Shown here piece by piece: positions 1 to 64,000 of a DNA stretch of 64,000 nt. Position 1 is the first letter of the stretch; every line of letters starts with the position of its first letter. The DNA comes from Trebouxia sp. TZW2008 (Eukaryota > Chlorophyta > Trebouxiophyceae > Trebouxiales > Trebouxiaceae): positions 248,676 to 312,675 of the forward strand of contig BDIU01000156.1 of the NCBI GenBank assembly GCA_002118135.1, written 5' to 3'. Under the pieces are notes generated by a model. It did no database searches and was not told where the DNA came from. It was given only the letters and a program-made list of their open reading frames with translations. The translations under genes were made by a program, and so were the position numbers.

Positions 1-263
1 CAGGTCATTTGCTATCTTCGAAAATGAATGCCTGATTAACACCTGCAATGGCACTTGCTCGACTCATTGCTGAACAATAGCTAGAACTCAGCAAAGATCA
101 GCAAAGACACCTGCGCTTATTATGACAACTGACATTGGTACTGGGGCAGCTTTGCACCAGATTTATGAGGGTTGTGGCACCCTGAAACTTTTGCTGATCA
201 AGCGTATCAAGCCAACTGTCTCGAGACAATCATTGCCTGCATATCAATCTCACCAGCTCCTGC

Positions 264-1796
264 TTAAAGCTGACCAGAGTCATACATCTGTCGCTTGTTG
301 TTGTCACGTAAGACACTGTACGCCTCCAAAATATGCCTAAACTTGACAGTAGCAACCTGTTTCTGCTTCTCATCATCAAATCTATCAGGATGCTGTTTCA
401 TTGCCAGCCCACGAAATGCAGCTTGCACATCTGCCTTGGATGCTGATGGCTCTATCTCAAGCAGCTTGTAATACCCTTTAGGGTCGCTAGATTTATAACT
501 AGACCTGCCAGCAGAGAATCCTGAGCTGCCACCCTCAAACCTAGACTGTTCTCGAGACCGTCTAAACTGCTCAAATTGAGAGTAGGCATGGGTCCAACTT
601 GTGCTGAAGCTACCTGTTTGGTCAGTCTTACTGTTCATGTAGCGGTCAGCATCACGCCTAGCCTGATGCAGCTGGTTTCTGATACGCGGCCAGTACTTTG
701 CAGCAAAACCCACAAGCAGGGCAGGCGCTGCTATTGCAAAACTGAAAAGCTGGTAGACAGGATACGTTTGCCAGGACTGGCTCAGCAGCACAGCAATTGA
801 TGCCACAGCAGCAGTTGCTAAGCCAATTCTGGTTTCATCTAACACACGGACACCAGAGACCTTTGCAGCGTCGAAACCTGCCACAAATGTCCGCACCTTG
901 GAGTTGCCAAAGTGCCTGCTGCTATAGAGAAAGACAGGCAGCAAAATTGGAGCAGCAGAGAACTGCTGGATGTCAACATCCAGATCTAGACCACGTGTGT
1001 CATCACATCTATAAGCTTGCATGAGGAAGTCTCTGGCAGCATTGAACTGATGGGACTTGATTGCGCCTATGGCCTTTGCTCTGCCAGTTTCAGCTTTCAA
1101 CTCAAAGGTGGAAACCCTACGCGTGCTACCATCAAACGGTGATGTCATCATGTATCGATCAGCTGCCTTGGCAGCTGCCACACTAGGCCCTGGTCTGAGC
1201 TTCGAAATGTCAGAGTGAGGGTAATGATACGTCGCCACAATCTGCATCTCTGTCATTTCTGGACTGAAGTACTGCTCAAACACAACATTGGGCCGCACCC
1301 ATCGGTACTGCATCTCATATGTGGATTCTGTCCTCTTGCTTGCAGGGTTGTATCTCCGCACAAGCCGATTGAAACCAATCTCAGCGCCTTTCAGTGAGCT
1401 GCGCGCTTGCGCCCTTGCAACCCAAAGCGGCAGGTACATTTCCTTGACTTTTTGCAGCCCTGCTGCTGGTTTGGCCACCAGAATGTTGCGCTCATTGCTG
1501 TGATATGCATCAAAGGCTGCATCCGCCTCCTGCCTGCTGACGCTGAAGGGCACTGCTGACAACTGCCCTGCTGAGGGACCTGACCCTTCAAAACTTGTAC
1601 TGCTGGCAAAGCATCTGGTGGTGACAGGAGTTGCTGAAGCAAGGCATTTCAGCCTCTGCTGCAGCAGTGCATTCAGTGCATCACAGGCTACAGTAAGTGG
1701 CTGCGCTGTGCTGCCAGCTGCAACTGTGCGCAAGGAAGTGTGTCCAGCTCTGCAAGCTTGAGTGCGCTGGAGGCCTGACAGCAGTATTCGCAGCAT
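264..1796 (-). CDS. DnaJ (Hsp40)-domain membrane protein, probably organellar
   Basis: Single uninterrupted 510-codon frame, the only intronless gene in the window. The C-terminal ~70 residues form a J domain: DPKGYYKLLEIEP opens it, the diagnostic HPD tripeptide follows in AMKQHPDRF, and helix IV ends the protein at DSGQL. J domains stimulate the ATPase of Hsp70 partners through HPD. The first ~65 residues are rich in Arg, Ser and Ala and nearly free of acidic residues, which suggests a mitochondrial or plastid presequence. Roughly residues 320-375 hold two hydrophobic stretches (around IGLATAAVASIAVLL and LFSFAIAAPALLVGF), so the protein is probably membrane-anchored. The long middle region (80-300) has no domain I recognise. 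The first ATG of the frame was chosen because it starts the presequence-like segment. The J domain is certain; location and partner are inferred. Confidence 0.9.
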   Translation of the reverse strand: MLRILLSGLQRTQACRAGHTSLRTVAAGSTAQPLTVACDALNALLQQRLKCLASATPVTTRCFASSTSFEGSGPSAGQLSAVPFSVSRQEADAAFDAYHSNERNILVAKPAAGLQKVKEMYLPLWVARAQARSSLKGAEIGFNRLVRRYNPASKRTESTYEMQYRWVRPNVVFEQYFSPEMTEMQIVATYHYPHSDISKLRPGPSVAAAKAADRYMMTSPFDGSTRRVSTFELKAETGRAKAIGAIKSHQFNAARDFLMQAYRCDDTRGLDLDVDIQQFSAAPILLPVFLYSSRHFGNSKVRTFVAGFDAAKVSGVRVLDETRIGLATAAVASIAVLLSQSWQTYPVYQLFSFAIAAPALLVGFAAKYWPRIRNQLHQARRDADRYMNSKTDQTGSFSTSWTHAYSQFEQFRRSREQSRFEGGSSGFSAGRSSYKSSDPKGYYKLLEIEPSASKADVQAAFRGLAMKQHPDRFDDEKQKQVATVKFRHILEAYSVLRDNNKRQMYDSGQL

Positions 1797-2453
1797 AGCT
1801 AGCTGTCATCTGCTGGCTGCGCTTGTTGTGGAAGTATGCTGCTGTGGAGCACTATAGGCTTGCTGCCTGTGCGCTCAGGTGTCAAACGTGCAGTGCATGC
1901 GCAGATTTCTGCAGCAACAGGTTCCGCTTGGGGCCTTTGATCAGCACTGAGAAGGTGAAAAGGGAGCGGTATGAGAGATCAAAATGCACCTTGCATGTGA
2001 TGCTCACGGAGTCCAGTGCTTGCCGACATATTTTAGGTGATCAGTGCAGCATAAAGGATCTGCTGTTGGTCAACAGTCGATTCAGGCTGTTGCCGGGTTC
2101 CTCATCGCCAACCTTGCAAAGTGCACGGACGGAATGTTAAGGCTGCTATGGCTTTCTGCTGTAGCTTCAGCGATTGTGAAGCCCGGAATTGACTCGACGG
2201 AACACCGATTTCGACTGGGTTTGTGTCGTGAAATCGACATGAGTAAGCACGAGGTCCGAAGTGAGAGTGGAAGGAAGGCCGAAGCTTGCTCTGCGCTACG
2301 GGCTTTTGAACGCGCTTACTCACCACTCGACTTTGCCTCAACGCGCTCTCAGCCAAGCGCTTGTACGGCAGCTCGTTTGTGCAGGCAGGGATCGCCGAAT
2401 TGTTTGAATTTGGCTGACGCACAGGCTGAGATCAGTACATCTCGGTCGTCGAG
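1797..2453. other. Divergent intergenic region / shared promoter
   Basis: The 657 bases between the start codons of the DnaJ gene (-) and the DUF3754 gene (+) must hold both promoters and 5' UTRs. Open frames on both strands cross it, but none has recognisable protein features. CpG-containing words look commoner here than in the flanking introns, an impression and not a count. I see no clear TATA box. Confidence 0.4.
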
Positions 2454-5400
2454 ATGCAGCAGGGCACTCCCCAATTTCAGGACACGCCTCCCTTTGGCTC
2501 CTTTTCCCAGCAGGGACAGCCGTACCAGGCCCCACAGGTCGGTACTGTGCGACAATACGGCCAGCAAGAACAGTATCACCAACCGCGCAACCACCAGAGT
2601 CAACTTCAGCAAAATCAGCAAAAGCAAAAGCGGAAAGGCAACCAGGATGTCTCGCAAATGGTGCTATGTCCACCGGAAAGGTTCATCAGCGTGCCAACCA
2701 CCGATCTGATCGAAGCATTTAGAGGTAGGCAGCGCTTCACTGCGTGCATTGCTTCTATTTGTGACTCGCTTTGACCGGAATGCGTTCGGTATTCAGGTCA
2801 ATTCTCTGCTGAAGACTTCGAGCGGTTCTCAGACATATGCAAGTTGTTTGAGGCCAACAGCCGTCTGGACTTCATCACTGTGAGCAGGTGTGTGGCAGAG
2901 CTTTCTGCTGCTGAGTGCCATAGTGCAGCAAGCTGTAGCCAAATGACATGCTGATTGGTCTGCTGCAGACGTGTCCAAGACAACTTCCGCTTGTTTTCTG
3001 CAGCTGCCAAAGGGATGCCTGTACCCATGCGGAAAGGCACAGGTAATGCAGGATCATTCTTGCATTTGCCACAAAATCGAGAGCATTCCTGTCCTTACAT
3101 AGCATGCATTGCATGTCACATCCAACTGCCTACGGCATGCTGCTGAGCATCATCAACATTGTCTTATTGTGACAAACCTTCACAAATCTGCACCAATGGC
3201 TCTGACAATGCGTTAGAGGTTTGTGAGAACAGCCATCTAGCTCTGCAATCACTTGCTCTGCTTGCGACCACGCTTCTTGTAAGGCTGCAGGGGCATGCTC
3301 TCCAAATCACAGCATCGTTGCTTTCTGCATGCTCACAGCTGACATTGGTGGTCATCTTGCATTCCACATGATAGCAGTGACTTCGAGCCTAACTGATACT
3401 GTCCTGCAGAGCTGCCAAGTCCCAAGCAGCTTGATCAAACAGAGCTCAGATTTCTGGAGGATTTCTGCAACCTGCTTGTCACAGCGCATTACAGGTTGCT
3501 GACAGAGCAAGAATGGGAAACAGCTACAGATGAGGAGTTTACGGTATGACACCAACTCTGTGTTTCAAAGTTGCACTATAAGCCCACGTGTTAGACGACC
3601 AAGTGCAACATGCATGCATTTTTTTGCATGCCGTGCTGCCAGCAAGCTCTGTTTGACAGCCATGCATTAGCCTATGTATCTAGTGGTCTTGTCTGAGAGA
3701 TCCTGCTGCACGCTGTGATGAGCTTTTGCAGATGCAGTATCTCAACAGCATCAAGCGTGCCACACACACCGAGCAATATATGCGGAAAATTGTAGCCAAT
3801 TATTACTGTTACTGTTCTCTTTGCGCTGGTCATCATGCAAAGCATGCTTTAGGACAGGACGCCAGGCAGCATACACATTTGCCTAAAAATGTTTTCACAG
3901 CTGCACAGCAAAGATCAGAAGATTCAACAGTTGAGACATACTGTCACTGTTTGCAGTTCAACATGCCCATTGAGGTGAAGTGGGACGTGATGGACACCCT
4001 ACTGCTGGCACGCTTCTGGAGTGGGCACCCTCAGCTGCGCCGTGGCACTGCACAGCTGCTGGAGCGCATCATGGTCTTCCACAGAGGAGTGCACACGGTC
4101 AGCCTGCATCCCTGCTACAAACACTGCTGCATCCCTTGAACAAGTCACTGCAGCATCCCTCAAACATTTTACTGTTGTATCCCCAGGAGAAAACACTGCT
4201 GGCTCCTGCAAAAAAACTGCTGCTGACAAGTTCAAGCTGCTGCTCATTGCGAGCTTCTCAAACTTGAGAACAATCAGCGTCCCTTGCATTTACAGTTCAC
4301 TTCAACTCCTTGTTGTGACCTTTGCGGCTGCACTGTTTTGTCCAGATTACAAGCAGATGATGTTGTGGCCTGCCACACAATGCATTGACGCATAGCGATA
4401 TATCACATACATGGCAAGAATGTACTGGTGCTGACAGGCACGGTCTAAGGGGCTTTATATTGAGGACAAGATTGATCTGTTGATGGGCTACCTTGTGGTC
4501 AACCCAATAGCTGCATTAGCCGGCAAGTTCCTTGGCTACCAAGCTCAGGAGAAGGCCAAAAAGGTATGCATCCATTTTGCCTGTGTTGCTGTATCTGCTA
4601 TAAGCCATATTCCCTATCTATGCCCATGCATTTAGGTTGTCTATACAGTCCTCAGGTCATGACATCCCAGCAAAATGTTATTTGTCAGTATTTATTAGTT
4701 TTCTTGTTGCAATTGGCAAAATACAGATGAGTGTGACCTTCTTCCTTGCTTTTCTGTGCAGTACTCACCCCTGACCTCCAGCAATGACAAAGCCCCAGTG
4801 GCAGACCTCAGCCGGGATGAGGGCATCCATGACCACGATTCAGCTAGGATTGCTGGTTTGAACCACCCAAATGCCAAGGTCAGCACTACATCCAAGTGTG
4901 GCACCTCCTCATGCACGCTGAGCTAGCGAAGCTTGCCATGTCTGTACAGTAGCCTGTACAGTAGCCTGTACCCAAGTTCAGCAAACACCTGTGCTATGTA
5001 ATAAAAGCCTTGAAGCCTGAGCAGGTGTTGGAATGAGTTTTGAGCTTGCATCAGCCTTGTTGCCCCTCAAGAGAGTGTTCACATTCAGTCCTTGATGTTG
5101 CCGCAGAAGAAACCTTCTCTTCAGGTGCAAAAGCTGGCACTCATATCATGCAAAGGCCCATGAGTAGCTTCTGTGCATTCACTTGCTTTGTCATCACTAC
5201 TGATGCCTGAGGCAGGCAGCACTTTTGCCCATGCATGCATCTAGGGATTGCTTTTGTCACACCTGTGCCTGGAGCAGGCAAACCATTTTGTCGATGTATG
5301 CTTTCACTCCATATTGCTGACGCGACTCGTCTCTTGAATTGCAGATCGCAAGGCGCATAACTCTGCAGCGGTTGATGCCTGATGCAGCCAGCGTGCTCAA

Positions 5401-8400
5401 GCTGTCTTTGACAACACTGGAAATCCAGGAGCCCTGCTTCACTGACCTGGTCATCCTGTACCGTAAGAGCAAGGCAGTCTTGGACCGGCCAAGCTCTGAG
5501 AAAGAGCCTCTGCCCAAGTACAGCAAGGCAAGCTCCAGGACAGACACGCTCCCTGTGGATTTGCATGCTTGATGTTGCTGTATGGGCAGGTGTCACATGC
5601 AGGTCAATTGTGTGCATTGCCCAAGTACAGCAAGGCAAGCTTTAGGAAATTCGCCAAACAATAAGCAAATTGTCTCAGCCATTTTGTGGCACATGCGGCC
5701 AGCTTTGTTCGCTGGCTGAAACATGCTGACATGCTGGCAGTTTGCTGTGATCTTGCATCCTTTGTGTTTGCAATCTGGCCAGGTGCCAAATGCAGGGCAT
5801 CTTGTGCATTGCCCAAGTGCAGCAAGGAAAGCTTCAGGACTGACAGCCCACCATGGAATTGCACGCCTGGTGTGTCATTTGGTGACTAATCGGAACAGAA
5901 ATTGTCGGTTTTGTCTGATTGATGTTCAGCAAATCAAGTGCTCAATGCAGGCCAGAACCCATGAGTTTCCCAAGCAAGTAGTAGGCCTATGCGTTGCGAT
6001 CTGGGCAGGTGTTGCTCTGCATGCAGGCTGCCTTTGATGCTTCTCATGTACATGTAGCATCAGCATGTCTTCTCCTAAAGCATGCCTGATGTGCGGAGGA
6101 GCTTCAGAGTTATACCGCCTGCATTTGTACAGCATTGTGTGCCAAATGCTAGTTGTCATATGTTAAACACACAAAAATATTGCCTGCATCACAGGGCATG
6201 GCGCAGCGCAACATTGTGGTCAAGTCCTTCTCTGATGTGCCCATGGCAGATGTGGAGATGATCTTCCCTGAGAAGGCAGTGTTCATCAAGCCCTTCGTCC
6301 TCATTCAGCTGATAGTTACTGTGATCCTGGCTGTCATCACTGTTGTCACCACCTTAATACAGGTGAGCTCTGTCTAACATGGATCAGCAAGTGTGAGCAA
6401 TGCTAAGGCAATAAACACAAGCCCTGTGCCATCAATGGTCACAGACTTGCCAATGAGTTGTCATGATTCTGCTAGATGCATATAGAAGTGTTGCAGTCTG
6501 ACACACTGCTGGAAGCGGGCATGTCTTGGTCTGCTTTGTTCTGCGCACTCTTGAGCCAATGAATCTTGAATCTCAGGTCTCCAGAAGACTGGCAGCGGCA
6601 AATCTCCGAAAATCATGACAGCAGATGCGAACTTTTGTCATGCATTGTGCTGCGCCTGCTTGGGCTTGCCGCAAAAGTGGTATGTTTTGAGCCATGGTGG
6701 CAGTTGTCATTGCTGTGCTGTGACAACTGTCTCTCTGACTGACAAAATACCTCTTGTACTGAAAACCCCTTGCAGGTATGGCAGACCCAATCTGTTGTTG
6801 CCAAAGGCATGCTGACATCAGCAACATGGCAAAATGTCATCGCCAGCACATGCTGGCAGAGCACTGCGTTGCAGCTCACATTGGCCAGGGAACTAGCCAT
6901 GGTCAAGCAGATTGCAATGTTGTCTTTCTCTGCTGCTCGCATTGGGTGTGACATATCTGAAAGAGCTGACCTGTAACAGATTAGTGACTACAGTAATGAC
7001 AGTCAGGAGCACGGTGACAATCAAAAGGATGAAAACATGGCCAGAGAACAAGTCACAGTCAAGCAGCTGACTGACTTGTCCTTCGACACAAGCATCAGCC
7101 AATTATTGGCTTAGATAGCAGCCAGGTGTCCAGGGTACGGGCTGCTGCTGTTCTGACCAACCTGTTTTGAGCAACACACCGCCCCCAAACACTCCTGTGC
7201 AAAGCCCATATTGTACGTGTGCACATGTGTTGTCAAGTGACTCACCTTTATTGCGTGTGCTGCAGAGCAAAGTGAGTCTGTTTGTGCTGGCCAGCATTGC
7301 GGCAGTAAGGGCAGCGCAAGTGTGGAGCAGAGCGTAGCTGCTGCTTTTATGTTGCTTGTTTGTACTCGCTTGACAACAAGCTATTGCTTTGCATACAGAG
7401 CAAGGTGAATCTGTCTGTGCTAGCGAGCATGGCCAGCATAGCAGCAGCACGGGCTGCACAAGTGTGGAGCAGAGCGCAACTGACCCGCCAGCAGATGCAG
7501 GACGCCATGACTCAAGGGCTGTATGAGAAGAGCGCTGACTCACAAGAGGGTGTCTTGCACACTGTGCTGAACCAGATGTCAGACCAGCACACCAAAGAAG
7601 TCATCATTGCCTACGCTGTGTTGCTGCTCAGAGGTAAGTTGCATCACACTGCCTGAGCTAAAGATTAGACTTTCATGTCTTCACAAAGCGAAACCCGCAC
7701 TGCAGCATGAAGTGAAACTGACAGCTTCGACCAGTCAGGCAACAGTCACCTGGCAGCGCCATGCCTTTCTGAGAGTATTGCCTCATACAATGGCACAATG
7801 ATCATATGCATTTGTTGGCAGCCATGCAAGCCAAAGTTGCTGCCTGAGCACACCACAAATTGTACACCAGCCCTTCCATGTGTGAATTACTCACAGTCTG
7901 CTCAGGTGCTTGTATCCGACAGGCTGCTTCTGCTTCTGCAGGTGAGGCCGTGACACAAGACGGCTTGGACAAGAGGTGTGAGATGTGGTTGGAGCGTATC
8001 TTTGGACTCAGGCTGGACTTTGCCATTGAGAATAGCCTGCCTGTGTGCTTAGAAGATGGCGTCATTGAGCGTGATGATCAAGTAAGCTCTTTCTTGGTGG
8101 TGCATGCAGTCATTTATCTTGCAGGATTATGCTTTGCGCCATACATCTGAACATGACATCTGCATGCCTGACCTTGATATTTCCAATCTCAAATGGGAAT
8201 GTTTTTGGACTTGTGATGCGAGAACATGTGGTCATCTGCACAACTTCAGTCATGCAAGTCATCTCCAGCCCAGATTGCAGGGCAAATGCCAATTTGAGCA
8301 GTGAACACGCATGCACAAACACAGTGCTGGCAGCAAGTGACCTCATTTCTGCCATGCACTCATGTAGTGAGCCTGAACCAACTGAAATCCAAGCAAATCC

Positions 8401-10099
8401 TGCATCATGCGCAGCAAATGTATGGACTATAAGTCTCTACAACTTTTTGCAGAGCATGTTGAGGCCATTGACCCCAGCCAAAGCCCTCAAGGTCCTGAAG
8501 CACAAGTGGGAGCACCACTTTGACAAGCAGGTCAGTCTTTGGCATTGGCATCTTGGTTTTCTGTTGAACTCACACGAATGGCAAGCTATTTGACATAGCA
8601 CTGCTTTGAGCTGATTTATTGCAGCATTCTGCAGCCTCACACAGATGCTTACATGCTTCCAGTGATGCATAGCTTGCACTGACTCCACATGTTGGCTTCA
8701 TAAGATTCAGCAGGCCTGTTGATCAGCACTCGCACATGCTGCCAGCATTTCTGCAAGTATCTTGCATGGCTCATTCACATGACCAGCTGTGCATCGCAGT
8801 CAACATGACCAATTCTGCATGTTGACCCAAGCAATGAGTGTGTGTGAAACGCTGTGTGCGCGCTGCAGACAGCAGGTGGCGCTGATGTGAAGGTGCCAGG
8901 CTCTGAGCCAATCACACAAGAGCGCCCAGTGAGTCTCTTGCTGTTACTGCTGTTGATGAGTCATAGATGAAGTGCTGCATCTACGCACGTTTGTTGCCAA
9001 CGTGGCAAGGGCTTACAAGCATCAAGAACACACACAGTCTTGCGTGATCCATGGTTGCCTTCAGAGCTCAGCAAATCGAGCAAGCAAAAGCAATGGCTTG
9101 CACATTGTCATTGGTCTCAGCGCGCACCACGTGGAATGATGCATCACAGCATTAGGATCATTACTCAGATGCATCGCAGCCTTTCTGAGCATGTAGTGCT
9201 GAGGCGACCACCCCATGACCTGCAAGCTTTGTTGTTGCAATATAACACGAGCAGCACCTTCAGATGCCAGACATGTGACAGCTTTGTTGGTCACAATGCA
9301 ATGCGTCAGCAATGTGATATGCATGCTTTGCTGTTGCAGTATGACATGAGCATTACCTCTGAGAGTCAGCAGCGCCAGCCGGAGCCTCAGCCCATCCCCT
9401 CAGCAGCCCCTCAGCACTTGTCAAATCTCACTCAGAGGCGGCCAGCTGAGTATGACTCAGCTCCAGGGCAGTACACTGCATCAGCCTCAGGGGCAGGGCA
9501 GTACCAGGGGTCAGGCGCAGGACAGTATCAGGGGTCAGGAGGGCTGTACACTAGTCCAGGGCAGTTTGGTGCCGGCCCAACTGTGCCTGCAGGCCAGTAC
9601 GCCGGCACAATTTCTTCATCGGGGCAGCCAGGTGCCGTGAACTACGACGGGGGCAATTCAGCGGGGCAGCAGGGCTACACCAGCTCACCTAGGTTCAGCA
9701 GCACACCAGTGGACTGGGGCAATGCTGCGTCCTCAGGCCGAACAGGGACAGACAGCGCATACCAGACAACATTTTCCCCAGGTGACACACTGCCACCAAA
9801 GGAGGCACTTGGACTCAGTTGTGCTGTCATTTTGATGCTCTTAGTTGTTTGACGCAGGACCCCTCACAAAATTCTGAGCTCTTGATGCAACCAAGCAATG
9901 ACCAATTGCAGGGGCTAAGGCTTGTTGCAAGGACTGCAACAACACCACATAGCTCATGTTGTATGCAGGTGGCGACTCTGTGAATGCCGAAGGCAGGCCC
10001 AGCGTCACAGGCAGTGACACAGTATCAGGCACAGGAGAGCCTCGACATCCCCATCTGGACAGGATCTTGCACCCGTTCCATCACAACCAGTCTGGCTGA
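2454..10099 (+). CDS. DUF3754 (TMEM143-type) membrane protein, 15 exons
   Basis: Spliced model, 796 residues. Exons: 2454-2724, 2797-2887, 2969-3042, 3410-3543, 3957-4097, 4438-4563, 4762-4878, 5345-5527, 6195-6362, 7399-7633, 7942-8081, 8453-8530, 8869-8928, 9340-9781, 9969-10099. All phases agree. Intron 8 uses a GC donor (AAG|GCAAGC); the rest are GT-AG. The N-terminus is Gln-rich. The core matches the DUF3754/TMEM143 family: FNMPIEVKWDVMDTLLL, then MADVEMIFPEK, then two adjacent hydrophobic helices at about residues 413-435 (LIVTVILAVITVVTTLIQ) and 436-460. The C-terminal exon 14 is Gly/Gln/Ser/Tyr-rich, with GAGQYQGSG-type repeats, and probably disordered. Family members are uncharacterised membrane proteins, often organellar, so I assign no activity. 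Introns 8, 9 and 13 carry exon echoes (listed separately). Confidence 0.85.
4098..4215 (+). repeat. Short tandem repeat at the start of DUF3754 intron 5
   Basis: Directly after the donor at 4097, a unit of about 25-32 bases recurs three to four times, recognised by CACTGCTGCATCCC and its variants (CACTGCAGCATCCC, TACTGTTGTATCCC, CACTGCTGGCTCC). It is degenerate and short. It may be a donor-side duplication, but I cannot trace it to coding sequence. Confidence 0.45.
5605..5860 (+). repeat. Two donor-side echoes of DUF3754 exon 8
   Basis: The end of exon 8 reads CTGCCCAAGTACAGCAAG followed by the GC donor GCAAGCTCCAGGACAGAC. Near 5615-5645 the intron repeats TTGCCCAAGTACAGCAAGGC and AAGCTTTAGG. 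Near 5812-5850 it repeats TTGCCCAAGTGCAGCAAGG then AAAGCTTCAGGACTGACAG. The bases just before each copy (GGGCAGGTGTCACATGCAGG, GGCCAGGTGCCAAATGCAGG) also match each other. The nearer copy keeps the GC donor; the further one has changed GC to GA. Confidence 0.75.
6960..7100 (-). repeat. Inverted echo of DUF3754 exon 9 inside intron 9
   Basis: Read on the minus strand, this stretch gives HVFILLIVTVLLTVITVV followed by TNLLQ, then a GT donor and SS-like bases. The real exon 9 on the plus strand reads FIKPFVLIQLIVTVILAV, ITVVTTLIQ, then its donor and SS. The likeness covers about 100 bases including the donor. The copy cannot be an exon of this gene because it points the wrong way. A separate minus-strand gene is unlikely because nothing else around it is coding. 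Confidence 0.75.
7264..7340 (+). repeat. Acceptor-side echo of DUF3754 exon 10
   Basis: Encodes SKVSLFVLASIAAVRAAQVW then SRA and a stop. The real exon 10, about 134 bases downstream (7399 on), encodes SKVNLSVLASMASIAAARAA then QVWSRAQLTR. The echo follows a TGCTGCAG acceptor-like sequence, so it could compete as a 3' splice site; its TAG stop makes such use destructive. Confidence 0.8.
9215..9275 (+). repeat. Acceptor-side echo of DUF3754 exon 14
   Basis: GCTTTGTTGTTGCAATATAA then CACGAGCAGCACCTTCAGA mirrors the true junction GCTTTGCTGTTGCAG|TATGA then CATGAGCATTACCTCTGAGA at 9340, about 103 bases later. The AG of the acceptor has become AA in the echo, which would disable it. Confidence 0.75.
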
Positions 10100-10578
10100 A
10101 ACATGTTACAAATGCTAAGCTGTTTCCAGACAGCACATCACTTATGCAACCATGGAGCAATGGTGCCTGTGTCACTTTCTGAGAGAGCTCTGCTTAGCTA
10201 GGTTTCGTCTGACAGCAGTCTTTTTGATGTATACGTTAGACTGTCGGACATAAAGCTTTTGTGTTGGCATCGCATGCCATACATGCAAAAGAGCACCACC
10301 CCTTGTCTTATGTAACAAAAGACATCGTCTGATTTCGTTTGATGACCTGTTGACTTCGTCTAAACAGCTTTAGTCTTTTGACCTCTTGGTAATTTAGAAA
10401 ATTAAAGAAATGAGTTCTATTGCATCATTTGCTGCTGGCTGCTGCCAGGGGACGTGCTGATTGAGCTGAGTTTCAAACTCAGCAAACTGGTCATGTTCGC
10501 TGTAGTGCACGAGTGACTTAGCTGGAGCCATTCAGCCTGGTCATTGCTGAACACTGGCTTCGAGTATGCATGACCTTG
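10100..10578. other. Convergent 3' flanks of the DUF3754 gene and VPS16
   Basis: Non-coding interval between two facing stop codons. It contains TGTAA for the plus-strand gene and, at 10105-10109, TTACA (TGTAA on the minus strand), a possible signal for VPS16. If both are used the two transcripts overlap. I see no gene here. Confidence 0.5.
10311..10315 (+). terminator. TGTAA polyadenylation-type signal, DUF3754 gene
   Basis: TGTAA lies 212 bases after the stop codon. This pentamer is the usual poly(A) signal of chlorophyte algae. The assignment rests on position and word only. Confidence 0.4.
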
Positions 10579-13337
10579 TCATCTAGTGACAGCTGTAAGT
10601 CTATCTCTAATCTGCGCCACAGTTGTTCCAAGTGGGCTTGATGTGCCTACCATGCCTTGGATCTTGGACAACATGGCACTGTCCTTCACCTGTGGCATGC
10701 AACACCCATGCTTGTCATTTAAAGCCAGCAAGCAGCTGACAATCAACAGAGGAGTCGACAATGTGAGAAATATGCAGTGACACCTTTTGTTGGAAAGCCC
10801 CACACTATCGATGTGACATGCACTGCAAGCTGCAGATGCCATGATGAAACGAACCCTGCCAAGTCTTGACCTCCAACCCAATCATGGAGGGGTCCACAAA
10901 CAAATTTTGCCTCAATTTGTTGCACAATCGGAAACCTAGTTTATGTTGCACATCCGCTCATGCCTGTGACAGGGGTGACCAGCCTGATGGCAAGCTGAGA
11001 ACTCACTGTTGCAGCTGTCTCAGCAGCTTCTTGGAACATGCCAAGGGCTGCATACTCCTCAGCCTTACGCGAATTGTCTGGCAAGCGCGCCACCAGCCTG
11101 CAGCCATACACAGATCACAATTTATTTGTTGATCCAGGCTTGGGTCAAAAAGATTTATTTTGCATCAGCTGGCAAGGCCATCAAACCACGAGCCTGCAGT
11201 TGTACAGGGGCTGAAATGCGTTCTGACTTAGTCACTTGACACGACCTGCAAAGTTCACCCTACAGCAGCTTGCAAGGCAAAGTCATTGGTGCTGTTGTAC
11301 AGCAGGTGGATGTTGTCACACAACAAAGTATGGGCCTGCAGGCAGAACCAGCAGCTGGCAAGGCAAGCTCTTGTATGCTTTTGCACATCAGCTGGATAAC
11401 CCAATGTTCTTGTTGACCTTGAGCAGCATAGCATTGAAAGACAGAATCAGTTGAAGAGTTGCAGTGCATTCCCATTTGCACATGATTCAGCACCTCAGCT
11501 GCTCAACAATATGGCAGCTGATCTCTGTTGACATGTTGTTGAGCAGCTGAGGTGCCGCATACCGTGTGCAAACGGGAATACACTCCAACTCTTCAACTGA
11601 TTTTGTCTTTCAATGCTATGCTGGTCAAGGTCAAATTGGTTGACATTGCACAGCTATCCATCTACAGTGAATTGGCAAATGATGCGTTTTGCTTTGGCTT
11701 GCACATCAGCAGTCTTGCTGACAATTTCCAATTTGACAAATGGCTTATGACTAAGCTGAGTAACACAAGACCATCAATGTCTAGCAAACAATTTTCACCT
11801 TGCACTACCTTGTCAGGCGCTCCAGTGCAGTCAGTGCATGCTCCTGACATCACAACACAGACTTGCCTCAACAAATTGAGTGCATTCTGCTGACAAAGCT
11901 TATGCGGATTTGTGGCTTGGAGCAATGTAGATTACGTACTTGGCGGTAGCTTGTGTGGGAGCACCATTTGCTTTGGCAGCAGCAATGTAAACCGTCAGTG
12001 GCAGCACATTCTTCCTCTCTTTGGCAAGGGCTTCCAAGCCTTCCCAGTCCTTCAAAGTTGCCAAGGTTTGAACCTGCATGTGGCATCCACATCATAGCTT
12101 GGTTGATTCCAAACCATGACTGCAGAAGGCTATTTGCTGCATGCGTTGAATTACAGGTTCTGAGATCAGCCTTGTGGCTGCAAATATCTATCATAGCAAC
12201 TTAAACAACAGTATGAATGTGGAGGACTGCTTTCTAGATGCGCCCACCAGATCTAACAGTCGTAGCAGGGTCTTGCAGTGTTGTAGCAAACAAGTCAATG
12301 GCAACAGAACACTTTTGCGTCGCTCATTTGTAGTCGGCCTACTCACCACTGTCAATTGTCAAATACATAAGCCAGCATAGCAGATATAACAGTCTCTGGC
12401 AAAATGCAATAATCACTGCAAGATATAAAGCAGAAAAGCGATGCTCATGACAAGCGCGTTTGACAAGGGCTGGTGAGACCAACCTTGATCCAGCCAAAGC
12501 GCTTGTCTGGCAGCTTGAAGATGTTACGCACTCGCTCTGCTGCCCGCGCATTGCCCAGCCGCAAGCACTGTTGTACTGCACCAACACCCCAATGCACACA
12601 TTAGCCATGACAGATCCCGGTTTGTATAAGGAGGCCTTCAAGATTGCTTTGCAACATTTTAAATATGGCTTGAAAGGCTAGAGGAAGATCAGGCAGGGGG
12701 GTGAGCAGGGGCTGCAGAGACGCGTGGGCTCTCAGAAAGGCTTTGCATGTCTGAGCTGAGCTGGGCCGTGATGACGGAAAGAGCGGGAGGAAGGGGGGAG
12801 GGGGTCGGGGTTGAGTGAATGCAGTTGCACCTGTTTGGGTAACGCTGCAGCCCAGGAAGCAGGCTTGCCCAGCCTCCTGCTCCAGCTCCGCTTGCACTGT
12901 GCGCAACTTGGCAAACTCTGCGCTTGCCTTGCTCTGGAACACATGCTCCTTTGTCTGCACGTACAAAGTCGAGCCATTTCAAATTGCAATAAGTTGCAGA
13001 TCAGCACTAGGTGACTTCTGAGCAAGCCGCTGAACAATGCACATCATAATCATACAAAGTGGGTGACCTGAGAGTTCCTGTCAGTACTGCTCCAAGGCCA
13101 TTCAGTGGTGTCGTTGATCAGACGGGCGTGAGTGCCGCCACTGCTGCTGGTGGGTTGATTTGAGCGCACAATCTTGTTGGGTTTTTGCAAATTTGCTTGT
13201 CAGCACCCGTATGATGTCAGCTATGATGTCAGACGTACAGGTTGGTCAATCAGTGCTGAGCACACCTGCGAGTGCTGCTCAGAGGCTCTGACCAGCAGTT
13301 GCGCCACTGCAGTGTTGAGACTGATCAAGCTGGCATA

Positions 13338-13371
<34 letters not shown>

Positions 13372-16300
13372 GTTGGCTGGTTTGAGCCTGCAATCCTGTT
13401 GGCTCTGCACAGGTGTGAACAGCAACAGCTCTGTCATGTCAGATGCACAGATTGTGCACACTAGGGTACTTAGTTGCATACCTGCGAGTACTGCTCAGAG
13501 GCTCTGACCAGCAACTGCACCACTTCAGTGTTGTCACTGATCAGACTGGCATGAGTGCCGCCGCCGCTGCTGCTGCTGCTGGGCTGATTTGAGCGAGTAA
13601 TCCTGTTTGCTTTGCGCAGGGCTGAGCAGAAGCGCATGTGACCCACGCCGTCATAGGTTCCCATTCCCAGGTAAATTTGCTCCAGCAATTCTGGCTCCTG
13701 CAATGCAGCGCTGTTGGCATGGCATGATGTGCAATTGTGTAGATGCAAAGTTGAATGGCGCTGACATTACGGTGAGTGTTACCTCCGTCCAAAGAACCTC
13801 ACACTAGCTATCTCAGTGGCTAGAGATAGCTGGTTCATATTGAGCGCAAGACAGACGTGTGCTTGACATCATTTCAGCTGACAGCAGCACAGGCAAAGGA
13901 CATGTCAGCTACGCTCTATACAACACGGTCACAGCAGTTAATGTAAAGATGCTGCCTCATGCTGCATGCCTCCATTCAGTAGCCACTGGATGCACCGCTG
14001 GATCAAACATGCTCTCACACCCTGACAGACGACACAGAAGGAAGCATTGCATTGTCCCTTGACGTCACAAGGCTGTAGTCAGAATGCAGGAGCCTCAGGG
14101 TCTCAATTTCAGTGATCTTGAGACCTGTGCAGTTCTGCTGGTGACTTTGAAAGTTTCGTAGGAAGCACTGCATTAGTCTTGATCCACAAGGCTGCAAAAG
14201 GACAGCGCAGCTGTAGGGTTCAATTTTGTTAATCCTGAAGGCTGCGCAGTCCTGCTGCTGGCTGTGAACATCAGGCCAAGCCTGCTATGCTCAAGTCAAC
14301 ACAGGAAGCACAAAATGCTCTGAATTGAAAGCTGTAATCAACCACGCACATACATGCTGACTAACAATACAGCAGGTAGTATTGCATTGTGATGTCACAA
14401 GGCGGCAACATGATGTCCCAGCCTAATGGTCTGACTTTGCTGATCCTGCAGTCTGTGCGGTCCTACTGCTGACAGTAAAACCTCGGGAGGAAGCCTTGCC
14501 TTGGTCCTAATTCACAAGGCTGCAGCAGTCAGACACAGTCTTGGGTTCGCAATTGATGTGATCCCAAAGGCTGTGCAGCTGACTGTGAAAACATAGGCCG
14601 AGTCGGCAGTGCTGAGGCATGCTATCAAAGCACAAATTGTTCTGAATCAAAAGACGCAATCGACACGCACAGACAATGTTGCCGAACGCAAGCAACAGTT
14701 GAGTAAGCTTTTTTGGAGGCAGCAGGAAAAATTGCATTACGCCCTCATGTCACAAGGCTGCAGTCAGAATAAGCTCAGGGTGAGAGACTGTTCAAACCCG
14801 AAGTTTGGGCACTGCTGACTGTGAAACAGTAGACCAAGCCTGCTATGCTGAGCAGCTCAAATCTAACACAACAGCTTTATGTTGCATGATTTGGCCAACA
14901 TCCAACCAACTGGCTGCAGCTCTGCAGCCTGCTAGCTTGTGATACACACACTGTACACACTCACAGAAAACTGAAGTATATGCCATCAGGAGACTCGCAT
15001 GACAGCACATTGTGATCACAATGGGGTGGGAGCCTCTGTTACCAGATGCTCTGCAGCTTGCACTTACGATACACAGTCACAATGGGAGTATGGGGATAAT
15101 GAGTATGGAGTGTGAGTATGGGGGAGTGGAAGTGTGAGTGTGAGTGTAAGTATAATTTTTTGAACATAGCATACATACATGACATAGAAGCCTAGCATAG
15201 AATGCATAGCATAGAATGCATAGCATAGCATATATAGCAAAGCGTACCCTGTTGTGGCAATAGGAGATGAAGAGGCGCTTGGCTAGGGGATTGGCGTTCA
15301 TGGTTTCCAGGAAGTCCTTCAGGGGCATTCCCTTGCGGTACATCCTGCACTCAGGTTGCAGAATGCTGGAGAACTGATAAGATCATCACGACCATTGCTT
15401 ACATGCCCGCTGTTAAGGCTACACAACCCTGCCAGGTGCACAAAGTAGCAATGCAATGCCTCCAAACAGTGCAGAAATGATGTTCAAGGGTTGTACACTT
15501 AGCTGGCTCGGATGGCTGTATTTGGGTGCATTGTTTCATTCATGACCTTGAAGCAAACTGTACTTGTGTTGCATCACCTGACTGCAAAATCAAGGCTCAT
15601 GACGGGTGATGGCATCTCAGCAGAAGGTGTATTGGTACTGACCTGAGTACTGCCAAGTAGACCAAGTCAGTGTCGCCACTGTCAATGGCTTTTGTGAGAG
15701 CTCTCTCATGCTCACCCAGAGACAGCAGCAATGGCACCTGCATGCCCACTACAACATGTATGTGCCTCGCTGCTTGTGTTTCTCAACAACGTTAGTTGGA
15801 ATGACTGGATATGATATACAGATCGGTGAGTCTGTTTGCTGCTCCAATGCCTTGCTGCACTGAACACTGTCTATAAGTAGGAAGTGATAGGCCAAGCAAT
15901 CCTGTGCCATCAGGGCAGGATGCAGGCGTGCTTGAATCTGCGTGAAGCACCTTTTTCACAGATCAGCGCATTTTACAACTGCTTGCTGACAGTCAGAAAT
16001 TGCGCAATTTGGAGCATTGAATGGTGGGCAAATCACAGCTTGAACACATTCAAAACCGAGTGGACCACATTCAAACTGAGCACATGCTTTCAACAGCTTT
16101 GTGGTTGATGCCTTGCAATCAACAGACGCAGTGCTGTCATTAAGCTACATTGGTAAAAGCCTACCTGGTCTGCCGCACGTGTCTCGTATTCTAGCAGCAT
16201 TGTAGCAAGCCCTTTGCGCCCCACAGTCTCAGCATGCCCAGCTATCAGGCTGTACCGGATGCCTCTGTACTTCTTCAGCTTGCCTGTCAGACTGTCCCTC

Positions 16301-19300
16301 AGCTGGTCATCGGGTTGTTGAAGGCACGCAGTGATCTTCTGACACGCCCAATGGACCAGCACCTGTTCACACACTTTGTGGAGTCACATGTCAGCAGCAT
16401 TCCAGTGTCCTGCTTCTTGTTGAGAGTCACGATGTCTGCTGAAGCTGAAGGACAAACTAGCTTGCCAGGCTGCCTCTCAGCTGATCATCAGGATGTTGAA
16501 GACAAGCAATGATCTTTTGACATGCCCAATGCACCAACACCTGCTCACATGATGTCAGGAGTCTACGATCACTGCTGAATCCAGAAGTCTCAAGCACCAG
16601 ACAACCCAGAAATGCAGAGAAAACACAGTGTGAGCTGTCCCACTGTATGGAACCAGCGTCTGAGGTCAAGGGCTGGTAAATAGTCTGCAAGGCTCACCAT
16701 GCATGCAAGCTAGCAACAGCAGTGTGCAGCAGTTGCAGCAGTGGCAAGGCAAGGCCCACAACGTCTTCTGGGTTGACACCAAAGGCAAAATGCATCAACA
16801 TCACCTTGCCTGTGTCAAGGTTTGATTTGTCGGCAATCTCCAGCGCCACACGGGCCACAAGTTTGCGGGATGATGACATCAAAGGCAAGTCTGTGAGCGT
16901 CACCTTGTCTGTGTCAAGGTTCAGCATTCCTGCAATTCTGAGAACAAACAGGGCCAGCAGTTCTCTGGTTTTCCAAATCAGAGGCCATGTCTGTTGGCGT
17001 CACCTTGTCTGTGGTTCAGGGTGAGCATCTTTGCAATACCGAGCGCCAAAAGGGCCAGACAACCTTATGACTTTTGAGACAAAAAGCAACAGCATTGGCA
17101 GCACCTTGTCTGTATCAAGGTTCAGCATTTCTGCAATTCTGAGCGCCAAAAGATGGCGTCGCGCATTGACAAGGCGGGAAACCAGCACAGGGGCTCCTAG
17201 GGCATCCAGCTGGGCTAGGGTCAGGGGCAGGCCCACATTTGGCGCTCTCAGCACATTTAGTATCCTCAAGCTTTGACAAATCTGTAAGATACGTTTGCGT
17301 GGGTAGCTGCCAACTGGACAGAATGCCCTGCCGTAACAGCCCGCCTGCATGCTAACAGAGCATGTTAACAAGGGACAGAACATGGGATTGTCACAACCTA
17401 TCGTGACAGGGAAACAACAACAGCAACAGCAATGGCAGCGGCAGCGATAGCAGCAACAGCACCAACAACAGCAATCCATCAAGCAGAAGCATTTAGCAAC
17501 AGCCATTTAAACAGCATACCATGAGAAAATAAGCATCAGCTGGCAACAAACTGCTGCATTCTTTGACAAAAGGGCTGAAACAGCAATGCAGGGCTATATA
17601 TTCTGCTGGCCAGCTCAGCAGAACGGCTGTGTGAACATTTGACTCATTCAAAATTGCATGCAATGTTGGCCATCAGAGCTACGGCTATCACCTTGAGTAA
17701 TGCAGCTTGTCTGATAGGATCAAGATCTGCCCCAGCAGCTTCCACACAGCTGCCCACAGCTTCAGGCAGCTTCCCCACAATGCTGCGCAGCGCCTCATCA
17801 GCGTGCGCATTCTGTTGGTCAAACAGCTGCCTAGCATCAAACAGCAGTGCGCCTGCAAGCAATGTACAGCTCTCACAAATCTGCTTGTAATGCTTCCAAT
17901 ATCTGAATGCCAGTGTTGTCTTCAAAGCTTATTGCCATAACAACTCTTCCCATACGATGGCCAGCACAATGTCCCTCATGTGCCCACTTGCATGACTTCA
18001 GTTGGACTGGCTATCACTACAGCTCACCACTTCTTGGGGACCATTTGAAGCGCCCATCAGGAGATGCTGCCTTCTGTTGCTCTAGCAGGAACAATTACGG
18101 GACGCTTTGAGCTTGCAGTAAGCAGCATTTGTTTGTCAGCTGACCTGGTTCTCAGAGCCAATTTTGAAAATATCCACAAGACTGTCTGGCACTCGCCTCA
18201 GTAGCTCATGCTGCTCAGCTGAGATCAGCACAGCCTCGCAAGCCTGATCTAGTCTCTGCCAGTTGGCACGCGTGAGTTGTGTGACAGTAGCACGTTTCAC
18301 AGAACTTGGCTTGTGCTCATTGGTATGCGGTAGTCAGCTGACCTGGTGCTTCAGAGCCAATTTTAAAAGTGTCCACAAGGCTGTCAGGTACTCGGCTCAG
18401 TAGCTCATGCTGCTCAGCTGAGATGAGCCTGACTCCATCCACCTCAGACACCAGCACTGTCTTCTGCTCCAGGGTGTGTTTGATCCAATCACCAAAAGGT
18501 CCCACCATCAGCAATATGTCCTGCAAGGCGACGCTGTTGTTGTCAGTGCTGCCCTCTGCTCCAGAACGCGTTCTATGTGGTCATCAAGATGTCTGTCCAG
18601 TAAGAGACGCGCTGTAGTATTCAGTCAACATAACGACTCTGCTTCAATGCCTGGTTCCCATCCACAATAAGACCCCTCATCAACAAGTTGTCCTTTCAGG
18701 CAGCTGCTTTGTTGTCAGCCCTGCCATGGGATATGGACTTGCGCTTTTGATCACTGCAAGCCGTCATGGGAGGGAATCGTTTCGCTCCCCGCAAACACTC
18801 CTTTTGCAGCGCAACATTTTATCCAGGGACAACGGCAGCGGCAAAGGCAGGAGCAAAGGCAAAAAGCAGGGGTCTTTGAGGGCAGGGGCATTGGCAGTGG
18901 CAGGGCCCGAGTAAAGCCAATCAGCAGCGCCACCTGTAATGATGAGACAGGAGCATGGGCAGGGGCAAACAGGCGAGTACAAGGGCAAAGGCGAGGGCAA
19001 GGGCAAGGGCAAGTCACCTCACCTTCCAGCACATGACCACAGAGTCTGTGCCGCACCACTCCAGCTGCTCAGGCAACTCTTCACTCTGAGTCGCAAACTC
19101 AGATAGGGTTTTGCTGAAGTCGGACACCCACACTTTGAGGCGGCCGTCTGCTGTGTATGCAGCCACAAACTGCCCGTTGGGTGCGATGGCTAGCTTCTGA
19201 ATGATGCCCACGTTTGTGGCTGTCTGTTCAGCGCTGTCCACATCAACTGTCATAACAGTGTTGCCAACTGCCAGAAGCACCTGTATCCAGGAAACCCAGT

Positions 19301-22300
19301 AAGCGCTCAGCAGCGCAAAGATATAAGGCCAGAGGAAGCGAACGAAAACATTGGCCATTGAGTGCAATAGCCAGCTTTTCCATGGTGCCCACATCTGTGT
19401 CTGCTTGTTCAGCGCTGTCTGTGTCAATTGTCATGACAATGTTGCCAACTGCCAGAAGCACCTGAACAATGGAGAAAAGCATCAACTTGCACTTGGTGAA
19501 GGGAACATGAGAGGCTAGTTGAAGCACTCAGCTCAGGTCAGCAGACTGTCTGAGCAATGCAGTGGCTTTTCAATAATGCCCACGTCTGTTTCTGCCTGGT
19601 TTGCACTGTCGATATCACCTGTCATGACAGTGTTGCCCAAGCTTTACAATTAGCTGCATCTGTCACGGTGCAACTGCCAGGAGCACCTGCACCATGGTGG
19701 ATGCAGCCAATCGGAAAGCTTAGCAGAGGCCAGCAGACAGTCCAAGCAGTGCAGCAGCTTTTGAACGGTGCCCACATGTGTAGCTGTCTATTCAGCGTTG
19801 ACCTGATCAACTGTCATAACAGTGTTGCCAGCTGCTAGAAGCAGCTGCATCCAGAAAACCCAGTCAGCGCTCAGCAGTGCAAAGATACAGTGCCAAAGGA
19901 AGCAGAGGTGCACAGAGCTGCCCATTGACGACTTTGACCAGCTTCTGAACCGTGCCTCCATGTGTCACAATATGAGCAACGCTGTCCACAACAACTGTCA
20001 TGACAGCAATGCCAAGCGTTGCATTGAGCTGCATGTGTCATGATGCAACTGGCAGAAAAACCTGCGGCATGACAGGCGCAGCAAATTGCAAAGCTCAGCA
20101 GAGATCAGCAGACTGTCCAAGCAGAGCAGCAGCCTCTGAATGGTGCCCACATCTGTGGCTGCCTGTTCAGCGCTGTCCATGTCAACTGTCATAACAGTGA
20201 TGCCAACTGCCAAAAGCATGTGCACAATAACATATGCAGCTATATGAACAGAGCAGACTTCAGCAGACTGCAAGTAGTGCAGCAGCTTCTGAATGATGCC
20301 CACATTTGTTGCTGACTGTTCATCGCTGTCCGCAACAACTGTCATGACAGTGTTGCAAGCTGCCAGAAGCACCTGTACCATGGTGAGACACCAATTTGCA
20401 CTTGGCGGATGGAACATGAGAGGCCAATTGAAGCACTCAGCTCAGGTCAGCAGACTGTCTGAGCAATGCAGTAGCTTTTGAATTATGCCTACATTTGTGG
20501 GTATCTGTTTGTTGCTGTCCACGTCACAGCTGTGCCGTTTGAATGAGCTGCATTGTCATGGTGCAACTGCCGAAAGCACCTGCACGATGACAAACACAGC
20601 TGATTGAAAGGCTTAGCAGAGATCAGAAACGCAGCAGCTCTCAAATGGTAGCCACATCTGTAGCTGTCTGCCCAGTCATGTGCATGTAAAATGTCATGAC
20701 AGTGTTGCTGATTGCTAGGACTGCTTGACACCTCACTGATCAGCACTTCAAGGTGGGCAGAGAGGTGTGACGAGGTTGCATGATGGCCATGTAGCGAGAA
20801 GTGAGGGGGTGGGGGCGCGAGGGGGTGGGGGCGCGAGGGGGGGGGGCAGGAGCGCAAATGAGGCCTTGCCACCCTGGGGAAGCAGGGTCTTTCTAGGCAA
20901 GAAGACAACATAAGGGAAGAAGGAGAAGACAGCAGCAGCAGCATGCAAAGAAGAGGTGAAGTGAGCACCTCAAGGCAGCCGGAGAGGGTGTGACGGGGCT
21001 GCAGGATGGCCATACAGTGAGGGGGGTCTTTAAGGCGGGCCCCCGCCAGCCTGTGGGGGCGAGGCTCTTCAAGACCAGACACCGCCCACAGCTGCAGCCC
21101 CTTAGTCAGCACGACTAAGCCATCGCTGTACAGCTGGCAGTCCAGGATTCCATCCCTCTGGACCTCACTGCCAAGGCTGAACTGGCGCGGCAGCTGAGTG
21201 CCAAACATGTTGTACATGTACACCTGAGCAGCACCACAGGACAGCGATGGTAAAATGAGATTAGTTGTACAGATGCCAGTCATACCAGGGGCATGTGCAA
21301 GATGGCGCTGCGATCACTACAATTGTGCGTCACAAAACTCAGCATTGTCTCAGGTTGGCTTACACCGTGTCAAAGTAACAACAATGACTCCTTGCAGCAT
21401 TATGTCGAGTTTCTAGCAAGAAGACATCTCTAGCTGCTTGCCTTGCTTGTGAATTACCTTTGACAAAAAAAAGTTGCAAGGCCTGTTGACACATGCATCA
21501 GCTTCTGTCTGTGAGTGCATGAAAGGCAAAGCAGCAGGGCTTCAAACGCATGACATATTCCACCTCTCCAATTTGCTCAACGCTGCCATGTTGTGGGGGA
21601 ATAATAATTGTACATCTAGCAAGTCTGGAAAAATATGGAACACAATGTACTGAGACCCAATTCTTTTCAGATTGGTCCAGTGCTACAAGTGCCCAAGTTC
21701 ACCTCGCCAGTCTGCTCAACAATCATCAGCTCTTCCTCATTCGTCCAGCCCATGGCTTCAATGCGGCCCTTGTCCCATACAGCCACCCCCAGCTGCACCC
21801 CTGCTGAGGTGTACATCTTGAGCAGGGGTTGTGTGATGCCCCCTAACACCAACACCATCTTGCGGTCGTCACGAATGGTTGCAATGGGACCTCCATAGCG
21901 CGCACAGGCCACCCTACACTATCATGCACAGTATGTCTGCATCTTGAGCAGCAGTGGCATGATGCGCCCTGGCATCAACACCATCTTGCGGTCATTGCGC
22001 ATGGTTGCAACTGAGGCCCCACAGCGTGCACACGCAAGCCTGCACTAATGAACACAGTGCAGGGGCTGTATAACGTCCATGTCTAGAAGAGGAGTGCTGA
22101 CAAGATTGAAAATGTGCCTGTGTAATGCCAACTGGGGCCATGCATGACACAGCAATGCTTCATGTGAATGCACCGTTAGGCTTGAATGTTTGCTGCACAA
22201 GCAGACATTGATGCTGTTTTACAGATGCAATGTTGATGCTAGCGGCAGCAGATGAGACCTGATAGACATGACCATGCAGGTAAATGGCAAATGGCAAAAC

Positions 22301-22577
22301 TGTTGTATTGGTCGCAGGCATCTAAGCTGCTTGCATCATGCACAAGTAGTGTTTGCTGTATCTCATCACCAATTGCAATATGGCAGGTGGACTGTGGTGC
22401 GACTTCTTTGGTGTGATAATATCTGCGCGTCCTGCAAGCGCATTGTGTGCTTCTGGATCTCAGATGTGCATACCTGAGACTGTCTAGGTCAACGTCAGGC
22501 CAGGCCATCTGATACAGCTCCTTCTTGGAGTAAAATCGATTGCCACATGCATCCCACTCCCCCACTGCAGCATGCAT
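10579..22577 (-). CDS. VPS16: VPS16, HOPS/CORVET core subunit, 16 exons
   Basis: Spliced model, 854 residues. Exons in transcript order: 22577-22474, 21913-21703, 21223-20969, 19280-19023, 18520-18343, 17852-17692, 17344-17105, 16362-16165, 15737-15643, 15344-15248, 13697-13482, 12954-12831, 12575-12484, 12073-11940, 11097-11007, 10689-10579. All are GT-AG and in phase. The N-terminal half matches the Vps16 beta-propeller: YGGPIATIRDDRK, MGWTNEEELMIVEQTGE, PEQLEWCGTDSVVMCWK, LVSEVDGVRLIS. The C-terminal half matches the Vps16_C solenoid: VLVHWACQKI, LLEYETRAADQV, KAIDSGDTDLVYLAVL, FKLPDKRFGWIK. Length is close to the family norm (~840). VPS16 scaffolds the C-Vps core used in fusion at the endosome and vacuole, binding VPS33, VPS18 and VPS11. 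Introns make up most of the locus and are full of exon echoes. Confidence 0.95.
11401..11646. repeat. Large imperfect hairpin in VPS16 intron 14
   Basis: The left arm at about 11401-11509 and right arm at about 11536-11646 are inverted copies around a ~26-base spacer. The left arm contains CAGCATAGCATTGAAAGACA and CACCTCAGCTGCTCAACAA; the right arm contains TTGTTGAGCAGCTGAGGTG and TGTCTTTCAATGCTATGCTG. Arms match at well over 80% by eye. I see no transposase and no obvious target-site duplication. It could be a foldback/MITE-like element or an inverted local duplication. Confidence 0.8.
13060..13425 (-). repeat. Two donor-side echoes of VPS16 exon 11
   Basis: On the plus strand, 13263 onwards reads CACCTGCGAGTGCTGCTCAG then AGGCTCTGACCAGCAGTTGC, nearly identical to the true exon end at 13480 (TACCTGCGAGTACTGCTCAG then AGGCTCTGACCAGCAACTGC). 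A more decayed copy starts near 13067 and keeps TTGATCAGACGGGCGTGAG and GCCGCCACTGCTGCTGGTGG. Spacings are about 216 and 197 bases. Each copy covers the donor and up to ~140 bases of exon. Confidence 0.85.
13339..13368. repeat. (CTG)10 microsatellite inside an exon echo
   Basis: Ten uninterrupted CTG units lie at the echo position matching the Ser-run of exon 11. The real exon has only about five CTG units after two GCC units, and the other echo has two. The run has therefore grown only in this non-coding copy. Confidence 0.85.
14030..14860. repeat. Higher-order tandem repeat in VPS16 intron 10
   Basis: At least five degenerate units recur at about 14038, 14160, 14375, 14490 and 14720. They are recognised by GGAAGCATTGCATT followed by GTCACAAGGCTGCAGTCAG and its variants. 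A second module (AGGCCAAGCCTGCTATGCT and variants, then AAAGCACAAATTGTTCTGAA-like bases) recurs near 14272, 14594 and 14832. The array does not resemble either flanking exon, so it differs from the echoes. Confidence 0.7.
15085..15240. repeat. Low-complexity GAGTATGG and GCATA tracts
   Basis: A GAGTATGGG/GTGTGAG-rich tract (15085-15160) is followed by repeated GCATAGAATGCATA words (15190-15237). They abut the donor of VPS16 exon 10. Simple sequence only. Confidence 0.7.
16468..16552 (-). repeat. Acceptor-side echo of VPS16 exon 8
   Basis: The minus strand encodes VLVHWACQKIIACLQHPDDQ then LRGSLAS, compared with VLVHWACQKITACLQQPDDQ then LRDSLTGK in the real exon 8 that starts at 16362. The echo is also preceded by CAG. 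It is one of the best preserved echoes, with about 85% amino-acid identity by eye over 28 residues. It cannot be an extra exon without duplicating a conserved VPS16 segment. Confidence 0.85.
16796..17070 (-). repeat. Three donor-side echoes of VPS16 exon 7
   Basis: Plus-strand copies near 16999, 16901 and 16803 repeat the exon-7 end at 17101 (CACCTTGTCTGTATCAAGGT then TCAGCATTTCTGCAATTC). Spacing is about 100 bases. Minus-strand reading recovers NLDTDKV, LNLDTDKVTLT and NLDTGKVMLM. Each copy keeps the AAG|GT donor. Confidence 0.85.
18133..18235 (-). repeat. Donor-side echo of VPS16 exon 5
   Basis: GTCAGCTGACCTGGTTCTCA then GAGCCAATTTTGAAAATATC matches the exon-5 end at 18334 (GTCAGCTGACCTGGTGCTTC then AGAGCCAATTTTAAAAGTGT). 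The match continues through CAGTAGCTCATGCTGCTCAG. About 95 bases are shared, at a spacing of about 200. Confidence 0.85.
18685..18735 (-). repeat. Acceptor-side echo of VPS16 exon 5
   Basis: ACAAGTTGTCCTTTCAGGCA then GCTGCTTTGTTGTCAGCCCT resembles the junction at 18511-18560 (GCAATATGTCCTGCAAGGCG then ACGCTGTTGTTGTCAGTGCT). Short and decayed. Confidence 0.55.
18830..19016. repeat. (GGGCAA)n-type purine-rich tract in VPS16 intron 4
   Basis: Variants of GGCAAG and GGGCAA repeat for nearly 190 bases up to the donor of exon 4 (GCGAGGGCAAGGGCAAGGGC is the purest part). On the transcribed strand it is CTTGCC-rich. Simple sequence with no coding features. Confidence 0.75.
19370..20735 (-). repeat. 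Array of about eight acceptor-side echoes of VPS16 exon 4
   Basis: The true acceptor is at 19280, followed by a segment encoding VLLAVGNTVMTVDVDSAEQT. Copies of this junction start near 19461, 19686, 19844, 20061, 20219, 20372, 20579 and 20720 (minus-strand reading). Most keep CAG|GTGCTTCTGGCA-like bases and a TGTCATGACAGTGTTGCC-like core on the plus strand. Spacings alternate between about 150-180 and 205-225. The longer units (copies 2, 4 and 7) share an inserted ~45-base GAGCTGCAT…TGTCA…GTGCAACTG module. Translation of copies 1, 5 and 6 still reads close to the exon. Confidence 0.9.
20735..20800 (-). repeat. Donor-side echo of VPS16 exon 3
   Basis: CACTTCAAGGTGGGCAGAGA then GGTGTGACGAGGTTGCATGA matches the exon-3 end at 20966-21010 (CACCTCAAGGCAGCCGGAGA then GGGTGTGACGGGGCTGCAGG). 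It continues with TGGCCATGTAGCGAGAAGTG against TGGCCATACAGTGAGGGG. Spacing is about 220 bases. Intron 3 thus carries echoes of both flanking exons. Confidence 0.75.
20800..20852 (+). repeat. G-run tract with quadruplex potential
   Basis: Three near-repeats of GAGGGGGTGGGGGCGC end in a run of ten G. Many closely spaced runs of five or more G could form a G-quadruplex on the plus strand, which is non-template-equivalent C-rich in the VPS16 transcript. Confidence 0.6.
21934..22065 (-). repeat. Acceptor-side echo of VPS16 exon 2
   Basis: The minus strand reads LACARCGASVATMRNDRKMV then LMPGRIM, compared with VACARYGGPIATIRDDRKMV then LVLGGIT in exon 2. At the DNA level CAACACCATCTTGCGGTC is shared exactly. 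The copy extends about 125 bases and repeats the TGCACTA/TACACTA bases of the acceptor side. Copy-to-exon spacing is about 130. Confidence 0.85.
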
Positions 22578-23209
22578 GCGTCAGAAGGTGTAGAACGAGC
22601 ACAACCTGCTTGCTGCTTGTTGTACCGACCTGGCGATAAACTTGCCCCTGCCATGCGGTCCTGACTGCCTGATCACACCGTCACATTACGTCCAAATTGA
22701 CGGATACGTGCTGTGCGCATGTAGCATTAACGATGATCTTAGGCTTGAACTGTTCAGGGCCTTTGGTCCGGTAAGACCAGCGCTTGAGGTCTCACGGCTA
22801 ACTTTAAACACCAGCGTGACAGCAGCTGCGACAGCTTCAAGCAGTTTGTCTTGCAATGCACTAGCAGACGGCAACACAAGCACCCAGCGAGGTTGATGAT
22901 GGGGCTTGTTAGAGTTGGGGAGCGATGCCACGCAGGGTGAGTGCGCATACATCTGCATGCTTGCCATCAAGTGCTCTCTCGCTGAATCCGCTCCGAAACC
23001 AACCTCAGAAACCTGGGCTTACAAGTCTCAGGCATGACAGATCAGGGCTAAGGATGCTCTCGTAATAAGAGGTACAGACAAGGATGCGCCAAATTGCGCA
23101 GTTGATCAGCCTGTCCAAAAGCTCTGCAAGCCTGCGGTACGGCGGGCTCGAGCATGCATCAGATTGATTGCATGCAGCTGACGCGGCGAGAATCGGCGTA
23201 CTTCGAGCC
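22578..23209. other. Divergent intergenic region, VPS16 / small acidic gene
   Basis: 632 bases between two start codons on opposite strands. It holds both promoters. I see no convincing open frame, TATA box or repeat. Confidence 0.4.
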
Positions 23210-23869
23210 ATGACGACATTGTCTGATACGTGCGTGCAGGTCAACAGACAACTTCACAACTTCGGCTCATCGGTATTTTGCAAACAACAAGACTTCCACT
23301 GGGCCTCATGGCGGGTCAGGGGTCAGTACACCGTCAACCGCGCTCATTCTTTGTGTAAAAACGATCGCACTCTTTAGCTGTCCCAAACATCGAAGTTGCG
23401 ACTAATCAGATTTGTAATTGCAGAGTTCTCCTAACACCAGCAAAGACAACCCTCCACCTCAGAGTCCTCCAGAACAAAGTATGGAGGTATGATAGTAGTC
23501 CCGTGCAGACTCTATACACAGAGGCTTCCTCAAGAAACCTGACAGCGTTTGCTTTGTTTTGCTTTGTCTGCGACAGTTTGACCTGTTTTTGCTTTGCTTG
23601 AGCTCCATTCCATGCAAAATGTGCAGGTCTCCCCTGAAGTGCCACAACATGAGGCAGCAGACAAGATTCCTAGCCAGGTACCTTCTGGCGTTTATGATGA
23701 GTCTCATGAATTCTTTGAAACAGCAGGAACCTTGATACCTCCTGCAATGTGCGGCATGCTGTAGGTGCCCGACTCAATAGACGGTGGCAGATTCCCAGAC
23801 CCTTTGGAGTCTGATACAACTAAGACCAATGAACCAGACAAAGCACTTCCTAAGGAGAAAGCACAATAG
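23210..23869 (+). CDS. Small acidic, probably disordered protein, 4 exons
   Basis: Spliced model of 82 residues: 23210-23239, 23424-23486, 23627-23677, 23765-23869. All four exons are phase 0 with TGCAG or TGTAG acceptors. The product begins MTTLSDTCVQ, continues through SSPNTSKDNPPPQSPPEQ, and ends with a Lys/Glu/Asp/Pro-rich tail at LPKEKAQ. No hydrophobic core, signal peptide or known domain is visible. Support comes from the four consecutive exons in one phase with clean GT-AG sites and a hydrophilic composition unlike intron translation. I do not recognise the family. It is close to, but in front of, the receptor-like kinase on the same strand; a role as that gene's 5' end is excluded by its stop codon. 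Confidence 0.55.
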
Positions 23870-24557
23870 CTGCAGCTCCAGAGATCACGCCATAACTGCT
23901 TATTTCAGAAATAGGCCTCCAGCAACAGGCACACCTCGTGCCTCAATGTCGTTGCAATTCTCTGCCCACAGGGTCCAACCCAGGGCAAGCATGCATCAGC
24001 AATGAGTGTCAGCAGCATGCAGCTCAAGCTGGCATGCATGTACAGTGGCTGGCACCTGCCAAAGCCCACTCAATATTTGGTCTTCAACAGGCCAGAAACA
24101 AGCATCGAAGCATTTACTGATTCAAGGTCACATATCAATGGCTGCATGGCACTTATATACGTTCATTGCTGATGGGAGATTGACAGATGGATTGTAACGC
24201 TCGCAGGAGATGAAGCGGCACAACAATCGAAACGACAAATTCGTAGCAAGCCTATCTATGTGACGTTTTGTTTTGTTGCACGAATGACCCTCCCGGCAGA
24301 GCCATGAATGGAGGCGACGACGAATTCAGAGTCGCGTCGCAGTATGTTTGGCAGATAACGACACACAGACCCGTTCGCATACTGCATCCAAGTCGAGAGT
24401 CAGAACATAGCAGACCTCACACCGATCCGCGAAAGACCGTGCATCAATGAGTTGAACGAATATTGATGTCAGTTTTGTTGGCGACATGGCAACGTGTACC
24501 CTTGTCTTGACACGGTGACGTAGGAAAAGCAACTCGGTCACTCAACTGTGAACGAAA
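23870..24557. other. Intergenic region upstream of the receptor-like kinase
   Basis: 688 bases. TGTAA at 24193-24197 could end the small gene's transcript. CpG words and direct ATGs become frequent after about 24200, suggesting the kinase promoter or 5' UTR. The true first exon of the kinase, with a signal peptide, might also lie here, but I could not identify one. Confidence 0.35.
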
Positions 24558-27500
24558 ATGTTGCTCTGGGGAAATGTTACTGGTACGTATCCGAAATCGC
24601 TATCGCTTGTGCAATGGAAGCCAATGCCTCTATGCATTCCTGCAATAAAGTGCCTTACTTAATGACTAGCCTGACTTAGACTTACTAGCCAACAGTCACA
24701 TCGAATGGAGAGCTGCAAGCTTGCATGTCCACCTCCTTCTCGAGTGCTGGTGCACTCATCCAAGTTGTACATTTGCAGACTGCCACATGTGCCTTGATAG
24801 CGATTACTTTGATCTTTGGCGCTCATGTGGAGACTGCAGCATAATACAGCAGGAGCCAGAATGTCAGCTGGAGTGCACCTATTGCCTTGCTGGTGAAGGG
24901 ATTGACACTGCAGAGCTTCCCGCACCAAGGGCAGATCAACAGATCATGGTGCCATCTGATGGCTGCTCTGTTGATCGCCGTGATTTTGAGCTGGAATGCC
25001 GACCGCAGTCAAAAGGCAGATGCGGTAAGTCATGACTTAGGCGGGCACAGCTGATAGTGTATTGCCCATTTTCTTGTGTTGGGTGTCTAATGATTTGCCT
25101 TTGTGAACAAAGAGTGGTGTGTCGTGTGTTGCCATGTTGCCGTATGTGAATGCAATTGAGGCCTCACAGCTGTGATGTGTCTGCAAAGCCACAATAGGTC
25201 CGGGTATGAGACATTGCCAATATGTTGAAGCTGCCCACCTCCTGCAAAGTCTCAATGGTGTGCATGGCTTTGTGATCAGCTCATATTTTCGATCATGTAC
25301 CCACATGTGATGATCATGACACATAAATACTCCAGCTGGCTGCTTGACAGGTTTGCAATGATTCCTACTAATGCATGCACAGATAAAGAAAGCCATGATG
25401 TCAGCGTACTGGAGACATCATGTGCGTCTGTTCAAGCTTCAAGCTGTCCTTGTCAGCCTTTGCAGTGTGTCCGCGTTTGCTGTCTACAAGTTCACACTGA
25501 CTTTGTTGCTTTGGTCCCTGCAGAGAGTACCCTAGAACCCAGCACAGTCGGAATAGGTGAGCCCAGCCTAATTTCTGTTTGTTGCCATGCACCCTCTGCA
25601 TTGTGCACCCATGCATATCACACTACATCATGCAATGCGCCTCTGTAGCACATGGGCAAACAATTGTGATGTATTGTGATAACTGCACACAAGGTTCACA
25701 TGATGCTGCTATGTCTAGCAGCTCCAGAAGGGCAACTCTGAACTGCAAGCTTTGGCTATCTGGTGTGACAGGCTGCCAACCTTGCTATGACAGCGAGTTC
25801 ATCAATCAATGTGACGGCTGCACTTTGAATGGGTGCCTGCTGGCTTGCGACAGCTGTCTTCAAATTGGAACCGTCAACAACAGATCTGGGGGGGCGCGCA
25901 CTACCCTCACCATTCCACCCGGCGGTTGCCACGTCAGCAGCAATGATTCCATCTTGGCGTGTGATGCTGGCAGCGAGGGTTCCTGCCCTTTAGGTCAGCA
26001 CACACTGTCTGCTTGATGTAGCAACTGCATGCATTGGCATAAGCAAGGTCCCCCACTAACGTGATTTTGCATCAGCCCACACTGTGTTCTTGATGTAGCA
26101 ACTGCATGCATTGCCACAAGGAAGGTCCAGGAATGAAGTGATCTGGATCAGCACATAGTGTGTTCTTGATGCAGCAGCTGCACGCATTGCCACATGCAAG
26201 GTCCCCTCAAGGAAACGACTTGGTCCAGCATATAGTGTGTTCATGACGTACTGAGTGCATTTGTTTGCCAGAAGAATGTCCTTACATCAAGTTGTACTTA
26301 CTCAGGAGTGTCATGATAGTCAGGATGCAGGGTTGAATTCCACAGCTGCAGGCAGACTGTCCTTGCACCATATCTGCTTGCATTGTATGTGCTTAGACCA
26401 AGGAAATGATGCACATTACTCCCAGTCATCAGCAGTATGAGCTACTGCTGCTAATCTGTTTTTCGTCTGTAAACTCTGACTGCCTATGTCCAGAAGGCGC
26501 GCCTCTGGAACTTTACAGACACATTGATTTGCCTTGCATACACTTATACAGTGCTTGAACTGCACACAACTTTTGCAGTCTCATTCAGATCGCAGTATGT
26601 TCTTTGAGATTCAAGCTAGGCCACAAGTTGACAACCATCACAGCATAATGAGAACAGCCAGACAGTTTAGGCTGAACAGCGGTAACACAGCCAGGGATCA
26701 GTGACAGGAACTTGACACGTTGCTGCAATGCAGAACCTGTGCCGCATCCACCACAGCATTTGGCAGACTGGAAGATAGGCGTTGCAGTAGCAGGCAGCCT
26801 GCTGGGTGCAGTATTGCTGGCAGTACTCCTCGTTTTACTGTGGAGGCGCAGAACCAGCAATATCAGGGCAAAAGTGAGCATTTTTACTCATTAAGAATGG
26901 CATGCTGGCAGTACTGTTTGTTTCTATTGTGAAGGCGCACCAACACTCTTGTCGAGGCTAAGGTGGGCACTTGCTTCTCACTGACAATAGCATACTGGTT
27001 GTACATCATACTTTGACTGTGGGTAGGTAAGACTGCTCACACAAAGGCTATGGTGTGCGGTGGCGCCACAGTAGCAACAGCATTTTGTGTTCTGGCTTTC
27101 ATGCTTTGCAAAAGTTTCATGGTGTTTTGCTTGCATAATGGGGCACACATGGCATGTGACAGGACTAGCTGTCCAAAGCTGCATCTTGGAACATGTATGA
27201 CTGTTTGACTGTCACAGACTGAGTATAGGTGCATTTATGATTACAATGTTGTTTGAGGTAAGTCTTTGTCATTGTGCAAAATATGCAGGCTCATTTGCTC
27301 ATTCAAAGTACTTGCTGCAATTTGCATGCCGCATATTTGGACCAATGGTAGCCTTTCTTTCCAACACGCAAGCTTATTGAGCAGTTGTGGTGTCTGCAGA
27401 AAGCATCAGCAATGACAAAGACAGAGTCGGACTTTGACTCATCAGGTGTGTCCAGCAACTATGCCTCCAGGTATATTCTGCCCACAGACATTTCTGGTGG

Positions 27501-30500
27501 CTTACCTGTCCCTGATCAGTTCAACCCCGAGTACCCCAAACTTGCAATCCCAGTACAGCAAACTCAATCCCTACAAATTCCAAGTTTTGGCACCCCCAAA
27601 GGGACCCCCCGTGGGACCCCACCTGGGTCGGGGATGACAGACAGACCCCAATACCATGACCGGCTGGTGCATGCTTCTGTCCTGGATGCAAAAGACATCC
27701 AGATGTGCAAGAAACCAGATGGCAAAGACTGGCTGCTTGGCAGAGGCTCATATGGAATGGTCAGCCCTGTTGTGTAATATCTGACAATATGTTCTTGTCT
27801 CATCTGCAACATTGTGCAAGAGTCATTGAGGACTGCTGCAAGAGGTCAGCATTCCTGTATGACATTTAGGCTTATAGCTTACACATGTAGGCCTACTCAT
27901 TGCACAATTATGTCTGACTTATGCGTGCTGTCTACTTTCCAGCCCCTGTCTATCTGCGGTACCTGCATGTTGCTATCATTTAGTGTTGCCAAACACGCCC
28001 AGCTCCTACAAGCGTTGCCTTGCAGCACAATGTCGAGCTGCCACAAAGGTCCTGCCCATATGCCTTGGACCCTGCTCTCGAGTGTGTACGCAACCCTAGC
28101 TCTTGGCAAGAACATGTTTGCTGCAGCCATTTCCGCCTCAGAATGTTTGTTTTGCAGGTGTACAAGGCCAAGATGGGTGAGCTGGAGGTTGCTGTTAAGA
28201 CAATTCACAGGCAGTATGTCAATCCACAGCTCACACCTCAACAGGCTCTGGATGTCATAGGACAGGTGATCCCTTGGCTCTATTCGAGCCTTACAACCAA
28301 ATGGCAAAGTCCTGTCATTCACTAACTTGCTGCTTGATCATTGACAGTGGTGGTCTCTTGTATGATTGCATTGCAATTGGTTCTGCTGTTGAGCGCTTCC
28401 TGCTGTTGCAGGCTTTGATTTTATGGCATCACTGCATGACTCATTCTCTCTCACAATGCTCAGATCTCAGATCTCTGCAGGAGCTGAAGATTTTGGAAAT
28501 GTTACCTTATGATAGGAGGGTCGTTGAGTACTATGGCTCCTGCAATCAAGACGGAAACATTCTTCTGGTGCTGGAGTTCATGCAGGTGCCATTTTCTGCA
28601 AGATCTCTTTGCAGCAGTGCTTTCTGCCAGCTTTGCAGTGCTGTCAGTTTCTATCTGCATGTATATGCATAAGATACATGCACACCTTGTGTACATCCAC
28701 GCTCATACTTTGCATGGGTGAATATTACCTTCTTCTTGCGGGATCAGCTGTCAGCATCCATCAAAGCATGTCTAGGCACAAGGCAAAGCGCATGGTAGCA
28801 TGGCGCGTGGAGTGCCTTGGCAGCATGTTCACTAGTGACGGCAAATTGGACACTGAGATCAGTCACAGGATTGCCAATGCTAGTGCTGCTTGGCATAGTT
28901 TGAGGGCTCATGTGTGGTCCTGCAAGTATTTGACACTTGCCAGGAAGGTTGATTTTCAAGAGCGTTCTGCTGTCTGTGCTGTTGTATGGCTGTAAGACGT
29001 GGCCAGCTTTGAAGGGCCATATAAATCGCCTTGAAGTCTTCCAGATGAACTGCCTGAGATCCTTGTGTGGGTTTGGCTGGCGTGACAAACAAACCAATGA
29101 CACCACAGCGGCTCGATTGATGACCAGACAATGCATATGATGAGTGTTAAATCTGGGCATCATATTGCAATGATGACGTTCATCAAGGACACCAGCACTA
29201 TGCCAGAATATGTCATCCATTTTTGTTTTTTGGCTGTATTGCAGGGAGGAGATTTGTGGCATGCTATGCACAACCATGAGACTGGGCCAGGTCTGAAGTG
29301 GTACAAGGGCGGGGCCCAGATAGCCCTGGACATCATCAATGGCCTCCACTTCCTGCACTCCCACTTTGTAAGCTTCTCATGGGTCCCTATAGTTCATCCA
29401 GTCATCAAAACGGGACACAAAGATTGTGTTCTTCATTGTTGAGCGGCCTTCAATTCTTGCACTCACATGATGCAAGCAGTTCACCCCTCAGTTTTCATGC
29501 ACCCAGTTGCTAAACTGTGAACCCTGGCGGTGCAAAGTTTTTGGTTTTGTTTGCAAACACCATGTTAAAAGCCCAGGTAATGCAGCTTGCACATCCAACC
29601 TTTACTCATAGAGATCCTCAGTACGATGCTCAGTGGCATGGCATTTGCTGTTCATCCACCCTTACACCCTGGAGAAGTGTCATCAGGCTCATGCTGGCTC
29701 GGTATCGTCTGTCAGACCTACTCTAAATCCTCTGTAAATGACCAATGCTGTCACCGCAAGGTATATCTATTGCTGTGCATGCTATCATATGGATCCTGAC
29801 TGATGCAACAGCAGCTGTGCAAAGCTGCTTTTGTGTCTATCTCTGTCAGCACATATATGCTAGCTGCAGCCGATGCATAGAGCTGTCAAGAGTGGTACTG
29901 TGCTGTTGTCTGAGGACTTGCACTCAGCCAAGGTCTGTGACATCCTCCCTTCATCTTTCTGCCTTCTTTGTTCACAGAGATGTGCTGGTTTCTGGTGGTG
30001 CATAGGGATATCAAGAGTGAGAGACTTGCAATCAGCCAAGGTCTGTGGAGCTGGCGCTGAAAAGGAATGACATGAGAAGCAATCAGCTACTTTCTGAAGA
30101 CCTGCAGTTGGCCAAGATCTGTGTTTGCTGCAGGTGGCGCATTGGCCTGTCACAAGTGGCAATGCAATATTGCTTGAGGATATGCAGTCATCTAAGAATT
30201 GCAATGCCTTCTGGTCAGCTGCTTCACATCTTAGGAGGCCTTTTCTGAATGCAACTCTGGCTGCAGGTGGTGCATAGGGACGTGAAAAGTGCCAATGTCT
30301 TACTGTCTGAGGATTTCCAATCCGCCAAGGTGTGTGATGTGGGGCTGGCAAGAATCATGGGTGGCAGCACGCTTTCCAGCTCCAGTCATAACGTGCATGC
30401 CACCTTTGCATATGCAGCGCCAGAGATTATACTGTGTGAAAGGTTGGTGCTGCTGCTTTCATTGCCAGTAGTGTACTTTTCTGTCATTGACTGCCTCAGC

Positions 30501-31869
30501 AATGACCTAGTGCAGCACCATATTTCTGCTCTGTGAGGTAAGCTGCTGCTTTTCAGCTCCAGTCATAATGTGCGTGCCACCTTTCTGTATGCAGCATCAG
30601 AGAACACACTGTGCGAGATGGTTGTGCTTGTCGACTTCATGTCCATGTGCAAACTTGTGACGCAGCACCAGACACTCTGCTGTGCAATTGGTCAGCTGCT
30701 GCCTTTCAGCTCCGTCCTTGATTTGCTGGCTTTGCATGTAAAGCACAAGAGGCACTGCTGTGTGAGAGAGTCTCATATCTGTTGTGTATTGTTGCCATTG
30801 TCGCAGCTGCAAGGTTGCAATGCAGCACTAAACTTCTCCATCGCAAGAAGTGAGCTGCGCACGGAATGCTCAGCAGACATATGCATATGCAGGAGCGATC
30901 ACAGAACAGACATCTTCAGCTATGGTGTTGTGCTGTGGGAGATCATCACTCAGGAGCATCCGCAGCGGGGGAACATGAGAGATTTACAGGTCTGTCAATG
31001 CAGACAATATGACTTCTACGAGTGCCTCGTGTCCAATTTGTCAACATGAAAAGGGGGACATGACAAACTCACGGGTCTGTCCATGCAATCCATGCAATGA
31101 TTTTCAATGACTGTCTCATGCAAAGACTGTCACTGAGAAGACACGGCTTTACTTGAGCTTGCTGCAATGTCCTCACATCTGCTGTCCTTCACTTTACTAC
31201 CACTGTGTTTTGCGTCACTGTACTGCTGCAGTGCTTCTATAGACTGTGCTGCAGCTTCCTTTCTACCGTTTCCTGCACTTCAGCTGATAGACTACTACAA
31301 TGCTTTTTTGACGTGCTGCAAGATGGCGTCCAGCCTGACTCCTCAGGCTGGACGCTGGGGGCTCCTGTGCACATCGACAACAGTAGGAGCATTACCTTCC
31401 TGGTATTACAGGTGCCAGAGGATTGCTCATAGGTCGTCACAGACATCTTGATTGCACTGCTGCAGTGCTTGGATTCACAGTGTGCTTCACTTCGTTGCAA
31501 TCAAGAAGGGTACTGCTGTCTTGCTGATTTTGCAGTTGCTGAGGACTGCTCACAGGCCATCTGCAATGTATTGCTGAAACATTCAACTCCAAAGTGCTTC
31601 ACTTTGTTGCACATAAGAACTGTAGTGCCGTCTTGCTGATTCTGCAGGTTCCTGAGGACTGCTCACAGGCCATCAAAGACATCCATGAGAACTGCCTGAA
31701 CAAGGATCCAGCCCACAGGCCAACACACCAACAGATCATTGAAGCTATTGAAGCTTGCATTGCAGAATCAGCAGCAACAGATGTGAGAATTCCAATCAAT
31801 AATGCAGAAGTAGACGCTGCAGCTGATGGACCAACTCATGAAGCAGACGACACTAATACAGAAGTTTAG
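24558..31869 (+). CDS. Receptor-like kinase with duplicated Cys-rich ectodomain
   Basis: Spliced model, 659 residues, 12 exons: 24558-24582, 24779-25024, 25524-25556, 25649-25993, 26734-26873, 27400-27759, 28158-28265, 28481-28585, 29245-29367, 30267-30442, 30893-30989, 31648-31869. Exons 2 and 4 encode two related Cys-rich modules (CGDCSIIQQEPECQLECTYC against CDGCTLNGCLLACDSC; DGCSVDRRDFELEC against GGCHVSSNDSILAC). One transmembrane helix follows at about 228-252 (VAVAGSLLGAVLLAVLLVLL) with an RRR stop-transfer. The kinase has a glycine loop GRGSYGMVYK, Lys397 in VAVK, HRD 498-500, and DVG instead of DFG at 519-521, then APE. The type looks TKL/plant RLK-like. The ligand is unknown. The 5' exon (MLLWGNVT) fits in phase but gives no signal peptide, so the N-terminus is doubtful. 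Confidence 0.8.
25994..26245 (+). repeat. 77-base tandem repeat, about 3.5 units, after kinase-gene exon 4
   Basis: Starting exactly at the donor, the unit TCAGCACACACTGT…CTTGATGTAGCAACTGCATG…ATTGCCACAAGGAAGGTCCC recurs at about 25995, 26073, 26149 and (partly) 26225. The first unit begins with the true GT donor. Little or no coding sequence is included, so this may be a donor-side duplication whose unit lies almost wholly in the intron. Confidence 0.85.
26905..27060 (+). repeat. Two donor-side echoes of the transmembrane exon
   Basis: CTGGCAGTACTGTTTGTTTC then TATTGTGAAGGCGCACCAAC repeats exon 5 (CTGGCAGTACTCCTCGTTTT then ACTGTGGAGGCGCAGAACCA). A second, weaker copy near 26990-27055 keeps ACTTTGACTGTGGGT and AAGGCTATGGTG. 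Both include donor-like GT positions. Confidence 0.75.
28785..29145 (+). mobile_element. Degenerate non-LTR retrotransposon RT fragment
   Basis: Two plus-strand frames, split by a frameshift near 28950, give CLGSMFTSDGKLDTEISHRI, ANASAAWHSLRAHVW, LLSVLLYGCKTWPALKGHIN and RLEVFQMNCLRSLCGFGWRD. This succession (YLGS-type motif with SDG, LLYGCETW, RLE.F…CLRS, W.D) is characteristic of the C-terminal part of LINE-type reverse transcriptases. The fragment lies in intron 8 of the kinase gene, in the same orientation. It is truncated at both ends with no endonuclease or tail, so it is inactive. Confidence 0.75.
29440..29490 (+). repeat. Donor-side echo of kinase exon 9
   Basis: GGCCTTCAATTCTTGCACTC then ACATGATGCAAGC resembles the exon-9 end GGCCTCCACTTCCTGCACTC then CCACTTTGTAAGC, about 103 bases upstream. 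The donor GTAAGC has become GCAAGC in the echo. Confidence 0.65.
29866..30205 (+). repeat. Four acceptor-side echoes of the catalytic-loop exon
   Basis: The true exon 10 starts at 30267 with GTGGTGCATAGGGACGTGAA. Echoes start near 29869, 29996, 30050 and 30134, spaced by about 55-135 bases. They keep pieces such as CATAGAGCTGTCAAGAGTGG, CTGTTGTCTGAGGACTTGCA, TCAGCCAAGGTCTGTG and GGTGGTGCATAGGGATATCA. None has an intact HRD loop in an open frame, so they are not alternative kinase exons. Confidence 0.8.
30548..30775 (+). repeat. Two donor-side echoes of the catalytic-loop exon
   Basis: Near 30551: TTTTCAGCTCCAGTCATAAT then GTGCGTGCCACCTTTCTGTA, against TTTCCAGCTCCAGTCATAAC then GTGCATGCCACCTTTGCATA in exon 10. 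It continues through AGAACACACTGTGCGAGATG. A third, weaker copy begins near 30705 (CTTTCAGCTCCGTCCTTGAT). Spacing is about 170 bases. Confidence 0.8.
31035..31115 (+). repeat. Donor-side echo of kinase exon 11
   Basis: AAAGGGGGACATGACAAACT then CACGGGTCTGTCCATGCAAT mirrors the exon end AGCGGGGGAACATGAGAGAT then TTACAGGTCTGTCAATGCAG, about 84 bases upstream. The likeness carries on into the intron (ATGACTTCTACGAGTGCCTC against ATGATTTTCAATGACTGTCT). Confidence 0.75.
31326..31355. repeat. Perfect 13-base stem hairpin
   Basis: GCGTCCAGCCTGA, a four-base CTCC loop, then TCAGGCTGGACGC: a perfect GC-rich inverted repeat in the last kinase intron. No terminator role is expected here. It could stall RNA polymerase or affect RNA folding near the acceptor echoes. 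Confidence 0.8.
31391..31600 (+). repeat. Two acceptor-side echoes of kinase exon 12
   Basis: ATTACAGGTGCCAGAGGATT then GCTCATAGGTCGTCACAGAC (about 31393) and TTTGCAGTTGCTGAGGACTG then CTCACAGGCCATCTGCAATG (about 31530) repeat the true start at 31648 (TGCAGGTTCCTGAGGACTGC then TCACAGGCCATCAAAGACAT). Spacings are about 135 and 117 bases. Confidence 0.8.
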
Positions 31870-32027
31870 CTGAGCCTGCATGCAAGGGCATATTCCTGTC
31901 TGGGTGTCCACACTGACATGCAGGCTATGGAATCTGCATACTGCAAACCGGGTTTCTTGCTGAGTTGAGGGAGACGTATTTTTGTGGGGGCTTACATCGT
32001 TGTAGCTGTGCTTTAGATTATTGTCAC

Positions 32028-32032
32028 TGTAA
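32028..32032 (+). terminator. TGTAA polyadenylation-type signal, kinase gene
   Basis: TGTAA 159 bases after the kinase stop codon. Assigned by word and position only. Confidence 0.4.
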
Positions 32033-32804
32033 AGGGTGCACTGTGTGGTGAATTGGTTGCCATGCATGACACATTGACATCAACCAACAGCACTGCTTTA
32101 CAGGAGTTTGAATTTATTGCTGTCAGGTTGATGTTTTCAAAAGAATTCTGCAAAGGCTTCTTAGATAATGAGGTTAGTTGACGATGTGGGCTGATCCCTT
32201 TGGTTGTAGTTGAGTTTGTGGTAGGGGTTGTCTGATAGTCTGTCTTGTCTGCTTTTGCAAGCTACTGAACTTTTTCCCCGTCTGATCTTTTGTGAGACAA
32301 CTCTCCACCATTCTTCCTTTGATCCTGTTTGCAACAGCTTTCCTCTTTTTGGACTCTTGAGTCTAGAATATCTGAGTGGTGACTCACGGACAATTCGTCG
32401 CACCTAGGCTGTTCTGTGACTTACAAATGACATGAGTTGTGATTGTTTGCCAATAAATTGAGTGACATGTTTGGACGTAGGTAGAGGGTGTTCTCAGGTC
32501 AGAGTCTGACTGCAGGTTGCATCCTGTGCTGACGAATGATCTGAATGATAAGGGCGTAGCTTCTTGTCTGCCAGGCCAGTCACACACATGCTCCAAATTT
32601 GGCAGCGGCTGCAACCTTATGCATTCATCAGCTTCTCATTCTGTGTGAACCTCTGCTTTCATATTTCATGCATGCACTACATACCAGGTGTGCCTATCAC
32701 TCTACCGTCAAGCATGCGGAAAAATAGCCCTGGCCCAAGATTGCCTCTGCTCACAGAGGCTCCCTTTCTGACGCCTGATGGCATGAACCTCTCTGTATGT
32801 TGTT

Positions 32805-32950
32805 TCTAAACCTAACACCCGGCATGACCTGGCCAATTGGGGAAGGGGAAAGCTGCTCAATTAGCCTCTGAGCTAATAGCAACAGCCCTAGCGCTCAGCA
32901 TGGCCTGGCCAAATAGGCAAGGGTGTGGCTTCTACAAGTTTCTGGAGATC
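32805..32950 (-). repeat. Two echoes of the AsnRS stop-codon region in its 3' flank
   Basis: The coding end on the plus strand reads CTAGCATTCTGCATGACCTG then GCCACCTAGGAAAGGGGATA. Copies at about 32888 (CTAGCGCTCAGCATGGCCTG then GCCAAATAGGCAAGGGTGTG) and about 32812 (CTAACACCCGGCATGACCTG then GCCAATTGGGGAAGGGGAAA) lie beyond the stop codon. Spacing is about 76 bases. Confidence 0.85.
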
Positions 32951-32963
32951 AAGGAGAACAGCT

Positions 32964-35900
32964 CTAGCATTCTGCATGACCTGGCCACCTAGGAAAGGGG
33001 ATAACTTCCCGAATGTTCTCTAGGCCAGTGGCAAACAGGATGAGGCGCTCAAAGCCTAGCCCAAACCCTGAGTGTGGCACTGTCCCATATTCTCGGATGT
33101 CTAGGTACGCCGCATATGGTTCCATGGGCATTCCTGATTCCTGAAGCCTTTCCTTCAAGACCTGTGTCACACAAATCCTGAGTACAACAACATTGCCTCA
33201 GCCATGACAAGGGTACTGACTTGAGTGTGTGATGCTGAATATACCTGCACATGCTTGTCACATCAGGTATGCACACAAGACCCAAAAGGTGTTGACAACC
33301 ACGATCCACGTGTAGATGCCAACAAAAGCCAAAAACTTAAGCAACATGTGGTTGTGAAGCAGGATAGATATGACACAACAGTGGTCACCTGACAGGCAGC
33401 TGGATTGACAACCACTTGGATAGACAGGCAGATCAGGACAGACAAACAAGGACACACACATACAGACAGGGTGTAGAGGTGTTGATGTCAACTCTGTCTT
33501 CTCTGTGCAATGGATGGACACATGGAAGGACAAACAGACAGGGCATAAAGGTAGGGTGCTTGCATCAAGCCTGTCCTCTCTCTGTGAGCCGCCAATGAGC
33601 TCGCCCACTCCTGGCACTAGCACATCCATAGCAGCCACGGTCTTGCCATCATCATTGTGCCGCATGTAAAACGCCTATACACAAAACAGCTTTGAATCAG
33701 CAATAACACAATGCATGCAGGGCTTGCAGCCCACAGCAACAAAGCTGCAAAACAAAGCATGGCAGCCACTGTCTTGTCATGGTCATTGTGCTGCATGGAA
33801 AGACCTGCATGCAAGGGAACATTTGATCAGCAGTAGTGCAGTGCAGAGGGGCCTGCACACTTGCATTCAAAATGCCTCCATGCAATGCAATGCATTGTTT
33901 TGTCGGCAATCTTCTTGCCGTCATTGTTGCGCTGCGTGTGAAGTGCCTGCATGCAAGGTCACAATTGATCAGCAGTAGTGCAGTCAATGCAAGGTCTGCA
34001 TGCTGCATGGAGTCCATGCATGCGGTGCAGTCTTTTTATCAACAATCGTCTTGCCAATATCATTGTGCTTGTGCAGAGTGCCGAATGCTGCATGGAGTGC
34101 CTGCATGCAAGGCAACATGTCATCGAAAGTGATGCAGCTTGTTTTAAGTGATCTTCTGTTGCTGTTGACCTCACAACTGACATGAATGTGCAGATTGATG
34201 TGCAAAACCCAGTTGCATTGCAAATTTGAAACATCAGCTGATCACAGCGCACCTTGATCTCCTTGGGGTAGTTGTAGACAATGAGCGGCGCCTTGAAGAC
34301 TTGCTCAGCCAGATACCGCTCATGCTCACTGGCTAGGTCAATGCCCCATTTCACCTGCACACCCATCATGCATCACAATCCAAGTCTGCAACTTCTGCCA
34401 AAATTTGAGAGCCATGTCCGCTGCATCATGAACATATAGGTCGATGTGCTTTGGTGTGACATTTGCTGTTTGCACTGCTTGATGCTGCAAAGCGACTGCC
34501 AGTCATCATTTGAAACCATTGCGCTCACAAATGATCTCAGCATGCACGTCATGAAAATTTGAGGCTAAGACTGTGACTTGGCGATCGCATTGGCCACCAC
34601 TACATGCAGGAGAGGTGCATTACAGCATGTCCTTCCTGTAACCATCAGAAGTGTGCACGTGAACATATGCAATGTTGTGTCGCAACAACGATGAGGCGGG
34701 CCCCATACATACACTTGTGCGACCAAAGTGACTTCTGACTCCAGCTGCTGATCGTTATAAACTCACATCAAAGGACAAGTATGTTGTGAATTTTAGAACT
34801 GGCACAGACCATGATGATCTAGCGCTGATGATGTGATTAGTGATATCAATGTTATTGATGACAACGACGATGACAACAGTTACAATATGGTCTACACAGT
34901 ACAATATGAACTGTCCAAACTGGCGCAGATGAGTGCTTTGCCTGCATAGCAGTGTACACGCAGGTTGTGAAGAATGGCAACCCACCTCAAACTCAAACAG
35001 CTTGTCCCCTTTTTTTGAAGGCTTGTACTCCTGAATGGCTTTCTGCAGGATGTCAATAGCTTCTGTGTAGGTGATACGCCGGAAGCCAGATTCTGCAACA
35101 TTCTGCAGCCTGTTTTTGACTTCAGGGTCAGAGTGCCCATCCACCTTGGTGGTGCAGAAATAGTTGAGATCCTCCCTGCAAGCCATGAGCATGTGCTGAA
35201 ACCCAGCAGTGTTTTGCACTAATAGCAAACCACACGTCTGCATAACTGAGCTTTTGGAAACCCTGCACACTCAAATCTGATACAAAAAGAAGCTAGAGTG
35301 CTCCGACCCTCCATGTCAGCCATTTTCTGTGCAATGCTTGTTACGGCTATACAGCATATCTAGTACGAGGTGCGCTCAAAGTCAAAAGGCAGCAGCAGGG
35401 CAAAGTGATACTAGACTCTGCATGTCTCCTTACAGTCGGATGATCAAGATTGCGGTTGTCAATGATATGCCCAAAGTCAATGGCAGAGTGACAAGAAAGT
35501 ACACTTACTGGCAGTGTTCTAGGAGGTGATGACAGCAGAAGCGCACATAGTCCTCTGCACAGTTCATGTTGTCTTCTAGGTTGCAGAAAGCAATCTCTGG
35601 CTCAATCATCCAGAACTCAGCCAAATGCCGGCTGGTGTGGCTGTCTGCATCCACACTGCCGACATGAGTCTTTCAGCATTGAGACTCACATCCACGCTGT
35701 GATGCTGCAGATGTAGCAGGCAAGACATTGACGCCTTACTTGAGCTGTGCGGCGCCACAGCATGCACTGCAGTCAGGGATGCAGGGCTGCTCATGCTGCC
35801 AAGATCCTGAACTTTCACAGGAGTGCACAATTGTTGAGGGGCCACTGTTGAGGCCTCAGAAAGGTTGAGGCGCCACGGCATGCACTTTTGCAGCCCCCAT

Positions 35901-38900
35901 GCTGTGCTGCTCTTCTGCAGCTTGATGAGTAGATGACATCACCCTGGTCACCATGTAGCCAGGCCTTCAAGTCTAACTGGTGCACGTCCTGTTGTATGTT
36001 AATGACGTGATGCACCCTGGTCATCGTTCAGTATGCGGGCCACAATCTGTCCTAAAGATGCAGACAAAATGCCAGCCCACTTGCCACAGCACATCAGTGC
36101 TGATTGTGCTCACAGCGCAGTGTGCATAGTTGTAAGTTATAGATAGAAGGCTAGCGCATAAGATTAGATGGGAATAGTCAGGGGGAATGTGACATGATTT
36201 AGCAGGATGGGCGCACCTTCTGCTCGGAAAGTGGGACCAAAGGTGTATATGTTGGACAGTGCTGTTGCGTAGTACTCTCCCTGTAACTGCCCTGACACTG
36301 TCAGGAATGCTGGTTTGCCAAAGAAGTCATGACTGTAGTCAATAAGCCCCTGCTTGGTTCTATACAGACCCCCAGACACTCTAGACCTGCACAGCCCCAT
36401 ACCATGTCAGATGCTGATAGCATTGATGCTGGCTGAACAAATATGCAAGCACAAACAGCCAAACATGAGGTGCTGGTCTTGTGGCAAGGGCAAATCAACA
36501 AAAGGGAATTGTGGCAAACTGTCATGCAAAGAGAGCAGTTGAACGCCTCGCTAGTGTCAAAGCAACAAATGTACTGTGTGATGTGCTGTCAAGAGCTGCA
36601 CCTGGCTTCTACTCGCTCCAGCTCCTCTTGCAGCTTGGTGAGCCTGCCAGTCTCCTTCCTCAGCACCTTGTCATTGCCTTTGCTTTTGGCTGCCTCACCG
36701 TCAGCCTGCACACCAAATGCGCATTAGTTCAAGTCCTGCATACAGCCTGTTTTTGCGATCTGGGCAGTGCACAAGTTAGTTCACAAATGGACACACCAAT
36801 CCATTGGCAACAGCCTGGCCTGACATGGCAGCAAAGCATGGCAACATACAGCTTCTGACTGACGTTATTAACAATATCAAGATTTGATGCATCATGCTGC
36901 TCTGATCTGATGCATCATAACATCTTTGACCGGATAATGCATGGCACCATAGCGCTGCGATCTGATTCATCTTGACAGCTGTGACTTGATAGAGCATCAC
37001 AGCAGCAAGACAACAGAGACAGAACATCAAATTGGGCAGCACACCTGTGTACCGTTTGCAGAGAGCTGAGGTGTTGACAGCTGATCCACTTTCTGCTGTT
37101 GCTTGGCCACGTTGCTCCTCAGAGTGTCCAGCTCAGCCTGATCAGGCAAGGGCGCCTTGCTGACCTCATCCACATGACTCAGCATGGATGTCACCTGCAC
37201 CAATACAAAGCAATGTTGTAAACTCCGTTCATCCATAAGAGATCTGCAGCCCTTCTGCTTGCGTAGCGTCCTGGAAGAATGGCAAAAACGCAATCAGCCA
37301 ATATGGGCTCAAGCTGTCTGCAGCTGACATTCCTATGCTGGTTTGTCTTTCACCACGTTGTTGTGACTGTTGCTTGTGCTTGTTGTTGGCAAGCTTTCAT
37401 GTTCATGTTCAGGTTCACAGACAAGTACATGCCATCACAGGGCTTACAACAGAGTTTGCTGATAGACAAAGCCGTGATGCTGCCTACTCTGGGCAAGCTG
37501 TCGGCTGAACAGGTGAAACTTAGTCAAGCTGTGCAGACCCTGAATTGCAAAATTGAACAGCAAATCCAGCAGGATCTGAGGCATATGCAAGCTTGCTGCA
37601 TCCCAGTCTACCAAGGAAACAAGAAAAAGAAAAGAAAAGTGTACATCATTTAGGCATCGTGCCGGGAGCCTCTGTCTCGACAGGCAGCCCGGGGTTGAGT
37701 CTACCTGGAACATCTCACCAGCGCCTTCACAGTCGCTAGTGGTAATGATGGGGGTGTGCACGTACATGAAGCCCCTGGACTGGAAGAAGGTGTGAGTCGC
37801 ATGAGCCAAGGCATTGCGGATGCGGGCTACAGCCCCTATCAAGTTGGTTCTGGGCCGCAAATGCAGCCGCTCTCTCAGACTCTCCATGCTTTGGCCCTTC
37901 TTGCTCAAGGGATACTTGCCTGCGCTGCTGTCACACTTGCCCACCCACAGAATCTTCTCTGCTTTCAGCTCAACTTTCTGCACATCATTATGATAGAAAT
38001 GAATGGAGTATGAGCAAAATCTTCTAATGTAAGATGGTGGGTGTGCATGGACCATTTACAAAGTGAGTCTGTAAAGTCCTGTTGACTTTCAGCTTATATT
38101 GAGACCAAGACATAGTCAGACATATTGTCAGTACCGACAACATCAAGTATAACATACAGGCGGTAGCCTATCCTCCCAGTGGTACATGTGATTGCCTTGA
38201 CTAAGGATGACGTGCTGTCAACGCACACCATGCAGTGAAATGCAGAAGCAGGTTGATTGCAGCAACTGGACTAGGGTGATTTGCTGCAGCTTAATTTATG
38301 CAGAGGGTGCGTAGTGCATTCTGAGCCAAGTGCCTAGCCAGTGCGCTTGGTTAGAAGCAATGTCTGAGCAAGACTGGGTGCGGCTTGTCAAGGCTGGCAG
38401 TACCTGCAGTGTGCCCTCAGGAGTGCGTCTCAACCCACCCTGGATCAGGACTGCAGTGCCAGTGGGTGTGAGGGCTTTCAGACCGCCGACTGCACTTGCA
38501 ACCTCTGTGCTGACATACACCTGCAGGCAGCATCACTGTGTCTCTGGATCTTTTACAGCTGGGCAACATGTGACACAGCCAAGAAGACATTCAGATCAAT
38601 CGGTATTCACAGTATCACAACAATCACTGTACTACTCATGATGAGTACAGCAACCAGTGCTGCACGCCACTGCGAGAGCAGCCATTGCAGACAAAATGCT
38701 GATGGACCAAAGTCAACAATGAAGCTGCTTCTAATAGCATGCTTCGACTGCAACTTGCCTGTAGATTGGTTAGGCAGGAGCCATCATTGACTTCCAAAAA
38801 GGCAAATGTGCCACCGCCAGCTTCCCTGCCAGTTCTGACCCAGCCTCCAACCCGTACTTCTTGCTCAATCTGCAGAACATCACTAAATGTGCGTCTACAG

Positions 38901-39398
38901 CAGAAGTAAGCCAGCAAATGCTGACAATCCATTCATCTCATAGGCTTGCGCAAAGTGTGTCTGAATCAGTAGTGAGGTAGTGCATGACAAGAACATGTGT
39001 AGTCATTGAACTTGCTCACCAGCCCAAGTCCCCCAGCTGCTGCGTACACTGTGCCAACCAAAGTTCTGTTGAAAGATCTGCTGTAGGGCGCGACTGAGTC
39101 GGCCTCTGCGCGCTTTTGCTGCACTTTGAACTGCACACCACGATCCTTGTGAAAATTGGCAATGTCCGTTGTGCGAGGCTTGCGCAAGCTTGACTGAGCG
39201 CGACAGCGTCAAGCCGATGCGACTTCATGCACAAGTGACAAAAGCAAACACTTGCTAGCGTACTTGCAATTCCGCGAGTTGCTGCTCCAATGTCAACAGC
39301 TCACTCTCCAAATTGCTGGAAGCGCTACCGGAAGCGGCCGTGACTCCAGGAGCCTGGGCATCAAATTGACCGGGCGGAGGCGCAGACATGGCAGCCAT
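32964..39398 (-). CDS. NARS: Asparaginyl-tRNA synthetase, 13 exons
   Basis: Spliced model, 651 residues: 39398-39264, 39178-39020, 38869-38759, 38520-38404, 37977-37705, 37194-37045, 36705-36602, 36386-36217, 35644-35509, 35175-34986, 34354-34253, 33674-33564, 33161-32964. All are in phase. Introns after exons 3 and 12 have GC donors (CAG|GCAAGT, GAT|GCAAGC). The anticodon-binding OB fold starts around [16 protein letters not shown]. Class II signatures follow: motif 1 region ([19 protein letters not shown]), FLTVSGQLQ, motif 2 with [16 protein letters not shown], and motif 3 [20 protein letters not shown] and FWMIEPE favour AsnRS over AspRS. It joins Asn to its tRNA. It is longer than plant AsnRS (~570) through an N-terminal extension of about 95 residues and a charged insertion of about 85 (exons 6-7). 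No clear transit peptide, so probably cytosolic. Confidence 0.93.
33460..33515 (-). repeat. Donor-side echo of AsnRS exon 12
   Basis: ACAGACAGGGTGTAGAGGTG then TTGATGTCAACTCTGTCTTC resembles ACAGACAGGGCATAAAGGTA then GGGTGCTTGCATCAAGCCTG at the exon end (33535-33575). Decayed, spacing about 70-75 bases. The GC donor is not preserved. Confidence 0.5.
33725..34120 (-). repeat. Three acceptor-side echoes of AsnRS exon 12
   Basis: The true start reads on the plus strand GCAGCCACGGTCTTGCCATC then ATCATTGTGCCGCATGTAAA. Echoes lie near 33760 (GCAGCCACTGTCTTGTCATG then GTCATTGTGCTGCATGGAAA), 33910 (CAATCTTCTTGCCGTCATTG then TTGCGCTGCGTGTGAAGTGC) and 34045 (CAATCGTCTTGCCAATATCA then TTGTGCTTGTGCAGAGTGCC). 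Each ends in CTGCATGCAAGG, a shared acceptor-like module absent from the real acceptor. Confidence 0.85.
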
Positions 39399-40026
39399 CG
39401 CCCGAGTCCGCTGCTGCAGATGCAAAGCACACAGATATGCTTAGCTTGCCGGCCGTCAACTTTGCTAGCTTGCGCACAGGTTGCACCCCTCAGACAGCCG
39501 TTGCAGGCCCCAGCTTGACCCCAGCAGCGGCCCCAGTGTCGCCCCCAGCTAAGCTGCAGCTGAAGTCATGATCAAATCTTACTCATTTGACATCTGATGG
39601 CATCCCATGTGCAGTCAAGCGCAGCTTCATGCGCATTGAGAGCCGAGCGCCGAGAGGATGAAGTTCATGAGAATTAATCAGGACTGCGACGTGCATGAGA
39701 ACATGTGCAAGATGGCTGTTGCCACAGCATGCATGCGCGCAGGTTTTGCAAAAGGACTTGCGACGTCGTCAGTCTCGGCTTTGGTAGCACGCAAGGACAC
39801 AACGCGTCTTGCTCGTTTTTGCGTCTTGTCAAATAAATCATACGCGCATTGGACGAGCCCGTGCTGACAATTGCTCAGCGCAGAATCGATCACTGTATTG
39901 CGCACTTGAATCCGGTCGACTCAAGGTCCTGTTGCACAAGCTTAAGCCCTGCTAGGACTGATCGCACGCGACCAGCATACTGCGCTTTGTCGCAATTGGC
40001 CGTTGATTTGCGCAAACAATGCAGTT
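39399..40026. other. Divergent intergenic region, AsnRS / glycosyltransferase
   Basis: 628 bases with both promoters. CpG words are frequent. A TATAAA-like word (GGTATAAACG, 40084-40093) lies inside the proposed first glycosyltransferase exon, which weakens confidence in that exon's start. Confidence 0.4.
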
Positions 40027-43000
40027 ATGCCTATTTGTTCTCTTGGCAGCGCTCAGCAGCGCACTCACGGCTTGCGACGGTACGGTATAAACGCGCGGGA
40101 ATGGCCTTTATCTAACGACGCGTTTTGCAGTAAAGTTCTGCCCGAACTATCCTAGCAGGCGCATTTATTGCAACGACATCTAAGATTTTGCTACTGACGT
40201 TCAACGCTTCGTGCTGCAGGCCGGACAGGATTCCCTCGCAGCCTGCTACAGTCCACTAATACGCAAAATGGCTCCGCCATATCGACGCTTGCGCCCTTGC
40301 AGCTGTTAGAAGCCGACTCTGTCTGCACATTCTTTCAGAGCGGCAGATCTGATCCTGTTGCACCCTTGTATGACAAGTGGGGAAAGTAAGACTGCTGCCA
40401 GACTTTTGAGCAACCATTGCAAGCTTGCTGGTCTTCTGCCTGCCTGCTGGCAAAGTTTACAGCATGTAACTTCAAGCTGTCCTGTTGGTTGCTTACTCTC
40501 AGCAAACAGTGACACGCAATTGCATCTACCTGTTACAGGTGCACCAATGACTGGCACAGCAGCAAGTTGCTTGCAGAAGGTCCATGCCAAAATTGTGCGT
40601 GCCTTTGCGCAACATATACCATACTGCTCCCTGTCATATTCATGGCTCTCGATAGTGCAAAACTTCATTGCGCAACGCCTCAAGATTGAAAGATGTCTGT
40701 CTTTTTAGGTATGACCTCTGCGAGATGGCTGATGCTGACAAATGGATCAGACGAGCTAGCACAAGGTGCCATGATTGCGTCTCCTCAGAAGACCTGTGCT
40801 CACAGCATCGGATTCCCAAACTCAAAATCCATATGTACCTCAATCACCTAGACCCTGACAACTGGCAAGCCAATCTGCTGCCCATGAAAGCTTACCTGCT
40901 GACTCAGAACTTGTTCAAAACACACTTGTACCTCTGGACAGACAGCCCCCACACCATAGTCAATGAGAACACCAAGCCATTCTTTGACATGTTTGCTGAT
41001 GCAATCAGCGTGAAACAGTTTGATTGGGATCATGAGGTGCCCCAGACACCCTTGAAAGGCCATCCTTACTTTACCAATCACGCACAAGTCAAGACTGATT
41101 TTGCGGGCTATATGCCAGGCTACAGTGACCTTGTGCGCTCCTTACTGCTCTACAACCATGGTGGGCTATGGGTGGATGGTGACGCACTGCTGCTACGAGA
41201 TGTGTACCCAATTACTATACAGGTCAGACTACTGCCATCTTGCTCCTCAGAACCGTGCTGCATATTCTTCATTGATTGCAACTGCATGCAATACCTGCTG
41301 TAGGAGAAATAGTGTACAGCAATGTTGCTGCAACTGCATAATGATGACTGAGTGCAAACTGCATGACCTTATGCAACTTGCAACCGCTGTGTACCTTCAC
41401 AAAGGCAAACAGCACATAGTGCACCAACTCCTAAAGCAAAATGCTAGTCGCAGCTTGTTTTGTCACAATGTGCCACTCAGACAGATTGAAGTCAAGCCAT
41501 CTGCACACAGCAATCAGCAACAGATCTGCTCCAGCTTCAGATCGTTCCAGCCTGATCAGCATAGTGTTGTCTTCGTTCGCTTGCTTGTTTAAGCCTTGCA
41601 TGGTGGAGCAGACACTGATTCAAGCTGCAAACAGCTGCCTGTGATTTACAAGCTGCTGTTGCTGCCTGAGACACGCACAAGATCACTTAGGATGCAGCAG
41701 CACTTATCGCTAGCTGCAATGACTGTATGCCCTCATTGCTTCATTAGGGTTTTCTTTGAGCTGCACGCACTATAAGCTGATTCAACGACCAAGCTGGGTG
41801 TGTACAGCAGCAGTGGACAGTCATTGAACAATTCACCTTGTTTGTATTGCGAGCTTAGGCCCTTGCCAAAACCTCAGCAACAGTCATCTGGAAACCATCT
41901 CTGTGAACCTTCCTAGAAGATTTTACTGACAAGTGATCAGGGAAACCTCATCAGGGATACCAGGGAAACCAGGGGAGTCTTGTGTCAATGCAGACAACAA
42001 GACCCACTTCAGTGGTGTCTCTTGTCCACTGACTGCAATACTGTCACTTGCGCCTTTCTGGGTGGTTTAATAGCGCTACCCCCCTGTGTTGCTTGTCTGT
42101 CTTCTCCTGCCTTGCTCTGCCCTGCCCTGTTGATTGACCATGACTACAAGCAAACTATGGCTTATGCAGGTTGGCTATCAGTTCATCATGCGCTATGTCA
42201 ACACCCACATCTTCTACATGAAGGCCAAGTCCCCCCTTGGCAGGCGTATTCTGGAGCTGATACACCAACTGCCCTTTGAAGATTCAGATGAATGGCGTCA
42301 AAAGATCCTGGTTGACACTTGTGGGGCTGTGGGTTATGTGCCGTACACTGACTTTGAAAAAGGGCGTGACTTCTACAATTTCTGCATGTTCCGCATGATC
42401 CTGGCATCAGAAGAGAACAAGGGGAATGATCTAGACAATGTGCTGTTTGACCAGCCACTGGTGAGGATTCTGATTTGTTCAATCGCACGCTGTCTCTATG
42501 AGTGCCTGTCTTGCCTCACTGCAGCCCTGCAAGTCTTATGTTGTTCACGAATGCATGGAAGCTTGGACTGCTGACACAGCATGTTACGCTGGCTTGCTTG
42601 CACTGCAGCATCACCCATCTAGACTTGCTTTGCATTGCATGCATGTGCACATGCTGTCTATCCAGTGATGCCACTCTGAACAGGTGGTGAGATTGTCATG
42701 CACAATGTAACCCTCTTGCACTATACTGCATGTACAGCAGCACAGATCAGAGTTCCCTGCATTGAACTTGTGACACCCGTGCAGACACATGCACAGAAGA
42801 CTTATGGTCAAGGTGTTGAGTCTCACGACTTTGCTGCAGACTGCAAAGCTGCTTGCACCATCAGCACAGCCCTAATTTGTCAACCCAGTAACAATGCATA
42901 AGCAATCCTGCCATGTCGCATAGCATTTGACTGGGTAAAATATGGTAACACTGTAGGCTCGTACAAACTGACAAGAAAACACTGCCTAGCCTGGCAGCAG

Positions 43001-43676
43001 GTGCAAGGCATGATCAAATCTGCATTTTGAGCAATTGCTTTTATCCTGTCGCAGGGATGGTGGGACCAGCATTGGATGAATTGCCCAGCACTGCAAACAG
43101 TTCAGACAGAGGAGGCGTATGCCTCCAGCATCAGCACTGCTCTGGCCCTACACACAAGGTATCGCTGCATGCCCTTGTCTCAAGGAGTAAGCATTCGCTC
43201 AGTCTGCTACTGCGTCGCTTCAAGGGCAGTCATGACTTGACATAGTAGAACCGCATTGTACATGTTTGCTTTGCTTACATTGCGCCAAAGGCCTTTGTGT
43301 TCTCCAGCTCAAGTGCCCACAGTCAGTGTCTCAGTGCTCAACATCAAAGTGTTGCAGCTTAGGCTCATTAGCTATATTGCTTTGCTGCGCTTTGCATTGC
43401 TGTGCTTTGCATTGCATTCTCTACTCTGCTTTGCTATGCTCTGGTGTGCAGTGTCTGCCAGCAGTAGTCTACTGAATGCTGTTGCTTTGCTGTTGTAGGT
43501 ATCCTGGGCATGACGGATATCAGCCTGTCAAAGACAGTCAGCATGAACGCACCATCAAGCTGATTGACAATGTGTTTCACAACTGCCGCACTCGATCATG
43601 TGTGCAGTATCACAGCATGCCTTTGGTGGACTACTTGCACTATGAAGGGCCAGTTACACACCGCCATCAGCACTAA
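40027..43676 (+). CDS. Glycosyltransferase with DxD motif, 6 exons
   Basis: Spliced model, 451 residues: 40027-40129, 40220-40385, 40709-41222, 42170-42460, 43055-43158, 43499-43676. All GT-AG and in phase. Exon 3 carries the family signature: KIHMYLNHLDPDNWQANLLP opening a GT-A-like fold, then DLVRSLLLYNHGGLWVDGDA. The YxHGGxWxDxD pattern (DGD at about 246-248) is typical of capsular/alpha-1,4-type sugar transferases that use a nucleotide-sugar with a divalent metal (Gly_transf_sug-like). Later exons (RFGWWDQHW-type Trp-rich region and YPGHDGYQPVKD) are family-consistent but not diagnostic. A Golgi role is likely, but I see no signal anchor. Exons 3-6 are firm; exon 1 is chosen only by phase and its ATG, so the true N-terminus with a membrane anchor may lie elsewhere. 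Confidence 0.75.
41223..42169 (+). other. 947-base intron 3 of the glycosyltransferase gene
   Basis: No exon, mobile element or clear echo seen. Bases near 41980-42030 (TGTCAATGCAGACAACAAGA then CCCACTTCAGTGGTGTCTCT) loosely resemble the start of kinase intron 11 (30991-31035). I cannot say whether this is homology. Confidence 0.4.
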
Positions 43677-45517
43677 TCATCTTTTGCTTGAAGTCACCAA
43701 ACCAGGCAAATTCTTAAAGCAAGGATAGCTAGTGATGATGAGCCCCAATGTGTACAGAAGCGCCTCTGTAGGCCGTTTGCTTTTGAGGAGTTGGGTCAGC
43801 TTGCAATGCCCTCGAGCATCACAGCAGCATGCAAGCTGCACGCCAGTATGCTTAGCTCAACCCTGTAGTGTAACAGTCTTTGTCTTAGTTTTGAGCCTGG
43901 CTGTAGCTTTGTTTGTTGTCATAAACGCTGCAGCGACTGTAGCGTGTTGAAGAACTGACGTGTGCGACATCAGATCTGGCTGTTGTGCCATTACGCCTTA
44001 CTGCTTGGCAGATGCTGTGAATTTTATGAAGCTGTGACATGATAAGTGGGTATCAATTCAATGTTTCATTACCGTCTGAAAGAGGCTGGTGCCAACAAAG
44101 ATGTAAGCACTGTGTGACTGGTTGAAGATTGCACTTTGTCAATGCCTGCAAGGCCTATGGTCTGTATGACCCTTCACATTCAATTTGCTGCAATCCCTGA
44201 GTCACAGTGTGCATCAACCAAGACCACAACCTCCCAATTGACAAGGGACTGTGACAAATTCAGCAAACACTGTGCCAGCCTATGCACCTTCAGCAGATCA
44301 ATCTCAATCAGCTCAGCGCAATCAGAAAGCATATGTGTGCCTGTACATACGAGATCTCTCCCATGCAGCTAAGCTTCAGCATTTGGCTGTGAAGTCAGCA
44401 AGTCAAAGCAAGAGAGACTGGAATGCAAAAGCTGACAGTGCCCAATGTAACAGCTGACAATATCCAATGTAAGAGCTGACAGATTGGCTGCACTCAGAGT
44501 CATCTTTGTGTACTTCACCAAATGCTCCCAAAGCGTGCAAAAATCAAGCACAGCACCCGGCAGCTTGTCAAGGCTCATCCAATGTTCAACATTGAAAGCG
44601 TCATAACAAAGCACCTAGTCACTGGACCTCCTATGCACAAGAAAGGTGGCCAGCCCAGTGTTGTTGATGCACTGTGTGTAATTGTATGACAAACGTGTAA
44701 CTGTATGACACAAGTCACACCTATACTCATGCAAGTGCTGCACAGTTTTCGCAGTTGCTGCATTTGATGCTGTACCAGGCTGAAGCTGCACTGTGTTGTG
44801 CCAAACACATGTGCTGAGCATCTGACAATCGAAAGGCAGTATGTTTTGCAAATATTTATATCCACATGCCGTTCTCAAAGCTGTCGTCAAGCAGTGCATC
44901 TGTGCAGACTTAAGGGACCCCACAGCTGTTGCTTCAGGTAGAAAGATGCAAATGCAGAGTAGCGAATTGCAGCAGCATATTATGTACAATTTTGCTTACA
45001 ATTTCATAGGGTATCTGACAGCTTCATCCGATGATCACTCTGATGTCAAACTATTGCATTCAAGCGCGTTCAAGGCAAAAGATCCTCAGCTCAAGCATTT
45101 TAGTCACTCAAACAAACTGGACTGCTATTTGCAAGCCATGAGCATGAAACACATGACTTAACATAAGTGCACTGGCGCAAAGCTGCCATGTTGTACACCA
45201 TACTGCGTGTAAAATACTTGCGGAAAAACACCAAGCTGCATCTACTTCAATGAAATAGCAGCTATCAAACAGCTATGTAAGTCTGTATAAGTCAGCCTGA
45301 ACACCATTGACAAAGCACAACCTGAGATTAATCATGATCACAACAAACAGTTTGCAACTGTTATTAGTTTCTGTCGCTGTCCTGAGACCACACCACAGAG
45401 CTGCAAAACCAAAATTGAAGCCTGGAACATCTCAGGAGCATCCTGCTAAGCATGTGACATGAAGACACAAGCCCATAAGGTCAGCTGGAAGGGCTGAAAG
45501 CCAAGTCACAAGCTAGC
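43677..45517. other. Convergent intergenic region, glycosyltransferase / ferritin-like gene
   Basis: 1.84 kb. It contains TGTAA at 43869-43873 for the glycosyltransferase. Small tandem repeats are visible: AGCTGACAGTGCCCAATGTA and AGCTGACAATATCCAATGTA (about 44428-44475), and GTGTAATTGTATGACAAAC/GTGTAACTGTATGACACAA (about 44674-44712). Several open frames cross the region but none looks coding. Confidence 0.45.
43869..43873 (+). terminator. TGTAA polyadenylation-type signal, glycosyltransferase gene
   Basis: TGTAA 193 bases after the stop codon. By word and position only. Confidence 0.35.
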
Positions 45518-47009
45518 TTAACGAATGTTGCCGTTGAGGCCGTTGGGGAAGAAACCACCAGGGGTGGATGATGAGCCCAAATAGACAATGTCCAAAACCT
45601 GGGTGGGAGTCCTGGTGTAGGTCAGGGCGTTGGCGTCAGTGGGGGTCAAGATCAGCTCGCCAGTGTTGGCATCGAAGATTCCACCGTCATCAACAGTGTC
45701 AGTGCCGTCCAAAGTGTCACGGGCAGCTGAGATGGCGTTGACAATGGTGGTCACGTTGGCGCCGTATGGGGTGACAACATCACCGTTCTGGATAAGGGCG
45801 GTACGGATGTAGCCTGCGTGGTAGGCCTCAGTTCCCAAAATACCTGCAGAAGCAAAACAGAGTGTCAGGTTGTGTCATGTCAACACTAAGTGCTGCAAGC
45901 AACCATGGCAAGACAAGCAGACTGCGCAGTTTGCAATGCCATAACAGTTCAATGCAATGCTTTTGAGTGTGAAACATGCTGCCAGCTGCTGACTTGGAAG
46001 TGCTGGGCAAAAAATTCAACCTTGACATTCAGTGTGCAACAATGATGAGAAAAGCACAACATGAACAGTGGTGAAAGGCGGGGCTCAAACAGTGACCAAC
46101 AATGATGATGAGCAAATGCAAACAACCAGAGCATTGCCTCCAGTGGAACTCTTCATGACTTGCACAAAAGACAAGCAATGTTCCAAGATACAATGAAAAG
46201 TGCTTACCGGCAGCAGCCAGCATGATGTCAGAGCTCTGGAAGCTGGTGAGGGCACCCTTGTAGGCGGTCACACCTACGTCCTCAAAGATGAAGGCACCGT
46301 GCAGGAAGAACAGGTCGTTGGTGTAGGGGCTGAAGGGAGGTGACAGGGTGGTGTTCAGGGCAGCGTTGGCAGCAGCAGCAAATGCAGGGCCAATGTCAAC
46401 CAGAGGGCACTGCACTGAAGCGTTGCCCAGGGCTGTCCTGAGGTAGGCAACGTGAGCCTCCTCGTTGTGTGCAACATCCATGGCCAAGCCGTAGATGTCA
46501 TCGTTGGTGAAGTTAGCTGCCTGGCAGCCAATGGGGGCTGGGCCACCGCCTGTGACTGAGTCTGGCAGAGGTGTGCCGTAGACTGCACAGTGGTAGAAGT
46601 GGCCCTCCAGGCACTGCAGGGACAGAAAAGATGTCAGGCCTGGACAACTGCACAGCCAGCCAGAGTGCTCAAGTTGCTGAACGCAGGCAGCTGCGCATGA
46701 GCATGAGAAAGTTGACGGCCGAGAAAAGGCCACAGAGCGAGACAGGACGAGCAGCGTCAGTCGAGGGGTCTGACGGGATGCTTACCTCCAGGTTCAGGGC
46801 AAAGTTCAACAGGTCAGCGTCTGTGATCTGAGCCTGCTTCAGCTGCCTAGCATCGGCAGCGCTGAATGCCAATAGACCCAAAAGGGCCAAAACGCAAGCG
46901 GCCTACAGGCATACGTCAGAGTTGGCAACAGCAAGGCTCGCTAGAAGGCGGGAAGGACGACAGGCGGCCTGGTGCAAATCCGACATCCATGACAGATTCT
47001 TACCTTCAT
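45518..47009 (-). CDS. Secreted desiccation-related ferritin-like protein
   Basis: Spliced model, 284 residues: 47009-47004 (ATG AAG only), 46902-46786, 46613-46208, 45843-45518. All GT-AG, phases exact. A signal peptide is obvious: MKAACVLALLGLLAFSAADA. The mature protein matches the Pcc13-62 desiccation-related, ferritin-like family: DADLLNFALNLECLEGHFYH at the first helix, then MDVAHNEEAHVAYLRTAL, LAAAGILGTEAYHAGYIRTA and a C-terminal TPTQVLDIVYLG. Glu and His residues sit at ferritin-like helix positions. Such proteins accumulate on drying in resurrection plants and are numerous in lichen-forming and subaerial algae; their biochemical role is unsettled. Codon use looks strongly C/G-ending compared with neighbours, suggesting high expression (an impression, not a count). 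The six-base first exon is inferred from the Met-Lys start and fits the phase. Confidence 0.9.
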
Positions 47010-47709
47010 TGAATTGGGCCAACAAACGGTGTGATTTATTAAAGCAGCTGCTTGAGCTTAACCTGCAGCAACAAGACAGCGTGTCAGCCTGAGATCTGAT
47101 AAGATGAGACACAGCGATGACCCAGATCTGCAGCTGGAACAGGCTGCGAATACTGTTGCCAATGCGGCAAATGCAGCTACATCATGTCTGCAAAGCGACT
47201 GGCAGATACTTGCTGATATAGTGTGCCGGCAATGCAGCAGATAGCAAGCTGCGGAGTGCAGAGCCACACGTCCGCAGCGCAGTCGCGATCGCTGTCAGGG
47301 ACGCAAACACGACAGGACAATGCAGACACTGCTCGCACAAGACTTTCACAGGGATCCGACCGACAATGCCTAGTGCACGCTGAGTGTTGCGGGTAGCTAG
47401 TAACTGGCAAGTTGCATCCAACAAACCACACTGAGGTGTAGAGACACTCGACGATGTGCAGCAGTCACAAAGCAACGTGAACGGCGCAGGTCATTTACCT
47501 TGGTGTGACAAGCGAGCCGACACAGAGTGGCAACCTGCGCAAGTGTTTCCGATTTTGAGCAAAGCTGCTTACATTAGGTGGATATAAGCGAGCGTCGGCC
47601 ACACTCCACGTGAGCAGATCAACTGAGTTGCCACGAACAAAGAACGCGGGTTGAGTCATCGAAGTCATGCATAAAGTACGCTGAAGTTGCTGCTGCAGGG
47701 GGCTGCCCG

Positions 47710-47871
47710 ATGACTGATGCTGAATTTCAGGTACCGGATTTACCTCGTCAGCTTTTTGTGGACACCTGGCGGAAGCTGGCCGCTGCGCCACAACGAAACA
47801 AGCGACCGACGCTACGAGGCAATCCCCTAGCGGTGGCGCGTCAAGCAGGCAATTTTCAACTTGCAGCAATT
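47710..47871 (+). CDS. Candidate first exon of an unrecognised gene
   Basis: Starts MTDAEFQVPDLPRQLFVDTW, continues through RKLAAAPQRNKRPTLRGNPL, and ends phase 0 at a GTAAGC donor after LAAI. Composition is protein-like (basic, Leu/Arg-rich, few Cys). A possible second exon follows the TTTGCAG at about 48115 (STEGHIPGCVRDHSP), but it does not join convincingly to a third. It may be a small gene or chance. Confidence 0.25.
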
Positions 47872-48347
47872 GTAAGCCATCAGCCAATGCTACAGCTGCA
47901 GCATGCCAGCCATGACATCAATTGAAGGCTCGCTGATGCCTGCCTTCGGCGTCAAGCAGTCTTAGAACAGTGCATGCCATCTCATGCGTTACCTCCTTGT
48001 TCGATGAGATTTTGTTCCCAGATGTTGCAGCCGCAATTTACATGCCGGCCATCAGTCGGCCCCACGTGAAGACTTATAGGCAGACTGTAACCAATTGCTT
48101 TTGAGTTTAACTTTGCAGTCAACCGAAGGTCATATTCCGGGCTGTGTGCGAGATCATTCACCTGTAACAGTTGCTTCAGCCGAGCTGCTGAGTTGTGTAC
48201 ACATCTGCATTGTGTGCAGGCATGGTGATCACGGCACTGATGCCTACGATGAACATTCAGCCTTAGAATCATGTGCACATTAGTTGCGGATTCACAAGCA
48301 TTGCTACGTGTGGATCTGCAGATGAACACAAAAGGCACCTTTCAGTG

Positions 48348-48352
48348 TTACA
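48348..48352 (-). terminator. TGTAA polyadenylation-type signal, PHD-type gene
   Basis: TTACA on the plus strand (TGTAA on the coding strand), 54 bases beyond the stop codon. By word and position. Confidence 0.4.
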
Positions 48353-48405
48353 GACTACACGGCAAAACAACAGTCGCAGATAGCCCTGCAATATCTGAGC
48401 TTCAG

Positions 48406-51400
48406 CTAGCAAGAGTTCTTTAGCTTCTGATGCTTGACTTGCTTACAGCTTGTAGCAGATCTCCTTTTGCCAGCTTTGGCTGCACGCTGTGAGCATTGCT
48501 GGCAGGTCAAGACTGTTCCTGCGCATACAGTGCATACAATAGTCAGAAGTGCACAGCTTGCCCGAAGGCAATCACAGCTCACATCAGCAACAAAGCTGAG
48601 TTTTCAACGCAGATCTGTCAGACAACGCCAGAGCACAAATCATAGTCACGTGCAACATTTAATGGGGCTATAGTGGCAAAGTATCACAGACTGACCTAGC
48701 ACTGGTTCATTCAGGCAGCTGGCATGAAACATGCTGCTGCAGCTTGAGCACTTGGGCATGTACCCAAAGTCTGGCTCACTGCACTTAGCACAACTGCTGG
48801 CCAATATTGGTTTTGTACAGAGCTCTGCAGGTTGACAAGCTGTGCCTGTAGAGGGCATTTCATGGGCGTACACCACAGTCACAGCCTGGCTTGCTTGCTG
48901 TATCGCATCTGACACAGGTGCACTTGGTCTGGCAGGCACTGTCGCTGCTGCTTGTCCTGCAAAGCATTGAGCATCAGCTGTGAGTGTCGGCAGTACTTAT
49001 TGCAACTAGTTGCAGACCTCACAAACTACATTTCGGCAGTGCTGTCATGCAAAAGTTGGTGCAGGAAAGCGTTTTTGTCTCATGACTATGACCAACAGTT
49101 GCCAGCTACATGGTTGGTGCAAAGGGGTGATGCACTGAGCGCAGCTAGGTCAGTTCATATTGTGCTTTGTTAGGTCTGCATACAGCAGCTTGTAAAGAAA
49201 GCAGCGCTTGCCTGATTGCGATGCCACTCGTGACAGCGTCTCCTGCTGTCCATCTTCTTCATCAGACAAGTCATCAAATCCTGAAAAGGAGGAGAAGATA
49301 GCACTGATGCCTGGTGCTTGGACCTGACTTGAAAGTTTTGATGCAGAAGGCCTTTTGAGCGTCTGCGGGTTTGAGACTTGCTGCTGCCAAGTGCTCTGAC
49401 TCTTTGCTGTCCCTGCTGGTGTTACAGCTTTGACTGCTGTTGATCCAGGCTGGTTCTGGGGAGAGTTGTCCTGAGCACCGTCTCTGATAGACTTTGCAAC
49501 ATTGCTTCTGACTGGCGAAGAGGCATCATCGCTGCTGATGTCAATAAGCAATGGTGGAGACAATGACTGCATGGGCAAGCTGGGCTGCTTGGCTCCTGAG
49601 TCAAGCTTTGTGCTGGTCACTGGTAGTTCTTGGATATCTGGCTTGTATCTTTTGGCTGGTGGAGCTTGTCCCTGGCTGAAAATGATTGTGTTTGGCTGAA
49701 TCAGCCCAGCGCCTTCCGACCCAGCTGTGCCTTGCTGCAACATGACTCTGCTGCTGCTGCTGAACACTGTGACAGGGCGCTCTGCTGCCACCTTGGATGT
49801 GTCAAGCGGTCTCGATACAGCTGTTGCCAAGATGCCAGCTGGCTTGCTGTTTGCCAGGTTTGCTTGTGTCAGCAAGGCGCAAGGCATGACTGCTATTGCC
49901 GTTGCTGTTGCAGGATGTGAAGCAGATAGACCAGTGACAACTATTGGCTCAGCAGCTGCAGCTGACATGCTGTTTGCAGCTGACATGCTGTTTGCAGCTG
50001 GGCGATGTTTTTGCTGGATGCAAATTGCACTACTTTGCACTTGGGCTGCGCCATTGAGATCTGCTCTGAGTTGTGGCCTGTTGAGAAGTTGACTGGCAAA
50101 TGGCAGAGAGTCTGAAGTAACATCAGTGACCTGTCCGAGGACTGTCATGGCAAGGTGACCTGCAGAGTCTGCTGCACCTGACAAATGGAGGGCAGCAGAT
50201 CTGTTTGGCAGCTCAGGAGCCACAGACACAGCACAGCTCTGAGAGCCATGCACTTGGGAAGCTGTTGCATCGTCACTCTCAAGCTCCAGCTCAGACATAT
50301 CATCATGTGCTCGCTCAAAGCAGTCAGTAGCTGGCTTTGCAGGTTCTGCAGTTTGGCAAGTGTCTGCAGCATGCTTAGCTGCACCATGAGGTCCGTCTGC
50401 AGGATTGGATGCTGACAGCTGCCGTGCTAGATCAGGCTGAGCAGAGTTGCACTCAGTGGCTGTTGAAGGTGTGTCTAGTTCTGCATTATGTTTGCTTCCC
50501 GCTGCAGGCGTTGTTGGTGTGAGAGCAGGCAGAATTATGGGTGCAGACACAACTGCCAAGGAAGGCTCAGGCTGTGGCGTGCGGCGCGTATGCTGCAGGT
50601 CTGTCTGTTTGGAGATGCTGGCACCTTTGACTGTCAAGCACTCATTGTTAGCTTGCAAACTTGCAGTGCCGGGTGCTGAAGAGAGGGAGTGTTTAAGTGC
50701 TGGCACAGAAAGAGAAGGCGTCTGGTGTGATGAAGTATCAGTCTGAGCTTGGACTGCCTGGCTGTGAGCGTGACTTGCATCACCACAAATGACTGCCACT
50801 GCTCCTGTGCAAGATGCTGGCAGGGCAATCTGCTCCTCTGACTGTCTTAGGTGGGAATGATGCTGCAGATCTGCTCGATCAGTTGCAGCAGGAGCAGGCG
50901 TCTGCGTGTAGGCGGCAGCAGCAGTCGCAGGCTCAAGCGGGGTCTCAGTTTGTGAAGCCTTGTCCAGATGTACAGCCGCACCTGCATGATGAGCCACACT
51001 GTGACAACAAGTTCCCAGTGCAAGTGACGTCTGCCAATTGTTGTTGTTACAAACAGAGGTATTGTAACCTGAAAGATTCTTAGCCAATTGATACTAGAAG
51101 ATGCAGGCGCTCTAAGGGAGTCATCTTTCATGACTGCCAATGCATGAAGTGCAGTTGTTGTGCAATGATGTGAAAAGGCAGGGTGAGCCTGCTGCAGCTG
51201 CACCTGTTTGCTGAATGTCTTGTGCTTGCTGGTCTGAGCGCTGCTGCAATGACTTAACCTGCTGCTGCAGCTGAGCCTCAGAGTGCCTCTGCATGGAAAC
51301 AAATCATTGGTGTCAACAACGCCCATACATTGAGCATACAGAATTGCTCACAATACATTGCCTGGAGAAGACAGACATTCAGTTATGCATACGCAGACTT

Positions 51401-53561
51401 GCATGACTGTTGCCCATTGAGACTGTTAAAAGCTAATCAAAGGAGCCTTGCATGCATGTAGAGTTTACAGCTGCTTCATGGCATTGCTCAGCATGCTAGC
51501 ATTATACATTGCACATCTTGTACGATGCTTTGTTTTCCGAGTATAAAGGCCAGGCAGCTTCAGCATAAAGACTTGCAATACATTCTGGTCAACATGTTGA
51601 GATCATGATGGCAGGGATTGTGGCATACCAGCTTGCTTAAAGCCTGCTCCTGCTGTGTCTGGACTACGACGCTCTTTGCATGACTTGAGATCATGTCCTG
51701 CTGCAGCTCGCTCATTGCTTGCAATTGAGACTGGCAAGTATCCTTCAGCTTGTGTACTAAGTCATTACTTGCCTGCATTGCAGCTAACGAAGTTGCAGCC
51801 TTGGGTTCATGCAATGATGCAGACATGAGCTCACACCTTGGAGCAGATTTAAGCCTTGCAAGTTCAGCATATTGGCATGTATCTCAAGATGCTGATTTTA
51901 AGACATGCTGATGTGCTAGACCTGTGAAAGTCAAATACCACATTTGTTGATGCCAGCAGGAAGACCTGTTCTTTCACTGATGCATGCCTATTTCTTTTGC
52001 ATGGCCAGCGGCCAGGTGTTCATGAGCAGCAACAGTTGCGTCATTATGCAGGCCAAATCTTCCATATGCAGCTGCTGCTGTGCTTACTAAGAGTCAAAGC
52101 CTGCTGTGAGATAGTACCTGAAGCTGGCCCAGCAAGTCTGCAAGCCGTTTTGTGGCATCAGCTAGATTGTCCTTGAGGTCAGCAGCGCTTTCAGATAGAG
52201 ACACCATCTCAGCATCCCTATAGCATGACACACCACTTGCGCCAATTTGACCCTGGCTTACAGGAAAGATGCAAGCCAGGAAAGCAGTACATGCTGGCTG
52301 GAAAATTACATCAGTCTGTAGCGCACCTGGCTCCAAGCTTTGCCGAAAGGTTTTGGACAGCATCATTGTCTGACTGCATTTGCCTTTTCTGGCTGACACA
52401 CTCTTGCTGCAGCTCAGACAGAGCCTTGCTTTGCTTCTGCAGCTGCCCTGACAATCAAAGTAAGCATCAGCTTACAATGTAGCTTGGCATGAGATTTTGC
52501 ACCAAGCATGCTGCATGGAAGATGGGATGCAGTGCACTCCTGCTTACCTAGCATGCTACCTTCTGCAATCACCATCTTCTGCACCTGGCGTTGATGGTCA
52601 GAAACTGCATAACAACAAGCCATCTGAGTCGTTCGCCGACGTTGTTTGTACTGTGTCCCTGAGTCTGCCATGACTTGAGCTCACCACGCCTTTCGTTGCC
52701 AGCAACAGCATCCAAGATAGTGTTGAACTCATGTTTGACTGACTTCACCTCTTCTTCAATAGTTGAGACAAGCATGCCTTGGCTTTCAAGCTGGTTTTGC
52801 AGAGCAGAGCATTCACTCTGCATGCCTTTCAGTTGCTGCTGCGCATCTGCATAGCATGCCTGCAATAGGCAGCCTTGGATTGACGATTGCTGTCAGCGCT
52901 TGCATGTGTTTCATATGCTGGGATGACCAAACACTGCATGAAGACAGATGCCAGACCTGGGTCTCATATTTACCTTGAGCGCTTGGTGAGACTGTGATCT
53001 GTGATCCAGGACTGTACCTAGCTCAGCAGAACGCTGCTTGACTTGTGCTTGCAGCGCTTCATTGGATTGTTCAATGCGTTGCACCTGCAGACACCAGTGG
53101 CATTTGCTGTGCATTGCTCCTTGCAGACATACTGTGCAGTTGTTTTGAAAGGACATGTCTAACACAGAATGTCCAAATGATGCATGATGTCATGCAGTAT
53201 CTCACCTGCAGCTCCACTTGAGCCAGTTCTTGTTTGAGCTTAGCAGACTCGTGCTTGTGATCAGCGCGTGCTTTGTCCAGAGCTTGAAGCGCAGCTTCTT
53301 TGACCTGCATTGCCATCAGCTCATGATGGTAATCACGACAGAAGCTTGACGTCAGTGTAATGTAGCATATTTGATGTCCATAAAAAGCAAGCCTGCTGCT
53401 TAGCTAGAGTGATCTTGCAAATACAGATCAAGGGCTGGCACCTGCTGAGCGTCTCGCAGCTGCTCCATAGCAGCGGCTTTCTCATGTTCTAGTCTTGCAA
53501 ACCCGTTCTCAAGCTCTTGCAGCTTGCACACCAGCTTTGTCCCGGCCAAACGTCCGTCCAT
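48406..53561 (-). CDS. Coiled-coil / disordered protein with C-terminal PHD-type finger
   Basis: Spliced model, 1066 residues, 12 exons: 53561-53442, 53304-53206, 53084-52974, 52859-52685, 52604-52560, 52447-52327, 52217-52118, 51829-51629, 51288-51204, 50981-49212, 48956-48696, 48518-48406. The intron after the 1770-base exon has a GC donor (CAG|GCAAGC). Residues 1 to ~350 form heptad-rich coiled coil (ELENGFARLEHEKAAAMEQL, KLKQELAQVELQ). The big exon (353-942) is Ala/Ser/Thr/Pro/Gln-rich and disordered, with a local NSMSAANSMSAA duplication and an acidic FDDLSDEEDG near its end. The C-terminus has Cys-x2-Cys-x10-Cys-x2-Cys-x4-His-x2-Cys-x11-Cys-x2-Cys (CAKCSEPDFGYMPKCSSC, MFHASC, CQQC), a C4HC3 PHD-like zinc site. 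PHD fingers often read histone tails, so a chromatin role is possible. I do not recognise the family. Confidence 0.78.
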
Positions 53562-54453
53562 CGTGACCTATTCGAGTTGGCCGGTGTTGAGCGACTTTCA
53601 AACGAGTCGTCGTGAGGCGTGCAGGCAGACGCGCTCTCGGATGCACACCATGAAAGCCATCGTCAGCATGGCAATTTCGTCGAGCCTTGTCTGACGTGCA
53701 ATGCCATTTCGCACAGCACTGGGCACTTGAATCCAGTCACGGCAGTGAAGAAGACGCGCGGCGAAACTTGCAAAGCATACAGCACGAACACGTGGCAAGA
53801 GAGGTACTCTAAGCGGCCCGTGCAGTGGAGATTGTAGTGACATTGTGCTGTTTCGTCGGTCGTCGTGTTGCAACTTCAGGATCCGACGCACATCGCAGAA
53901 GTTTGCTGTTTCTGTTGACAGCATCGGCACGCACGTCACAGCAGCGGTGCTCGACACCGCAGTGACCCAAAAGCTTGCGCCAGTTGCGATCCGAGTTGTT
54001 GCCTGTTTAGCGTGTCGGGCGGACCCTGATCGCATACGCTTATATTTGCGCCGAATCAGCTAGTAGGTGTCTGCGATCTCGGCACGGAGGTGGGGACTCT
54101 GCCAGTGTATACAGCGACGACTCGTGCAGGTAGAGTTCGGTTTTTGTGACTTGACGGGACATACCGTGCGGAATGTCAAGCACTTCAGCATGCGCGCTGT
54201 CGTTTCTTGCTCCGCAGCGGTTGCACTGCGCTATGCTGCGATTTGCCATGGCGTGACCTGAGCCGTGCCGGGGTCCAGCTTTGATGCTCACTGATGTAGT
54301 ACTTATCAGACTATAAACGCGCGTGTCCATGCAGGCCATGTTCCAATTGTGCTGTTCGAGACAACGCTGCTTAAGATAGTTCTCATCACCTCTGCCCAGT
54401 TCCCAGCTTGTTCCCCCAGACTTTAGAGACTTTCACTTTGGTCTGAGCACAAC
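53562..54453. other. Divergent intergenic region between the two coiled-coil genes
   Basis: 892 bases separating two start codons on opposite strands. CpG-rich compared with introns. A TATAAA-like word (ACTATAAACG, 54311-54320) sits about 140 bases before the plus-strand start. Both coiled-coil genes may share this promoter region. Confidence 0.4.
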
Positions 54454-57400
54454 ATGCAACAGGTGAGCACTGACAACCCAATAATCAAGTCTAGAGACAC
54501 AGCTTGCTGGGCTTGCTCAGGATTCTGCTGGCGCAGCTCACTCCAAGCTACTGGTGTTACTGCAGACATCAATGAATTTCAGTACGCCACGAGCTCCCCC
54601 TAATGACCCAGAAAGGCGTGGCAACATTTGGCAGCAGCATGAGCAGCTGCAGGCCATGTATTCGCAGTTGATGGAGCAGAACTCACAGCTTGTAACAGAG
54701 CGCAGCCAGTATCAGCATGTAAGTCTCACAGTCATCATTGAAGCTGCAACACTTATCTTTCATAAGCAGAAACTTGAACCTTATGTACAAGTGAAATCAG
54801 AATTCCCCTCCCCTCACATTTGTGATGTCAGTGTAGCAGTATGAAGTAAAGTTGCTGGTGTGCATCCGCAGGACAAGCGCAAAACAGACAGCGCAGTCGG
54901 CATGTTGTTGCAGGAAAACCACAACCTACATCAACAGGTGAATGGACAGCCCAATGGCCCTGCTACCACCAACAACCCTCCTGAGCAGGCTTCTTCTGTC
55001 AGCTCTGCATCCAACTCCCGCACCTTCAACCCCAACAGCTCAAACAGATTCGCCCGTCTCAACTCCTTCAAGTCAGACGCCATGCTCTCGCCCAGAACTG
55101 CACTGCAGTCCATCTTTCCAGGCAAGTTCAATGGAGGCTTTGATCACAGCCCAGACAACAGCTCCCAGGCTGAATCGTATGAGCCTCAGCACTTTCAGCC
55201 TCAGCAGCAAACAGAGCAGCAGTACTACCCTGACTATCAGCAGTCAGGCACAGCAGGCAGTGCCATTGATCAGTTGGGTCAGCTTCGTGCAGAGCTTGCT
55301 GCTAAGGATGAGCAGATTGTGCACCTACAGCATAGCATGCAAGGCTTGCGCCAAAAGACACAGTCACTGCAGTACACTGTTGATGATGCTGACAGCCACC
55401 GCAGACAAGTTCAAACTCACAACGGCGAGCTGCAGATGCAGCTTGATTCCCTGTTGGCTGAGATTGAGGCCTTGCGCCAGGGCCACAGCTGGGGCGGGGA
55501 TGCCAATCACGTGCATCAGCTGACTCAGGAAAATGTGGAGCTCAATGCTCAGCTTGCTGAGCTGTCTCATCGGCTTGAGACTCAGGACCCTGAGTCTCAG
55601 GGCTTTCTGGAGCAGGAGGCTCATGAGCTGCATGACCGCTTAGCCCAAGCAGAGCAAGAGAACTCAGAACTCACCGTCAAGCTTCATGCTTTGGAATCTC
55701 AGCTAAGGCATGAGCACAGCCGTGAGTTGCGGCGCATCGAGTCAGAAAAGGAGAACCGCCTGCTGGAGCTCAAAGGCGAGCATGAGACGCTGATCAGCCT
55801 CCTCACTGAGCAAAATGAGCGGCTTGAGGCAGAACTGAGGGAAGCTGCTGAGACAGCCAGGACAGCAGCTGCTGCAGCGGCTGCCTCAACCCCCTCTGGG
55901 TCCCCCAGTGCCCCCTCTACCCCCAGGGATCTGAGTGCTGAGGATGAACGCAAGGTGCAGGGGCTGAAGGCAACCATTCTGCAGCTGGTGGAGGAGAACA
56001 AGTCCCTCACTAAGACGCATGAGCACAACTCGCGCCTCAAGCATGAGGTATGCCTTGAAACGTGTGCTTAAATTTGACATGCGTGGTGCTTGTGTGCAGA
56101 TTGCATTACTGCATTTGCATATGTGTTCTTCCTGATATAAAGATATCATGCATGGATGAGTCATGTCATGACATTGCAAGTTGCTATGCCAGCAGGCGCT
56201 GCTACTTAGCATGCTACACGAGCTATGGCTACATCGAGCATTCTTGGATGGTGTCAAGTGCTGCTTGTCGATTGGGTCACTGCAATGCTCACATTGTTAA
56301 ACAATCAAGTCATCGTGTTGCTTCGAGCACCACATGTTGTTTCTTTACAACATGCACTGATCTGCTAGTCTGACATGACATCTGCATCTTCATTACTTGG
56401 CAACGACAGCGCTTTGAGGCCAACTTGAGCATGTTGCAGGTCCATGAGCAAGGGCTCGCCTTTCTCTGAGTCACCAAATTGCAACTTCTTACCTCTGTTG
56501 AACTTCTTGCAGAACATCCTCAAATTGTTGCATTTGATTTTCAGGTGCAGCAGATGATGAAGGTGAAGGCAGAGCGTAAGGACCTGAAGCAGGACAACAG
56601 CAAGCTGCAGTCAGAAGTGCGCAAGATGCAGCGCCAGCTGGACACCAAGCTGGCAGAGCCTGCAGCCAACATTGAGTCAGATGGGAAGCTGCAGGAGCAG
56701 CTGCAGATGCTGGAGGATGAGAAGGCAGCCCTTCAGGAGCAGCTGCAGCAGCATGTGCAGAGGGCAGCCCCTGCTGCCCTTGGGGCTGCAGCTCCTGGCC
56801 CCCTTCAGGAGGGGCAGCAGGGGTACCCGCAAACCTGGAAGCTGGTGGATCAGTTGCGCAATCAGAATAGGTCAGCTTTGTCAACGCCTACATCAATACT
56901 TTCATTGATTGTGGTGCAACATTCCAGTCTGCAAGCATCTGTTACTTTGTTCATATGGCATGCAATCAGGAAGCAGCTGATCCATGTCTTTGCTTGTCAT
57001 AGGTCTTTGGCATTGCACAGCAGCTTGACATGCCTGACTTGCAAGCTTGGCATCTGCTGGACTGCAGCGCTGTTTTCTCTGTCCATTTTGCTGTGAAACT
57101 TACTGCTTGTCATTATGAAGTCTGACAGGTGCAGAGCATGCATTCATTTGACCATGTTGTACATTGTGAGATCTACCTTTAGTGACTGATAGCAGTCAGA
57201 CTGTCATCTCAGCACTGCAATTCTATCTTGGTGCGTGCAGGCAGCTGATAGCAGAGGTGAGCGAGCTGAGGGGCGGCAGGGAAGGGCAGCAGGGTGCAAC
57301 AGAGCCCTCCCACATTGGCAGGGCCTCTAGCGGCAGCATCCTCAGGCGCCTGGGCCTAAAAAAGCCCAAGGACAGGTGTGATGAATGTACTCTGTTTTTA

Positions 57401-60400
57401 CCTGCATGATATATTTCATGAGAAGCTGTCATGACGCAAGCAAGATGTGCTTGCTGTTGTGATGAGGCAAGCACTGATGCACCCAATGTGGTTTTCACAT
57501 GTCAAGATGAAATCTTACTTTCTGTTTGCGCATCTTCCTGACATTTGCTGCTACACACAGCTTGACATATGCACAGCATGCTCACTGCTTGCAGTCAATG
57601 ATTTGCGTCCTCTGTGACTTGGCACAAGGCCATTGCTCAATGTGCTGATTGTCAATTTGACAACAATCTAAATCTGGGCTGTCGTATGTGCAGGGGCATG
57701 TCAAGGCAAAATTCTGCAGCTGTCCCAGAGCCTGCAGTGCAAGAGGGGGAGATGCACAGTGGTAACAGCTTCAACGAAGGCAGTGTGGAGCTGAGCAACC
57801 AGTCTCAGAATGCCCCCAGTGTAGACCAGGTATGTCAATTTGCTGCTGTGGTCTGTGTTTTGATGTCAGCAGTGATTGCATGCAGGCAGCTGCTTGACTT
57901 TTGGGTAGCTGGCTGCTAGTTGGGTTATGCCTCACAGCACAAATGGACAAACTGAACTCACACACCAGAATCAGTCACACACAGGAAAGACAAATGCAGC
58001 CAGGAGCTGCATTATTTAAAAGCTCATTCATGGCAATGCAAGCCTCATGTGGTCTTGCCATCAAGATGCCCATCTGTGATAGTCCATATTGTGAGTTGCA
58101 CATACTAGTGAACTCTATACACTAGCAAAAATGTTTTTGTGCATGTCAATGTTAAGTCTCCATTGGACCTGCTTTGTGAGGTTCACACGCCAGTGCACTA
58201 TGTACAGTGACAATTGTTTGTGTGGTTGCATACATGCATGGAATGCATGTGTAGTTGGACTAAAAAAATGCACTGGTGCAAAAGTTGGACAGGATGAGTG
58301 AAGGCAGCTCATTGCTTCTGTATGCACCTGGCATTGTCAAAAAACCTCACTAGCAAGCTTTTAAGCCCAGACACCTCAGTAGCAAGCATGCAGCCTGAGT
58401 CACTGATAAGATTGATGTGCAGCAGGCGGCCCCTTCAGAGAAGGCTGTAGAGGAGCTGCTAGAGGTGGCAGATGAGCGGGTGAGCCAGGCGGAGCAACGT
58501 GCCATCAAGGCAGAGGAGGCAGCCCAAGCTCAGGAGGGCCTCATTGAGCAGCTGTGCAATGAAAACCTCAAGCTGGGAGAGGAGATCCAACGCCTCAATA
58601 CCAGGTCAGAACCTGCTTTGGTGATGCAACCACAATTGTCCAGTCAGTGCGTGGCTCCTCGTTGATTCACCAATGCTCCTTTCTTTTGTTTCAAGATGTT
58701 CTTCTTTGTGTTACAACATAATCAATGCATGGTTCTGGCTAATGCTGCGTGCTGTTTGGTGCTGCAAGTGTGCGGCTGCATCATCAAAACACCACAAAGC
58801 AACAATGGCATGAGTATCAGTAAATAAGGGGCGAGGCATCATGCAGCTTATTATTCAGCCCAGCTCTTTGTGAGCTGCAGCTTTGCTTGTACAGCATGCA
58901 GCTAATGACTTACTTGCTCAACAGAGTCAATTTCTTTGCAAGGCATATCTCTTTTTCCAAAGCTTCTTGACAGCAGTCAGTTGGAGTGACGGTGTTCATA
59001 ATCCTGCAGCATGCCTGACACTATTTAGGAATGTGAGACTGAATGATATGCTGCAGCATGGCTCACAGTGATCAGGGATGTGACACTGAATGTGATGCTG
59101 CAGCATGCATTACGCAGTGCATTTACTGCTGCAGCATGGCTTGGCATTGATCAGAGGTGTGACAGTGCACGTGGTGCTGCAGTATGAAGCTAGTAAAGGA
59201 CTTGACAGAAGAGAACAGCCGCCTGATCCGGGACAACAAGCAGGCCAACGCCTCCCTGGACAGCATGGTCAAGGACAACACCGACCTCACCAACCGCCTC
59301 TTCGACATTGCCCTACAGTCCCCAGATGATGCTGAAGACCTGTTTGATGATGCCTTTGCTGACCCAGCAGAGGTGGCTGAGAGGCAGGAGAAGAAGCGGA
59401 GGGAGGCTGCTGCCAGGGAGGCTGCAGCCCCTGGGTTGCAGGGGGGCGGCGCCAAGCCGGCTATGGATGCTGGCATGAAGAAGAGGCAGGAAGACACTGC
59501 TGCAGAGGTGATCACTGCAACAAACTTTGGAGGCTGTCTTGCTTATCAAAGTCAAGTATGCAGGAAGACAGTGTTGCGCTAGAATTTTATCTCATATTCC
59601 TTGCATCTGCACTTGATCTTGAAGAAAGTGCAATCTGCTTCAGTACTGAACTGCCAATGAAATGACGTCCACCCTTTATCAGGGGTTGCAGCATCTATAC
59701 TTTGCTGCTGCGGAGTCATTTGGGCATGCTGACATGATCTGTGGCTTGAAATCATGCCACTCACTGTTATTCCGGAGGATTCAAGGTGACTCTCTCTTTG
59801 CACAGGTCATTGTTAGAAATATTGCAAACATGAGTGCCACATGAAACAGCTGATCAGGACCTGCCTTGTGCCAGTACAAGAAGAGCTTGTGCCTGCACCT
59901 TTACAAACACTTGCACTCAGGCTTAGAGCGATTTTGCAGGTGAGAGCTAGGGAGCAGAGCTTGGCTGAGGATGAGCAGCGCCACCAGCAGCTCAAGGAGG
60001 AGTCTAAGAAGCAGGTCAGTGCATCATCTCTTTGCCCTGTGTTGCCTTTCAAATGCATCATGTGTAACTGTGTCAAGTTTGGACGACATCAGGCTAAGTC
60101 GTCAGCTGCTCTGTGTGCAACCCAAGGCAAACAATTAGGCTTCTGAGTCCTCAGCATGGCTTTCACTGCGATTTGGCTCTGCCCTGCTTTTGCTTCTTGT
60201 CATCATCCTTGCATCATCCTTCCTTTGTCTGCAGGCTCAAGATCTTTGTCAGGCGACTGATCAGGGAGGCGGAGTGAAATATGCATTATAGTACAATTGC
60301 ATAGTCCTTGTATTGATGTTGGGTGCTGGCTGCAGCTGGAGACGTTTGAGAGGGTGAAACACAAGATGAGCAGCAGCTCTACATCTTTCTCCCTGGCCCG

Positions 60401-62731
60401 TGAGAGGCTGCAGCGCGCCAACTCTGGCATGCAGTCCAACCCAGACCAGCCCACCAGATGTCAACCAGTCAGCTCACCCAGACCAGAACCTACCCCTGCC
60501 GTAGTCACACCTGTCTCAGTCCCTGCTGCAGCTGTCACTCCTGTGGCCGGCCCATCATCACCATTTCAGGCAGCCAGCAGACGAGCTGCAAATGTCACCC
60601 CTGAGAGGGCACGTGCCACAGCTACACCTCAGAAGCCAGCAGTGGTCAGCCCTGCAGCTGAGCTGACCCCTTCCAAGCAGGCAGTGACCCCTCCAGGGGG
60701 AAGCCGGGGACCCCCAAGCAGGCAGGGCTCAACCATCAAGGCACCCACCAGCCCCCCTTTGAGCCACCCAGCGTTGGCAGCACTCAGCAGCAGCAAGCCC
60801 CAGGCTGAGCCCATTACAAGGAGGCCTTCTGGTGCAGCTGGCGATGCTTTCAGGACAGGCAAGCAGCAACCAGACCCGATCACAAGAAGGGCTTCAGGTG
60901 CAGCAGGTGAGACTGCACTTGGAGGCCCTCTCACCCCTGAGCGAACCCCCAGTGGGCGTCTGCCAAACCCCCCTGAGCGGACCCCCAGTGGGCGCATGCC
61001 AATCCCCCTTGAGCGAGCCCCCAGCAGCCGCATGCCCAACCCTCCTGAGCAAGCGACCAGCAGCCAAAAGCCAGTCCCCTCCCCACCAAGTGACCTCCCG
61101 CCCAGCCAAAGTCTCAAACCTATTCAAACTGCCCGGAGTCTGTCTCGAGGTGCACTTACCAACCATGCACCCCTGTCTTGCAAACCTATTTGAGATGATC
61201 CCGTCAGGATCAGCCTCACAGTCTGGTCTCACTGTCACCTCTCTGTTGCGTGCTGCAAGCTTTTCACAGCATTGCTTGAGCATTGCTTAATATTCTGGAG
61301 TCTCATTTGAATGTGCTTGCAGAACATGCATTAAGTCAGCACATTGTCCACTTCAAGTTGACATTACCAGCATGCTTGATGTACACAAGCCTCAGATGCA
61401 GCGTGTTGCATCGTACCAATTCAAACTGTTGTGCATGTTGCAGAGGGCAGCCTGACGCGCAGTGAGAGCGGCAATGAGCGTCTTCGGCAGGAGGCTGACG
61501 CCAGCAGAGCTGAAATCTGGCGCAAGATTCAGGCTGCAAAGTTGAACAACAGCCAGAAGCAGGTGTGTCCTGCGCATAAACTGTTGGTGTCTCATTTGCA
61601 AGTTGGTGCAGTAGCACCTGATAGCACGACAGCATTGCAAAGCATCAACAGGCAAAGGAAAACAAAGCATGAGCAGCAACATCAGCATCACAAACAGACA
61701 CCACTCATGGTCATCACCGCAAAAGACAAATTAAAAATTGTTGCAATCCTACTTGATTGAAGCAGTTCACGAGCCAAAATTGTCATATATCGAATTGGCA
61801 CAATCAGCACTTCTTAGCAAAGGTGTGAGTGTCAAGCTGAGCTGTGCTGTTTGCTTCTAGGGTGGCAGCTCAGAGGTTTCAGCTGCGCTGCCAACCTCTC
61901 CCACACAAGGCTTGGTGACAGGTCCCTCCAGCCAGGGCCAGAAGGGCAATGGCCCTCAGCTGCCAAAGTCTGCACCTCAAGTCCCAACGCCTAAGCCTGC
62001 ACTTCAGCAGGCAGCCCCAAAAGCAGGGCCTCAGCAGGCAGCGCCAGTCCAGGTCACTGTGCAGGACCAGGTGAGAGCTTTTGCTTCTGGCATCAAGTGT
62101 TTGCATGAAAGTGGATCAACGGTTGAGTAAGCATTGTCTCACAACCTGCATTGTTCTGTTTTGGCTGATGCTGTAAGCCCAAGATTTGGTGACAATCTTG
62201 TCGTATTGCTTTGTGACTTGTCATCAAGACAGCAACCCAATTTTGGATTGCTTCATGTGTCAGCTTGTACATGTGTGTGGTGTGCCGTCTAGTAAAATGC
62301 AGCCCTGAGTGGAGAGATGTTGCTGCTGCGTACAGGTCGATGAGGCCTACCTGCAGTTTGGGCCTTCACATGACATTGTATCCTTCATGCAAGCCCTGGG
62401 CTACAAGGACTTCACTGCAGCGCGCCCTGATGAGGAGAAGATGGAGCAGTTCAAGCGGGCCCTCAAGCTCACCAGGCCGGCGTTTGCTGCAACCAGAACT
62501 CCTGTACAGCAGGTACATATGTCAACAAAAACACACACGCAACCAGTCTTGGTGATTCCAGCAAATCTGTTTCAAGCTCCATACATGATGCTTGCATGCT
62601 GTTTTGGAGTGTAGAGCAGGTCTTTTGATCCCCAGGATTGCTGCTGAAGCAACGTTGTGCTGCAGGAGATGGCAAATGCAGTCTACGTCAAGCTTCAAAG
62701 CTGGGTCAATCAGTTTGTGTACAAGCGGTAG
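54454..62731 (+). CDS. Large coiled-coil protein of unknown function, 14 exons
   Basis: Spliced model, 1300 residues: 54454-54462, 54566-54718, 54872-56047, 56545-56870, 57241-57375, 57694-57829, 58423-58604, 59183-59507, 59940-60014, 60336-61149, 61444-61562, 61861-62070, 62336-62512, 62666-62731. All GT-AG and in phase. Long heptad segments dominate (QLRAELAAKDEQIVHLQHSM, LTQENVELNAQLAELSHRLE, KLQEQLQMLEDEKAALQEQL, EELLEVADERVSQAEQRAIK), broken by disordered Ser/Pro/Gln stretches. A Pro-rich region around residues 860-1080 has repeated ERTPSGRLP/ERAPSSRMP motifs. The tail (YLQFGPSHDIVSFMQALGYK; VYVKLQSWVNQFVYKR) is more ordered and may be the conserved part. Such proteins are often centrosomal, ciliary or Golgi tethers, but nothing here decides. 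The alternative acceptor at 58426 would shorten the protein by one residue. Confidence 0.78.
59005..59182 (+). repeat. 47-base periodic acceptor-like repeats before exon 8 of the coiled-coil gene
   Basis: Units begin CTGCAGCATG at 59005, 59052, 59099 and 59130, and the true acceptor CTGCAG|TATGAAG follows at 59177. Three units are 47 bases long and share GATCAGGGATGTGACACTGA-like bases; one is shortened to 31. Every unit offers its own CTGCAG 3' splice-like site. Confidence 0.85.
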
Positions 62732-64000
62732 CGGAATGAGCATACAGCTCCCGATGAGGCAATTAAAGGGAGATGGTGCAGTGGGGCTGGCAGCATGAGG
62801 CAGCAGCAGTACAACAACAATGCATCGTCATCACCAGATGATGCCTGACTCCTGTAGGAGCATGTCATGTTGAGCATCATCCTTGTCTGCAGTGTTAGTA
62901 CGGGCATTTTTTTGCTATGTCATTCCCAGCTAGTGTCTTGAGCAAACAAGCGCAGCCCTTGTGCAACATAGTCTTGTCAAACATGGTGGGACGCCCCACA
63001 CTCGCTGCACTCGAGTGCGCAAAGGCCCTGGTTACAATCAGTCTTAGCCATGTGCAATGGTCGAAACACCGCTGCGGGTCGTGTTCGGGCTTCGTCCTTC
63101 TTTAGGGCGCACATAGCACACACGCGGGCGGGGCTCCATAGAGGGGCGCCCAACAAGCTGTTGTCAATAAGGTCATTGATTGCAGCTAGACCTTTACAAG
63201 GGCACAGACTTTGCTGCCCTTGCATTTGTATCTGTTGATTGGTTAGAGACAGCAAATGCAGACGAGCGATCGGGCACGCACAAGAGGATGTTAAAAGTTT
63301 ACAATGGTTGTTGAGAGCAGCAGTGCTTAGCGTTGCCATGCACTTGTATCACACGACGATACTACATGCTGCAGCAACTGCTGAGATGATTGAAGGAAAG
63401 ATGTCTTGTTATGATCCAGCCATTTAGACTGACGAGACACTCTGGCGCTCACGACAAAAGCTGTACTTCCAAGAGGGTACTGATTTTCTACTGAAGTACT
63501 TCGGCTCAGTCACAAAGCTGCATCAAAAGCCTACATATATCTGCTTCATGTAAGAACTCTGTGAACATTGCAGTTCATTCTTTTGGCATGCAAATGTGTC
63601 ACAAGGAAGGTGTCGTCTCCATGGGCAGTTTGCGGGATTTGCACATTCAGAAAGACAATCTGAGCTGCATGCAAGCCAACCTGAAGTAGACCACATTTGT
63701 GACTCGCACAAACTGAGGACGGTGCAGCTACACAACACATTCTGCAAATGCTACTGCTGCAAAAGAAAGGGTGCAGCATCCTATGAGCAATCAGGAAACA
63801 CAAATCGAGCCCAGTACCCAGAACAGCTTGCTGTGCAAAAGCTGCCACTCACAAGGTACGTTGCTGTGTTGTCACCCAAAAACAAAGCACTGAGGACAAG
63901 CCAAGCTGCATATGCAGCACAGCAATGCTAAACAGAACCTCAAAACAGCTCAAGATCTACCTCTATGTCACTGCCGGAGCTGCATGACAGGAACTCAGAC
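62732..64000. other. 3' flank of the coiled-coil gene, no gene supported
   Basis: 1.27 kb to the window edge. Frames of 60-120 codons occur on both strands (for example a minus-strand frame over 62977-63339 with scattered Cys pairs), but none shows splice-consistent or family-like features. The first TGTAA after the stop is at 63549. A gene could begin beyond the edge. Confidence 0.4.

Follow-up and report, generated by a model that had tools for sequence, protein, structure and literature searches.

VPS16 and its exon-edge echoes

The window, a stretch of 64,000 nucleotides of contig BDIU01000156.1 from the 68.5-Mb assembly of a Trebouxia species, carries the gene for VPS16 (VACUOLELESS1) on its minus strand. 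The gene model was set by the VPS16 protein of Trebouxia sp. A1-2, and its coding sequence runs from A1-2 residue 9 to the last residue. The introns of this gene contain echoes, that is, degenerate copies of the edge of an adjoining exon with its splice site. Scored echoes are present at 7 of the 30 junctions and comprise 13 copies (three acceptor and four donor sets) at spacings of about 101 to 222 bases, as follows:

10582..22565, minus strand: VPS16 (VACUOLELESS1) gene, 16 exons and 15 introns
21940..22047, minus strand: acceptor-side echo, lag 126, scored; parent exon starts at 21913
20742..20798, minus strand: donor-side echo, lag 222, scored; parent exon ends at 20969
19352..20708, minus strand: acceptor-side echo array with six scored copies; parent exon starts at 19280
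18135..18229, minus strand: donor-side echo, lag 198, approximately 90% identical, scored; parent exon ends at 18343
16774..17052, minus strand: donor-side echoes with scored junctions at 17003 and 16903; parent exon ends at 17105
16457..16549, minus strand: acceptor-side echo, lag 178, scored; parent exon starts at 16362
14002..14849, minus strand: intron-internal local duplications away from the junctions, in the VPS16 intron 13698-15247, from self-alignment
13101..13422, minus strand: donor-side echoes of the exon ending at 13482, two copies

In the array, the distance to the true acceptor ranges from 181 to 1,092 bases over the six copies, whose junctions are at 19461, 19652, 19844, 20028, 20219, and 20372. 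The exon ending at 17105 has a third donor-side copy near 16803, seen by eye, and the exon ending at 13482 has one scored copy (13260-13422, lag 216) and a second, unscored one (13101-13184). In all VPS16 sets the acceptor echoes lie upstream and the donor echoes downstream of the splice site, as the initial annotation had described, and this placement follows from the echoes sitting within the intron. Along the A1-2 protein, a single copy of each exon aligns in collinear order and the echoes show up only as additional weaker matches; the exons that flank echo-bearing introns align contiguously to it. This contiguity in the protein alignment speaks for the echoes having probably lengthened the introns.

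Echoes in other genes of the window

Self-alignment of the window retrieved 42 local matches, of which 40 are direct and 2 are self-palindromes; a single match lies beyond 34.2 kb. Repeat pairs at 5511-5873 and 7249-7482 are among the features seen in this way. Echoes also occur in a plus-strand gene that was read by eye as a putative protein-kinase gene, from the sequence VVHRDVKSANVLL in one of its exons, which we take to be the protein-kinase catalytic-loop motif. A further gene in the window has PF00152 profile matches, which place it among the class II tRNA synthetases, and was read as an asparaginyl-tRNA synthetase. The corresponding features are the following:

29860..30200, plus strand: acceptor-side echoes near 29870, 30000, and 30134, partly by eye; parent exon starts at 30267
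30267..30442, plus strand: putative kinase exon with the catalytic-loop motif, by eye, parent of echoes on both sides
30548..30628, plus strand: donor-side echo, lag 177, self-alignment and by eye; parent exon ends at 30442
31482..31561, plus strand: acceptor-side echo, lag 112, self-alignment and by eye; parent exon starts at 31648
33758..34137, minus strand: acceptor-side echoes, by eye about three copies; parent tRNA-synthetase exon starts at 33674

Junction echoes in genes outside the window

Thirteen conserved genes that had not been selected for echoes, with 47 introns, were surveyed outside the window. A degenerate copy in the junction's own intron was found at 16 of the 94 exon-intron junctions, compared with 0 of 94 when the reverse complement was used and 0 of 1,880 with swapped introns, which is the shuffled-pair control named in the initial annotation. 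Together with the VPS16 junctions, this controlled survey establishes that intronic exon-edge copies of the kind reported there are real. At least one junction echo is present in 8 of the 13 genes, counting modelled introns alone, and none in the other 5. Introns with echoes have a median length of 577 bases, versus 295.5 bases for those without, in keeping with the earlier proposal that the copies lengthen introns.

The survey was built from 91 of 110 profile-match rows (71 of 77 plus 20 of 33), and the rows omitted include some that repeat the profile range of a neighbor and may themselves be echoes. With GT and AG required, 64 introns were modelled, and the 47 used had a score of at least 7, a protein gap of at most 3 residues, and a length of at most 1,300, and did not lie at the edge of a fetched stretch. 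A later, small set (18 of 29 rows unchanged plus 2 split by hand with guessed profile ranges; 8 introns modelled, 4 used) had echoes at 4 of its 8 junctions, and its controls gave 0 of 8 and 0 of 160. This proportion exceeds the 17% of the main survey but comes from 4 introns.

Structure, decay, and age of the copies

The echoes carry neighboring intron DNA as well as exon sequence, arranged as in the parent: similarity on the intron side exceeds the 99th percentile of the null in 10 of 25 copies, and in the remainder it is not distinguishable from the upper 1% of the null. Most copies are 70 to 93% identical, and identity above 94% occurs in 3 of the 38 echo alignments, which are 28 to 42 bases long. 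Across the 38 copies, the mismatch between echo and parent is 0.122, 0.116, and 0.223 at codon positions 1, 2, and 3, respectively, and there is an in-frame stop in 5 copies and an indel in 10. The codon-position rates are those of a constrained exon beside a neutrally decaying copy.

The GT or AG is retained in 32 of the 38 echo splice sites, above the 28.4 expected from overall identity. The copies thus give no sign that decoy splice sites are removed by selection, and selective erasure of such sites was rejected.

At residues private to the species, where two relatives agree with each other, the echoes match the species in 9 cases, the relatives in 0, and neither in 9. In a looser set, where the species differs from both relatives, 15 of 31 echo residues match the species and 2 match a relative. 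These comparisons indicate that the VPS16 echoes largely arose after the split from the two relatives. A few, for example the one derived from the exon that ends at 20969, may predate it, given the 2 of 31 residues that match a relative.

Local duplications across the genome

Of 20 other genome stretches, 18 contain similar direct duplications, mostly 70 to 230 bp apart. In 99 kb that had not been selected for repeats there are 98 direct versus 7 inverted pairs, detectable copies cover 15.8% of the sequence, and Markov sequences used as a control gave no direct pairs. The primary spacings of the duplication families likewise fall mostly between 70 and 230. The alignment spans at least 0.9 of the spacing in 52 of 125 families, the rest being too decayed. 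None of the 125 families exceeds 94% identity, and the sample contains no near-identical tandem arrays with a period of at least 60. The lack of families above 94% would reflect a slowed process or assembly collapse; it counts against a steady process, which should yield such families. Family counts per stretch are slightly above Poisson scatter (index 1.42, P = 0.10), and regional hot spots are on these values unconvincing.

Junction-specific or uniform duplication

Internal duplications were found in 13 of the 47 introns and junction echoes likewise in 13, giving a junction-to-internal ratio of 1.0. Simulated uniform duplication gave ratios of 0.57 to 0.68 (five settings, 400 introns each) and, in a further series, 0.70 to 0.98 (six settings, 1,000 introns each), so that the observed value is just above the highest of the eleven settings. 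A mild junction preference is possible from these 47 introns, and the apparent bias is close to that left by uniform duplication combined with protection of exons. The 23 junction sets have a median spacing of 156, compared with 148 for 44 families from random stretches (Kolmogorov-Smirnov [KS] P = 0.61, using the nearest scored copy per junction set); with 23 hand-entered lags, of which each set contributed one that was not in every case from the nearest copy, P was 0.63. The description of the arrays as systematic and junction-only is therefore not borne out: internal duplications are equally common, the same kind of repeats occurs in most other stretches, and no difference between the spacings was detected.

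Origin of the echoes

The echoes are very probably the exon-edge footprint of a size-limited process of local tandem duplication. The earlier proposal of tandem duplication across the exon-intron boundary, with one functional copy kept, is supported by the presence of both exon and intron sequence in the echoes, by a VPS16 array found only locally, and by neutral decay beside a constrained parent exon. In most of the sampled stretches, direct in-place duplication has copied segments of mostly 70 to 230 bp. Where a duplication spanned a boundary, the gene kept using the exon-contiguous copy, as homology shows for VPS16 and as is presumed for the others, and the other exon edge with its splice site became intron and, as the codon-position rates show, has decayed neutrally. 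Duplications lying entirely within exons would mostly have been lost to selection. Junction echoes also stand out more readily, since conservation preserves one copy of each pair. As for their formation, staggered or paired single-strand breaks repaired by fill-in and end joining would fit best; this molecular step we infer rather than read, since breakpoints are unreadable at about 80% identity.

The alternative that survives best, though an unlikely one, is a junction-specific copying of exon edges, for example by breakage or template switching linked to splicing or to splice-site R-loops, with the general duplication as a separate background. It would account for a ratio above all simulated settings and for the several echo alignments that stop within 2 to 6 bases of the splice site, but such ends are to be expected: in their intron parts both copies change, so that divergence there runs at twice the rate seen when exon and intron are compared. 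Similarity above the null past the splice site and spacings indistinguishable from those of random stretches also speak against it, and the uniform-duplication simulations do not require it.

Tandem exon duplication is known to yield mutually exclusive exons, which are whole exons under constraint. The echoes are also adjacent exon copies, and the GT or AG kept in most of them would suit a role as functional alternative exons, donors, or acceptors; they are, however, exon edges without constraint, many being partial exons, and the A1-2 protein matches a single copy of each VPS16 exon collinearly. Positions 1 and 2 have diverged as in noncoding copies, so this reading, which we consider very improbable, was rejected by the codon-position test.

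Less probable still is an origin from introners or from other splice-site-bearing mobile elements. Introners likewise give algal genes splice sites in bulk (PMC9860276) but form dispersed families, whereas the VPS16 echoes are strictly local and the copies match the neighboring exon only. A search of the 68.5-Mb genome with 1.1 kb of the VPS16 array (19300-20400) found it in its own place and nowhere else, which disfavors mobile elements for this gene. The check covered two arrays, and the second, L048, gave one adjacent match and five weak matches elsewhere, so that some arrays may contain dispersed sequence. The weakest explanation, an assembly artefact, could draw on an assembly that may be short-read scaffolded (a 285-base N run in stretch L058, although N may also mark a withheld stretch) and on the lack of near-identical arrays, but an assembler cannot make copies of 70 to 93% identity that show neutral codon-position decay.

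Relation to known systems and implications

The local tandem duplication favored here is a known type of mutation at an apparently unusual density. In a potato RdRp gene (PMC4974935), a tandem genomic duplication across an intron-exon boundary created a new intron. There, as in Trebouxia, one duplication covers the end of an intron and the start of an exon, and the splice signals of the parent are inherited; here, unlike in potato, existing introns are probably lengthened, at about one-sixth of the junctions, and to judge by conservation the copies are not used. The short insertions, under 100 bp, attributed to Pol alpha-primase at 3' overhangs in PMC8355091 are similarly direct, in-place duplications without a mobile element. 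They differ from the 70- to 230-bp duplications of Trebouxia, for which the mechanism is putative and which are visible only through old, diverged copies.

A word search of two Trebouxia genome papers gave no occurrence of "tandem", and in one of them "intron" stands only inside a reference title. Among the papers listed by literature searches, judged by title and the start of the abstract, we found no description of such junction arrays.

Internal gene duplications reportedly affect 8 to 17% of genes in six genomes. Junction echoes occur in 8 of 13 Trebouxia genes, a comparison that is indicative only, as the detection criteria differ. A study cited in PMC3443670 and PMC4974935 reportedly likewise describes gene-internal duplications, of intron as well as exon segments, as a frequent kind of mutation.

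A conceivable but rather doubtful extension is that an episode of size-limited tandem duplication in one Trebouxia lineage, at the 70- to 230-bp scale of Okazaki fragments or nucleosomes, copied a sizeable part of the genome and then largely stopped, owing to a transient, lineage-specific change in replication or break repair. Such an episode would have left about one in six exon-intron junctions with dead copies of the junction itself and greatly lengthened the affected introns.

The echoes are a concrete source of intron length, with echo-bearing introns about twice as long as others, and they offer many natural duplications with one copy frozen by selection, in which duplication size, rate, and decay are measurable. 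Extrapolated from the sample, the number of decoy splice sites planted in this way would be very large, and the echoes are a trap for gene prediction in lichen algae.

Exon-edge echoes exceed controls

Echoes, degenerate copies of an exon edge and its splice site inside the adjoining intron, were scored in chaperonin (PF00118) and class I tRNA-synthetase (PF00133) genes, which were taken by profile match, so that selection for echoes was avoided. Introns were placed from frame, profile gap, and splice consensus, giving 47 introns in 13 genes. Sixteen of the 94 junctions scored at least 42 against their own intron, whereas none of the 94 reached 30 in the reverse-complement control and none of 1880 did so with equal-length introns swapped in from other genes, bearing out the proposal of the initial annotation that echoes are more frequent than in shuffled exon-intron pairs. 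The choice of threshold is nearly immaterial, since no own-intron score among the 94 junctions fell at 25 to 41. At least one junction echo occurred in 8 of the 13 genes and none in the other 5, and an additional small set of four introns had echoes at 4/8 junctions (controls, 0/8 and 0/160). Compared with other eukaryotic genomes, the echo density of this one, the sole genome analysed, may be exceptional. Duplication spanning an exon-intron boundary has been described in single genes (PMC4974935), and tandem duplication is a well-established source of introns (PMC3443670); literature searches, mostly narrow and judged by titles and abstract openings, yielded no account of genome-wide junction echoes. 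Neighbouring profile matches repeat one part of the family at three loci elsewhere in the assembly (G000:C42:173001-173300, G000:C193:451344-451592, and G000:C87:183293-183745) and probably reflect duplicated exons or exon edges in further genes.

Echoes within the window

When the window is aligned against itself, 40 of the 42 local matches are direct. The 16-exon VPS16 gene (10582-22565, minus strand) was modelled with the protein of Trebouxia sp. A1-2 as guide and GT-AG required at all 15 introns, and every intron leaves exactly the expected protein length between its exons. Echoes accompany 7 of its 30 junctions, with 13 scored copies in all.

VPS16 echoes (minus strand)
Before exon at 19280, minus: acceptor-side, six scored copies
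After 17105, minus: donor-side, two scored copies
Junctions 21913, 20969, 18343, 16362, and 13482, minus: one scored copy each

By eye, echo sets of similar kind occur in a kinase-like gene and in a class II tRNA-synthetase gene, taken for asparaginyl-tRNA synthetase. Positions 40001-64000 hold 1 local direct pair in 24 kb versus 18 pairs at 16001-24000; across other sampled stretches, repeat counts are only slightly over-dispersed.

Origin and fate of the copies

The intron-side bases beside the junction match as well, exceeding the 99th percentile of the null in 10 of 25 copies, which indicates that the copied DNA spanned the exon-intron boundary, as had been proposed. Changes in a dead copy fall evenly on the three codon positions, and those in a constrained exon mainly on the third. 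Mismatch to the parent exon in 38 copies is 0.122, 0.116, and 0.223 at positions 1, 2, and 3, which is the sum of a dead echo and a constrained parent and fits the suggestion that one functional copy is kept. Splice dinucleotides are intact in 32 of 38 echoes (28.4 expected from identity), showing no erasure and no clear protection. Echo-bearing introns are longer (median, 577 versus 295.5; P = 1e-4), as expected if introns grow by duplication; the suggested lengthening thus agrees with the data, although longer introns also give matches more room.

Local duplication beyond junctions

A sample of 20 stretches of 4 to 5 kb, nearly all mid-contig and from contigs known from family searches, contained 98 direct and 7 inverted pairs, versus 0 direct pairs in Markov sequences. 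Detectable copies cover 15.8% of the sampled bases; within the anchored genes they take up 18.2% of intronic and 6.6% of exonic bases. Primary spacings over all sets are mainly 70 to 230 bases (few at 50 to 70 or above 250), with a separate class at 12 to 50. The median is 156 for 23 junction sets (nearest copies) versus 148 for random-stretch families, with no difference detected (Kolmogorov-Smirnov P = 0.61; hand-picked lags, P = 0.63). The junction echoes of the initial annotation are real but not exclusive: at least one direct pair occurs in 18 of the 20 stretches, and internal pairs, lying within the intron away from junctions, occur in 13 of the 47 control introns. One sampled stretch (L048:1-1600) carries dense arrays of units of about 166 bases, with direct repeats over nearly half its length and five weak matches on other contigs.

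Junction echoes likewise occur in 13 of the 47 introns, a junction-to-internal ratio of 1.0. Simulations with duplications placed uniformly, exon-internal ones rejected, and introns left to mutate gave 0.57 to 0.68 in one series of settings and 0.70 to 0.98 in another. Boundary-crossing geometry accounts for most of the ratio, since a unit of about 150 bases in an intron of about 300 crosses a boundary at a large share of positions and exon-intron pairs diverge at about half the intron-intron rate. Because the observed value lies just above the highest simulated setting, duplication possibly favours junctions modestly.

As in the plant patch model, the local duplications may come from repair of breaks lying close together on the two strands. 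Such repair is expected to leave a direct duplication in place, with no mobile element involved (PMC8355091). Replication errors at the scale of Okazaki fragments are a candidate alternative source.

Age of the echoes

At VPS16 residues private to this species, where A1-2 and C0009 agree with each other, 9 echo residues match this species, 0 match the relatives, and 9 match neither; at all residues unlike both relatives, agreeing or not, 15/31 match this species and 2/31 a relative. These counts exceed the number of events, because an array contributes copies that are not independent of each other. Strictly private residues, at least one per copy, occur in seven copies distributed over six junctions. 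The echoes are thus largely younger than the divergence from A1-2 and C0009. The exon ending at 20969 has an echo that may be older, since it lacks private residues and shares one residue with C0009.

None of 125 primary duplication families in the sampled loci and window (288 kb) exceeds 94% identity, and a match of at least 95% is reached by 28/155 Tandem Repeats Finder rows at periods below 60 and by 0/38 at longer ones (288 kb), which counts against a steady process. The exceptions are 3 of 38 echo alignments at 95 to 100% identity, of 28, 29, and 42 bases. A run of 285 Ns in one sampled stretch (L058) suggests a scaffolded assembly, in which near-identical repeats are possibly collapsed; the other reading of their absence is that duplication has slowed or ended.

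Genome and gene context

The window comes from a Trebouxia, the common alga of lichens. The assembly containing the window (68.5 Mb, 527 contigs, G+C about 50%) resembles published Trebouxia genomes in size and G+C (PMC11523091, PMC12712428). VPS16 shares 85% protein identity with A1-2 and 81% with C0009. A J-domain protein encoded by a single exon has 66% identity to a Trebouxia sp. C0010 protein, compared with 39% to the best named full-length proteins from outside the genus. An imperfect, hairpin-like palindrome of 222 bases (11413-11634, about 87% self-complementary) lies within the VPS16 intron at 11098-11939.
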